Shown here piece by piece: positions 1-64,000 of a stretch of 64,000 bases of DNA. This DNA is from Parelaphostrongylus tenuis. Taxonomy: Eukaryota > Nematoda > Chromadorea > Rhabditida > Metastrongylidae. Where the stretch lies: contig JAHQIW010004459.1 of the NCBI GenBank assembly GCA_019055375.1, positions 109,901 through 173,900 of the forward strand, in the 5' to 3' direction. Under the pieces are notes generated by a model. The model searched no databases, was not told the origin of the DNA, and saw only the letters and a program-made list of their open reading frames with translations. Numbering within the stretch: position 1 is the first letter of the stretch; every line of letters starts with the position of its first letter. Made by a program: the position numbers and the translations under genes.

Positions 1-569
1 AAAAAAATTAAATTATATGCGAAATCAAGTGCTTGTTAATCGACAAGAAGTAATTTGATGTAGTTAGTGACTACGGTGGCCGAATTGGCTTTTGTGACTG
101 GAAGCCTTGTAAATGTCCAGCTTTCTATGCCGAACTACGCCCACCAATTTCCACCCTTGTTACCCACTAGTGAAAACAATTTTGCTTGAATTGACCTCAA
201 AAGCACAAAAAGAAGCAAAAAGTGAAAGGTAATAAAAGAGAAAAGAGATACTAAAAGAGCAGAATGAGGACTCCACTTCAAATGAGCTGAAACTCTTTGA
301 AAAAAATCGTGAGTGCATTCCTCAAGCAAGGTCATAGACCATTATCAACATATCAGTGCAATTTAACTACGAAGTACACTCAATGATGTTGAGTGTCCGT
401 AGACGCGTGCTTAACTAATTGCAATACCGACGCCTATTTTGCTACCACTCCTACGCTACAAAGCAAAACGCGAGATGTTCTTTTAAATTTTCTATTCTTG
501 TATGGTATCTGGCGACAAATCAAGAAACCACCTTTTACGATAGAAAAGATATTTTCATAACAGTGTTAG

Positions 570-1110
570 CAATCATTCGAAAGCTCAAATCTTTAGCTAT
601 TTCGCTGCATGGCTGTTTTTTCAAAAAGCTTGTTATAACAATGTAGCAGAAGGGAAACATTTGTGCTTCAGACATGCATATTTCTCGCAGATCAAATCTG
701 TTCACTGGTATTATGAATAACCATTCGATAGCACATGTTTCGACGATTCCAACGGTGTGTTTATAATGGAAAGATCGTTTCACTGTAGTGTAACAGGGAA
801 AATAAGATTGAGTTTCAAATACATGGCGCATTTGTTTGTTGGCTAATGTGTGATGGAGGGGAGGGCTGACCGTGGACTCCATCGACCGCATTGGCGCAAC
901 TCACATGTGGAGTAAAGCTTTTGTTATTTTATCTGAAATTTCTTCTCCTCGGAAGGAACCTTAGAGAAAAACGTATAACTCTGATTCTGCCAGATCCGCT
1001 CTACACGTTCATATGATTCTAGTGTTTTCAGCGAAGTAACAGTAAAATCAGTTCTAGAGTTTCGAATGATTACTGACAGTGCAATGTAATGCCGTTGTCC
1101 AGGGAAGGGG
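570..1110. repeat. Degenerate ~140-bp repeat, block 1
   Basis: Contains ACCATTCGATAGCACATG and GTAACAGGGAAAATAAGATT, which are reverse-orientation forms of the GAGCTATCGAATGATT and AATCTTATTTT...CTG motifs typical of the family at 39-42 and 51 kb. Confidence 0.5.
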
Positions 1111-1454
1111 TGGTTTCTTCGTTTGTCGCCGTCTGACATAAAACCACTTTTACTGCTTTTAGCAGCGCTACTATTCAATAAATATACAGTCAAGAGGATG
1201 AGTAGAATAGAGCTGAGCAGCGGTGGCCTCGGTAGTACAGCAGTAACGCGGCCACGATATGGGCGAAGTGCGGGATGAACTGCCTGGATGAATGTTCTGG
1301 ATATCAGTCAATTCTTTTTGAATGTACTGCGGTGTTCCATAAATTCTTTTCACTGTCGTTTTATCCAGTTTTCTTTCTATTTCAGATCGGGATATACCGT
1401 GGTAAATTGGCAGATGTTCTAATAGCTTCAGCCAGGAGGGTCGTAGCATCATCT

Positions 1455-1945
1455 TGCCCCATATGAATGAAATGGACTACCGTAAGAAGATGTCTCGATA
1501 GACACCTCATGCATTGACCGAACACGACCACGTTGCACTTATGACTATCTGCGAAAGTATTTCGCTGTAACTGTCAAGCACAAATTTCTCCAGTTGGTCA
1601 TCTCTAAAGATGAGCCCTAGGTCTACTATGAGAACAACACGTTACCACGTTTATTGTGTACCTGGCGGCAAAGATCCTCCAGCGCGATGCAAACCAACCA
1701 AAACCCAAGATTCACGTTGGAAAGATTGTACTCTCGGTATTCTGTTATTGGCAGAGCATGCTGCTTTAGGGACTGCTTCAGACAATAAACTGACAATCAA
1801 TGCCGACGTCTACGAGAAACAGCTTCGGAAGTTGGCGGCAGCAGTGCGAGAAAAGCGTCCAGAACGTCTCAGTGTCTCCCTTCTGCAGGATAACACTTGA
1901 CGTCACACTGCAAAGTCGACTCGTCACATTTTAGAGGAAGTGAGC
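1455..1945 (+). pseudogene. Mariner-type transposase fragment
   Basis: Middle of a mariner transposase. The longest open piece is 1,610-1,900. KDE around 1,606-1,614 corresponds to the first catalytic Asp motif (usually GDEKW), but the Trp codon is now TAG; LLQDNTRPHTAKSTRHI near 1,879-1,935 holds the second Asp. N- and C-terminal parts and inverted ends are missing, so it is dead. Confidence 0.75.
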
Positions 1946-2119
1946 TAGACTAGGGTATCACGTCCACCATATAGCTGATACATCTTCGTCCTTCCTCGCC
2001 CTGGCGCAGCGGGTGAAAAAATCTAAATACTAGAACCAGGTCAAACAATGACCCGACCGACTTCTTTGATCACAAGTCTAATTTTTTCTTCCTCGCCTTT
2101 CTTATACAGTTTTCTTCAC

Positions 2120-3780
2120 TGAAGTTTTAGTATCATTGAATGGCTTGATAAATGGCCATTCTATTTTGTAAGCTTGATTTCCAGACAAGGCTTTTTACTG
2201 CGCTGTAATAGCGATAAACAGAAATTACGTTTTGCCTTCGAAATGCTTAGTGTGCTCCTCTACCGTGCTTAGCTTTTAGTGAAGTTTCAATAATCATTCG
2301 ATAGCTTGAAAAGTGACAGTTCTAACAATTGATTTGTTACTTGAAGTGATCTTCTAGTGCGCTGTAACAAAGGACTTGAGATCCGTTCCAGACCCTGACT
2401 AGTAACTCCTCCCTTCAAATTCACAGCGAGCTATTAAACTCTTATAAATAGAAAAGATTATGTGCTACTAAAGACCATTTATGGAGATCTTTTTTAGGAA
2501 AAAGAACGCCAACGTATCTTGAAAATTCTTACGATACAAAGACCATATCAATAGCATCTTCATTCTTTATTGCTTTTTTTGACGATTTCGTAATAGTCTA
2601 ATTCAAAGACACTTCTCCTTCAAAGTATACTTTAAGGAATAACTTGATGCTGTGACTTTCAGGAATAGTCGGAATAAGCCTTGACAAAGTCTACATTCAT
2701 CAATTCACATCATTCCAGCGGAAATAAGCGTGGTTATGGGCGTTGCGTATTAAACATAAGCTGACTTTTGGCGCTACAGCGCTGTAAAAAGGCCTTTCCA
2801 GAAGACAAGCACACTTAAGAAGTTTCGCAGATTCCAGCTTTCAAATAATTACTGACAATTCAGGAGAAAGTCTTCGTCAACAGAAGTAATTTTTTCAAAA
2901 GCCCTATCCGACAATGGTAAGGTACCAAATTCAGTTCGAGAAAGAATTATTGATGAACTAGCATGTATGCTCTATGTATGCTAAAACATCATTTTTGACG
3001 AAGTAATCACTGTTTTCTGATTTTCCGTCACAATGAAAACTTTCGAGACTCACATCGCCGATTTTCAAAACATCCCTTTATAACGCTGCACGTGTTTTTT
3101 TTCTCCCATCTCGCTATAGTTTGCTGAACAAAACTCCATCCTCAGAGTGTTAATACTCAAACTATAGCACAAACATCGAAGAATCCAAAAATGTGTTTGC
3201 TTTTCAGAAACTTTGATCTTTTGATCTCTTTTGGTCCTTGATTTGTGCCTTAAATCTCGCCGGACAGAGTTCTTTCGTTAGACTATTGGTAATCATCTGA
3301 TACAGCAATCTTTTCTGATTCCAGCGATGTGCTTATTTTGTGGAAACACGGTTTAGCAGGGAATACAGAATCGAGTTCTATTATTGGTAACGCTCTTTAC
3401 AGGCCATTCGATAAGGCGAAGGCCGTGGCAGGAGCGTGGCAGGGGCAGGGCAGGGCGGGGCGATTGATATTTTATTATCCACTTGAAAATTTTTCCTCCG
3501 CTTCAAATCTAGATGAAACGTTGACTAAGATACTACGAAAATTTCTTTACGCTTGATACGCTTTTCGGCTTCCAGCGAATTATAATGAAGGCAAAAGTGA
3601 GTATGAAACATAATTTTTGTTGTGGATGCTATAACGTTATAAAAAAGTGTTTTGTAAAACCAGCGACGTGAAGCGATAACCTCAAGTTACAGCTTTCAAA
3701 TGGCTCCTATGCAATATTCTTCTCCAGCGAATTAGATCGCTTTTTCATTTGTTTCCTCCTAATCAGAAATAACCTTTTTT
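2120..3780. repeat. Degenerate ~140-bp repeat, block 2
   Basis: Repeated GCGCTGTAA(TA)(AG), ATCATTCGATAGC, CCAGCGAA and AAAAGGCCTTTCC motifs recur at intervals of roughly 130-160 bp. Nothing coding is recognised; the plus-strand frame at 3,329-3,556 lies inside it. Confidence 0.5.
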
Positions 3781-3985
3781 TTTGCTACGGATCCCAACAC
3801 TTCTAGCATTCAATTCGTTGTTTCGTCTTCTTCTTGAAAGTCGTTAAAATATTGGCTGAGCGAGTCTCCTTGCGATCTCGAAGATAGTCCGGCTGTCGTT
3901 CCATAAGGCAATATTGTTGACAGCCGGAAGAGTTGGAGATGGAGCTCGGCACTATCGGGCTGTATTCAAAGATTCAGCAGTTGAA
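3765..3985 (-). mobile_element. SINE family S2 partial copy
   Basis: CACTTCTAGCATTCAATTCG, GAGCGAGTCTCCTTGCGATC and the GTTGACAGCCGG segment follow the S2 order; the tRNA-like head is absent. Confidence 0.55.
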
Positions 3986-4983
3986 TTTCAGTCACCGAAC
4001 AATGAAATTATTGTGGAATGATAGAGAGATATCACAAGAGTAGGAAGAAGCATTTTCCAAATGATATTTTTCTTCGTTAAATCGTATAAGAATTTATAAT
4101 AACCGTACACCATTGGTTTACGCCTTCAACTGAGCGTCTGGCAAGCAGACTCAAAACGTGATTGTAATGATTAGTTGCTTGCCGTCCTCGTTTGAGAAAC
4201 AGCGCACATATTAGAAATTCAAAGTAGAGAAAGTCTTCTTAATTGATCATAGTTGGGTATTCACAATACTTAAAAGTTCTTACGGAATCCGAAAGGGAGT
4301 CTTAGAAAATCGAAAGAGAAGCTAATGTAAGATAAAGCAAGAACTTTTTTTCAAATACTACTGAAAAAGAATGTTTCTATTCATACCGAGTATACGTAAA
4401 ATAACACGATTATCCTTTGATAGACACTTTCACGGTACACCGATGGGCAATTACTACGGCGATAAAATGAGCAATGAATGACGTTGAGCAAATCGTTTGA
4501 TGGTCGAGCTTGAAAATTTCACAATAAAATGCCCAATTTTGGACTGGTTTTTGCAATAATTGGAGAAATCTTGTATTATAGTAACCAAGTGCACCAGCCA
4601 GTGAAGTGATGGTCTACAGAAATAAAAAAAAGTTTGGAATAATAAGAATAGGTAAGAAGTGAAGACACATACTCAAAAACATTTTTGAGATAACGATTAA
4701 AGCATACGTTAAAAGACTAAACTAAACATCTGAAGCACTTCTAAACAAAAGCAGAAAATAACTCTTTTGTAAAACCTGCCGAAACGTACGATAGCCATAG
4801 ACATGTCAAAGTCAAAAAGGCTTTAAAGATTCTCTTAGGCTCTAATTCTTTAATCCGTTGCAACGAAAAGAATGAGCTCGGACATCCTAGATGAATCATA
4901 CTTTTTTTAACATTGCCTCAAGTGGAGGTAAAAACCGGGTTCACCAGGGCAATATCCTGACCGTGAACGTATGGAAGGTTTGG

Positions 4984-5096
4984 TCAACAGGACTACTTAA
5001 ACCACATGACGTGAGGTCGAACAATCGACCTCCTGTGCGTTGCAGAACATCTCTAACTACTGTGCTACATGACTCCTGTCAACAGGACTACTTAAA
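4984..5096 (-). mobile_element. Retroposed tRNA-like sequence with 18-bp target duplication
   Basis: The 18-mer tcaacaggactacttaaa occurs exactly at 4,984-5,001 and 5,079-5,096. The 77 nt between them, on the minus strand, has a box A-like GTAGCACAGTAGTTAGAGAT and a box B-like GTTCGACCTC, the same layout as the S1 head, without any S1 body. Confidence 0.75.
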
Positions 5097-5554
5097 ACTT
5101 CAATTTAGTGCATTGCTTTATTCAGATATTTCGAAAATCCCACAGTGACTATCAAACAGAATCAAAATACAAAACAATCATGAAAATTTTCGAATGTTTG
5201 GAGAACTCAATACAACATAAAGAGAGATCTCATAAAAGAAAATTCCGAAATTGTACAATATTTCTACAGTTCTGAATGCTTATACATCTAAATACTCAAC
5301 AACAAGTTTTAGAAGTAAGTGGCTACCACATTTTCAGTCAGATTCCTATCGCAATATCCACGCGTATAATACGAAATCAGATCCATGAATATTCAACTCG
5401 AATGTGATAAATAAAACAAGAGATGGTAATCTGAATGTGGAAACGATGCGATGTATTCACCTAACTAGTAAAACAAGGAATTTTGTGCTCTTTCTTTTCC
5501 AGTTTTACATGATAGGTGCTACTTTCAATTTCACCTTACCTCTTTATTTCAACT

Positions 5555-5816
5555 CTCTTAAAGTTTTCTTTTTTTTTACTGCGCAGGTCCCAAAACATCT
5601 AGCATTCAATTCGTATCCTCGTTTGTCTGAAAATCTTATCTTCCTCACGAACGTCTTAAATTACTGGTCGAATACGTCTCCTTGCCATCTTGAGGATATC
5701 CAGCTTGGAGCGTTCTCTAGGGCGCTCGTTACTGATTGCCGAAGAGCGGAGGTGGTGGATTAGCTCCGCAATGAGCTGTGACGAGCACCACTAGCCACTA
5801 GGCCACAGGCTCCCGA
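5555..5816 (-). mobile_element. SINE family S2 copy
   Basis: CATCTAGCATTCAATTCGTA and GGTCGAATACGTCTCCTTGC match the S2 body; the head is at 5,795-5,815 (minus: GAGCCTGTGGCCTAGTGGCT). Confidence 0.65.
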
Positions 5817-7200
5817 TGTCTCTGTCAGCCCCGTTTGATTGAATCTTTTGACATTTGTGAGCGACAAATTAGTGCATAGTATATTAGTCGGACTCAAATA
5901 CGTCAGTATTCACTTTCTTGATGTACGATCACATACAGTGTAAAACACGTAGACCGTTGAATGTCTCTGAACGGGGAGAAAATAGAGTGATATGTGATAC
6001 TGCTTGACTAAACAATGGTGGGAATGTGATACACGGATTGGCAACTAACTACTTACAGGATCACATCGAGCTTAAGCCAACCCCCTTTTAAGTAGTCAAG
6101 ATGGAACATATTTCTAAAAATGCAAAAAATGGTGGAAGATCTTGAGGAGATTGCGTGAGTCAAAAGTTTTGTCGTTCTTTTTTCTAGTTAAGGTAAATAG
6201 TGATCAGTTTTCAACTGGCACATGCATTTAGCAACTCGGGTAGCTTTTCGGCGGTTTTTTCACTCTGTTTTCGATAACGGAGCCAGCGGTTCAAAAAGAG
6301 GAGAACAAAAAAAGTGCAGTGGATTTCCGGAATCAAGTAGTTGACATTCTTCATAGCATAAATAGCTGGTGCATAACTTAAAAGCCCCGCGAGAGCTCTT
6401 GGAGGAGGGTTGGGGGGACACCACCACTTAAGAGCTTACTCAATCTTTGCATCATCGACATTTCTTAGACTAAAGATCTTCGGCCTTAGTTAGAATTATT
6501 TTTTGGAACAAAGCTGATATTTGAGTAGTTTCAAAGATGAAACTTTACACTTTATAATATGGTTTAGGACGCTATTATTTTCATAGTGAAACTAATTTTA
6601 TCGAGTTGGAGTTTCGTAAAATAAATATTTCTGATGTTATTATTTCGAATGGAAAAAAAACTAATTCTCACAAGAGTTAGCCCATATTCACGTGCAAGAC
6701 CTCGCATAATCAATCGAGACAGAAGCTAAAAAGTTTTTCCTTACGAAATTCGAGTGTGCTTCATAAATATGAAAAAGAACATTGGCCTACAAACACATAC
6801 AGTCTTTAATGTATGTTACCTTGAAATTGACTTTTATAATTTTCTAGAGACAAGACTACTTTTGCTGGCGAAATTAAGGCTTGCTCAGATTCGTACTTGG
6901 TCCTTCATTTAATTTCAGGCACTTGTGGAACGTTGAAGTATGATTTATGCATGACATTTTAATCGATCAGATACGACTAGCTAAACGTGGTGAAATCCAA
7001 CTTAGAAAACAGGGGCGTACGTGTAGTGAACACCGGTGGTAATGAGATCGAACCCGAAACTACGTACTTTTTCAGCAGCAGATCGCGATAATTCTTCCAG
7101 TTTTCTCATTGAATTGTTCAGCTTACACAAGGTTTTTTTGAAAAAAAAATCTTCTTTGGCTAACGCGTCATGATCAAAGCCGATTGATTTGTTTCGGTGA

Positions 7201-7290
7201 TTGACAATCGCTCTTCCTCGCGGTGTGAATCTACGGAATCGTATCGTTTCGAAAAGATGAATCTACACGGCGAGGATGAACGACTGTCGA
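7201..7290 (+). ncRNA. Possible pre-miRNA-like hairpin
   Basis: Arms 7,201-7,233 and 7,259-7,290 pair over about 30 positions with several mismatches (core TCCTCGC with GCGAGGA), loop about 25 nt. Size and imperfect pairing fit a microRNA precursor. No conserved microRNA recognised. Confidence 0.25.
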
Positions 7291-7822
7291 ATTGTCATTG
7301 AGACGAATGAATCTTGAACGGTCTAAAGGAAAACATTATCTACTTACACAGGAGTTGGTTCAGTAAAAAGTTTCCGATTATATTCGGAGATTATGATAAA
7401 GAGTAGGATAAGCAAGAGGCGAGCGTTTCACGCTGTTGGCGACAAAAAAACACCAATTGCATTGGGCTGGACACGAAGCGCGCCTGTTTTTGCCGTCGGC
7501 GCACGCAGTTGGTCTGGTACCAAGGGAAAACATTTCGCAATTCAAAGCTCCTCCTCGACTACACGATTCCATATTCCCTAACCTTCCGACGCCTACAGAA
7601 TTTTTGAAACGTATCATGCTTAGGGAAAAAATCGCTTATAGTCTTTCCACTACACGTGTTAAGGGAGAAATAGAGCTAAATACGATTTATACAACTTGAG
7701 ATATGAAAGGAATGAATTGGTGTCATAAAGGTAATTTTGCAAGGTGAGATTTCTTCTGAAATACGAATGAGCACAGTATTCGATAAAGGAAGAAACCGAG
7801 TTTCTTTTCAATGGGTTGTTCA

Positions 7823-7865
7823 GGGTAGGCAACATTCTCCATGACATAACGAATGTTGTCTACCC
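7823..7865. other. 15-bp stem hairpin
   Basis: GGGTAGGCAACATTC (7,823-7,837) pairs with GAATGTTGTCTACCC (7,851-7,865) with one G-T. Purpose unknown. Confidence 0.4.
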
Positions 7866-8967
7866 TTTCTCAAGTGTAAATCACTGATAATAATCACTAT
7901 TTATAATGCTACACTTAATCCGTATATTCTGATTTCGTAAGTCTATGTATAAGCATCGAAAGACGGTTGAACTTTCGATGCGCTTTGGATCATTTTTACA
8001 GTAAGTGCTCGAACACTCTCGTGACTAGTGTGACATTAATGACCTCTCTTTGTACTAGTGAATTAGTCACGCAATCCAACTTGACTTGGTAATTGACCTT
8101 TTAACATGACCTAGATGTGAACGTATGCTCTCTAATCTTGTTCTGGAGTCTCCAACCTTAGCTTCGCCGTTGTTTTCCTCTATCCTTGCACCCGCCATTT
8201 GGTGAAATGTATTTAAATGGTCAAAGGTTAATTCTTAACTTCCACTTCGACTCGCTTTTTCTTCGACTAGATCTTCGACCTCTTTTTATGTTTTCTAGGC
8301 TTGTTGTAACCTTTCTATATAACCCATTACTATTGTTGTACTGTTCTTGAAAGATAAACGATTGTCTAAGACAAGGAGTTCGGCACAGAAGCAGCTAATA
8401 AAAGTCTCGCGTGGCCTGAACAACTTTAACATCTCAATATAACCACTAAACTGTCTCTGCTGCATTCAGATTATAAAAGGTATGACTGTCTGTGGTGAAT
8501 GTTGAAATTTATATCAATACTGAAACAGCTTCAGTGACTAGAAATAGTTCTAACAATTATTTCAAATATGCATTAGTCATCAACAAATGTTGCCATCTAA
8601 GAACTCTTAAGGTCTACACAAAATGTTCGCAGTTTTCAGTTGTCTTATGTTTTTCAAAAGGAAGAAAAGAAAAGGAAAGAAAAAGAAAAGAAAAAAATTT
8701 GTTATTCAAAAGACGAAATTGGTGAAAGAAGTAGACACGGCATAATTACGCCTATACATTGGAAGGAGAGCGATAATCCTCTGATCACAATGTATTGACA
8801 TTCCCACATCAGTAAAAGCGCAAACACAAACGCGAATTAGCCTTGGGAATCCGAGCAACTAGAAAGAAACACATTGAGGTTTTGACGAAATTCTGCCAAA
8901 GTGTAACATTCTGAGTCGAACATGTGTCAGAACATCTCTTCTAGACAACTAAATCATCAGTAATGGA

Positions 8968-9077
8968 GAGTGCTGCGCAGAAACACTTGCGTCGGCCGGG
9001 ATTCGAACCCAGATTTCACTCTTTCCGGGAGCGTATGCTAACCGTTGCACCACCGACGCTCGTTTTGCACAGCACTC
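8968..9077 (-). mobile_element. tRNA-like sequence inside an inverted repeat (family S3)
   Basis: 8,989-9,059 on the minus strand folds as a 71-nt tRNA: acceptor GCGTCGG/CCGACGC, D stem GTGC/GCAT, anticodon stem CGCTC/GAGTG around loop CCGGAAA, T arm GGGTTCGAATCCC. C instead of T at loop position 2 and a GGA anticodon without a long variable arm argue against a working tRNA. The flanks GAGTGCTGCGCAG and CTGTGCAAAACG-type arms are inverted repeats of each other. Confidence 0.7.
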
Positions 9078-9285
9078 TTTCTACGCTACAACACCTAAGC
9101 TGTCAACAGCCAGCTCGTCTGCGGTCTAGCGGGGCAGCCGCTATCGGCATTGAACCCACTTATGTTGACAGATATTGAGTATTAATAATCAGTCGAATTC
9201 ATTTATTTGACCGTTTCTTGCGGTGGTATGATCTTGTAATATACCCAATAATGTAGAGTAATAATGTGCTGTCAGCATGTGTTGT

Positions 9286-9405
9286 AGCGTAAAAAGAGTG
9301 CTATGCAAAACAAGCGTTGGTGCTGCAACGGTTACCATAGGCTCCCGGAAAGAGTGAGATCTGGGTTCGAATCCCGGCTGAGGCAAATAGTTTTGCACAG
9401 CACCT
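9286..9405 (+). mobile_element. tRNA-like sequence inside an inverted repeat (family S3), second copy
   Basis: 9,314-9,384 is the same 71-nt tRNA-like unit with a decayed acceptor stem (GCGTTGG against CTGAGGC). Flanked by GTGCTATGCAAAAC (left) and GTTTTGCACAGCAC (right), a clear inverted pair. Opposite in orientation to the copy 300 bp upstream. Confidence 0.7.
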
Positions 9406-9636
9406 AATGTGATTCATCGTGAACCGTCTTTGCCTCAAGATCTATGATTTTCCCGCTTCTTGTAAGTTCCCAACTAGGAGTAATTTCGACAACTCTCAAA
9501 GTTATATGAGTAGCACATTAAGCCCGGAGTGGTTATGATAAAAATAGTGAATTTTTCACGCAGTGGACGATTTTTATTTAGCATCAATCATTCCTAAGCT
9601 GTACTCAGTACTACATACAAATTTACCAGCTTAAAC

Positions 9637-10341
9637 GTATTTCTGTTATGCCCCATTCACACTCAACGGAACGACAATTTCCGAATGCTGCAGTTACATC
9701 TATCTAGGTCGTGAAATCAACATGATGAACGACCTAGCCCCAGAGTTGAGCAGGAGGAAACGAGCGGCTTGGGGAACGTTTAAGAGCATCGAAGATGTAG
9801 TGAAGAGGACAAAGAACATCCGACTCCGTGCCCACCTTTTCGACTCGACAATTATCCCTGCCCTAACGTATGCAGCAGAAACCTGGTCGCTACGTAAGCA
9901 GGATGAAAGATCAGTTGGAGTTATCGAACGCGCAGTCGAAAGGTCGATGCTAGGAGTATCCCGTATTTCGCAAATGAGAGAAAGGATCCGAAGTTCCGAC
10001 CTACGTCAACGATCGAAAATCAGAGACGCCGTTCTACACGCCAGGATATCGAAAATAAGGTGGGCCGGACACGTGATGCGCTTCAACGACAACCGATGGA
10101 CGAGAGCCGTTACCGACTGGATTCCTCAAGACGTCAAGCGCTCTAAAGGAAGACCACTGACCCGTTGGTGCGATTTGTTCACGAAAGCGATGGAAGAAAG
10201 ATATGATGCTCAGCGAATCCCTAGAGCGAGGAGGACCCACTGGGCTACTCTTGCACGCGATAGGGAAAAATGGAAGAGTTGCTGGTACCCGCTCGAGTCA
10301 CTCGACGATCAACGGGACGACAGGCGATACAGGTGATACAT
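9637..10341 (+). mobile_element. RTE 3'-terminal copy 1
   Basis: Encodes the C-terminal domain of RTE ORF2 in one open frame (9,722-10,336): [66 protein letters not shown]. It starts close to the same point as the copies at 45.8 and 49.6 kb and ends in GATACAGGTGATA. It lacks the catalytic palm, so it is not autonomous. Confidence 0.88.
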
Positions 10342-10702
10342 ATTTCTGTGGCTTGGCATCAATTTATTCCTCAGATGTCACAATAATATACATATACAAA
10401 TGTTGTACATCTTAGTATAAACAAGGATAAAACAAAGTTGAAACTAGTTACTCACTTGAGTATTTGAGTACTTGAATAAAGAGCCGTACAGGGAATTGTG
10501 CAGTTTATCTTCTCCTATGGACTGCACAAAGATCTGTCACTTTTGATAAAATTGTTATCAAGTGAATGATTATTGTTATTTGTTTACTCCCGCCAGTTGA
10601 GATCCTGAATATAACACAGAGTTCACAGTCTGTTTGGTGGAGCAGAAGAATATTAATTGAAAAGTCATGCACGTGATCCAAACAATACTGTGCTCGGATG
10701 TG

Positions 10703-11037
10703 TTATTGATTAAACAGACGTGGAAGTTCTTCTGGATTATCTGAAGCTGAGCGCCTATATAGAAAAGCGTTTGGACAAAATCGAGGAAAAGTCGGACAAT
10801 CGACATAGCTTTCGCCAGAATGAAAACGTCGAAATCTTGCCGCAGTGCAGTTATTTGAGAGGAATTCGACAAAGAAGCGAAAATCAAAGACGACGCCGAA
10901 CTCCAAGTGCGACGTCGGTGATGAATAGCGTTCGGCATGAAAGAGATGAGGGTCTGAACCTTGTCAATACCGCCATACCTAAAGGCATCTCAAGCGCTGT
11001 TGCTCAGCTAGTTAATCAGTTATTTGTAGCGTATTAA
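10703..11037 (+). CDS. Candidate exon of an unrecognised gene
   Basis: An AAACAG acceptor at about 10,713-10,718 precedes a frame open to TAA at 11,037. The product has a charged stretch (LSAYIEKRLDKIEEKSDNRH), a basic patch (RQRSENQRRRRTPS) and ends AVAQLVNQLFVAY. Base composition is less AT-rich than the flanks. No family recognised; a frame of this length is expected a few times by chance in 64 kb. Confidence 0.25.
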
Positions 11038-12029
11038 ACCCAATTAATCTGAAGTAAACTGTTATTAAACTCGAACAGAATGTGAATTTGGGGTAAATCA
11101 ATCTCTGACTTATGCACGATAAGGTATTTGATCTATAACGCATCGTAAGAGTGAATGAATGCATATTTACCGATTTCGCATGGAAAGAAGCCTGGCTGGT
11201 TGAGAAAGCGCGTCATTTAAGCAAGGATTGCCACGTTATGTGCACGACTTCGTTACTTAACGTCAGTTTTGGATACAAGAACACCTTAGCAGCTGAAAAT
11301 GGCAACCACGAATACGGTAGTTGGCACAATGGTCATAGAAAGAATTTCAACGGGAGAATAGCAATTTCAAAAAATATAACTTTGGTTTTCATCGAGAACA
11401 GGCTTACTTTTCTATTTTAACAGCTCAATACAAAGAATTAATGAGGTCAAACCCGAATTTAGTCGGTAATCTGAGAAATAGTGAGATTAAATTCAACAAA
11501 GTTTCGATACGTGGAGCTTTTAGATAATCAACATTAAAATAAAATCGAAATAGACACGAAAAGCTCATAAAATTCGGAAAAAACAAAGTAGGCTCTGATG
11601 TAATGGTGAACATAAAAATATAACGACAAAAAAGTAAAAATTATGTCGACTGCATTAAGAGGAGCTTAGAAAAACTTGAAAACACAGCAAAAAATTTATG
11701 AAATCATGAAAACCCGTGAAGGTCTCTAGATGAGGACAAAGTCCCTCCAACAATGTGGAACTCGTAAAATAACGTTTTTCATGACGCTGAGCATTGATTA
11801 ATCTTCTTTCCGGGTAGCACACTAAAATCCCTTAGATCAGAGCGGTTCCGTTATGCCAAGAAAAGCACTGACAAACAAGCGCACATTTCAGTAATGAAAT
11901 ATCTTTTCAAGTTTTTTTTGCATTTTTTTCAAGAGCAAGAATACGAACATTATCAAAAATTACTATTAACAAAATCAGTAAATCAACAAAATTTCTGAAT
12001 TAGCAAAATTACTAAAAAAATACTAAAAT

Positions 12030-12118
12030 TACTCGTCCCGCGTGCCCCTTGTATGGATGAAACGCGGGTTCGACTCCCGTCTGAGGTCGTATTATTGCTC
12101 ACCACTCAATTTTCTTAG
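12030..12118 (+). mobile_element. tRNA-like fragment joined to a fold-back arm
   Basis: Box B-like GCGGGTTCGACTCCCGT (12,064-12,080), then GAGGTCGTATTATTGCTCAC and CACTCAATTTTCTTAG, the same right arm as the perfect hairpin at 32,168-32,247. Confidence 0.5.
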
Positions 12119-12329
12119 ATATATGTGAAACATCATAACATTGCGAAAAAGCAGTGAAAACAATAGAAGTTTGGAGTAATACTAGAATTGCTATTAAGCA
12201 CTAATTTCCAGCACAGATCGCTTTTATCTCTTGTTCATAGAATTTTAGGGCAATTCGCATTTTAGGCATTGCTGTTGAGTTCAATAACAGCGCTAAAAAT
12301 ACGAGTAGCATCGTGTGAGTGAGTATATC

Positions 12330-12640
12330 GGAGTTTGTACTGAGGGAGAAGACACGAGAGATACAGAAAGCGAGAGTGAAGACACAAGAGATAGACAGAG
12401 AAAGGACGTCATAAAAAAAAACAGAGAGATATTTGAATTGAAAATCAAAAGTAAAGGAAAATCAAAAAAGGCAAGAGAGACGAGGTGAGACCAAAGATGC
12501 TAGACAGGGAAGTCAACGAGAGGAAATAGAAAAAGAGAAACTTTGAAAGGGGAAATGCTTGCATTTAGATAAGGCAAACAGGAGAGAACGGAAGAAAGGA
12601 TGAATACATAAATGTGAGAACCCGAAGACATTGTTCAAGA
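12330..12640 (+). repeat. Purine-rich (GA) tract
   Basis: About 300 bp dominated by AGA/GAGA on the plus strand. No repeat period or reading frame stands out. Confidence 0.6.
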
Positions 12641-15109
12641 AAAGTTAGAGTTGGCTAATTTCAGACTAGAAGGATAAGGATAAAGCGTAACAATGTGAAT
12701 GGATAAGTGTGCTCTTCATAGTTCTCTCGTCGATGACTTATATGATAAAAAAACAAAGCTCTCGTCATGATTGTAACTCAAAGAGATGTAGCGCGACATT
12801 CGTGTATTCGATTTATCAATTCCGACGACCGTGGGAATAACTCGGTTTTCAGGAAGAATAGAGGATTGTTGCGATATATTTCTTCTGCGAAAAAGTCAGG
12901 ATTAAAAAAAATGTTCGCTTATACAATTCAACTTTTGAATGAAACTGATCTAACATGAACGAGGAAAAATGATACGCAACAAAATTGAGAACTGAATGAA
13001 CAATTTACTTAGGCGACTTTATAGAAACAGTTTTCTCTCTACTTTGGATTACAACCCCGATAATATACGGAGAACGCCGAAATTTTGTTGACACAATATT
13101 ACCGCCTGAAATAAGATATCTCCCAACCACTTCACGGTAGTCTTCACTCTCCCATTCATTTCGTACTCGATACTTACAGAGAACTCCTGAGACATTCGCG
13201 ACAAAACAGCGTTCTCATAAAAGCTGGAAATAAAAATATTGATATTTATGATGATAAGAAGAACGCTGTGAATAGAAGAAGAACGAATCAAGAACTCTTT
13301 CAATCAAATACATCATTATCCATCTCAGCGAAATAAAAAAAGGAGCTTCCTTGCGTCTATTACGTTATCGTGAGTGTAGAGACGAAGTCTTTTCAGTAGG
13401 GCAAGATTGCCACGGGAACAGACTCGGATCTCTGAGAAAAGGGAAAGCTTTTTTAATTAATTATCTACATTCAAGCCTCAATTTACCTCACTACTAAGTA
13501 ATTAGAAAAAAAAGCTTGATAGTCATTTTTATGATTTCAAGACATACATTATCGATAGGAATATTTCCTGAAAACTTCATATAGAAACCGCTCTTTATAT
13601 GTTGATTACACTTTACTAAGTTTTAAGCCCAAATAGCAACCCACACTAACTGTGACCACACAAAAGCATGAAATCAAAATGAATGAACGAAAGTATTCTG
13701 GAAAGCGATTGAAAAAATTTTGTAGAATCTATGAAAGCGATGATGAACAGGCTTGACAATTAAGAACATATATTTTTATCGCAAAATTCAACAGTGTCAT
13801 TATCTATACACATCTGGAATAGCCAAAAAAAAAAACTCATAAGCTTAAGAGGAAAACTTCTTGTCAACTTCGCATGCGAATGATTAATTGATTTTCCAGC
13901 TACACATGTGCTACAACAAAGTGTAAGAGCAATGCGGGAAGGAGTTGGGCGATTTATGACTAGAAAAAAGAAAAAAAATAGAGGGAAGCGAAGCGGAGGT
14001 GCATAGGTGGACAATAAGCTTGTTCGTTGTTCAACTGCACTGTAGGAAGAATTCTAGGCAATGCAAGAATATTAGTGCTATGTTTTAGATTGTGAAAGAT
14101 TTATAACCTTGGAATTACACAAACGGCAAACGTGAATAATGAATCTGGGATGACTATCGGACTGTCTCAAAAATTTATTAAGAGATCTTAGCTATCGTAG
14201 TTCAAAAAGATAATCTCTTAATAAAAGAGCAAATATGCAGCATCTCAGGCATTATTTGATTCAAAGCACTGCAGAAAGATACTATATGACACTTTGAAAT
14301 GAACGACTGATTAACAACTTTTGAAGATAACAAGGGTGATGGAGAAGATTCTGAGAGTTGACACGTGAGGAAATAAGCTCAGACGATTTACAGAAACAAG
14401 TGGAAAAGACAAAAGTGTGACAATGCCCCTAGTCAGTATACAAAGCACAACTTTTCGTGGGTCATTATCATATCCGATAATATAATCAAGAAAAATGGTA
14501 AAGGTGAGCAGTTAGAATTAAACTTTGAGAACTTCAATCCTGAATGGCTCCGATTTTTAAAAACAGTGAAGTGATGAACTGCTGGGCAGACTGAAAAATG
14601 AAAGCCTAGTCTTGGATTTTTCAACGATTCATACCTTTTTTTCAAGCTGTCCACTCAAAATAGCTACTCATACATTGCCTTCAAACACAACAATCCTAAG
14701 ATAGCAATCTATTCCACTTCAAAAACTGTTGGAAAATTAATCAATAAACAATCACGTAGAAAAATAGGCGGCATTCTGCAGGCTGTGTTAAATACACCAA
14801 AGGTTTCACTGCCCAGATTTTGGTGCGCTTTTATGCAAACGCCATTATTAAGGAAATTCATGTCGACTAGAGTTCTTGATTCAATCATTGAGGGCTTTCT
14901 CAATTCTCACGAAATGCGCCAAATGTCAATAAATGGTAAATTTTTGGAAGTTCGGTATTTGTACTTATAATCATATTAAAGCATGGTTCAATCAAAACAG
15001 CGGGAACTCAAATCTAGAACATCTCCCGGCTGCACGCTTGTTTAACTCATGATGCAAATTTCTCAGTGCATTTCTAATGCAAACATCGTTCATTATTTTC
15101 ATACGACCC

Positions 15110-15245
15110 CTACTTACGCCTACTATGTTGGCCTCAGCACTTCTTGCATTCGGTTCGTTTCCTTGCATCCATCATCCGAGATGACCAGCGAGCCTTCATT
15201 ACGTGTAAATTTGAGTGCTGCTTGAGGATTTCCCTTCTAAAGATA
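15110..15245 (-). mobile_element. Possible SINE S2 fragment
   Basis: CTCAGCACTTCTTGCATTCG followed by GTTCGTTTCC resembles the S2 body 5' half. The rest has diverged beyond recognition. Confidence 0.3.
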
Positions 15246-15249
15246 TTCA

Positions 15250-16870
15250 CTGAATGCCAGTACAGTCGTTTCTTTTTTACACTTCTGGAATACCCATAGC
15301 GTTCCCAACTGAATTCCAGAAAGTGAGCTCTCTAGAAGAAGTCTGGTGTCGACTTCTTGACGAGGTATCCAGCATAGTGTTCGTGATAAACGACATCACC
15401 TAGTACCTTGCCACTTTGGTACACTAGAGTTTCATATGAAAAACTTTATAGAGTTGCATGCGATAAATTTTCATATTAAAATAGTCTACTTATTGACTTG
15501 GATCGAATTAGACAGTTAGACGGAAGAAAATGGATTACTGGCGTGGCTGTTTTCTATATCCGTTTGCGCGTGCTCCTCCAAGATAGTCTTCCATTATCAG
15601 ACAACATTAAAAACCGTGTAAAACCCAACAATAAAAACCGTGTAAAACCTATCAGGAAGAACACTCTATACTACTGTTCGTAATTCTTCGTCAAGTGAGT
15701 GTTAGATCTGGAAATCCGTGCCGATGCTTTTGGCTCGCGCCGCGGAATTCTGATATCACTTCAGAGTCGTGACCGTTATACCTTTCGGGCTTATCTGGGC
15801 CTAAAGGCATGCTTCTAAGACTTTTCGACTTTCCATCTAGGTGTTTTCTTATGCGGACATAAAATGATCTGGTCGTTTCGCGTGTCTATTCGTCACCACA
15901 TCTCCTACGAGGGATCAGGCATGTTGTACCTGGACTCATGCAGTTTCCCTCTCTACCATCCGACATATCACAGTCCTTGTTTTACGCAGTCGATCGTGCA
16001 GGCGGTTGCGCATCAATTGGCGACGAAATGAGACAAGTTGAATTTTACAAATCCTTATAGAGTTTCCCAGAGCACTGTTCTTTTAACATCTTTTGATCAC
16101 AGCGCTTATTCCGTTTGATATATAGGATAGTTTCCAAGCCACCTTCTGATTTGAGTTTGGCCTGCTATTAAGCTCATCATAGAACTTATTTCTCCTGTCC
16201 ACCCTATAGTTAATGGATACTTTTTCGTAGCAGTTTAAGATCCCCTGGATCTTAGATTAAGATTTAAGAGTTTAAGAGTTTAAGATATTTTCCCACTAAT
16301 CGTAGTGTCTCCTTTCTCTCTCCTACTCCCGTGCAAACATTTGTTGCTGTTCGATACATGCTTCAGACAAGTACTTTTTTCGTGGGAATAGGATGAGCAG
16401 AGAAGGTGCACTAATTAGTTCTGATTGCTTAGCTTTCGACACTGTTTCACAAAGTAGCCACCTTCGGTAAACGCTTACTAGACGTTGAAGGAAGGAAGCC
16501 AATTCTCCTTGGATTTTCTTCATGTGAACTCAATATCTTTTCCTGTTCACTGTACAGCTCAGAAAAGGATCCATCTCCTCATGTGCAGAGACAGCAAAAC
16601 AATGCTTTACAGCTAGGAACTAGGCTTCCACCTTAGACATGAAGACAATGGTAGGACTTGGTGCTGAACGTTACTCCTTGGCCAACCGTCAAACCTATGC
16701 TAAATATCTGTCTCCTGACCACCTAAAGACTGATCAGCTCACATTATATAACGAGTTGCTCCTGTCTGCTGCGTCTCATTAGGTTTATTGCAGAAAGGTC
16801 AGAAAGTTTTCAATATAGACTGGGTAGTGAGAAGTTTTTACAATTTTTTTCAGTTATTTCAACAGTAATT
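15250..16870. other. Possible decayed retroelement, not classified
   Basis: 15.68-16.56 kb is less AT-rich and the minus strand has interrupted protein-like stretches (FLQRLVSVYRRWLLCETV near 16,430-16,490). I could not assign a family. A 17-bp direct repeat AAAAACCGTGTAAAACC occurs at 15,608 and 15,632. Confidence 0.25.
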
Positions 16871-17010
16871 CCTACTTTCTTCTTGAGCCAGGCGCGAGGT
16901 GCTATAATATTCTTCATTCAGCAGCTGACGTTTCGGAAGTTAGCCTTCTTCAGAGTTTGAAAAGGTCAAATTGTCCGCAATCTAATCAGTTAAACACTTC
17001 CATTGCTCGT
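16870..17010. repeat. F4-related block
   Basis: GCAGCTGACGTTTCGGAAGT and CTTCTTCAGAGTTTGAAAAG match the F4 left part. No partner arm found nearby. Confidence 0.45.
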
Positions 17011-17369
17011 TCAGAAAAAATCACCAGATCTAGATTCCAATCGCATCAAGCACAAAATCAACTCTTAGCATGCTCACCGCTTTTCTTGTATGTGTTTCAC
17101 TGAGTGATTCAAATGGAGATCGGAGATTAAATAGTCTCGTAATGTACCCTACCCATCAAAACAACACTCTTTGTATTGGCTCATATCACGACTGATAACG
17201 AGGCATTCTTCCCTGCAATCTTTAGTCGGAATGGTCGCGTTAATCTAGAAGGCTTCTAAAATCTTTTGCTCTGATGCCTTATGTTGCTGCGCAAGGATAA
17301 TGACTTCTATATCAGACGAGGTGGTTTTCTGGTGTAGACGAGGTCGTTGAACGACCTTGTCGAGAATGT

Positions 17370-17660
17370 TTCTCAATTCACTTAGTCTCCTTGAAACGTT
17401 TCACGGCTCTGTGGCACTTGGTTTGAAATTATTCGACTTTAACAACTTCGGCCGCTTTCATTCTCACATTGTGCAATTCAGCTACTGCGATGCATTGATT
17501 TTTACGACCCATAAATTCAGCACAATTAAAAATAAGAAAATTCTAGAATGAAATTGAACAAAGAATTTTTTTTCAAATTATCAGCATCAAGGAAGTATTG
17601 TATCAGTGCTAAAATTAACAAAAAACAAGATTGTCTGCATTTCATACGCACCCTATATAA
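17370..17660 (-). pseudogene. 5' fragment of the same Tc1/mariner family as 29.1-30.2 kb
   Basis: On the minus strand a start MGRKNQCIAVAELHN and its leader align with the 30.0-30.25 kb element, including the outer end near 17,655 (GGGTGCGTATGAAAT). Only the first part is present and it abuts a TA-rich microsatellite. Confidence 0.6.
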
Positions 17661-17800
17661 GTACATGTACATATCTATATATGTCGTGTATATATGTGTA
17701 TAATATACATGTATATATATATATATAAATGTATATATATATATTTGCATGTGTGCACATTGTATATATATATATTATATATATGATATTTATACATCAC
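17650..17800. repeat. TA-rich microsatellite
   Basis: Alternating TATA/TGTA with short interruptions, directly after the mariner fragment end. Confidence 0.8.
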
Positions 17801-18591
17801 TCCTACAATCAAATGATTAGGAGATATACGGGATGCGTTCGTGATCGCTTTATGCAAATGAGACTTGCGTCCATCTCAGAGCATTGAACTTAAGCCATCC
17901 TCCTACATGATGAATGTCGAAAAGTTTCCTTATGGGGAAAGATGTTACAAAACGTCCGTACACAAAGTGCGATGCTAAGCATTTTTTGATTGAACAAAGC
18001 CCAGTGTGGAAAACTTTGACAAGAGAGTCTAGGGGATGATTACAGAGGAAAATTGAGCCCAGAGATTACCTAGGATTGAGCAAAACGTCCTGGGAATTTT
18101 TTGAAAGTTCAGTTTTCATGCGCAAACTAACAACAAAAACAACAATAACTATTGTGCAAAATACAGATCACCATTGTAAACGACTTTCTGCCATCGTTCT
18201 GAAATTAATGTATTACATAAATTATACAAAACTTTCAAAGAAAAACGACACAAAGACGTCAAAAAAAAAGAACTTCCATTGATTTCAGAAACTCTTTGCT
18301 CAACCCAATGAATTTTAATGAAAGGTTAAAAACAAATTAAAACTGGTATAGCTTAATCTCGGTAAAGCACCTATTGAAAAGTTGTGTAGTAGGAACTATG
18401 GACTGTTCATTGAAATTGAACATATAATTCTACCGATACTTCTACCGACATGCAATCAGTTTTAAGCATAAATAATTATGACTACTTCAGAGGCTTCAAT
18501 GGCAGCCGCCATATGGACAAGTAAGTCATCACCTTACTGGAAATGAAGGAGATTACTTTATTTGTGTAGTTTGATAAATATAACCACAGAA

Positions 18592-21180
18592 TACATATCT
18601 ATCACCTGCATCGCCTGCCGTGCCTTTAACCGTCGAGTGATTCAAGCAGGCACCTACAATACTTGAATTTCTCCCTATCGCGTGCAAAAGTGGACAATGG
18701 GTCCTCCACGCTTCATGATGTCGTTGAGCATCTTTCTTCTAGGGTTTTCTTGCCTAAATCAAACCAACGGGTTGATGGTCTTCCTGTGGAGCTCTCGGCG
18801 TTCCCACGAATCCACCCGGTAACGGCTTTGGTCCATCGGTTGTCGTTATGACTCATTAGATTATATGCATATCTGACTCACCTTATCTTCGATATCTGGA
18901 GTGAAGAACGGCATCTTTGATCTTTGACCGCTGAAGTTAAACGGAACCTCTCATCCTTGCTCTCATTTGCGAGATACGGGATACTCTCAGCATAGACTTT
19001 TCGACTGTACGTTCAAATCCCAAGTTACGATCACGCTTCTGACGCCTGCGTTAAGCAAGGAGTATGAGTTCTGTGATCGTGTTGATGTGGTTTATAGCAC
19101 ATAATCCTTTTCGGAAATCTGTTTGTTCCTATGAATACCCTCCAGCAGCAGAACTGGTCTGCGAATCCTGCTCAGAATGATTTAAGTGAAGAATTTATAG
19201 GGAACGGACATCAAGCAGACTGAGCGATAATTCCCTGTGTCGTGGAAATCCTTTTTTTTTGAAAAAATATGAAAGGTAACGAGTGAAGAGCCAGCCAATA
19301 TGCTAATGAGAAGTGGCGGTAGGTTTTTCTGGTGCTCTGGTCTTATCCTGCCTGGACCGGATGCTGTTCTACTCTTCACTGATGAAAGAGCGTGCCGGAA
19401 TCTGACGACAAACTCATCCCTTTCAGTTCGTACGACGATAAGAGGAAATGGCTAGTAAGGAAGTCCGAGTAGTGATCGCGGATGATTTTCTCCATTGTCA
19501 TCCTACAGATTGTAAGTGTCCCGTCAGGGCGTCGGAGTGCAATCGCCTTGGTCTTGCAAATGGCGAAGCTTTGTGGGCTTTGCAAATGCTCTTCGAAGCT
19601 TCTGCATCTTCGGCCGTAACTGGTGCTCCTATTTGCTTGAGGTCTTCTTGTATCGCTTCTCTACAGCGTTTCGCAAGCTTGGGTCTGAGGTTTCGATAAC
19701 CTGTGGCACGTGGGATTCCACGTAGACGTTACAGCTGAAGTGTCTGCCAAGACAAGCGTCTCTTCGTGAATTCAGGACTCTCGGCTTTCATCGTACACGT
19801 GAAGATACTCTACGAACCGGTTGTGTTCTTCGTCGATGTAGTCGACAACGGTATTTACCCAGGAGCAGACAGATGATTTTAATACATTCCATTTTATGTG
19901 TAGTTCTGAGACTTCGTTGTTTAAATCTAGCGGCTTTCTCTGCTTTCCGGGAAAATGAATGTTACGCGAAGGAGGCCATGGTCTGATTCCGCGTAGAACT
20001 TAGGAACAAGAGTAACATTGGTCAGGCAGAACCTTCGATTTACTAAGATGCAGTCTATTTCATTGTGGTACTTTTATTTGAGAGACTCCCACGTCCGTCG
20101 TTGATAATGATGCTTTTGAATTGCGAGTTACCATGGACGGTTTGGGTCGTCATGATAAACTCGGATAGCCTCTCACCCTGTTCATTTCATTCTAGTCCGT
20201 GGGTCCCAATGTGATGTACTTCAGACGTTCTTTTGGGTCCAGTTTTCGCATTAAAATCTATATTAATGACTTTGAAGAATGTACAGTCTTTCTGAATAAT
20301 TTTTCAAGTTCGATATAGAACGATTCGACTTCGTCTTCGTCACAGTTTGATGTTGGTGCGTAAGCAACGAAGATGGTCAAAGCCGGCATTGAACCACATC
20401 GTTTCATCCGTTATCGTCTGATACGGGTTGTTAGTTGTTCAAATGAATCGTGTTTACAGTTAATTCGATTTGACGACGACGCCAACACCACCGATACCTC
20501 TGCTATCGCATGTTCCAAAGAACAGTTCTTCTCCGGTGTCATAAACAGCGTGGAGAGGATGGCGTCTTTTCGTCTAAGCCAGGACAATGGCGTCGTGCCT
20601 TATCGTTCTTGCTTGAATCAATAAATCTTCTACAGCGGATTCGTGAGCAAGGGTTCTTGCATTGTAGGTACAGAACGTCATTTTAGTCCGTTTCGATCTT
20701 GGCAGCCTAATTTGGCCCTGAGATTTTAGTAGCCTCTCCGTAATCGTCCTACCTGGCGCTGCCGTACCAGGGGCTCTTTCGGGGTCAGGGGAATGAGGCC
20801 CATATTTATCGCTGTTTTTAGCATTTTGATACCAAACGTATAGCTTGCATGGCTCTAAATGTGGGGGCTGGATGCTCACGAGTAGCTTACCAGTCTCTCT
20901 CGGAGGAGGAAGAGGAGCTTATTCGTTGGAGGCGACTCCTAAGCGCCTCCCGTGTACTTCCTAGTCGTTTAAGTTCAGACTTTTGGCCGACTTGACTCGT
21001 AGAAATTAGAGTTTTGTCAAGTCGGCGCTGCAGAAGCAGGGAACTCATCTCGTGAATTCACCTGCGTCTCTGGGAAGCACGCGGTCGGTCATGGTTCGCC
21101 TTTAATTCCCCCTATCCACCACCTGGGGACGCGCCATGTGCCCTCGCGACTAACCGAGCGGGATCCTCAAAAGAGAAAGA
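18592..21180 (-). mobile_element. Decayed RTE-clade non-LTR retrotransposon
   Basis: Minus strand, 5' to 3': a leader from about 21,180; the apurinic endonuclease start MTFCTYNARTLAHESAVEDL (from about 20,681); a linker piece at 19,376-19,585 (ALRRPDGTLTICRMTMEK); early reverse transcriptase at 19,182-19,379 (MKSRTASGPGRIRPEHQKNL, GNYRSVCL); then a jump to the C-terminal NDNRWTKAVTGWI segment (18,650-18,860) and the 3' end GATGCAGGTGATA at about 18,596. The reverse transcriptase palm is missing, which explains a length of about 2.6 kb instead of about 3.2 kb. Frames are broken throughout. Confidence 0.8.
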
Positions 21181-21879
21181 TCCGTGTCATGGGATATTCA
21201 CCAGAAGTTGACAATATCAGAAGCTTTACCATGCCATACATTACTACATGTTCTTTCTCATATCAAAACTTTTCCACGAAAATTTAAAGGTTTTTGAAGG
21301 AAGTAAGAAAGTGTGTTTACTACCATGTTCGGAACAACTTATGTCCTATTGAATCTAGTTACGAGCGGAAAAAACTGATATTTGGAGTCCTGAAAGCGGA
21401 AGTCCGTCATGAAAAACAAGCAAACTTTCATCTTTTTGGCAACAACACATCGGCTTCTAGAGCTTGATTTCGATTAAAAGAATTTGATACGTAATGAGAT
21501 ATTCTAAGTTAAATGCTTTAATATCCTCTCCCAATTGCGGAATACAAATGTGAAGGCAAGAAAAACTTTTTTGAACCATTCTGAAAGAAGAACCGTGATT
21601 CGGTTAGACAATCCGGTAACGTTAAGCGACTACTGTGGGGCTTCGCCAGGGCTGACTAAGCCACTAAGCCAATAGCTGGATGCACTTTTCTTATTTCTCT
21701 GGGTCTATGTTGGATGGACCGTTTGTTTTCCACTCTGCAGCTAAATGGGCTTTTCACTTTTCACGCTGCATTGAAAGAGAAGTTTTCGTCCTCACTCCAT
21801 AGCTGCATGGATTCTTCGCTTTTATTAGGCCTTCTCATAAGTTTTGGCATCAGAGCAATAAACACCAACTTTATTATCC

Positions 21880-22400
21880 ACTTATTATTGTGCTGATTGT
21901 CGCGTGACCCCAGTCAAAATAGTCGTCCATGCCCTCGATAGTCAAAGTCGGACCCTCCTCAGTTGGTTCGATGCCGCCCTCCCGATCAACTTTACGTGGA
22001 TGTCCGAAGCGTAGCTGGTTCTTCAAGTTGCTTTCACCGCGGCAATTCTCAACAAAAACCAAAACGTAGAAAAAAACGAAGCGTTGTTCTCCTGAACACA
22101 AATCCTTGAGCCTTTGCACGATTAATGTTCTCGAAGTAGGTCTGTGCATCGCGTCCCAATTCGTACTCGTAGAGAGCAAGTTTTGTTGGTTGTGCAGATC
22201 AATGCCACTATTCTGCATATCACGGTATGAAACTCGTGCCGGTGGCCATGCTCGAATGAAACCACTACTATGGACGACAACCGCGAGAAGACGAGACGAA
22301 TGGAAAATGTGCTGGAATCCGCACAATTCGTGAAGACGGACCGTTCAAGTCAAAGAGCAAATTGTGATATAGGCTCCTCTAAGAGGCGATAATGCGATAA
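21880..22400 (-). pseudogene. Mariner-type transposase N-terminal fragment
   Basis: Minus-strand translation contains GESNLKNQ, HPRKVDRE, PTLT and GHATISTI in order, the DNA-binding half of a mariner transposase (typically ENQPRSGRPRKVDRE...). The frame upstream does not match the family and no catalytic half follows, so it is a remnant. Confidence 0.6.
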
Positions 22401-22774
22401 GTATGGACAATTTCGTACCAAAAGAAAGCTTAGAAAACCCTGCACAAAGCGGTTATGAGTTACTGCCTGAGAGATAGCAGAAATGTGTCTAGATTGATGA
22501 CTTGAATAGTGTTGTTAAGCATTCTAATTACTTTTGGTCAATAAATTTGATGTTTATTGCTCTAGTGGCAAAACTTAAGAGAAAACTCAATATTGTGTCC
22601 TCAGACAGAATACCGTGACACCGGCTGTCTCTGAGCAAATCGTTGACTTGTTAAACACCAAAATTCGCAGCCATATTTTAGTCGCTGTTATGACATCATC
22701 AGGTAAATAATTGTTGACTCATAAAGTTAGGCAGAAAAATGTATCATTCAAAACTCCTCTATCCATGAATTAGC

Positions 22775-23175
22775 TTACGTCTAGAAAACTTCTATAATTC
22801 ACAAATGTTTCTTTGCAAGCCAGTGCAAGATCTTTTCAATAAAACTTATTCTGACAGCTGACGTTTCGCCGATCTCTCCTTCTTTAAAGCATGGAAAGAC
22901 TGAATTGCCTAGAATCCAGTTAGCCAAACACCCTATTACGTCAACACAAAAAATCACAAAACCTTGATTTTATCGAGAGCAAAACAACTTTCCACAAACT
23001 TAGTGAATGGACGAGTGAGAATCTAGATTCAGTAGTTTCTTTTGTAGAAATATGAAGGTGTTTGACTGGGTCGTATGCACACAACCAAATCTTTCCAGGC
23101 TCTGAAAAAGGCGAGACTAGCGAAACGACAGCTGTTAGAAGAAATTGTAGTACAGCAACTTCGTGTTTGACTTTA
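22775..23175. repeat. Element with inverted GCTGACGTTTCG / CGAAACGACAGC blocks (F4)
   Basis: CAGCTGACGTTTCGCCGATC (22,856) and CGAAACGACAGCTGTTAGAA (about 23,122) are an inverted pair bracketing a unique centre. Related single blocks are at 16,880-17,010 and 48,030-48,150. Confidence 0.55.
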
Positions 23176-23455
23176 CCACTTTATTTGAGTGTATTTTTCC
23201 TATGCGGGCTCCAGTACTTCTAGCATTCACTTCGTCTCCTCTCTAATATCGCTCGTTTGAGGAGTTCATCTTCTTCGCGAATGCCGTAGAATATTGGTCG
23301 AGCACATCTTGCAATTTAAAAGACGACCAGGCTGGGATGTTCCGTAAGGTGTTCGTTTATTGACAGTTGAAGAGTGTTGAAGAGGGGATGGGGGAGGGGG
23401 AGACCGACCCGCGCCGATCATTAGATACTTAGCCATGGCTTCCTCTCCCTCCTTG
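23175..23455 (-). mobile_element. SINE family S2 copy, degraded head
   Basis: The plus strand carries CAGTACTTCTAGCATTCACT and a downstream CATCTTCTTCGCGAATGCCG, matching the S2 body in reverse; the head region is G-rich and rearranged. Confidence 0.55.
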
Positions 23456-24003
23456 TTTGGCTTACAGAAAATTAGTCTTGGTAATTACAGAAAAAATCTT
23501 ATTTTCACATAAGGAAGCGCCTGACAGCGATACTTCCCGAGTTTGTTGTTTATAGAGAACGGTCTTTCTTCTAATCATGAGGATTATGACAATTCTTTGT
23601 ATATCACGTAAAAGAACGGTTGTTGCCTGAAAATCATTTTTTGAGCCATCCATATGGTCTGTTATGGGCACTTATGTAGTGCAATACGCGTGTTTCGGCC
23701 TTCCAGCCTCGTCAGTTATACGGTGCCTTTCGTCTGAACCGATCCCTTTTGGGAGAGATTTCCCTTATCTAGACGAACCACAGACGTATAATTTACACGC
23801 GTCGTCAAGTGATTAAAATCACCGAATGGTTAGTGTTCTACACTCGACTGCTTTTGGCTCGTAATTGTGAAATGTCATATCATCCGTTTTAAGCGTTTTC
23901 TTAAAACCACGCTGAAATTTCAATATGCCTGATAAAGATGTTTGAAATGAACTATACTTCTGCTATCGACTGCTTTTTTTTTTGATTTTTTTTTACAGGG
24001 AGG

Positions 24004-24051
24004 GTGCTACTGATGAGTCCCAATAGGACGAAATAGGCGCCTATATAGCAC
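24004..24051 (+). ncRNA. Hammerhead ribozyme motif, copy A (type I)
   Basis: Stem I GTGCTA (24,004-24,009) pairs with TAGCAC (24,046-24,051). Core CTGATGA 24,010-24,016; stem II GTCC/GGAC (24,017-24,020, 24,026-24,029) with loop CAATA; GAAA 24,030-24,033; stem III palindrome TAGGCGCCTA 24,034-24,043; then TA with predicted cleavage after 24,045. Stem III is too short to close a good hairpin alone and, being self-complementary, could pair between two molecules, as in other minimal type I hammerheads. Confidence 0.88.
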
Positions 24052-24286
24052 TAGACCTATGGCTCAAAATATGTCACATCCTTATCAGATTAAATCATTT
24101 TGAGCGGGTCTGTAAAAAAAGCAGTCGATAGCAGAAGTATAGTTCATTTTAAAAGCCGTAAGCTCGACTGCCGGTCACCACAAAGTCAGGTAATAACATC
24201 ATCCTACTTTGGGTGCTTAATTTTACTCGGCGTCGGTTCCTTTGGAGGATTGTTTCACCTCAAGGGATCGACGGAACCGAGGGAGG

Positions 24287-24334
24287 GTGCTACTGATGAG
24301 TCTCAATAGGACGAAATAGGCGCCTATATAGCAC
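24287..24334 (+). ncRNA. Hammerhead ribozyme motif, copy B (type I)
   Basis: Same structure as copy A: stem I 24,287-24,292 with 24,329-24,334; CTGATGA 24,293-24,299; GAAA 24,313-24,316; predicted cleavage after 24,328. One C to T change in stem II (GTCT opposite GGAC) leaves a pairable T-G, so the fold is kept. It lies 283 nt from copy A in the same orientation. Confidence 0.88.
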
Positions 24335-24684
24335 TAGACCTATGGCTCAAAATATGTCACATCCTTAAAGATGTTTGAGTCATGCATGTGGCCTGTTATA
24401 GGACCTTATACAGGGAGAACATGTGTGTAGAAACTGAAAGGATTGGCTCAGACGATAGGCATTTGTGCAATTGACGAGGCTGGAAGACCGAAAAGCGTGT
24501 ATTGCACTGTATAAGTGCCCATAACATACCACATGCTCAGAAGTAATAACCAGACATATTAAAACTAGAGCGTGATTTCGAGAAAACACTCGAAAAGGAC
24601 GGCAGTTGTTGAGCAAATGATAAACAATACAATCGACAGTTCTTTAGTATAGCAGAAAAAGTGAATACTGCGGCAGGGCAAGGG

Positions 24685-24755
24685 CTTCGCTAGTACAATG
24701 GTTAGAGTGCCTCCGGTAAAGGTGAAAAGCAGGTTGAATTTTCGTCTGAGGTTTC
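24685..24755 (+). pseudogene. Degenerate tRNA-like sequence
   Basis: Box A-like CGCTAGTACAATGGTTAGAG and a ruined box B (CAGGTTGAATTTTCG). A weak relic of a tRNA-derived repeat. Confidence 0.35.
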
Positions 24756-24759
24756 AAGT

Positions 24760-25520
24760 TTTACATATCATTCAACATTCTTAAATATTCTGTTGCTTGG
24801 AATTTTATCATACGTTCAGAGGTATAGATTTTTCAGCCGTATAAAGAACTATAACTCACACATATCTACAAGTTATGAGCGCAGTGCTTTGACGTACACT
24901 GCATTACACATGTAATCGTTGGTTCGATCTCGGTTCCCAAGCTCACTAAGTCTTCCATCTCTCTGGCGTCGCAAAATTGGCACCAGAGTTGCATGGCAGA
25001 TAGAAAAACACTGATATAACATGTCGATGCTGTAAATCATTGTACAAATCATGGAGCCTGTTCAATAACCTTAATCAACTCATGAACGGAATTTTATTCA
25101 CGACGTAGTCTTAGGGGATTTTTTAACGAGCGCTTCATCCTCTTCAGTTTTCACCGAGTAATAAGTTAATTTGATTAATTTCAATCAAGTGCCTGAAGAA
25201 CGTCTACAATTCTGAAAAACATTCCCAAAAAATTGAAAGCGCGAATTTCAACAAATTTCCAGCATGATATTAACGAATGATTCCTCAAGTTGCTTCTTCT
25301 TATTGAATGCATTATCACTAGAATGTAGCCTCATGAATCAAATTCCAACATTTTGAAAATGCATTCATAACCTTTGAAAAGCTTCTAGAGAAGACATGAA
25401 CAAAGACGGAACCAACAAATCATTTTCAATTAACACGTCCTATGCATGATCAAACTTCAATGAATAAACAATTAAAGTACGGATAAATCATTCCACGAAA
25501 CGAGGGAAAAATAAGAATGA
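24760..25520. other. Stretch without recognised gene
   Basis: Only a ruined tRNA-like block (about 24,890-24,960, GGTTCGATCTCGG). Otherwise nothing seen. Confidence 0.4.
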
Positions 25521-25818
25521 AGAGGATAAAGCTCTCGGCACTGATCAATCCCTGAGGGATGCGCTATGCAGTCGACTTCAATTTTCAACTTCCTTTGAGG
25601 TGATTAAAGGCGCGTCTGGCCTTTACAATGACTCGCGGTACCGTCCCGCTAAACCGAGTCAGTGCTGCTTATCCTCCAAGACAAGTCTGATACCAGTCTA
25701 GTATGAATTTACCGACCCCGGAAGGACGGATGGCTTAGTGAGCTTTGAGCGCGAGATCGAAACATTGACCTCGTGTGCGACACAGTGCACCTCTACCCAC
25801 TGCGTCACATGCGCTCTT
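25521..25818 (-). mobile_element. SINE family S1 copy
   Basis: Full-length relative of the 51.4 kb copy in reverse orientation, with more substitutions in head and body. The tail AAGGATAAAGC-type end is at 25,521 and the tRNA-like head at about 25,750-25,818. Confidence 0.8.
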
Positions 25819-25903
25819 GAGTGAAAAATACTAGCTTGTGAATACTACTTCGCTTCACATTTGTAACAGAGAACTTTTACGGCAGAATAGCATTTTTCGT
25901 CAA

Positions 25904-26453
25904 AGTATTCTCTGTATGTTCCAGATGTTGATTACATTGTGAATCCTTTGTTTTCTAACTACGATATTTATCTCACTAGCACCTTTTCTTGTGTTGTGGT
26001 TGATTGTTTTTGCTGCGATTTATTGTTGTTGGTGTCTATTCATTTCTAAAAGATGAATAGTCGGAATTCCTTTGAAACGCAGAGATTTATAGAGTTCTAA
26101 TCAATCCTGACGACAACTGAGCTGTGCGCGACTCGTTTGTCACTTCCTCTAATCGCACGCACCTCTCTGTCAGCAATCTCTTTAGCTTGATAAATTGATT
26201 GAAAGCGTATTCTTCGAGAAGTCCCTCTCAAAGATATTTTTCTGTTCTTATAAAGTAAATATGAAACTCTATAAATCTCTGGTGTTGAAGGAAATTCAAC
26301 GACCCATCTTTCAGAAATGAATAGACATCAATAACAATAAACCGCATCAGAAATAATCACAACACAAGAAAAAGTACTGACGTAATAAATATCGTAGTTA
26401 GAAAACAAAGAGATTCACGTTGTAATCAACATCTGGAACGCACAGAAAATACT
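25904..26453. repeat. Large fold-back element with about 190-bp arms
   Basis: 25,904-26,096 and 26,265-26,453 are inverted copies with small indels (AGTATTCTCTG / CAGAAAATACT at the tips). The 170-bp centre is unrelated to the arms. No coding potential; a non-autonomous DNA element is likely. Confidence 0.8.
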
Positions 26454-26924
26454 AGAAACAGCAATGACATTAGTATACGTGAAAAGAGGAGCGAGTAATA
26501 AACTGAATCATATCAGTTAATAACATTGAGGATAGTACTACATGAACAAGTTCTGTCAACCAACTAAAGGCGAAACTTTCCAGTGAGCGAGTGAATCCGG
26601 AATTCATTGCAGAATACAAACCATTGAGAATGGGTGGTGTTAGGACTGCATAACACTCAACAGTATCGCATATGTATTTGTAACATGATACAAAGTGTTA
26701 AAAGTGATTAAAAATCTTGATTGGAGATTGACTGATTTGATACAGAAGACTGAATCAAAGCATCATGAATCATAGAATTAGTTGTACATGTGAATGGTAA
26801 GTGATGATTAAGTGCGTCATAGGAATATGTAGACTGATAAAAATAGAGCATAGAAACTAAAAGAAAATCATATACACCAGGAGTATTGAAAGACAAGCAG
26901 AACATTCAACATCAAGCGAAAGTT

Positions 26925-26995
26925 GAACCCGCGGCTCGCCCATACCAGGGGCTCCTACCACTATATCACCGACTCATCGTTCTGCTACCACTCTG
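26925..26995 (-). pseudogene. Degenerate tRNA-like sequence
   Basis: The minus strand reads GAGTCGGTGATATAGTGGTA ... GCGGGTTCAACT, the D-arm and T-arm blocks of a tRNA at about the right spacing; stems are not well paired. Confidence 0.4.
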
Positions 26996-27354
26996 TTCGA
27001 TATGTCCAATCGTAAGTGTCGGCAACCAACCTTCAACGGTTTGATCTGGTAAACAGATATCAGCATCAAACCATTGCACTGGAAGGTATTCAATGTTTTC
27101 TTTGCTTGCACTGCTTTTATCAGTGGTATGATGTTAAGAATATGTATCTAAAACTATGGAGTTATATGCAAAAACTACCCATCTCGTGAAACTTGGAGCA
27201 GCTTCAAAAAACATCAAACGACTCTTAAAAAGCAGCAAAAATAAAGAAATCACTTGTTAGGTTGGAAAGGAAGTTTTGAGGCAGTTCTAGAAAACTGAAA
27301 ATTCATGCATGATTACCAAAAAAGCATTAATAACTATTCCTTAGAATAAAGGCC

Positions 27355-27740
27355 TTCGTTTTCCACGACTTTCTACCATCGGTCCGCCAAGATCTGATCA
27401 AAGTGCCACTCTTTCGACGTTGAATTAAAGAACTCTTGACATACTTCAACTTGTTTGACGTCCTGAACGACGCTTGTCTTCGAGGTCAAGATGTCGGGCA
27501 TTGAAGAGTTGAAACAACCGCCCAGCAGATTTGCTTATTGTGCTTTCCACTTCAACGTCAATGATTTTATCGACTTCACCTCGCTGTGGAAGACCCTCTC
27601 TCCAGAAACGACGCAATATAACACAAACTTTGGCCGTATAGCAGAGGCTTGTGACAAAGTGAAAATAGAAACGGTCGATATAAGGCTTTCAGTAGGGAAA
27701 TCCCACATAAAAAACTATGATGTTCCCATGATATGCATGG
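27355..27740 (-). pseudogene. Highly decayed mariner-like transposase fragment
   Basis: Minus-strand frames contain FNARHLDLEDKRRSGRQ followed by further helix-turn-helix-like sequence, resembling the mariner FNAGDFDLEDKPRSGRP motif. Stops and shifts are frequent. A remnant only. Confidence 0.45.
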
Positions 27741-28052
27741 GTGTTATCTCATGCTAATTAAAGTGCCCAAGAACTTTCTTTCCAACCGTAACAGATTATA
27801 GATTTCGAACAGATGTCAGCATAAAGGGGTTTGATGCCGACATGTGCTTATTCGATCAAGCCCAACAAAAGCTGGTTGCTACCAGCTACGACAGGATAAT
27901 CAAAGAAAGAGCGGCACCAGAGCGCTGGCTGGTAGCGGTGTTGTAGCGGTAGTAAGCGCTCCGCTGTGGGTGAAGCAAGAATCTAAGATTCCGACTGATG
28001 TTGAATGTTTTTCATACCACTCGATACTTTTGGGTACATATTTGTACCATAG

Positions 28053-28345
28053 GAGCACATGTGGCGCACTGTTAGAGGTGCTCACGTCGCCCACGAGGTC
28101 AATGGTTAGATCTCGCGCTCATGGCACACGAAGCCATCCATCCCTCTGGGGTCGGTAATTTGGTACCAGACGGTCGCAAACTTGTCTGGGAGAATAAGCA
28201 GCAGTGACTCGGTACAGAGAGAGGCCACCGCGAGTCATTATAAAGGCCAGATATGCATTTAACCACCTCAAACGAAATCATAACTTGAAAACGATTTCAA
28301 GGCGCATTCCTCTGGGATAGATCAACGCCGAGAGCTTTATCCTAT
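28053..28345 (+). mobile_element. SINE family S1 copy
   Basis: Head GAGCACATGTGGCGCACTG, body GTACCAGACGG and CCGCGAGTCATTATAAAGGCC, tail GAGCTTTATCC. Box B is damaged (GGTTAGATCTC). Confidence 0.8.
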
Positions 28346-29084
28346 CTATTTATTTGCACCATCGAACCACTGTTAGAGTGTAATAAAAATAGATGGAACA
28401 TTTAATCATAATCACATTAATAACAACGGCGGGAATGAATCTCATGATATACGAGGGCGGTCTGACTAAGTCATTAAAGTTTAAGTTGTTTAAAGAGGCT
28501 CTTACAGTTGCTACTTTTTGTAGATTTCTGTGAAACATCTGGAAATACTTTTTTGCATTAACCCACCAAAAATCCTTCTCCTTTAAAACAGTGAAAAATT
28601 GTAACGAAGTGATAGTGGGACGGCATAGGACAGGAGACTGACAACTAAGCACTTTGAAACGATCATCCTGTGAGTAGGAACTATGGAACGAAGTTTTGTC
28701 TGAGTGGCAGTTTAAGATCGACACGTACCCTGGGGAGTGCATAGAGACACTCACAGCTGTCTTGCTCGAGTCGAGAACGCGCGCTACCCGAAACAAGGAT
28801 TGCGATTGCGATGGATATATTTCTCAATTTCAAGCCTTTCATGAAATTTGTTATGGCCCTTATATAGTGTAGTGTTTCTGTTCTTTGGTCTCATCACTAG
28901 CACGATGCCTTTCGGTTCACTCAGTCCCTTGCAAGGAGATATACTCCTTGTATATGCAGAGTGCGTAGAAAGCTCTGTCCATTTTTTCAGGCTTTTCAAC
29001 AGTTTTAAACAAATGATCATTCAGTTTGAGGACCAAATTCGTTTATCAAATAAACAATTACAACAATAAACGAAAGAGTTTATC

Positions 29085-30250
29085 ACAAATTTTCTACATT
29101 GCCTCCTTTGGCCTCGATACATCTAGAAAGTGGCTTGCAAAAACTTCCAACAATGCTCGCGTTTGATCTCACTATGATTATTTCCCAGCATTTATACTAG
29201 TGCAGTGAGTAGTCGAGATATTCTCCTCCAGTATAGACCACAGGAAGCAATCCACTGGGCTGAGATCCGCCGAGTTAGACGGCCAAACGTTCTTGCTCTA
29301 AAAGGCTGGAAACTGCTCTTGACGAATGGTAATCGTTGAACGGGCCGAATGCGCAAAACCCCATTTTTCCTAACGAGTAAGTCCGTCGGCACCAGAGGGT
29401 CAAGTACTCCAAGGCTCTAGTACTCCCCTTGAAATTTGTTGGTGGTAGTTGGCAGCGTTGAAATTGACATATCCGTTGATGAAGACAAACGAATTGTCTC
29501 CGGTGGCGCAAATGCCCCACCCAGGTTATCACAGAGGCCGAAAAATGATCGCGATCCATGGTTCTGGTACTGCAGTTTTCTGCTGACCCTTTTTGAGAAG
29601 TTCACGTTTATTCTGGCGATTGGGAGGTAGTCTGACTGCAAATTTCATCTTATCCGAGAAAAGCACCTTTGACGAACGAGCAACAGCGATTGACACAACT
29701 CATTCGGCGTGCCTTTTGAAAGCCGTTTTTTCTATATTTTTGTCCACAAAGAGCACACGAGCGATTTTGTGTCTACGTAGCATCATCTTATTCTTCATAA
29801 TGTTTCTCACGCTTCACTTCCTGATCCCGAGCTTTCGGAGCCATTTTGCGCATTGAACGCTTCGGATTCCGTTGAATTTAGGAACAGATCTTCTAAATGT
29901 TTTCCCCAATAGATTAGGCAGTTGGGAGACCTTTTCGAGGTCGGTACTCAACCCCTGCAACCTCTTTGAAATATTTCACTGTTTTGAAGACACTTACTGA
30001 TTTGAAATCAATCGATTCCAACAATGTCGGCCGTTTTCATCCCCGTCTTGTGCAACTGGGCTACTGCGATACGTTGATTTTTACGACCCATAACTTGACC
30101 ACAAGTGAAAATAGACAAGTAAATAAAACAGACTCTAGACCAAAATTGAACAAAGAGTTCAATAAAATCATCAGCATTGATAAGACATATCATATCAATG
30201 CCAAAATTAACAAAACACAAAATTATCAGAACTTTTTGCACACCCTGTAT
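29085..30250 (-). pseudogene. Tc1/mariner-superfamily transposon, decayed
   Basis: The N-terminus starts at ATG 30,091 (MGRKNQRIAVAQLHKTGMK), a helix-turn-helix start. The catalytic part is split over frames; a piece near 29,200-29,300 reads like ...SADLSPVDCFLWSILEE, the third catalytic region. The right end (30,233-30,248) reads CAGGGTGTGCAAAAAG on the minus strand, a plausible inverted-repeat tip; no matching left tip is visible, so the left end is probably lost. Multiple shifts rule out activity. Confidence 0.65.
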
Positions 30251-31017
30251 GTTGTCTAACAGTTGACACCTAAAAGTTATTTTCGCAGTTATTCTTCCGT
30301 ACCAACAAACTGACAGTCATATTTCAATAACCACTTCTCAAAAAATCTTGTCTCTAGTCAGTTTTTCATCTAATTATATCTTGTGACCGTTATTGTTGAT
30401 CACTGACCTCCCTTGCAGAAAAATCTCTAGCCAGTTACGAAGCAAAGTGATACATCTCCAGGTGGTTTATGAGGGACTGAACGCAGTCTGAAAGCAACGT
30501 TTGTGTTTCTCTGAGGCAGGTGAATTTAGCCCAGTTTCTACTGCGCCGATATTACCCATACCTTCTTTATATTCTATGAGTCAATAAACCAATGAAAGTG
30601 CTCAGGAGTCGTCTCCTGGATTAGACTTTCCTCGTCTGCTCCGAGAGAAATTGCAAGCTCTTATTAGTATATGTAGTCCTGACTTTCAGAGCTGAGCAAA
30701 CTGCCTAGCTATCAAATGCTAAACAATAAAATGAATGGATCTAATTCCAGTAGCGGCAACCTCAAACGAGCCCGACATCGTTAGATGGGACGAATACGCA
30801 GAGGCTGTTGAAAACCTCAGGAGCAATTGGTGGCGATCTGTGCATATACTGTACGCTCATTTGAATTGGAACCTTCTGTAGAAAACTCGATTGTAGACTA
30901 GTAGGCTAACGTACGACGTGACCGGCCTGACTTGAATGAGAAGTCACCACCGATTTCATAGTTCTTTTCACACATTATATATAGTATATATATATGACAA
31001 TCACAATATATATATAT

Positions 31018-31905
31018 ATATTGACGGTCGACAATTAAACCATCTTCGCTTTGCTGACGATATCGTTCTCATAACACCAAACATCAGCCAAGCGGAACGA
31101 ATGTTGACTGATTTCGACAACGCCTGTGGAAAGATCGGTCTTCAACTGAATCTAACGAAAACAATGTTCATGAGGAACGGATGGGTTTCTAATGCCCCAT
31201 TCACGCTCAACGGAACGACAATTTCCGAATGCTCCAGTTACATCTATCTAGGTCGTGAAATCAACATGATGAACGACCTAGCCCCAGAGTTGAGCAGGAG
31301 GAAACGAGCGGCTTGGGGAACGTTCAAGAGCATCGAAGATGTAGTGAAGAGGACAAAGAACATCCGACTCCGTGCCCACCTTTTCGACTCGACAATTATC
31401 CCTGCCCTAACGTATGCAGCAGAAACCTGGTCGCTACGTAAGCAGGATGAAAGATCACTTGCCGTTATCGAACGCGCAGTCGAAAGGTCGATGCTAGGAG
31501 TATCTCGTATTTCGCAAATGAGACAAAGGATCCGAACTTCCGACCTACGTCAACGATCGAAAATCAGAGACGCCGTTCTACACGCCAGGATATCGAAAAT
31601 AAGGTGGGCCGGACACGTGATGCGCTTCAACGACAACCGATGGACGAGAGCCGTTACCGACTGGATTCCTCGGGACGTCAAGCGCTCTAAAGGAAGACCA
31701 CTGACCCGTTGGTCCGATTTCTTCACGAAAGCGATGGAAGAAAGATATGATGCTCAGCGAATTCCTAAAGCAAGGAGGACCCACTGGGCTACTCTTGCAC
31801 GCGATAGGGAAAAATGGAAGAGTTGCTGGTACCCGCTCGAGTCACTCGACGATCAACGGGACGACAGGTGATACAGGTGATATATATATATATACATAAT
31901 TTTTG
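31018..31905 (+). mobile_element. RTE 3'-terminal copy 2, longest, with FADD motif
   Basis: The open frame ending at 31,871 includes the reverse transcriptase active-site box LRFADDIVLITP (about 31,040-31,075), then the same C-terminal domain as copy 1, ending [11 protein letters not shown] and stop. The apparent frame start at 30,936 lies in flanking DNA; the element begins right after an AT microsatellite at about 31,017. The 3' end GATACAGGTGATA runs into a TA tract. 5'-truncated, so not autonomous. Confidence 0.9.
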
Positions 31906-32167
31906 AAAAGATTCTTAGGTGATTTGATTACCGAAATATTACTGGCAGTTATCAGAAGTCACTATCCATTTCTTAAAGAGCTCAAGTGTTCGGCCTCCTG
32001 GTGTTTAATACAATATTGGCATGTTTGTTTTCTACTTACAGTTAGTTTCAAGCATCTGTAACCCATAACATATTATGACTTGCTGGATTGAATTTCTTAA
32101 ATTTTGTGATTAATGTGAGTTGATAGTATTTTCAATGCATTTCGTACTGTTATGATGTTTCCAATAT

Positions 32168-32247
32168 TCCTAAGAGAATTGAGTGGTGAGCAAAAACACC
32201 AGAGGTCCTGAGGTCGTATTTTTGCTCACCACTCAATTCTCTTAGGA
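32168..32247. repeat. Fold-back element with perfect 29-bp arms
   Basis: Left arm 32,168-32,196 (starts TCCTAAGAGAATTGAGTGGT) is the exact reverse complement of 32,219-32,247, with a 22-bp spacer. Arms without mismatches suggest a recent origin. The arm is shared with the tRNA-like element at 12.1 kb. Confidence 0.85.
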
Positions 32248-32249
32248 TT

Positions 32250-34250
32250 AATGTGAGTTTTCAAACATTTTCATTGTCAACTCAACGTCAACTGATGGAT
32301 TGGGTTGTCTCATAATTTCCTTTGCACTATTGTGAATCGATTTTTTTCCCTTTTTCCAAACGATTCAAAGGAATTGCAAGTGCATATCTTATTTCAAATT
32401 CCAGTTTTACATACTGTCTGTAGCGAAGGTTTGTAGCCGATGCACTGAATTATATGTAGAGATTCAGTGGATTCGTACAGTATTGTGAAGGTTCAGTGAT
32501 TTATATTGATTATACCAAACAGTAAGATGGAACCAAACAATGGCGCGGGACCAAACAATGTGGTAGAACCAAACAACCTATAATATACATACATTACTAT
32601 AATAATATAATAATAATAATATATACATGATAGCGACATATCGTTATGTGAACATATGCCTATGTCAATGTGAGTGACCGACTGATGAGAAGTATCGTCA
32701 TCTGACGATACTATGAATGTTATTATGACTGACGGTGTTATTGTAACTGAAGATATTACGTAACTGACGGTGTTATTGTAATTGACGGAGCATGACTAGG
32801 CGGCAGAGCTCGTTTGGGTTGTTATGCTTGCCCCGGAATAACAAGCCAAAGGTAGGATCCCAGTGGGTGAATATATAGTGTGATAACAGTGGGGTCACTA
32901 CTGATTATATATGGGCAGGATCCCTTAACCGCGTGCGGGCCGAGCATAGCCTAGGTGAGTTCGCTCCGCCACGGTAGCGCTATGTTCCGCTCACGATTCT
33001 CTTGAGTTCATTTAACAGTTATATGAACACAACCTTATGACAGCAATTAGATACACGACAACGAGACTGTGTGAAGAGAGCATTAATGGATCGATTACGA
33101 TTTGAGCTGAGGTGGTCCGGATGAAGTTACACGACCGTTCGAATGATGCGCGGCGATCAAACTGACTGGCAGCTGGGTGCCGCCCTCGTCACTTGGACCA
33201 TTTTCTGTTCTAAGGTCTTCGAACCTCTGCGATACCACTTGCTGTCTGAGGTCATGGACCATCTGCGTTGCCTAAATTATCACGTAATTCCGGAAAAGAT
33301 AGCAAGCTCTGTTGGGAGGTTTGCTACGCTGCGGCCTCGCTAAATATTCATCTCCTATGCTCAATAAATCAGTGAGTCTACGAGCCTGAACATCATGCCG
33401 TTTTGGATGTTTGTAGACGAGATGACTGAAGGAGACGAAGAAAGTTTTCCTATAAAAGGTTAAAGACCAGGAACTGACATTTGGGTGAAGCGTGTAACTA
33501 ACGATCAAAAGGGAATTGTGAGAAAAGATGGGAAAAAAAGGATTATAAAGATTTTGCTCTTGATGACGGGTATCCAGTTGGAGATAGCCCCATGCTGAGG
33601 TTGTTCATTATGTTTGGTTTAACTAAGAAAATTGAGACAGTCTCTGTAGTTCATTCGTCTTCTCGGACGGTAGTTGTAGTTTATTCGTGTTTTCGGACGA
33701 ACGTTATAGTTTATTCGTCTTCTCGGACGGTCCCCACTTAGAGCTAGTCCTATAGATGCCATGACTGGTCCAGGGGCGTAGTATGAAGTCCCAAGCTGAG
33801 GTTGTTTGCCAGGTCTTGGGGTGGTAATTGGCTTTAAGAATACCTTTGATTGAGCAAAATTACGATTATGTAGACCACAACGCAAGATCGTGCGTTGTAA
33901 GTCTATTTTTAGGGGTAGCTGAACTTTTCCACTACTTCGGCTGCCACTACAATGCACTGGTCCGTCATGATGTTGACGTTTTATATTTCCTGCTTTATTT
34001 TTGCTTCAGCTCTTTCCATACAGAGATATGGAAAGTGATTCTGATCTAATGGCGGAATTCATATGTACGGGACGGTTTTCCAAGTTTGAGGTTGCTTGGT
34101 TATGACTTGATGAAGTTGTCTTGTTCAGCTACTCATAGAGTTGGTTGTAATATGTTGTTTAAGGTTATAGTAAGTTGGGTAGACACTTGTATAGGCCCGT
34201 TGCACCATCGCTCGGTGTTTTAATGAAACGATCTACCGCAAAGTGGTCTT
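32250..34250. other. Unclassified, partly less AT-rich stretch
   Basis: Holds an ATA-rich run (32,575-32,640), a TGACGGTGTTATTGTAA block repeated near 32,730 and 32,765, a less AT-rich part at 32.8-33.35 kb with broken protein-like frames, and the 30-bp tandem at 33.65 kb. It may be an old mobile element; no family assigned. Confidence 0.3.
33647..33730. repeat. Three 30-bp tandem repeats
   Basis: TAGTTCATTCGTCTTCTCGG at 33,647 recurs with few changes at 33,677 and 33,707, spacing exactly 30. Confidence 0.8.
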
Positions 34251-34254
34251 TATG

Positions 34255-34350
34255 AACAGTTCATTCAGTGACCGCACAGCTCATGTTGCAATGTCGACTC
34301 GCCACATTTTGGACAAACTGGGCTGAACTTTCAAGTTCGACGCAATCATA
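34255..34350 (+). pseudogene. Short mariner transposase fragment
   Basis: The plus strand reads SDRTAHVAMSTRHILDKLG, close to the region after the second catalytic Asp in mariner and to the copy at 1.9 kb. Both sides are unrelated; only about 90 bp is recognisable. Confidence 0.5.
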
Positions 34351-34419
34351 AAATTTCGCTTTATTGCCCTATAGACATTGACTTTTATTTTGATTTCACG
34401 CAACAAGTAAACACGAATT

Positions 34420-34750
34420 AAATTTGAAACAAATGCGTAACTACTTTGAGTGCAAAACGTAATATTTTTTTCGTTCTTACAGCGCTCTATTGAGGCCTTT
34501 TCAAATTCGAACCGAGATTTGAGGTCATAAGATTTTTTTCATCAATCACCAAAAGGTATCTGAATATCATTGAATATCTACGAGAAGCCAAGCCAGACGG
34601 CAGCCCTGTAAGTAATAAACGTCAAAGATAGAACGAAATTTTCTTTTCGCCGTTGTTCTAGTGCATCGAAAAACCATTGTAGTAAATAAGTTTGAGTTAC
34701 TACAGCGCAATAAAAAGCTTTGTTTAAAAATTAAGTCTACATTTAGATCC
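34420..34750. repeat. Degenerate ~140-bp repeat, block 3
   Basis: TACAGCGCTCTATTGAGGCC, TACAGCGCAATAAAAAGC and neighbouring fragments fit the family, directly left of the F3 fold-back. Confidence 0.4.
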
Positions 34751-34751
34751 A

Positions 34752-35098
34752 AGGCCTCGACAGTTTTCAAAACCTCGCAATAAACATTCAATATAATTTT
34801 TAAAGAATGTTCAGAGCCTTACCCAAGGTTGGTATGCCAGAGCCATACACGCGAGTTTCGGAGGTCTCGCGCTCCTCATCAATGGCTCATGACCCTCATT
34901 AAGCCCTGCACTGTAGCAAGGGGGACGGGGAACGCGTGTGATGACGGCACAATGAGAGGTGTGGGCCACCGACGAGGAGGGCGAGACCTCCGAAACACGC
35001 GTGTATGGCTCTGGCATACCAACTTTGGGTAAGGCTCCGAACATTCTTTGAAAATTATATTAAGTGCTTATTGCAAGGTTTCAAAAACGGCTGATGCC
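34752..35098. repeat. Fold-back element family F3
   Basis: 34,752-34,871 pairs with 34,981-35,098; the central part includes CCATACACGCGAGTTTCGGA and its inverse. Related copies are at 35,135-35,300, 51,920-52,235 and 62,455-62,735, sharing TATGGCTCTGGCATACC or TAACCCTGGCGTAT-like blocks and a TTTCAAAAAC-type end. Confidence 0.75.
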
Positions 35099-35134
35099 TT
35101 AGATAAATTTTGTTCTACCAGCCACGATCCATCG

Positions 35135-35305
35135 ACTGAAAAGTGGTGATGGCACAGTCACTGTGTCGCCACCACATTTGCCTCCCCCTTGCTACAGTGC
35201 AGGTCTTAATGAGGGGCGTGGGCCACTGACGAGGAAGGAGAGACCTCCAAAACACGTGTGTATGGCTCTGGCATACCAACCTCGTGTAAGGCTCTAAACA
35301 TTCTT
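35135..35305. repeat. Partial F3 element
   Basis: Contains TGTGTATGGCTCTGGCATAC and GCTCTAAACATTCTTC, the right half of the F3 element immediately upstream. The left arm is absent. Confidence 0.65.
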
Positions 35306-35699
35306 CAAAAATTCTACGTTTAAAATTGCCAATTTCAGGCTACCGAGTGTCTACCAAATCTTTAGGAAGAAACCTTGGTTGATGAGAAAACCAACCAAAC
35401 ACGACTGCAACATACTTCATATACTCCAAAGAAGAAACGTGAATTTTTCTTCGTTGGTGCAGTTTATTAAAACAGTGCATTTTGAGACCAAACATAGTAG
35501 TCAAATTGCGATTCTCACTGCTATTGAATGACTGCTAAAATTCTACTGAACAAAAAACTGTGCTCGACGAGCAAACCACGACAAGAAGCGTGTGCCATCA
35601 GTGATAAACGTGGTTCGAGAAAGCGTCGAACACATATGACGCATTGACTAAAGATTTTCTGCGACACACACGTGGTCCCATGTTTGCACCGTATGTGCC

Positions 35700-35835
35700 C
35701 AAAGCTTACCCAAATCTTCCTGCCTTCTGGGTCGTTAAAGTGATACCAGACTTCTCTGAGAGGAAATCGGTAGGCTTACGCGAATTATTGTAATGGCCAG
35801 ACATGCGTTCATATCAACTTGAATGATACTAGATG
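35700..35835 (+). mobile_element. Old partial SINE S1 copy
   Basis: GTGATACCAGACTTCTCTGA, ATTGTAATGGCCAGACATGC and TCAACTTGAATGATAC match the S1 body order at reduced identity. Head and tail are not recognisable. Confidence 0.5.
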
Positions 35836-36112
35836 ATGCTTTTTTCCTCGGATGCAAATCGAACGAGGGCGCAGATCAAATCATCGTATGAGGTCAGTCT
35901 TTTTCCTACCTATCATCACGCGTGATCTCCGACACCAGGTAAGATTAGTCCGAATGGTACGCCCATTCTAGGTGGCCGCTCATCTCCTACAATTTCAAAG
36001 TCGATTGTTGCTCTTCATTTAATGTTGCTCTCGCCCTCAACTCTATCTTCCGTGAACTTGCTCCTCCCTTTTCTTTCTTCCTCTCCCCTAGTTATTCACT
36101 GTTTTTCCTTAG

Positions 36113-36425
36113 GATTAAGACACAACATAGTGTGGAACACGAGCATGATGAGTTCATGACTTTGGATTTCATCCAGCAGAATGGTCCTCAATACCTTTCA
36201 ATCGACTATTATGAGACCTACTTAGAAATGTAATATAGCCTGATAGAATGTTCTGAGCCTTTCATGAGATTTGATTTGACAATTCTAAGGCTAGACGTAC
36301 GTTCCCGCTTTCTTTCGTGCCTCATCGGTAGCGCATGCCATTGGGATGTTGGCCGCTATGCCTCCGTTACAGTCGCACGCCATGCAGTCGACAATCAATT
36401 ACTAGAGCAACTTCATATCAAGTGA
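36113..36425 (+). CDS. Candidate last two exons of an unrecognised gene
   Basis: Exon A 36,113-36,229 follows a pyrimidine-rich TTTTTCCTTAG acceptor and reads VEHEHDEFMTLDFIQQNG, YLSIDYYETYLE. A GT donor after GAAAT and an acceptor TTCTAAG at 36,289 remove a 60-bp intron and keep phase into exon B (36,290-36,425): LDVRSRFLSCLIGSACHWDV, HAVDNQLLEQLHIK, TGA. Intron size and phase are nematode-like. I recognise no family and found no upstream exons; the open stretches are short enough to arise by chance. Confidence 0.3.
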
Positions 36426-37034
36426 GCTTTTCATTTGATGTGCAGTGATTCATTTTCGACCAGGATTCCTAGTAATAGTAGGACTGCAAGAAAGCCGAAA
36501 AGAAAGAAAGACGCACGGTCTGGCAGTAGAGGTGCCATCTGAGATTTCATGAAAGTCCTACATTCTGTCAGGACCAACATTTCGTATGATTTGTTGTTCC
36601 TCTTGTACAATCTTCACGAGCGTCTCTTCTCAATCTCCTAGTTATACATAATGACGAAGGAAAGATGGAATGAGCAGACAACATCGGAGATCAGATTAAG
36701 TCGGAGTTTGTCGGCAAATTCGCTTCAAAATTGGTCACCATATTTCTCAGTCTTTATTGTTTCTCTGATGAGCATAGACGAGGTTGTTTTTGAGTTAACA
36801 ATCTCGGGTGTGCTCATCATTAGAAACGATATTGATTCATTTAATTATTGCTGACATCGATCGCTAGTCAGCTGGTTTTGAGTATCGCTTTGTGAAGTAC
36901 TAGCAACATATTACCGACTTGTCAAGGAAGTGTTCTTTCACTACATCAAAAGATTGTCTTAGCTTGACAAACGATCTCTCTTTTCTCTTCATTCGATCGC
37001 TTTTTTATAGACCTTGCCTAAACAAAAATAATCT

Positions 37035-37115
37035 GACAACAGTATAACATGTTTTGAGCCATTAGGTCTAAGTGCTATACAAGCGCTTGTATTCGTCCTA
37101 CCGCACTGTACTGGT
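37035..37115 (-). mobile_element. Fossil of the hammerhead element
   Basis: On the minus strand a TAGGACGAA segment, a stem-III-like palindrome (ACAAGCGCTTGT), TAGCAC, and then a stretch close to the element's GACCTATGGCTCAAAA 3' region appear in the correct order. The CTGATGA core is lost, so it cannot be catalytic. Read as an old diverged copy. Confidence 0.6.
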
Positions 37116-38039
37116 GCGCCCATTTGCATACACAACTTCTAGACCTACATCTTCAAACTATCGTAAAGCGGCTAGTTATACAAGTTGTGGGAGAAAAAGA
37201 ATGCCAGATTAATATTTGAAAAAATCTCGAACATCAGAAAGTTGTCAAATTCGGTTGAGCCCTCACCAAAAGACTATTTCATACTGCTCATTTTCCTACC
37301 ACAAGACATTCACTCTTTCCGGAGGTCCACTCTTGAAAGTGGTGGACTGATTGAGATTGAGATTGAGAGTCAGTCTGACCTTCCTACACTCCTAAGAACA
37401 CGAATACTTTGACACTCCACTCAGTATTGTACTATATTGAATCCAGTCTTATCAACAAAACACTAGTAAAGAAACAATCGGTGGACGGCCAAAGAAGTTG
37501 AACCCGATATCCTACTCTACTCTTTGATGAGACCGATGATATTCATATGATAAGCTGCTTTTCAGGTGTGAGAAACCAATCGATCTCTTTAAGCTGTACA
37601 CGATCGACTTTTGGGAGCTCATTGTAGAGCAGGCGTTTTTCTATGAAGATTATATGATTTACAAGTGAAAAAATAGTATCACTTTCACCAGACAATAGGC
37701 AAGAATACGTAATTAGAGCTGGAAGTACATCTACTACATAAAGATGTAGTTTTTTGTGTTCAAGAGTAGCGATAGTTAAGAAGCATAGGCATTCTTCTTA
37801 CTAAAATTAGCGTGTTGAAATTCGCTCGTTGATATGATATCTTTTTGTGATGATAAAGAGCTCTTATCATTTGAACTTCACTATACATCTGCCAACATTC
37901 CCATGTGGAATTCGCACAACGGGTTGACTACATCAAGGTGAGGCGCATTTTTGGGTACTGTTCTACTACGGCGGCACCACTTAAAGCCTTCGATAAAAAC
38001 GCATTTTGTGCTGTTATCTGACGAGCGTGTGATTATCTG

Positions 38040-41000
38040 ATAGCTTAAATCAAGTGGATTTCGAAGTTATATCTTATTTCTCATATTGCTTGTTTTTAAC
38101 GCGGTATTAGTCAAAATGAGACTTTGTTTCACATTTGAAGATTCTCGCCTAATAGAGGTTTTTTACAGAAAATTTAAACTATCAGATAGAGCAAATCTTT
38201 CTGATTCAGAAAATGTATTTACTCTTTAGGAAAAACTCCTTAGAGCTCAGCAATTCGCACGACAAGATTGGGTTTCACACATTTGAAATACCGCTGTTTT
38301 CCGCACCGCTTCGGAAACAAGGCTGTTTTTCAATTTTTCCAAGTTGCTGGTTAGCTCAATCGATAGCACAAATCTAGACAATTCCGGCGATCTACTTAGG
38401 TTCTGAAGGAAACTTTTCATTCGCTGTAGCAGCCAAAATAAAAGTATGTTTTCGCACTTGAAGCGTTTCAACGCGTCTTTTGTCGGGGAGAGCATTTACA
38501 ACTGAAGATATAGTAAAAGCTGGTTTTCAGCACTTCACGGTTAACCATCACCACAATATTGTAGATCCACACAGGTACTCACTCTCAAACGGTCGAAAAG
38601 ATGTGGTTCTGCAAAATGGCGCAACAGACGGCACCGAGGGACCGTACGCCATTTTTTGAAGTCTTACTTGGCTGAGTTCATTTGGCGTAAGATGATCGCA
38701 GGTAAAATATGTGACTGCTGCGACCTTCTGTTTATTTTTCGCCAATTTCCCAGTTGTAATCTCCTCCATTGGCGATTTAGGTGACGATGTTGTTAAATCA
38801 CTCGGATTAGATCAAAGTTTTCTGGCCTCTTGAACAGTGATCTATATTTTATTGTGAGTTTGCAATCTTTGAATCATTATAAATTATTTTCAATGAATCT
38901 TTATTTCTGAAAAAGCACATGGACATGTAGAAGAACTCTGCAGCGTCAGAGAGATCTCTAATTCTTTTTGAAAGATCCACATGTGATTTATTTAGCGGAT
39001 TGGTATTACAGCTGTACACACACCTTAGCCAACTAGAAGTGCTCACTGAGTATGAAACGCAATTTTCTTTCGGCCGGTAAAGCTCGAAGAAGTCCTTTTC
39101 GAAAATCAAATATACCATCATAATCGGAAATATGTTCTCTTTGTAACGATTGAAAGTTCATTACAACAAAACTTTTATCCAGTGAGAAATATTCGGATGA
39201 GGAACAAGATCTTATTTTGACTGGTACGGAGCCAAAAATAAGGTATTTGAGAAACTAAGCATGCCAATGAAACTCACTTGATTTGAGCTATCGATAAACT
39301 ACAGAAGCGTTTTGCAAAAGCAAAAAATACGTTTTTACCGAAGGCCTCAAGTGGCGTCGCCATAATAAAAAGTGCCATTTTTTTCTTCGTTGGTACTGCG
39401 CAGTAAAAAGGCCTTCACAAAAACCAAGGTTGATATCAAAATATCGACCTATTCAAGTATCGAGAACTATGAGTAGATTAGTTTAGAACAGCTTTGGAAT
39501 CATTGGAACTTACGCTATCGAATGATTGCTAATAGTCTGAAGTAAAAGCTCTGTCTGGCGATGTGAAATACAAATCTTTTCTATCTCCTGCAGCGCTATC
39601 AAAAGAGCTTTTCCAAATTGTAAACACGTTCTTAGTTCTTTGGGACTTGTGCTTTCAAAAGAGTACTAACAGTTGAAAGGAGTTTTGTCAAGCGAAATAT
39701 AAGCGATATAAGAACACGCGTGAAACATGGTAATATTTTGCACTTTACAACATTAAAAAAGGATGTTTTGAAAAACCAACCACGTACGGCTTAGCCACAG
39801 ATTTATGCTTTCGATTGATTGCTAACACTCTTACAGAAAATCTTTATTCAACGAATGAGGTCGAATAATCATCAATGGCCATCTAACAAATAAGAAACGA
39901 TTTAACCCTTCTAGGAAAGATGTTCTATCGTATCAAAAGAGACGAAGCAGTTAAATATTACCTCGGTTGGCTATCCAAGCTGCTGTCGGCTACGCTTCCG
40001 AAATTTCATCAAGCCTTCTTCGGTGGAGTATTGCTCGAATGAAGAATCTCACCCTACAGGCTCCCTATATACAAGAAGAATCGTATGTTGATTACTTATT
40101 TGTTTTGTTAATTAATCACCCGTTGATAGTGATAGCACTCTTGTTTTCTTCGCACACTCTATTATGTAGAGGTCAGTACTATGGAACCCTATGGGGCGTC
40201 GTGTACAAACTGAGGTTCACGACTTTTTTGGGCCTTCCTTGTCGTATAAAAACTTTCTCTGAAACACTTGGTAATCATTCAAAAGCTTCAATCTCTGCAA
40301 TTTCAGCGATATGTTTAATTTCTAGAAAAGCCTTTTTATTACGTTGCAACAGAGAAGATAAGATTATGTTTCACATTATTTTCTTCATTTGCTCGGCTGA
40401 GGCTTCGCTATGGCTCATCGCTAAATTTTCATTAGTTATTAGATAGCCAAAATCTCGACAATTTTGATAATTTGAAGGTGTTTTTTGGAAGCTTATCATG
40501 GAACGCTGTAAGAGCGAAAAGAAGATCACATTTCACGCCTGAAATGCCATCCCGCGGCTTGGACGTCATAAGTGGTTTTATTGATAATTATAGGTGAAGT
40601 TCACAAGTCAGAGGTGTCTTATTTTTACATAAAGAATCTACTATCACTAGTGAACCTTTTGCAAAAGTTTTTACATATAAAGAGCAATTTTTTCTATTGA
40701 AATCCTCCATTTTTCGGCGGTAATACCACGTCCATGAAAAAATGGGCAAACTTTCAACGGCTATTGTGCAGTTGCATTGCTTATCTTGCAAGAACGCACC
40801 TTGAATGCACATCTTTCACAATTGAACATTTCTAATGGAGGACTATGTGGAGATATCTCTGACATGCAGCTCGAGCAAGTGTAGAAAGAGCACGCGTCCA
40901 TTCTGCGTATGATATGCTACTTTCCCTATCAGCACCCATATTCAAAAAAGTAGTTTAAAAAAGTATTTTCCGCCCTTCTAAACCTTCTAGCAGTTAGTTG

Positions 41001-42680
41001 ATATCTTAAATCTCAATAATTAAAAGGTGTACTTCATTTTTTGGAAGGGGCCCGCTATTACACTGTAACAGGGGAAGGAATATGTTATTTAACAATGAGC
41101 GTCCTTTGATGAGCAAAGTTTTTCCTTAGAAAATTCAGCAGTTCCTCAATAACACAAATCTCGGCAAATTTGATAGTGCTCTTGGTTTTCCAAGAAATCT
41201 CTTTATTGCGCTGCAAGGCTGGAATGAAGATTGCATTTGACATGCGGCGCGTATGAGTGCAATCGGTATGTGCATGTGTATTGCAACATTGGCATAAGCC
41301 GTTGCCGTTTAATAACTAGTCGATTGCTCAAATATCGAAGATTCCAATGGTGTGCTTGCCTTATAAAATTCTCTCTGCGAGCTGCAGCAACAAGAATAAA
41401 ACTGTGCTACACATCCGAATATTTTCGCTAGACTCGGCTTTTTTCTCAGGCTCACACCCATAGTGCAGATCTTGGAAAACTTCAAGGATACGCTTAGTTT
41501 TTGGAAGAGACTTAGTAGTTCGTCGTCACAGCTAAAAATATATTGAGTTTTACACTTGGCGCGCACCGGACGCCACATGTAAATTGCGCTGCGTTATCCA
41601 TAGTGCCAAGTGTGAAACTCAATAATCTTTTGGCTGTGAGAACAGATGAAAACCTCCTCAAGAACCAAGCTTATCATTGAAACGTTGAGATTTGTGCTAC
41701 TGAATAGTTATTGAAAGCCTAATTGAAAACCTCTGTCCAGCGAAGAATGCTTGAGCGTGAAAGAAAGATTGGTACTTATACGTTGAGCGGCGAGAAATGT
41801 TCAAGCCAATCTCATTCGCTGAACAGGAAATTTTCATAGGAGTGTTTGCGGTCATTGTAAAGCTTGGATTTCTGCCTACACTATACATTGCCGATTTTTT
41901 GAAACACCCCTTTATAACGCTTTAGCATCCACAATAAATTTTATTTCTCACCCGCATTTCGCCTTCATTTTTACCACGAGTATAAATCGCTAAGGGCACG
42001 AAAAGCATGTCAGCATGTACAAAATTTTCCATTGTGTCAGAATCATGTGTTTTCATCTAAGGTTTCTGTCGATGCGGCAAAAAAAAATCCTCAGTAAAAT
42101 ATCAATAACTGCCGCCAATCTAACGCTCAATGCGGTATATCACTGTCGAGTTACGCGGCAGATCACTCGATTATCTTACTAACAAGTCGCTGCTGTGGCT
42201 TGCCTTCACATTTTGCTCAGCTATGAACCTTTTCGGCAACTTTGCTTACCCGGCAACTCACGGAGCAGGGGAGAGGGGCAGGGGCGAAACGATCCATCAC
42301 TTTTGAATTATTGTTATTCAATTTAGGATTTTTCACCATATCGACAGCACCTTCAGATGAAATCGTAGATTCTGGTGCTACGTAAGATTGTCTACACACT
42401 GATATGCATTTCGTGTTTCCAGCGATTTATACGTGTGGTAAAAATAAAGGCGACTGGCGAATGAGAAACGAAATCTTATTTAGGATGCTATAACGAAATA
42501 AAAGGGTGATTTGAAAAACCGGACAACGCGAAGATGTAGCTAGAAATTTGAGCTTTCTAATGATTGCTAACACTTCGATGAAAAGATCTTGACCAGCGAA
42601 TGAGATCGAGTTGAAAATTTGTCTCCGCCTAACGTATAAGTACCGGAAAATTTTACTTCACCTTTACAGCATAATATAGA
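38040..42680. repeat. Degenerate ~140-bp repeat, block 4 (largest)
   Basis: Motifs GCTATCGAATGATTGCTAAT (39,514), GCTTTCAAAAGAGTACTAAC (39,651) and GCTTTCGATTGATTGCTAAC (39,807) are 137 and 156 bp apart; GCAGTAAAAAGGCCTTC (39,404) and CAGCGCTATCAAAAGAGC (39,591) belong to the same unit. 40.2-42.0 kb contains units in reverse orientation. The 159-codon frame over 39,967-40,446 runs through these units and is not regarded as a gene. Confidence 0.55.
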
Positions 42681-42689
42681 AACCTTCAA

Positions 42690-45590
42690 ATGACAAAATC
42701 ACCCCTCAGATTCTGGATATTTAAGCTGTCGAATAATTAAAAAAAAAGGAATAAAAGAATACTTTTCTTGAATATGGTGCGGATAGGGGAAATTCAGCGA
42801 AATTACTTCTCTGGAAACACATACATTGCTGACCAAAAATTTGCATAATGCTGATGTTCTTAGGCTTTTAATCAAACACGGTTGTCTTTTACCGCTTAGA
42901 ATTCTTCCACTATCCATTAGTTTTCAAACTCTTCTCGCTTACCTCAACTCTCAATAATAGGAAATGAACGAATGCTTGATATAAACTTAGATGTAGTGAG
43001 AGATTCGACGAACACGTATCGAGTACAGAAGGTAAGGTGATTTTTGATAAATTACTGGCTATCCCATTTTTATTTACTATAATGACTCTTGGGCCTTGTA
43101 TGATACTAGGGATGAGCAAAACTAAAGATTTTCTTTGTTATCTTCTTTGTACACTGCAACACAACGGAGTAATGCTAAATTCAGTACGATTGCGTAGTAA
43201 ACGAGCGTATTTCTCAACAGAAGACACGTATAACTGAACCAAAAGCATATGATTGAGTAGAGAATATCTTAGTCTATTAGAGCAACACAAGAAATCCAAT
43301 ACTTTTTGCCAAACGAAGAATAAAACCTTAATCAAACAACGAAAATCGCGCAATTAACTTTGCGCGCATCAATTTTTATATCCGTCCGTTACTGGTTAAT
43401 GTGAAAAGTACTGTGCCCGCTTCATTTCACCAACTTTACTATCCTTCCTCATATGTAATCGGATCCATACTTGTCGGGCATTTGCGCGAGTGCCTATGGA
43501 ACACGATCTGATATTGAGAGTGTATGAAAGAAGCTTCACGCTAAGGGCTCGAGCAGTGCCTCTTAGAGATGAGCCGACAGGCTCAACATCGAGCTGACAT
43601 TCGTGGTTGTTTCTGAAAGAACGTCTCGTCAATAAGATCAGCTATAAACGTTCTGACAGATGAAATCGAGCTAGTTTTACTACATAATGAGATTGGAAGA
43701 TGACACGAAAGAGTACGATACGCCCCAAAAATGTCGAAAATACCTCAAAAGAATATTTCTTATAAGAAAGGCTGACATTTCCCTTGAATGCATAGATATT
43801 CACAACTGCGAATATTTAAGCTCTAGGGTTTTAACCGTAGTCAAGCCACACGCTGATTCAACTACGCGTTGTTAATGAAATGAGCTGCTAATTGGACTGA
43901 ACGCATACAGTGAGCGCTCCACGATTGCATGATTAAATCCAAAGTGTCTACAACAGTTGTGAAAAAAAAATGTATTCTCTGTAATGGTGGGGAAACAGCA
44001 ACACATTTCACATCATATACTCAAAGAGCAACAAGTTGAAAACGTTGATGCACCAGCGAACTCAAACAAATTTATTTGCATATAATACGCATTTACTCAG
44101 TACAATATATTAATTATTACAAAAATAGAGCACTGTTGCAAGCATGACATAGCGCTAATTTTCAGAGGAGAAAGTATGCGAAAATTCCACAGAATAAGAT
44201 TTGATTTGATATCTCATATCGAATGTCTGACGCCACGTTCTCGAAGCAACGTGAAAAGAGCATGGTTTTCAGAACACTTACATGAAACATTTTTGAACAG
44301 GAAAAAACAACTAACAATTACCACAGTATTCAGTAACTTGGGAAAACTCTTTGCTCATGTTGCTTCGAACGCGCTCGGTAACTGGATGAAAGAAAAAAGT
44401 AACATCCTAAATATCACATCTTTAACACGACACAAATGATGTCGTGGATCTAAAGCGTACATGATGAAATCTTCACTCAACAAAAATGAGTGAAATAGGC
44501 TACAAAATGGTACTGCAGAGAGCGAGTGAAGAAAACGGATAGAGCAAAGATCAGTGAAATCCATACTGAGTAAAAAGAAGAGAAGCAAAACTGATCATTT
44601 TCTGAAAAGTATTCAAGCAGGAGAACAGGGCAGGCAGTGTCGCGTCAGAGGGCTTCTAGGTTGCAAAATGCGTTATGAATCACTATTAGATCACGAAACC
44701 GGCTTACACAGATATGCCGATCTAGACAATTCATGCAAGTAACTGCCTGCAGTTGGTTGAAGAAGTCAGGCTGTTAAGAAGCGAACCAACCAAACCAAAG
44801 GCGTCGTTAAGGTTTTGAGACATCAGCAAAATCAAATAACTGGATTACCATAGAATGCCTGAGTGACTACAAGATACATGGGGTAGAAACTTTGAAACCA
44901 AGCCCTCTCGAATAATTAGAAAAGTTCGTGACATATTGAAGCTAAGCGCGACATTTCCAAAAATCTCGAATCAACTCCAATTTTTCCTAAATTACGTGAA
45001 AGAAATTTTGACTAACAACTTTTCGTTCATCGGGCCTAACTGGTATGTTTCCAATGTTCTATATTGGGCCAGAATTTCGTTCTGTAATGAAATCTTCCAG
45101 AGTATACAAAAATACATTGAAAGAAGAGATCGGAGAACTTTCAGAACAAATTCCATCTATTCCTCTTCAACCAGCAAAATGTTATTCATAGCATATGTTA
45201 CTAGCCATGTCTTCTTTCACCTCTAGTAAATAATAAGAACAACATTGCTCAGTTTTGGTGTATAATAATATCCTGGAATTCGCAATGATTTCATGGTAGC
45301 GTAGCCCTCTGACCAACTACGCTGTATCCATCTCCACAAGAAACAACGAATAACTGTGATGGTTGCCAAACAATCAAGAAATGAAATGAGCAAAGACTAG
45401 ATGACGGTCTTATCAAGGACTTAATCCTCATCAATAATAGTTCTTATACAATTGAGGTAAAACTCAACTAGCAAAGCTCGAAAACTAAATGTACGAGAAA
45501 AATGAAGTCGAGGTGGATAATAAGGGAAAAAAACCAACTCAAAAAGAGAAGAACCGTCAATGCACTCGTGGATACCTGCACAGCATGAAC
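42690..45590. other. Region downstream of the TAO kinase, no recognised gene
   Basis: Short frames on both strands (for example 43,396-43,632 minus) lack partners or splice context. No AATAAA at the expected short distance after the kinase stop was identified with confidence. Confidence 0.4.
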
Positions 45591-45599
45591 ACTAATATA

Positions 45600-46590
45600 T
45601 TACAACGCCGTAGTATGAGAAGAATTACTAACTGCATCGGTCAGTTGTAACTCTTCCGCAGCATGTCGTTCTGCGATAAGACGGCTATGCGATTCCCGTT
45701 GCTTCTGCATATCCTCGCGCTCTTCTTTGAATCGCTGCTCAAGCATTGCACGTCTCAAAGCGATTCTTTCATCTAACGCAGTGAGCTCCTTAAAAAAAAC
45801 ATAAGATCAACAAAATTTAGGTGATGTGAAAAAACTGTCGTTTCGAATGCCCCATTCACGCTCAACGGAATGACAATTTCCGAATGCTCCAGTTACGTCT
45901 ATATAGGTCGGGAAATCAACATGATGAACGGCCTAGCTCCAAAGTTGAGCAGGATGAAACGAGCGGCTTAGGGAACGTTCAAGAGCATCGAAGATTTAGT
46001 GAAGAGGACAAAGAACATCCGACTCCGGTGCCCACCTTTTCAACTCGACAATTATCCCTGCCCTAACGTATGCAGCAGAAACCTGGTCGCTACGTAAGCA
46101 AGATGAAAGATCACTTGGAGTTATTGAACGCGCAGTCGAAAGGTCGATGCTAGGAGTATCCCGTATCTCGCAAATGAGAAAAAGGATCCGAAGTTCTGAC
46201 CTACGTCAACGATCGAAAATCAGAGACGCCGTTCTACAAGCCAGGATATCGAAAATAAGGTGGGCCGGACACGTGATGCGCTTCAACGACAAGCGATGGA
46301 CGAGAGCCGTTACCGACTGGATTCCTCGGGACGTCAAGCGCTCTAAAGGAAGGCCACTGACCCGTTGGTCCGATTTCTTCACGAAAGCGATGGAAGAAAG
46401 ATATGATGCTCAGCGAATTCCTAGAGCGAGGATGACGCTCTGGGCTACTCTTGCACGCGATAGGGAAAAATGGAAGAGTTGCTGGTATCCGCTCGAGTCA
46501 CTCGACGATCAACGGGACGACAGGTGATACAGGTGATATATATGTATATGTATATATATATACAACAAAAAATTTCTATATATATGTATA

Positions 46591-46623
<33 letters not shown>

Positions 46624-49600
46624 GACATCTTTTCTCAAATAAAAACAAAAATCGAACGCCATAAGAACCTAATACCATGCCTGCACAAAACTAAAGTGTT
46701 AATAAAAACAAAGCCACCGACAGCTTGAGCAGAAGCCAAATAAAAGTAATTTGAACAAAGTGAGATTAAACTGCGACACCCATAGGAAATTCTTTACAGC
46801 TGTTATTTCCTCCATTGAAAACATTTCTTCCGCAATGTGACAGATCTACTTTGGACGTTCAACAAACAATTTTTAAACTAAACTACCTTATCAATTGTAT
46901 TCTCCAATTGTGCTCGTTGTTTAGCCTGATACTCCTTCAATTCGTCCAACTCCTTAGCAAGTCGCTCATGTAATGATCGAGCCTCTTCTTCCTGCCATGA
47001 TTCCAGTTTTCCCTAAGAAGATTGAAGTAAACTCGAGGGTTTAGATGAAAAAATAATCTCATCAACGTAACGATCAAAATTTATCAATATGAACGTAATG
47101 GAATTTCAAACTAACAGTCTTTTCCTGGACCATGCTTTCAATCTGATATTCGTACTGAGATGTAAGTAGAGCAATTCGACGTTTTTGCTTCTGAAACTAG
47201 GAGAACAAAAATACAACGAAGTTGATGCAGTCCCAAAACTGAAAACGTGGTAAAAAGCAAGAATAAATAAACTTAAAAAATAATCAAAAATGTACTCACC
47301 TCCTTCAGTTGGATAGAGATCTCCTTATGTTCTTCTTTCGGAGTAGCCTGCATTAACTGCGTCTGGTAGAGCTTGAATTGTCTCGCTTGAGTTTTGACGG
47401 CTTGTCGAAACTGTTTGCGAATTTGCGCCTCTTTCAACTAAGAACATCATTATATGCAAGAAATAAGGACTGGCTGTCTTCTTTCTGAACTCAATCTCCT
47501 AGTGTTGATCCATTGTAGCCGATAAGAAGATGTCAAATAAAAAATCTATACACAAGACGCAGCGAGTACCTTGAGCTCCCTGGGCTGTTGTCTACTTTGT
47601 ATAGCGTGCCGCTTTCTCAAATCATCGCTTTTCCTCTTTGTGTATTCAGTCTGATTAGTCGACTCCGCATCATGCTGTATGATCTGGAATATTAAAAGCT
47701 ATAGATATCTGAAGATAGATTAAAACCAACTCTACTAAGCTCGCATGGGACACACAGGAATAACGGGAAGTACTTTGAAGTAGAAGCCATCATCAATGAA
47801 GACGTGAACCGCAGGGAGCAATGCCTCGGAATCATATGTGATACGGGCAGTATAAAAGACCATTGTTTCTGATGCAGACGGTGCATTCGCAAACCACGTG
47901 ATCTCTACTAAGCTGGTCTCCACGAGGACAAAATTGAAGACTCATAAAAAGCGGTGAGTATGTTGAGTTCTTTGTCCTGGATGTGACTGAAATCAAGGTT
48001 TACAATTTTTGTAACGAGTCAATTACGGGGTTCGCTGACTGGGTTGTGGAGAATCTCGGCCATCCAGGCTCTAGAGAAGGTGAGATCGTCGAAACGTCAG
48101 CTGTTTATAATGAAGTTGTATTACAAAAACTTCTCGGCTGATTCAGAAAGAATATTTTGTGATTTATTGAAGAATGCAGATTTAAAGAGAGTCGGTTTTG
48201 GAGATAAAAAGCTACAGAATTCAGCTCTCATTCTAAGAAATTAATGTGACACTCAAGTGCAACAATTGGTATGATTGACCAAAAAAATGTTCGAAATGCA
48301 AGCATTGAACATCCACGAGCCTGATGTCGCTTCTTCATTGTCTGAATCTCCTTCAGCTGAGCTACTTCAATATCTCTAGTAGCTTCATGATGACGAAGTA
48401 GCATTGCCTGGCGATTGTCCATTTGACGTTCCAGCACATTAAGATCCTGGAAACAAAATGATCCTTGGATTTATATAGAAATTTTCACACTCAGTGCAGT
48501 TATGAAGCCCGTTCTGCGTACAAGTAATTAGAAAGGAATAAAAGTTGAATAAGCGTAAATTGAGATGATGTCAAGTTCAAAAAATGTGTAGGTTCACTCT
48601 TAACAAGATTCCGTATAAAAATACACGAGTAGTTTCCAGTTTGAGTGACCATATATCAAGGTGAGTTGGTGGGAGTAGCATAATAACACCAAAATATGTA
48701 AAACTAGCCGCAAACAAGAAAATTGATGGATACTAACTGAAAGAAAAATTATAAGCAGCTCGAAGAAAAAAATTAATAGTTGCTTATTGTGCCAGTAATA
48801 AGGTTATATCACATCAATTATAGAAATGACGCTAAATTCTTGGGACGTTACTTTCAAGGAAATACCAATGAGCTGTCCTCGCAAGAGTGTACTTTTATGC
48901 TAATTTGTTCGGAGCATGGAGATCTCACCTCTTCATCCAAACGTTTTTCGGTGCTGTGAAGCATGAGCAATTGGGAACGTCGGTACTTCATAACCTCCGA
49001 CTCAAGTTCGGCTCGAAGTTTTGCCTCAAACGCAGCTTCGGCGTTCGTTCTCTGTTTTGTCAATTGTGCTTTTATATCCTTCAAAGCCACTTCATAAGCA
49101 GATCGCGTTAATCCACGTTCTTTCAGACTCTAGAAGTATGATTAAATTCAGAAAACACTGACGAAAATCCAAAATTATATAAGTTATATGAGAGATATTC
49201 TATTGATTATTTTCCCAACGCTTGACAAAGAAATCAATGTTGAAGCTAATAATGAAACTATTTAGATTTGATAAATTAAACTTCCGCTACAACTAAGGAT
49301 TAGATCAAATATGGCTGCAAAACAGAACGATACAATCCAAAAATCGATTTCTTGTTATTTTACATGCTATATATGATCCTACGTATGCACAACTATATAT
49401 ACAGATACGTACGTACATATACAGATGTATGCATATAAACATGTACGTGTACATGCATGTGTACGTGTAGAATACATATATAATTGTGTATAAATGTACA
49501 TATAGACGTACAATCATGTATGTACATATATATATATATATATATACATGTATATATATGTTGTCGCTTTTAGCGTTTTTGAAATTCACGCTTCAACAAA

Positions 49601-52600
49601 AAGATCACCTCCAAATGCTTCACGTTACGTCTTATCTAGGTCCTTGAAATCAACATGATTATCCATTCAGCTCCATAGCTGAGCAGGAGGAAACGAGCGG
49701 CTTGGAGATTGTCCAAGCAGCATCGAGGATCTAGTGAAGAGAACATGAAACATCCGACTCCAAGCCCACCTTTTCGACTCGACGATTATTCCTGCCCTAA
49801 CGTATGCAGCAGAAACCTGGTCGCTACGTAAGCAGGATGAAGATGAATTGGCGTTCAATGAAGGCGTAGTGAAAGGACAATGCGAGGAGTATACCATATC
49901 TCCCAAATGAGAGATAGGATCACAAGTTCTGACTTAGGTCATCGATCGAAGGTCAAATATTCCGTTCTGCACACTAAGCTATCGCAGATAAGCACGCGAT
50001 AGGGTAAAACTGGAAGTTTTGCTGATGCCCGCTCGAGTCACTACTCTACGATCAACGGGACGACATGTGATACAGGTGATATATACATGCATACGTATAT
50101 ATATACTTATATACTTTAGCAGTTTATTTGATCCGTCCATCATAGTGTTTTCTTTTCATTGTGTGTATCCCACTAGTTCTAGCATTCAACTCGTTCTTCG
50201 TCTTCTTAGAACGGCGTAAAATACTAGTCGAGCGAGTTCCTTGCAATCTGGAGGAAAGCCTTGCTGCTGGTGTGCTGTGCTGTTGACTTTCGGAGAGGAA
50301 GCGGGGTGTGGAGCTTGGCTCCACGCGCGTCGTGACCAACATCACAACCACTCGGCCACAGCGCCCCTACATATATCATTGTATTATATACATGCACATG
50401 CATGTATGCATATGTATACATGTACACACATACATATATGCATGTATATACATATGCAGACATGTATATATGTGCGCATATAAGTGGTACTCTTCTGTTA
50501 ATGAACAATTCCACTGGACTTTTAGTAATCATTTGAAAGCTTGAATCTTCAACAATTCAGATTTATATGCTATTTTTTGAGAAGACCTTCTTACAGAGTT
50601 GTAACACTACTTTGTTCCACACAGTTGCGCATTATCGCGGTTAATTTTCGCAAGAAAGAGCTCTTTCCGCAAAGTAATAATGAATATTCGGCAGCGTAGA
50701 TCTCGAAAATTCCAAGAATGTAGTTGATCACTGAGAAGGCTTTCTTGCGTTTCTGTGGCAGGATCGACTGACGGCACAGGCGTAACTTACATGTGAAGTG
50801 CAATTTCTCTCATTAAATCCTGAAATTTTTCGCGCATCGAAAAAAAACTGCAAATAAAACATGACCCTCTTACTGCGAGATTTCATCTACACGTCCATAT
50901 GCCCTTCATAGGCCTAGGCTGCATGAGCTTGGGCTTATTGGCAAGTTTTATCTGTCAAAATAGGATGAAGATGGAGCCTAAGCCCACAAAGCGAACGGAA
51001 AAAATCCTCACTTGAATGACGAAAATGCGCGCGATAGCGCGCGCGACAATTGTGGAACACAATCTTATTTTCCCTGCTACAACGTTGTGAAAGGCCTTTC
51101 TGAAAGCAAGTACGTTTTTGACTTTCCGAGATTTACGCTATCGAACGATTATGAACACTCAAGAGGAAGTGCTCTGTGCCCAACGAATGTGAAACACAAT
51201 GTTATTCTCACTACAACAGCGCTGAAAAAGGACTTTTGAAAACAAGTACATTTTCGACCGTCCCAGATACAGGCCTTTGTGTGATTATTGATACTCTAAT
51301 GAAAAGTCTTCGTTAAGCAAAAAAGGTTGCTTTAAAAACCCCTCTCCAATTACAGAAAAGTACCATATGCACATCTACACATTGAGAAGCATATATATAT
51401 ATAGAGCGCATGTGGCGCAGTGGTTAGAGGTGCCCTGCGTCGCACACGAGGTCAATGGTTCGATCTCGCGCTCATGGCTCACCAAGCCATCCATCCCTAC
51501 GGGGTCGGTAAATTGGTACCAGACAGGTCTCAGACTTGTCTGGGAGGATAAGCAGCACTGACTCGGTTCAGCGGGAGGCCTCCGCGAGTCATTGTAAAGG
51601 CCAGATATGCATTCAATCGCCTCAAACAAAGTTAAAAATTGAAGTCGGATGCATGGCGCATCCCTCAGGGATTGATCAACGCCGAAAGCTTTATCCTTTT
51701 TTTATACGCATGCAAATGCATACATATGTACACACATACGCAAGTACATATATGTGAAGGAGTAAGAGTACGACTATAAGAATCTCAAAATTCAGTACAG
51801 GAAAAACAGAAAAAATACTTCTTGAAAATTCTCATGGACAGGGCATGAGAACGCAGATTTCACGCAATTTCACGCGTGCGATATACAAAAATGTTATGCA
51901 ATATAATTCCAAAAAAAATGATCTAAGCTTAAACGGGGTTAATACGCCAGGGTCATACACCGGTGTTTCGGAGGCTTGACCCGGTCATACACCGGTGTTT
52001 CGGAGGCTCGACTGAGAGGTGGTGATGGACCAGTGTCATAGTACACTGTGCCATCACCACATACGCCTCCCTCCTTGCTTCATTGCAGGGCTGAATGTGG
52101 GGCGAGGGTCACTGACGAAGAGGACGAGCCTCCGAAACACCGGTGTATAACCCTGGCGTATCAACCCCGTTTAAGCTTAAATCATTGTTTTTTTTTTTGG
52201 AATTATACTGAAGGTTTTTTTTCGGGGTTTCAAAAACAGTCGATCTTTTGGAAAAATGACATGATTTGGAAAGCTGTTATATAATGGTAAAAATAGATGA
52301 GTGCTCTTTTTCATACAAACATACGTTCTTCGCCATTTCTTTACTGTGACGATAATCTTTCAGCTGAGCGTTGGAGAAACACCGCATTTCATGAGCTTGA
52401 CGAGACTAGAATTACGTTCATTTGAATGAAAATTAAGGCATACATTAAGAATTCCAATGATGACAAAAAGAAAAATGTACAATATATACAAATCACTTAC
52501 TAAAACCTGTTTCCGCAACTTTTTTTTCGCCTTCATCAATCTCCTTCTTCTTTTTTTCTAATTCATTTTGATGCGCTGTTTTGAATCGGAGTCGTTCCTG

Positions 52601-55600
52601 AAATCATCCAAAATCAAACCAAAGAAGAGCGAGAAAAAAAATCTTACGCGATAAAGATTAACAATTGAATACAATCTCTAAATAGCCAAATTGCATTTTT
52701 AGACCATACCTTAGCGTATCCGGAAACAAGCTGATCGAGCTCCTTATCAAGTCGCAAACGAAGAAGTTCGATATCTGATGCACAACGTTCCTCTAACTAT
52801 AAAAACTTTCTCTGTAAAAAAAAGCGGTCGATAGCAGAGGTATGGTTTATTTTAAAAGCCGCAAGCTCAACTGCCGTTCACCACAAAGTCAGGTAATACC
52901 ATCATCCTACTTTGGGTGTTTTATTTTTACTCGGCGCCGGTTCCTTTAGAGGATTATTTCACCGCAAGGGATCGACGGAACCGAGGGAGGGTGCTACTGA
53001 TGAGTCCCAATAGGACGAAATAGGCGCCTATATAGCACTAGACCTATCGGCTCAAAACAAGTAATATCCTTATCAGATTATAAAAACTTTCCTAAGACTT
53101 TTCAAAACAACTCCCATCCTCTCATTAGCAAATTAAAGTATTGTTAATGTGAAGAAAAATTAGCGGAGGATCACAGTCTCAAGCATTCAGGAACATGCTT
53201 TGAAGGAAAAAGAAATTTCTGGGAAAAAAGTGAAGTCTCCGCGCTGTAACTGAGCAGCTAATTCAGCACAAACCTGTTGTATCTCTTTATGGTGCATTTG
53301 TCGAAGACGCTTATATCCATTCATCTGCTCATACATGTTATTTTCTTTGTTGTATTCTTCTTGTTCACGAGAGATCAACTTCGCCGAACGCAACGTGGAA
53401 AACTTCGACTTCTTCAGCGTCGCCATGTCATCCTATTATGTGAGTTTGAAAAGGTAGAACAACAAACACCGATCTGGTTGATATGAAACATTACTCTTTT
53501 TTAATACGTAAAAAGTTCAGAATTCAAAAAGTGAAGATCAAGATGACAGCAAATAAAACTTTAGAAAAGAATTCAAACATGTTAAAGCAGATAGGAGGGA
53601 AGCACATTTTACAATTGCAGATTCACTCATTGACAGACCACTGACATGCGTGGCTCAAATAATGATTATCAGGCATATTAATATTTGAGCTGTGGTCTTA
53701 AGAAAACACTCGAAATGAACGATATGTTATATTAAATATACTAGCCACGAGCATTCGAGTGTACAACACTCTGTGTTTGGTGAGTTCTTCACTGACACAG
53801 AGTGTAAAACGTACGTCGTCGCTAACTTTTATTGTGGGCACTGGAGCACCCACAGAGATTAGCAAAAGACGAGAAAGGGCAACTGCCCGACTGATGAGAT
53901 CGCAAGATCGAAACACGTGTCATCGGGCTCTATAAGTCAGCCCTCATTGACAGACCACTGACATGCGTGGCTCAAATAATGATTATCAGGCATATTGAAA
54001 TTTGAGCTGTGGTCTTAAGAAAACAATCGAAATGAAAGATATGCAGGATCCACTATAAACCTCTTCAAGACTGAACAAAAAAAAACAACACACCTTGATA
54101 TTCCTATCAATCCTAATAGAAGGTATAGGACTTCGAGGTCGAATATTGTTCACCTCGGGATTTTCAAGCGACACATTTCCAACCGGTATGCAAGTGCGAT
54201 TCTAAAAGCACACATAACCCTCAAAACATCTTCCGGGAATTACATCACAGCGTCTAGTTGTCGGTTGACAGACAAATAGCGGAAAAGGCCAAAACTAACC
54301 TCTCCCTCCGTACTGTCTGATCGGAAGTTGTTTGGAATCGGTGGTCGACTGCTATTACTATTACCACCACTGGTTGCTTTGCATAGAACGGAAACGAAGT
54401 GAGACTTCTCAAAGAACCACTCTTTGAACTTGTGGAGCCCCCTAAACTATTAGGTCTCATACTGCCTAAGAATGTGAAATCAGAGATAAAAATACCAATA
54501 CAAACATCAACTTGTTGTGAATTTCGCCAATTTTAACAGTGAAGCACTCATTGATCAGATAACAAACTACGTTAACCATCCAAGAAGCATATGGTACATT
54601 CCGCACCACGCCGCGTGACGTCAAATCCTACTGAGCTACTGTAATGGTCGCCGGTCTTTTGAGAAGGCAGGCATACAGCCAGAAATGCATGAACAGACAT
54701 GCAGATGCCGTTTGACTGCAACTATCGCCCAAACGACGGCGCGACGCCGCATGCCTTATCAACGGTAATCCTCAAAGGGTTAATCAACACATTTGTGATA
54801 CAGTTTGTTTTAACGCCCTTAAAACACTATTTGTATATTTGTGTAGCGTGAAATATCTCTCATTGAAACCTAATTATTTACCGATTGATATAGAGTTACA
54901 TGCTCATACAGCGTAGTAGAGTTAGAAGATCGAAAAACATCTGAGCTATTATTTCATGAAAATTATATCTGAGCTAACCTTTCTCGACAGATGATATTCC
55001 ACAATCGGTCACAAGGTCATCAACCTCTTCACATACTTCACCTTAATCAAAATGTCGAACAAATGGCAAATGGAGATATATACATATATATATATATGTA
55101 TATACATATCATATATGTATATATATATATATATATATGAGGCGCTTAGGTGAGAGTGAAAAAACGATAGTGCTGTAGAAATCAGGTGTAAAGAAGCCAA
55201 GAAGACACAAATTAAGCAATTCTGAATCATAAGTTTGTATCCAGAAATAGTATGCAAGTCAGAAGAGGTACCTTGAAGATTTTCTCCCTCTTTATTGTCC
55301 ACTTCATCGAGATACATCAGCTTTCGCATTTTTTTGTATTGGAAGTTGTCCAATTCCAAAACCTACAAAATCACAAACCAACAATCCTCAAGAATTCTTA
55401 TTGAATAGATAATACGGTGACGAAACCCACGATGGCTTTCGTCCTCGTTATCAACTCTTGAATCACTCCATTATGATTCGACCGAGTGATAAATGCATGC
55501 TAGAAGAAACGCAGAGTCAATGAACTCCATATAACATCCCTGTGCTTCAAATACGTCAAAAAAACATAGCAATGGATCTAAACAAAATACGTTTAGTAGG

Positions 55601-58464
55601 TCTCCCGTATTTGGCCGTTCCTTCCGCCTCTTTTCGCAAACAGATATCAACAAAGTCTTTGAACCAATCAGACCTAAACCAAAATTGACTTTAGTCCCGA
55701 AAAGACATCGAAGATATAGATAATCTTCATTTACAAGAGTGCAAAAATTGACGAACCAATCCGGCTGATTTTCCCTCGTGACGGCTGCCAACTTTGGCGG
55801 GTCATTCTGGGCTATATGGTACAAAGCGGACATAGCGTTCATATTGAACAGAGGTGGTCGCCTTTCAGCTAAATTAGGCAAACTACAGTCTTCTTTTATA
55901 GTGAAAATCGGGGTATAAACATGATCACATACAAAAAAGGACAATGTAGAGCAGAAATAACACAAGTGCTCTGAGTGTAGAATGAAAGAAAATCGCAAAC
56001 TCAGTTGAGAGGAATTTACCTAGCTCTATACAAGTGATTCCAAGTGACCATATGTCTGCTTTTTCAGTGTAGTGACCCTCGTCCATGGCGAGAATCACTT
56101 CTGGAGCCATAAAAATGGTGTGCCAATGAAGGTTTGGGCAGGATCACACATCGAAGCAGAACCGAAATCAGCTAAAATTGAAGTTCCTTTCATTATTATT
56201 TGAGCCAACTTGTCATGTGGTCTGGTAAGGGCTCTTGTACAGCCCGATACACGTGTTTCGTCCTTATAGACTCGTCAGCCGGGCAGAACCCGTCGTCTTT
56301 CGATCTTTTTTATAGCAAGTTCTCTCGGGAGCTCTGCTCCCTTACAAAAAGTTATCGAAGACGAACGTTTCACACTCTATGTCAAGCGAAAATTTCACCT
56401 AACACAAAGTGTTTTGCGCACTCGATTGCTCGTTGTAATGAAAGGAGCTATTGAAATTTGAGCGTGGTCTTGATAAAGCACTCGTAATAAAGGTCAAAAT
56501 TGAAGTGTTGTCATGCAAGAAAAGTAAAACAACGATACATTTTCATGATCGATTCGAAATATTAACAATATTTAATCATTGCGCTAGTGGAAGCCATGCT
56601 AATAACTAGTATCTTCTTAGCGGAACAGAGTTCACAAGAACTGACCCAATTTGACGCGGCCGGAGTCTGACAGCAAGATATTTCCCGCTTTTATATCTCT
56701 GTGTATGAGGTGGAGTTGATGGAGGTAATGTAATGCAGAAAGTGTCTCACTGCATATTGCCGAAATTTCAATCTCTCGTAGACCTTGACGCAAAACGTCC
56801 GACAATATCTGCAGCTGAGCCAATGCAATATTCCATTACAAGCTAAATAGAACACCATGTTTGCCTTCAAAACGCACAAAAGTTGAAATCGCCGGGAAAT
56901 CAAAGACATTAAGAGACAATGCCAAACCTACCCAACAAGTTTGCTCTTTCAGGAAACATGCTTTACATTCGATAATATGAGGGTGTTTAACTTTATTGAG
57001 AAAGGCAACCTGAAGAGAATAGATTAAATTATTTGAGAAAACCGCTATCAATCAGGAAAAACTACAACCTCCTTCAAATATCCGCCCACTTTTCACCGGC
57101 CTGTTTCCCAGATAAGCCATCTTCTTGATAGCGACAGTTTCGCTGGTCTCTTTGTCATAGGCCTACAATGAGAAAACAATTGCTGAGATATAGCTCTAAA
57201 AAAGATCGTTAAAATGATAAATATAAACCATGTCACTAAAATTGAGCTTTTACGAAACACTTACAAAATAAACAGCTCCGAAAGATCCGTGTCCAATCTC
57301 TCTAAGGTCAGCATAGCGGGATTCTGGGTCTTTATGACTAAAAAGGCGCAGCAACGGCTGGATCCTAAAGTTCGTAACGAATTTAAACACTCCAAAAAAA
57401 AAAAACTGGAAACGCATCATAACTCCAATGAAATCACGAAAGACTATACATCATATGTGTTGGCAAAAACTTTTCCGGACTTTTTCGCTTTAGTTCTTTA
57501 TTTTTCATGCATTTGGGTTTCTGCTTCTACCATCGTGTTAGAGCAGCTACTTGAGGTTATTTTGATATATAACACTTATGCTTTTGTTTTAAGACGGAAC
57601 TGTCTCGAGAGCAAAAACGACTGCTGATGCTACACAAGTATCCTAAAGTGCTAAAGCAGCATTTGAACCCACTCGATACTCCTATGGGATCAACAATCGT
57701 TTTTGCTCTCGGGACAATTCCGTCTTATGACAAAAGTATGAGTGATCATCATTTTTTGAGCCACGCATGTCAGTGGTCTATCAAAGAGGGCTGACTTATA
57801 GAGCCCGATACACGAGTTTCGATCTTGCGATCTCGTCAGTCGGGCAGTTACCCTTCCTCGTCTTTTGCCAATCCTGTGTGGATGCTCCAGTCTCCACACT
57901 AAAAGTTAGCGACGACGAACGTTTTACACTCTTAGTGTGGGGACTGGAACACCCACAGAGGATTGGCAAAAGACGAGAAAGGGTGACTGCCCGACTGACG
58001 AGATCGTAAGATCGAAACACGGGTATCGGGCTAAGTCAGCCCTCTTTGATAGACCATTGACATGCGTGGCTCAAAAAATGATTATCAGGCATATTGAAAT
58101 TTGATCCGTGGTCTTAAAAAAACACTCAAAACGAATAAAAAAGGAAGAGTGTTATATATCAAAATAACCTCAAGAAGCTGCTCTAAACGATGGTAAAAAC
58201 AAAAACTCCAACGGATGAAAAGTAATCAACAGAAGCGAAAATTCTAAAAAATTTAACTAGCCAACCCCAATAGCACTACGCAATGTCATCACTCTTCGAT
58301 CAACCGTCCAATAAACCTGTCACATTACAAACAGCTTTGATCTTACAACTAAACTCTCTGTCGATAACAAAACAACGAAAGGCATTTATAAATTCTATTC
58401 ATAGACAACAGTATTAGTTGAATCATACCTTAATAACACCAGGTTTAACCCCAGATGGGGCCAT
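45600..58464 (-). CDS. kin-18: TAO-family Ser/Thr protein kinase (KIN-18/TAOK ortholog), 24 exons
   Basis: Sterile-20 type MAP3K. In animals, TAO kinases phosphorylate MAP2Ks of the p38 pathway and Hippo-type kinases and act in the cytoplasm and on microtubules. I followed it from ATG (58,464) to TAA (45,600-45,602). The joined exons, after allowing for nine one-base indels, give 2,739 nt (912 aa); KIN-18 and human TAOK1 are close to 1,000 aa. Order: short N-terminus, kinase domain (about residues 20-305), Ser-rich linker (about 305-450), then long coiled coil to the C-terminus. All kinase motifs are visible: [36 protein letters not shown]. The start is chosen because [12 protein letters not shown] matches the family N-terminus and ends at a GT donor. 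Intron phases agree throughout. Oddities: frame-breaking indels in exons 2, 3, 5, 6, 8, 12 and 16, and one GC-AG intron. No other member of its pathway lies in the window. Family assignment is very secure; whether this copy is functional is not. Confidence 0.96.
45840..46540 (+). mobile_element. RTE 3'-terminal copy 3, in TAO kinase intron 23
   Basis: Same segment as copy 1, beginning GTTTCGAATGCCCC. The frame is broken near 45,969 (TAG in place of the Trp codon) and by a G gain near 46,027; 46,147-46,527 remains open ([13 protein letters not shown]...). It ends GATACAGGTGATA, followed by about 90 bp of TA-rich tail with an embedded AAAATTTC stretch. Opposite in strand to the kinase. Confidence 0.88.
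46530..46625. repeat. TA microsatellite at RTE 3' end
   Basis: Long TA run directly following GATACAGGTGATA of RTE copy 3. Confidence 0.85.
48000..48150. repeat. F4-related block in TAO kinase intron 19
   Basis: CCAGGCTCTAGAGAAGGTGA and GTCGAAACGTCAGCTGTTTA match the F4 right part (23.1 kb). Confidence 0.5.
49370..49560. repeat. TA/TG/CA microsatellite in TAO kinase intron 17
   Basis: Imperfect alternating purine-pyrimidine tract (ACGTACGTACAT, TATATATATATA), just left of RTE copy 4. Confidence 0.75.
49573..50105 (+). mobile_element. RTE 3'-terminal copy 4, oldest, in TAO kinase intron 17
   Basis: Diverged relative of copies 1-3: AGGAGGAAACGAGCGGCTTG (49,685-49,704) and CGTATGCAGCAGAAACCTGG (49,800-49,819) are shared. 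It has an internal deletion of the KIRWAGH to RDVKRSKG region (near 49,995) and ends GATACAGGTGATATATA. No usable frame. Confidence 0.8.
50110..50369 (-). mobile_element. SINE family S2 copy, in TAO kinase intron 17
   Basis: Head GGGCGCTGTGGCCGAGTGGT on the minus strand; the body shares GAACTAGTGGGATAC and TTTTACGCCGTTC-type segments with the other copies. Adjacent to RTE copy 4. Confidence 0.7.
50370..50485. repeat. CA/TA-rich microsatellite
   Basis: Imperfect CATGCATGTATGCATATG-like repeats next to the SINE S2 copy. Confidence 0.7.
50500..51360. repeat. Degenerate ~140-bp repeat, block 5, in TAO kinase intron 17
   Basis: AACACAATCTTATTTTCCCT (51,056) and AACACAATGTTATTCTCACT (51,193) mark neighbouring units about 137 bp apart. 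Includes an alternating GCGCGCGATAGCGCGCGCG stretch at 51,027. Confidence 0.55.
51404..51701 (+). mobile_element. SINE family S1, full copy, in TAO kinase intron 17
   Basis: tRNA-derived head: GAGCGC (51,404) pairs with GCGCTC (51,467 region), an internal box A-like TGGCGCAGTGGTTAGAGG and box B-like GGTTCGATCTC. Then a tRNA-unrelated body with GTACCAGACAGG, TCTGGGAGGATAAGCAGCAC and GCGAGTCATTGTAAAGGCC, ending CAACGCCGAAAGCTTTATCC. This is the best reference for the family. Transcription by RNA polymerase III from the head is expected from the boxes. Confidence 0.85.
51920..52235. repeat. F3 fold-back element in TAO kinase intron 17
   Basis: Arms 51,920-51,982 and 52,124-52,184 (AAGCTTAAACGGGGTTAATA against its inverse). 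A 27-bp block with CATACACCGGTGTTTCGGAG is repeated in tandem inside the left arm. Confidence 0.7.
52798..53091 (+). mobile_element. Single hammerhead-ribozyme element in TAO kinase intron 14
   Basis: Element 52,811-53,078 (268 nt) flanked by the 13-bp duplication tataaaaactttc (52,798-52,810 and 53,079-53,091). It begins with TCTG and an A-run, ends in TTATCAGAT, and carries one hammerhead core near its 3' end. It aligns along its whole length with the unit at 24,109-24,365, with scattered substitutions. It is antisense to the kinase gene, so the kinase pre-mRNA contains the complement of the ribozyme, not the ribozyme. The left duplication includes one base of the exon 15 acceptor AG. Confidence 0.88.
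52991..53038 (+). ncRNA. Hammerhead ribozyme motif, copy C (type I)
   Basis: Identical to copy A over stems and core: stem I 52,991-52,996 with 53,033-53,038; CTGATGA 52,997-53,003; stem II 53,004-53,007 with 53,013-53,016; GAAA 53,017-53,020; TAGGCGCCTA 53,021-53,030; predicted cleavage after 53,032. Located in intron 14 of the kinase on the opposite strand. Confidence 0.88.
53629..54040. repeat. Fold-back family member with direct terminal repeat, TAO kinase intron 13
   Basis: An 80-bp block beginning CATTGACAGACCACTGACAT occurs at about 53,629 and again at 53,945. Between them are CACAGAGTGTAAAACG and GATCGCAAGATCGAAACACG segments found in the intron 1 palindrome. Confidence 0.7.
54094..55362 (-). 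other. kin-18: TAO kinase exons 10-13: end of kinase domain and Ser-rich linker
   Basis: Exon 10 55,272-55,362 encodes [20 protein letters not shown], the family-specific segment just after the kinase domain. Exon 11 54,979-55,041 is acidic. Exon 12 54,300-54,465 is Ser/Thr-rich with SLTSF and later [10 protein letters not shown]; two extra bases, in the gg pairs at 54,390-54,391 and 54,372-54,373, shift the frame between these halves. Exon 13 54,094-54,201 encodes a Pro/Ser segment containing [14 protein letters not shown]. Conservation is low here, so exon calls outside 10 depend mainly on splice signals and continuous phase; a small additional exon could be missing. Confidence 0.85.
55070..55138. 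repeat. TA microsatellite in TAO kinase intron 10
   Basis: ATATATACATATATATATAT-type run between exons 11 and 10. Confidence 0.8.
56182..56470. repeat. Fold-back/MITE-like element in TAO kinase intron 5
   Basis: Contains GCCCGATACACGTGTTTCGT, GACTCGTCAGCCGGGCAGAA and TCGGGAGCTCTGCTCCCTTA. Nearly the same element in the opposite orientation is at 61,600-61,893. It begins about 10 bp from the exon 6 acceptor. Confidence 0.7.
57758..58072. repeat. Long palindrome in TAO kinase intron 1
   Basis: 57,758-57,902 and 57,934-58,072 are inverted copies differing at about ten positions, with a spacer of about 31 bp. The arms contain GAGCCACGCATGTCAGTGGT and GATCTCGTCAGTCGGGCAG. Members of the same family are at 53.63-54.04 kb and around 23.46-24.6 kb. 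Confidence 0.8.
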
Positions 58465-58647
58465 AGTTAGCGCGGAAAACCGCTTTCGGTACCATGAAAT
58501 ATCAAATCAGCTGTAGGTAGGGGACTCTTCTTAATGCACACACCTCGGAGACGTGTGTTCCTGCAAAATATACAGACATACAAGGACATTCAGAGAAAGA
58601 AAAGGGTTATACAGAGACGTAGCATATGTAAAGATACGGGAAATATA

Positions 58648-58943
58648 AAGGATTAAAGCTTTCGGAGTTGATCAATCCCTGAGGGATGCGCCATGCATTC
58701 GACTTCAATTTCTAACTTCGTTTGAGGTGATTGAATGCATATCTGGCCCTTACAATGACTCGCGGAGGCCTCCCGCTGAACCGAGTCAGTGCTGCTTATC
58801 CTCCCAGACAAGCCTGAGACCTGTCTGGTACCAATTTAGCGACCCCGGAGGGATGGATGGCTTGGTGAGCCATGAGCGCGAGATCGAACCGTTGACCTCG
58901 TGTGCGACGCAGAGCACCTCCAACCACTGCGCCACATGCGCTC
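58648..58943 (-). mobile_element. SINE family S1 copy upstream of the TAO kinase
   Basis: Nearly identical to the 51.4 kb copy through head and body, in reverse orientation. It starts 184 bp upstream of the kinase ATG, so it may contribute to the 5' untranslated region or promoter spacing. Confidence 0.85.
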
Positions 58944-59047
58944 ACGGGAAATATTAAGACATGAAATACACACATATACACAGGGATACACGTGGATATA
59001 CAAGGATATACAAAGATACAAATGTCATAGAGGCATACAAAAACTCT

Positions 59048-59294
59048 TTTCCTTTTTTAATCCGTCTTCACAGCGGTTTTCTTCTCACTGTGCAGATCCC
59101 ACTACTTCTCGAATTCATTCGTTTGCTAGTCTTCTTCTTGAAGGTCGTGCGATACTGGTTAGGAGAATCTCCATGCGATCTCGAGGATAGCCTGGCTGTG
59201 ACGTTCCCAAGGGCGGTATTGCTGACCGCCGGAGAGTGCTAGAGGGTGGGGGCGCGGCGGCGAGCATCACATCCACTCGGCCACGGCGCCCCCC
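59048..59294 (-). mobile_element. SINE family S2 copy (tRNA-Leu/Ser-like head)
   Basis: The minus strand begins GGCGCCGTGGCCGAGTGGAT, a class II tRNA D-arm signature (GGCCGAGTGG), followed by a body with ATTCGAGAAGTAGTGGGATC and ending in an AAAAAAGG-type tail. Relatives are at 50.1, 23.2, 5.6 and 3.8 kb. Confidence 0.7.
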
Positions 59295-59820
59295 TGCATA
59301 AAATAAATATACAGTAGAAAAAAATATACAAGGACATGCAAACTGAAAATCGCTGTGAACGATGAAAGCGATGAGGAAGTGGTTGAATGGAACGTGAGCA
59401 GAGCCGGTAGAAAGCGGGAGATCAATAACGAAGGGGTCCCTGAGACATTATTCATACATTGATAAAGACGAGGGTGGTGGAATGTGCTGTCTCCTACAGA
59501 AAGAGAGGAAGAGAAAGAGAGAGAGGGGGTGAGAGGGGAATTTCCACATAAATACACTATCGCCGACCGACACGTGACTCACACGAACGAATCAACCCCA
59601 TCAGATAAGCCTAGCTGCATTCAACCACGACTATAGGCTCCTTCTGATCGGAAGATTGGCCAACCACAAGAAAACCCACATTGGCTGACCCTCATCGGCC
59701 ATCTAGTGGTGGGGAAACCTAGTGTGACCTTCGACGATCAAAGAGAACAATTGGAAAACCTCGGAAAAAAGGAACGTGACCAGAGGGTTTGGAAGCTCTC
59801 GCCGCGCATCCAGAACATGA

Positions 59821-59992
59821 TGACGTCATCTCGGTCCACGTGGGGCACCTCGTGGAGATCAAAAAGCGGACATCTCCCCACGGGGATGCAGAACTAGAAA
59901 TACCGCCGATAACCGGAACACGCGACTCGTAATTAATGTTTCTGTAGCATCAATAGTGTGTAATTGCACACATAGCATTTCAAATGACGTCA
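59821..59992. promoter_or_regulatory. CRE-like and E-box sites upstream of the TAO kinase
   Basis: Two perfect TGACGTCA palindromes (59,821-59,828 and 59,985-59,992) and one CACGTG (59,837-59,842) lie 1.36-1.53 kb upstream of the kinase ATG, in a stretch less AT-rich than its surroundings (about 59,580-59,900). These are consensus sites for bZIP and bHLH factors. Their clustering upstream of the only clear gene suggests a promoter or enhancer, but nothing else confirms it and SINEs lie between them and the gene. Confidence 0.25.
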
Positions 59993-60125
59993 GGTGCCTC
60001 GTCCTTTGAAATTGAGTCCACTCGCTTTTTGTTCCCATTTTCAATTTTCCATATTAATCGGTTAGAGTTCTTCTTATTTGATCGTCATTTGCGGTGGCAT
60101 GATGTTACAGTATACCCAATAATGT

Positions 60126-60213
60126 GGAGTGCTGTGCAAAACATTTGCGTCGGCCGGGATTCGAACCCAGATCTCACTCCAGGAGCGTACGTTAACCGTT
60201 GCACCACCGACGC
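60126..60213 (-). mobile_element. tRNA-like sequence (family S3), third copy
   Basis: 60,147-60,213 (67 nt) has perfect GCGTCGG/CCGACGC acceptor strands and the box B GGGTTCGAATCCCGG, but lost part of the anticodon arm. The left arm GAGTGCTGTGCAAAAC is present; no matching right arm. Confidence 0.65.
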
Positions 60214-60359
60214 AATATCACGACTCCCATATTATTGGGTTTCCATTTCTATTTTACACAACTCTTCATCGCCGATCGATGTGCGGATCCTAGCATTTCA
60301 AGGATCCGATTCATTTCCTCGCATTTATCCTTCACAAAGACCTTCGAGTTCTTTTTGAT

Positions 60360-60795
60360 TATAAGGGGATACAAATGAAAAAATTGATCTCATTCGCTGG
60401 AAGGAAACTTTCCATAGGAGTGTCAGTAACCATCCGAAAGCCGGGACTTCAGACTATAGCCCCACGTCGCCGGTTTTCAAGAGGACCCTTTTATAAGGCT
60501 GTAAAATCCAAAATAAAACCAGATCAGAGACACACCTATTTCTCGCCGAGGAGAGCTCTTTCTTTGGACTATGAGTAATGATTCGATAGCGGAATTGCTC
60601 TGAATAGTTCAAGGAAAAGCTTTGTCCGACGGGAAATATGTGTGTCTGTTACGTAAGAATTATTCCCTCTGTAACTACGTTCAAATGAAGGCTTTTCGAA
60701 ATTCGGCGATGTCTGGCTGTAGCCTGAATTCTCGGCTTTCGAATGGTCACTAACACTCCTATGAGAAGTTCCTGTCCAGCGAATGAGATTGGGTT
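60360..60795. repeat. Degenerate ~140-bp repeat, block 6
   Basis: CTCATTCGCTGGAAGGAAAC, GGTTTTCAAGAGGACCC and TCCAGCGAATGAGATTGG fit the family in mixed orientation. Confidence 0.45.
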
Positions 60796-60834
60796 TTCAT
60801 TTACTCACCTCATAACTACAAAGAGAGCGCATGT

Positions 60835-61125
60835 GTGCGCAGTGGTTAGAGGTGCCCTGCGTCGCACACGAGGTCAATGGTTCGATCTCGCGCTCATGGC
60901 TCACCAAGCCATCCATCTCTCCGGGGTCGGTAAATTTTTACCAGGCAGGTCTCAGACTTGTCTGGGAGGATAAGCAGCACTGACTCGGTTCAGCGGGAGG
61001 CCACCGCGAGTCATTGTAAAGGCCACATATGCAGTCAATCACCTCAAACGAAGTTGAAAATTGAAGTTGAATGCATGGCGCATCCCTCAGGGATTGATCA
61101 ACGCCGTGAGCTCTAGCTTTTATTT
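60835..61125 (+). mobile_element. SINE family S1 copy
   Basis: Head GAGCGCATGTGTGCGCAGTG (one insertion), intact box B, full body and CAACGCCGTGAGC end. Confidence 0.85.
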
Positions 61126-61386
61126 AACTACAAAGACCCGACCTTGCAGATTTTATGCGTTGCTTCGCCTGCTGCTCCAAGACTTCATCTTTGTTATGAA
61201 TGACAGAGAGTGGCTGGGGTGAGATCGAACCGACACCTGGCTCCCCTCTATTCTGCCTGATAAAACTCCATCGCTAACCACTATGCTCCGCTCACCTTCT
61301 GTTGTTCTCATACCGTTGATATTTCAAACAGCGCCTCTCATATATTGTTTCTATTTCTGCTTATTTTTCCCCCTTTTTTTGAATCC

Positions 61387-61965
61387 ATCTCGCGCTCATT
61401 GCTCACCAAAACCATCCGCCCTTGCGGGGGTCGATAAATTAGTATCAGACTGGTCTCAGACTTGTCTGAGAGGATAGCAGCACTGATCGCAGTACAACGG
61501 GAGGTCACCGCGAGTCATTGTAAAGGCCAGATATGCAATCAATTACCTCAAATGAGTTAAAAATTGAAGACGAATGGTATTTTTTCATATTATACCTTTA
61601 CTTTCAAAATAAAGGTATAATATGATAAAAATACCAGCCAATGAGCAATCGAGTGCACAACAACTCTGTGTTAGGTGAAAATTTCACTTTGACATAAAGT
61701 ATAAAAACGTTCGTCTTCGATGACTCTCTGTAAGGGAACAGAGCTCCCAAGAGAACTGACTATAAAAAGATCGAGAGACGACGGGTTCTGCCCGGCTGAC
61801 GAGTCTGTGAGGACCAAACAACGTGTTCTCGGGCTGTACAAGAGCCCTTTCCAGACCACATGACAAGTTGGCTCAAATAATAATGAAAGGAATTTATTGA
61901 AGACGGAATGCATGGCGCACCCCCTCAGGGATTGATCAGCGTCGAGAGCTTTATCCTTTATCTTT
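61387..61965 (+). mobile_element. SINE family S1 copy split by a fold-back insertion
   Basis: The body from TCTCGCGCTCATTGCTCACC to about 61,577 and the tail from about 61,897 (ATGCATGGCGCA...GAGCTTTATCC) are the two sides of one SINE. Between them is a fold-back element (61,600-61,893). ATTGAAGACG occurs at both junctions and is a likely target duplication. The head is missing. Confidence 0.75.
61600..61893. repeat. Fold-back/MITE-like element inserted in SINE S1
   Basis: Inverse relative of 56,182-56,470 (GTTCTGCCCGGCTGACGAGT, CAGAGCTCCCAAGAGAACTG). It splits the SINE at 61,387-61,965. Confidence 0.7.
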
Positions 61966-62454
61966 CATCCTTTTTCTTTTAGATGCATTGTATGGTCGTG
62001 CGCTCTCCTCCAATGAATTCCGCCGATGTTTCAAGAGAGAGTTGTGGTTGCAAAGGGGTTCGTTTTCTGTGCCCTGTGCGAAACTTCCGAGAGAGTTCTG
62101 AAACTGAGAAGTGAAGGTGACAGGTACGTAGCCGTAAAATCATTGATCTTATATTTATAAAAAATGCAATTTTATAGGTACATCAACTATGACGTATATG
62201 TTTTTGATCCTGATTCGGCTTCCTGCTTCAAATGTCCTACACTGAGTTCTACAGCTTCCATTGAAGACGTTATCGCAGGTTGTTCATGTGAATCTCGCTG
62301 TGAATTTCCGAAAACAGTTGGTAATCGACCCTTTTAGGGGCTTGCTGACCCACCTCCTCTCGCATCTCTAAGGCCAGCGTGGAATGCTGAACAGTCCGCC
62401 CACCTTCTCTACATATCAAACCCTCAGCGTGAGAACGCATTGAGTGTATAATTG

Positions 62455-62735
62455 TATTGCTTTTGGTTGTTAAAACAGTCGATCTTATGGGTCAGTTCTG
62501 ATCTAAGCAGCCGAAAATCCATTGACTTAGAGGTGGTGATGGACCGGTGTCATTGTACACTATGCCATCACCACATACGCCTCTCTCCTTGCCACAATGC
62601 AAGGCTTAATGTGGGGCGTGGGTCACTGACGAGGAGACCGAAACCTCCGAAAACACCGGTTGTTTTGGCCCTGGCGTACCTATATGGCTGAGGCTTTAGA
62701 CATTCTTTTTTTGAAATTAATTTGAATGTATTGCT
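62455..62735. repeat. Partial F3 fold-back element
   Basis: Shares GGTGGTGATGGACCGGTGTC, CCATCACCACATACGCCTC and the CTTTAGACATTC end with the 51.9 kb copy. Confidence 0.65.
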
Positions 62736-62770
62736 TTAATTCCATTGTTGTTATCTCTCCTACTTATAAA

Positions 62771-63064
62771 AAGGATAAAGTTTTCGGCGTTGATCAATCC
62801 CTTAGGGATGCGCCATGCATTCGACTTCAATTTCTAACTTCGTTTGAGGTGATTGAATGCATACCTGGCCTTTACAATGACTCGCGGTGGCTTCCCGCTG
62901 AACCGAGTCAGTGCTGCTTATCCTCCCAGACAAGTCTGAGGCCTGTCTGGTACCAAGTTACCGACCCCGGAAGGATGGATGGCTTGGTGAGCCATGAGCA
63001 CGAGATCGAACCAGTGACCTCGTGTGCGACGCAGGGCACCTCTAACCACTGCGACACATGCGCT
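62771..63064 (-). mobile_element. SINE family S1 copy
   Basis: Reverse-orientation full copy; tRNA-like head at about 62,995-63,064 and tail AAGGATAAAG at 62,771. High similarity to the 58.6 kb copy. Confidence 0.85.
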
Positions 63065-63189
63065 CCTCCTACTTATAATAACATAGTATATCTGCGTATA
63101 ACATAAGAGGGAAATAGAAACAATAATATAATTGGAGATACTTTTCCGTTATCCGCACCCTGTGTTGACCCTTTGAATAGACGTTTTTT

Positions 63190-64000
63190 TAGGGGCTGTT
63201 TTCAAAGCTTATATAAACGCTCGATAACTTGGGTCAAACGAATTTGAGTCGTGTATTTTATTTTCGAAATGCTCTGTTATCATAATAAAACAGCAGAAAT
63301 AAAGCTTTGTTTCTCATTCAAAAATTTCTCCTTGAAGAAAGTTGTTTCTGTAGACTTTTGATAATTAATCAATAGATCAAATTTGAAAGATTTTAATGGT
63401 ATGTTTGGTTTCTAAAGGGGGCCTCTAGGTGCGCTGGTGACAACCAAGAGAAGGGTTGGTTCGGCATTTTGGCACCGGAATAGCGAGGTGGCTTGTCGCC
63501 TATGTTGCGAAAATCCCTGTCAACCATAACGGCCAAAGCACGATAATCTGATGTGAATGTTGTGCAGCGAAAACTTGACATTCTTGTTGGCTGCTACAGT
63601 TCAAAAAACCAGAAACCAAAACATTTATCGGAACTGACGAGATTTAAACTATCGAATGATTTTGAGAAGTCCCAAGGAAAAACTTTGTTCAGCGAAAAAT
63701 ATCTTAGTGTCAGACGTACTATTTCTTTTGCTGTTGCAGCACAATAATGAAGCCATATTGAACAACAATGTACACCATTGGATTCTTTGAGATTCGAGCT
63801 ATTAGATATTCATTGAAACTAAAACAAAAAAAGGTCTAAAAGGCGCATTTTACTCAAGGGATCAAAAGAAGGCGCGGTATAGTAGAAATGATCCAGTTAT
63901 GCAAAACTTAATCTTCCATTAGCTTTTACACGCCACTAAGAAGTCCGTTTCAAAAACCAAAAACATCATTGGAACCCTTGAGATTTTGTCTGTCGATTGG
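63190..64000. repeat. Degenerate ~140-bp repeat, block 7
   Basis: GAGATTTAAACTATCGAATG (63,641) and GAGATTCGAGCTATTAGATA (63,788) are about 147 bp apart, with a further start at about 63,980. It continues past the window end. Confidence 0.5.

What the first reader, a model, noticed from the sequence alone, without database searches (positions are those of the whole stretch)
24004..53038. Three complete hammerhead ribozyme motifs in a short nematode repeat
At 24,004-24,051, 24,287-24,334 and 52,991-53,038 the invariant CTGATGA and GAAA blocks occur in order with stems I, II and III able to pair. The only stem difference (C to T in stem II of copy B) keeps pairing through G-T, which is what selection on structure would allow. 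Hammerheads of this minimal type I form are known in Penelope-like terminal repeats, retrozymes and schistosome SINE-like repeats. A small element of this kind in a hookworm-like nematode would be notable.
Basis: partly seen in the sequence, partly recalled or inferred. Interest (0 to 1): 0.9.

Follow-up and report, generated by a model that had tools for sequence, protein, structure and literature searches.

The report
Ribozyme repeats copied by Penelope elements
A 283-base repeat with a self-cutting RNA motif has spread to many places in a parasitic roundworm's genome, and the scars it leaves look like those of Penelope retrotransposons, which points to the machinery that most likely copies it.

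Summary
All three hammerheads are present and Rfam finds a fourth (56,242-56,284 minus). Rfam scores are 25-31 bits, below the cut-off of 34. The genome is probably Parelaphostrongylus tenuis, a strongylid, not a hookworm.

The repeat is a 283-nt retrozyme with 2,388 near-exact ribozyme cores genome-wide (reversed control 0). The ribozyme varies about ten times less than the unit's average.

New here is the anatomy of its insertions. Of 58 distinct copies read, 45 are two-armed, head-to-head inversions. Duplications of 10-16 bp (mode 12) flank 46 of 58 (mismatched flanks: 12 of 3,306). cDNA starts lie in two zones about 50 nt apart, in predicted loops (100 of 103 ends), usually one zone per strand (38 of 45; shuffled mean 21). 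101 of 104 arms run through the ribozyme cut site and 60 exceed one unit, so the template was circular or uncut multimeric RNA.

Two adjacent start sites are the "tail" signature reported as unique to Penelope-like elements (PMC11167929). Penelope-like elements of this genome show the same head-to-head form; the best-read one has a 12-bp duplication, start sites 43 nt apart and a hammerhead at similar spacing. Penelope mobilisation of animal retrozymes had been proposed. No cleavage or RNA circle was tested.

The parts
23946..24365 (.). Element E1, family 1: short minus arm joined head-to-head to a plus arm that holds two hammerheads 283 nt apart
   Evidence: BLAST arms 23941-23980 (-, outer end u33; u29 by exact match) and 23997-24367 (+, outer end u247); the arms overlap the duplication by 5 and 2 nt
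23933..23945 (.). Target-site duplication of E1, left copy (TAAAGATGTTTGA)
   Evidence: sequence
24366..24378 (.). Target-site duplication of E1, right copy (overlaps the plus arm by 2 nt)
   Evidence: sequence
24004..24051 (+). Hammerhead ribozyme, copy A (type I topology, predicted cut ...CCTATA|TAGCAC)
   Evidence: RF00163 29.5 bits
24287..24334 (+). Hammerhead ribozyme, copy B (one C-to-T change in stem II, G-T pair kept)
   Evidence: RF00163 25.4 bits
52811..53080 (+). Element E2, family 1, single-armed, 270 nt, 92.6% identical to the unit
   Evidence: duplication TATAAAAACTTTC
52798..52810 (.). Target-site duplication of E2, left copy
   Evidence: sequence
53079..53091 (.). Target-site duplication of E2, right copy
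   Evidence: sequence
52991..53038 (+). Hammerhead ribozyme, copy C
   Evidence: RF00163 29.5 bits
53626..54043 (+). Element E3, a second retrozyme-like family (repeat spacing 317 nt); hammerhead core at 53891-53913, probably damaged (no Rfam hit, stem I needs a bulge)
   Evidence: (101-nt direct repeat, 96%, spacing 317); no clean duplication
56185..56495 (-). Element E4, related third family, two-armed, with the best-scoring hammerhead of the window (56242-56284)
   Evidence: duplication ACTTCAATTTT at 56174-56184 and 56496-56506; minus arm recognised by reading it against the L043 and L054 copies

Best explanation
The repeat is a metazoan-type retrozyme: a small non-coding retroelement whose tandem transcripts are expected to be cut by a (probably dimeric) hammerhead, and it is most likely copied into the genome by the machinery of a Penelope-like element (PLE). 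Steps, with status. (1) Read-through transcription of tandem units, hammerhead cutting, then circularisation: inferred (ribozyme conserved; no RNA data). (2) The PLE protein cuts both strands of a target about 10-12 bp apart: the stagger is shown by the duplications, the enzyme is inferred. (3) The two target ends pair with the RNA and start reverse transcription in two hairpin loops, about 44 nt (A) and 94 nt (B) downstream of the ribozyme cut site, normally one strand in each loop: start positions shown by the insertion ends, loops predicted. (4) Both cDNAs run along the same RNA, often more than once round, and meet head-to-head at unrelated points: shown as products; a circular template is the simplest reading, an uncut multimer is not excluded.
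For: 2,388 genomic cores, reversed control 0. Duplications of at least 10 bp in 46 of 58 copies against 12 of 3,306 mismatched flank pairs; 41 of the 46 are 11-14 bp. 45 of 58 distinct copies two-armed, always minus-then-plus, none plus-then-minus. 100 of 103 outer ends in zones A (u236-272) or B (u10-40), which lie on the loops of two hairpins predicted from the single unit sequence; 38 of 45 two-armed copies have one end in each zone, permutation mean 21.1, 0 of 20,000 reach 38. Target sequence matches the RNA in register at both ends, falling from 0.84-0.85 at the first duplicated base to background, and above shuffles only at offset 0. 101 of 104 arms pass the cleavage site, 60 of 104 exceed one unit. 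The two arms of one element share variants: 67 of 1,092 site comparisons differ (6.1%) against 21.7% for arms of different elements. Ribozyme constrained about tenfold. PLE in the same genome: GIY-YIG hits within 6 kb of each other are '-+' in 20 of 22 neighbour pairs and never '+-' (a largely overlapping list 22 of 24). L088 has two arms 99.8% identical over 895 nt, a 12-bp duplication and one arm 43 nt longer; those 43 nt are PLE sequence, since a query that ends with them matches 36 of 40 scored copies to its last base and the other 4 to within 2 bases. L088 carries a minimal hammerhead core 61 nt before its shorter end. [quoted passage not shown] PMC7229834 (discussion read): PLEs are named as strong candidates to mobilise animal retrozymes.
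Against: No Rfam hit in the window reaches the gathering score. No transcript, cleavage or circle data. The PLE sequence basis is thin: one complete two-armed insertion (L088), one single-armed copy (L051) flanked by a 13-bp direct repeat that I read as its duplication although about 12 nt between them are unassigned, relics such as L058 and L059, and coordinates of others; the PLE tandem junction could not be read. No sequence shared by retrozyme and PLE priming regions was shown: a candidate 11-nt match lay in the L051 direct repeat and is absent from the main PLE family. PMC11167929 reports start sites not homologous to the cut DNA, whereas here target and RNA match at the ends; it saw no difference in start site between strands, whereas here the two strands use different zones; and there the hammerhead was not needed for insertion in vitro. 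12 of 58 copies lack a duplication of 10 bp or more; 7 of 45 two-armed copies are not A/B (4 A/A, 3 other). 38 of the 58 distinct copies come from top-scoring hits and the window; the other 20 are the first in a list of exact core matches, and of these 15 are two-armed and 13 have a duplication of at least 10 bp.
Confidence: 0.85

Rival explanations
1. A LINE of the RTE or similar class with an AP-type endonuclease copies the retrozyme, and the inversions are ordinary L1-style twin priming.
For: Non-LTR reverse transcriptase remains seem to be in the window (motif FADD, recalled as typical, in the frame at 30936-31871); target-primed start with microhomology is common to LINEs (recalled).
Against: Both cDNA starts are internal and restricted to two fixed zones 50 nt apart; inversion is the rule (45 of 58), not the exception. 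[quoted passage not shown] I did not map RTE insertions in this genome.
Confidence: 0.07
2. The RNA is mobilised by a PLE, but the template is an uncut linear multimer and the hammerhead plays no part in insertion.
For: In vitro the lizard PLE hammerhead is dispensable and unprocessed RNA is the main substrate (PMC11167929). Arms cross the cleavage site, which an uncut multimer also explains.
Against: The hammerhead is among the most constrained parts of the unit and both arms mostly carry the same variants, as one circle would give; identical neighbouring units in an array would weaken this point.
Confidence: 0.25
3. Head-to-head structure comes from self-priming of the cDNA on an antisense template, as proposed for rotifer PLEs (PMC3846280).
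For: Same head-to-head orientation; that paper reports palindromes at the inverted junction.
Against: Self-priming predicts that both arms end at the same unit position; inner ends agree within 5 nt in 2 of 45 elements, 1.75 expected by chance. Target-RNA matching is seen at both outer ends.
Confidence: 0.04
4. Ordinary satellite DNA or a palindromic DNA transposon (MITE) that happens to contain hammerhead-like sequence.
For: Tandem runs of up to about 14 units in one arm occur (L031).
Against: Copies are dispersed, most with their own duplication (46 of 58); outer ends vary within two zones, so there are no fixed terminal inverted repeats.
Confidence: 0.02

Closest known systems
Metazoan non-LTR retrozymes with type I hammerheads (PMC7229834: abstract, discussion, one passage; PMC7761336: passages and one section)
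   Same: Small tandem non-coding units with a type I hammerhead, weak helix III that often needs a dimer, dozens to thousands of copies, G+C under 50% (44% here), duplications longer than the 4 bp of plant retrozymes
   Different: Found here in a nematode (the word 'nematode' occurs in neither main text); insertion anatomy resolved: two start zones, usually one per strand, head-to-head arms, about 12-bp duplications. [quoted passage not shown]
Penelope-like elements, Penelope/Poseidon clade (PMC3846280: passages; PMC11167929: abstract, main text, start of methods)
   Same: Head-to-head arms, a tail of about 30-43 nt on one of the two ends, duplications of 8-10 bp in print and 12 bp in L088, hammerhead upstream of two adjacent start sites, AT-rich targets
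   Different: The retrozyme has no protein; two different starts are used in the same insertion in 38 of 45 two-armed copies; target and RNA match at the starts
Schistosome W-elements with hammerheads (PMC8490949, passages only)
   Same: Worm satellite-like repeats with hammerheads; possible target duplications reported
   Different: No two-site, head-to-head insertion pattern in the passages seen
Plant LTR retrozymes (PMC4918200, search listing and abstract start only)
   Same: Hammerhead-bearing non-autonomous elements that propagate through circular RNA
   Different: Type III hammerheads in LTRs, 4-bp duplications, Gypsy machinery thought likely (as given in PMC7229834)

Membership tests
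Hammerhead ribozyme, type I | Invariant core CUGANGA and GAAA in order, with stems I, II and III able to pair | tested here: met
   hand-built structure of copy A scores -11.1 kcal/mol
Hammerhead ribozyme, type I | Covariance-model score above the curators' cut-off (34 bits) | tested here: not met
   29.5, 25.4, 29.5, and 31.1 for the one at 56242. Other loci of this genome reach 45.8
Hammerhead ribozyme, type I | Conservation of the core above the rest of the element | tested here: met
   0.0021 against 0.0195-0.035 in five other segments; 0.0029 in the adjacent 18 nt
Hammerhead ribozyme, type I | Self-cleavage in magnesium, lost in a core mutant | not testable with these tools
   needs the bench
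Metazoan non-LTR retrozyme | Tandem units of about 150-450 bp that carry a type I hammerhead, low G+C | tested here: met
   282-283 nt spacing; G+C 44%
Metazoan non-LTR retrozyme | No protein-coding capacity | tested here: met
   no stop-to-stop frame of 110 aa or more overlaps E1 or E2
Metazoan non-LTR retrozyme | Target-site duplication longer than 4 bp | tested here: met
   46 of 58
Metazoan non-LTR retrozyme | No LTR, primer-binding site or polypurine tract | not tested
   no call looked for them
Metazoan non-LTR retrozyme | Expression as small circular RNA | not testable with these tools
   no RNA data available
Penelope-like element (as partner, in this genome) | Reverse transcriptase and GIY-YIG endonuclease in one element | tested here: inconclusive
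   GIY-YIG 34.4 bits in L088; relic L059 has RVT_1 at E 0.0015, 18.7 bits, under its cut-off of 29.6, upstream of a GIY-YIG-like frame found by tblastn that Pfam did not call; a related protein P0029 has both domains precomputed
Penelope-like element (as partner, in this genome) | Tandem and head-to-head copies with a tail on one end | tested here: met
   head-to-head; tandem; tail: read in one insertion only, L088
Penelope-like element | Encodes its own reverse transcriptase (is the 283-nt repeat itself a PLE?) | tested here: not met
   the repeat is filed as a retrozyme, not a PLE

The most novel reading that the evidence does not exclude
Animal retrozymes are parasites of Penelope-like elements: a ribozyme-made RNA circle carries two priming loops that imitate the PLE start region, and both cut ends of the target DNA are engaged at the same time, one in each loop, so that rolling reverse transcription from both sides makes the head-to-head multimers. 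This would also explain the puzzling head-to-head form and one-sided tail of Penelope elements themselves as two-ended priming on one RNA, not self-priming.
Probability: 0.6. Interest if true: 0.85.

Novelty: new variant of a known kind. Interest (0 to 1): 0.76.

Why it matters
[quoted passage not shown] Many young copies here record where each cDNA began, and they carry the two-site signature reported as unique to Penelope elements. That turns the question into a direct test with a purified PLE protein and a 283-nt RNA, and it offers a mechanism (both target ends primed on one RNA) for the odd structure of Penelope insertions. It also adds a strongylid nematode with several hammerhead families, of interest for genome annotation and for ribozyme-made circular RNA.

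Tried and rejected
A shared sequence between PLE and retrozyme priming regions: the PLE 3' end in L051 seemed to continue into CAGTCGATAGC, identical to retrozyme u2-12. A genome-wide pattern test found the junction only there, and the stretch recurs as a 13-bp direct repeat on the other side of that PLE (L051 1048 and 1337). Withdrawn. A general module (GGCTCAAA hairpin, GGTCT, A-rich stretch, CA[GC]TCGA) recurs in several retrozyme families (read by eye) but was not shown in the PLE.

Run-off at the ribozyme cut as the cause of the inner ends: no pile-up at u209 is apparent (inner ends spread). Self-priming: not supported. Rfam miRNA hits at about 17.7, 46.5, 49.4, 50.4, 55.1 and 61.6 kb look like low-complexity artefacts and are below their cut-offs. 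A first flank-RNA comparison was replaced by one on duplication-verified bases, because some ends were mutations inside the element. Even so, finding duplications by longest common string adds some chance matches at the first base or two; positions 5-12 alone give only p = 0.04 and 0.07.

Rows dropped: L039 (same element as L038, on the inverted half of one contig) from the counts, 13 of 58 copies (no duplication of 10-16 bp found, or L058, whose duplication was an artefact; a 10-bp one exists). In one search, 3 of 85 ends were dropped.
Full report
WHAT IS THERE. Searches confirm the three hammerheads. A fourth, at 56,242-56,284 minus, is the best RF00163 hit of the window at 31.1 bits. A further core at 53,891-53,913 has no Rfam hit at E up to 5, and its stem I needs a bulged base. 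None reaches Rfam's gathering score of 34, and the bare core pattern is not beyond chance (25 of 100 shuffles). The case rests on the genome.

GENOME-WIDE. The window lies in contig C2924 of a 481.5-Mb assembly. A 32-nt core pattern has 2,388 matches with up to two mismatches, control 0. The unit is 282-283 nt, repeated head-to-tail with near identity. This is an inference from one contig length and two protein pieces at 98% and 90%.

INSERTION ANATOMY. I read 59 copies: 37 loci around the best-scoring hits, 20 that are the first in the list of exact core matches, and two in the window; 58 are distinct. Of 59, 45 are '-+', one is '--+', 13 have one orientation, none is '+-'. Duplications of at least 10 bp flank 46 of 58 (21 are 12 bp, 41 are 11-14 bp); mismatched left and right flanks give 12 of 3,306. 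In the 20 list-order loci, 15 are two-armed and 13 have such a duplication.

TWO START ZONES. In unit coordinates (1 = GCAGTCGATAGCAG...), the outer ends, which are the cDNA starts, fall at u236-272 (58) or u10-40 (42), 100 of 103 in all. Folded alone, the unit RNA puts both zones in hairpin loops: stem 224-232/260-268 and stem 1-8/44-51 (a single-sequence prediction). Measured from the predicted ribozyme cut at 208|209, the medians are 43.5 and 94 nt. In 38 of 45 two-armed copies one end is in each zone; shuffling ends gives a mean of 21.1 and never 38 in 20,000. So the two strands do not choose independently.

PRIMING. The duplicated target bases match the RNA in register at both ends: 0.84, 0.70, 0.64, 0.50, 0.50, 0.52 at zone A and 0.85, 0.67, 0.62, 0.46, 0.46, 0.26 at zone B, from the element outward; the match is above shuffles only at offset 0. 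The first base or two are inflated by how duplications were found; positions 5-12 alone are marginal (p 0.04 and 0.07).

TEMPLATE. 101 of 104 arms run through the ribozyme cut site and 60 exceed one unit, up to 3.9 kb. A cut linear monomer cannot have been the template of those. Arms of the same element differ at 67 of 1,092 polymorphic-site comparisons (45 elements), arms of different elements at 21.7%. Inner ends of the two arms are unrelated: 2 of 45 within 5 nt, 1.75 expected.

CONSTRAINT. The hammerhead segment has a variant fraction of 0.0021; hairpin B 0.0195, u52-104 0.0241, hairpin C 0.0295, loop A 0.0348, u260-283 0.0350, and the adjacent u215-232 0.0029. Stem III is a palindrome, and a pair of ribozymes is predicted far more stable (-43.3) than two single ones (-13.4 each). 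PMC7761336 (passages and one section) describes dimeric action for hammerheads with weak helix III.

OTHER FAMILIES. E4 (56,185-56,495 minus) is a related family with two arms and an 11-bp duplication ACTTCAATTTT (arm assignment by eye), so the pattern does not seem limited to one family. E3 (53,626-54,043) is another, single-armed, with no clean duplication. Similar modules occur in L035, L037, L043, L054, L067, L083 and L088.

THE PARTNER. A GIY-YIG search gives 150 scored hits of 1,723 candidates. Neighbours within 6 kb are '-+' in 20 of 22 pairs, never '+-'; a second list that overlaps it gives 22 of 24. L088 holds one such insertion: arms of 895 nt at 99.8%, a 12-bp duplication TGTATCCATATT, and one arm 43 nt longer, i.e. 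two start sites one tail apart. Those 43 nt belong to the PLE: a query ending in them matches 36 of 40 scored copies to its last base and the other four to within two bases. Its hammerhead core CTGAAGA...GAAACGTC ends 61 nt before the shorter end (no Rfam hit). A single-armed copy in L051 is flanked by a 13-bp direct repeat, read as its duplication, with about 12 nt unassigned. PLE units repeat about every 2,985 nt (2,984-2,991; C1932, C411, C2880).

COMPARISON WITH PRINT. PMC11167929 (abstract, main text, start of methods read) shows for a lizard PLE that both strands are cut and extended, that targets are AT-rich and that reverse transcription starts at two adjacent internal sites, which explains the PLE tail; its ribozyme cut lies 26 nt and the commonest start 111-118 nt into the frame, 85-92 nt apart, close to the 94 nt here. 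It differs in reporting no homology at the start, no difference between strands and no need for the ribozyme in vitro. PMC3846280 (passages) describes inverted pLTRs, 8-10 bp duplications (none in some copies) and a 31-bp tail on one of the inverted pLTRs, and proposes self-priming while leaving it open. PMC7229834 (abstract, discussion, one passage) proposes PLEs as mobilisers of animal retrozymes. PMC3088659 (passages) has no occurrence of 'nematode'. In the listings of searches (30 of 34 shown), 67, 68, 70, 71, 75, 81 and 82 of an open-licence library I saw no paper on two-site insertions of retrozymes or on retrozymes in nematodes; two papers on PLE hammerheads are not held, so this is weak evidence of absence.

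VERDICT. A real, recently active, very abundant retrozyme family in a strongylid nematode. The kind is known; the insertion anatomy, and the link to Penelope elements that it supplies, appear new and are directly testable.

The core at 53,891 was downgraded to a probably damaged one, the L051 duplication was stated with its 12 unassigned bases, PLE unit spacing was widened to 2,984-2,991, and the strand difference from PMC11167929 was added. None of these moved the odds.

Noticed in passing
23651-23717 and 24469-24535: Inverted 67-nt arms (87%) on either side of E1: probably an older retrozyme-like insertion, with a decayed hammerhead-like stretch near 24465-24515 (by eye), into which E1 jumped.
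   Followed up: partly
37001-37100 (-) and near 36218 (-): Relics: a 77%-identical family-1 fragment, and a decayed priming-module sequence of another family.
   Followed up: no
15691-17314 (-), 22834-23133, 47807-48102: Decayed Penelope-like fragments; similar relics turn up in many of the fetched loci, so PLEs seem very common in this genome.
   Followed up: partly
8988-9059 (-), 60146-60213 (-), 9314-9385 (+): tRNA-like sequences (55.4, 40.8 and 27.8 bits, the last below its cut-off); the first two share most of their sequence and one lacks part of the anticodon arm: perhaps a tRNA-derived repeat.
   Followed up: no
9635-10336, 30936-31871, 46003-46527 (+): Three copies of one coding fragment resembling a non-LTR (RTE-like, recalled) reverse transcriptase C-terminus; Pfam gives no significant family for the first.
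   Followed up: no
L088:2480-2751: Another retrozyme-like element beside the Penelope insertion; it shares a 17-nt exact stretch with u107-123 of the 283-nt unit.
   Followed up: no
G000:C2799:362696-362744 and C2944:151014-151265: Other hammerheads above the Rfam cut-off (45.8 bits; a '-|+' pair of 35.8 and 37.0 bits), perhaps further families.
   Followed up: no
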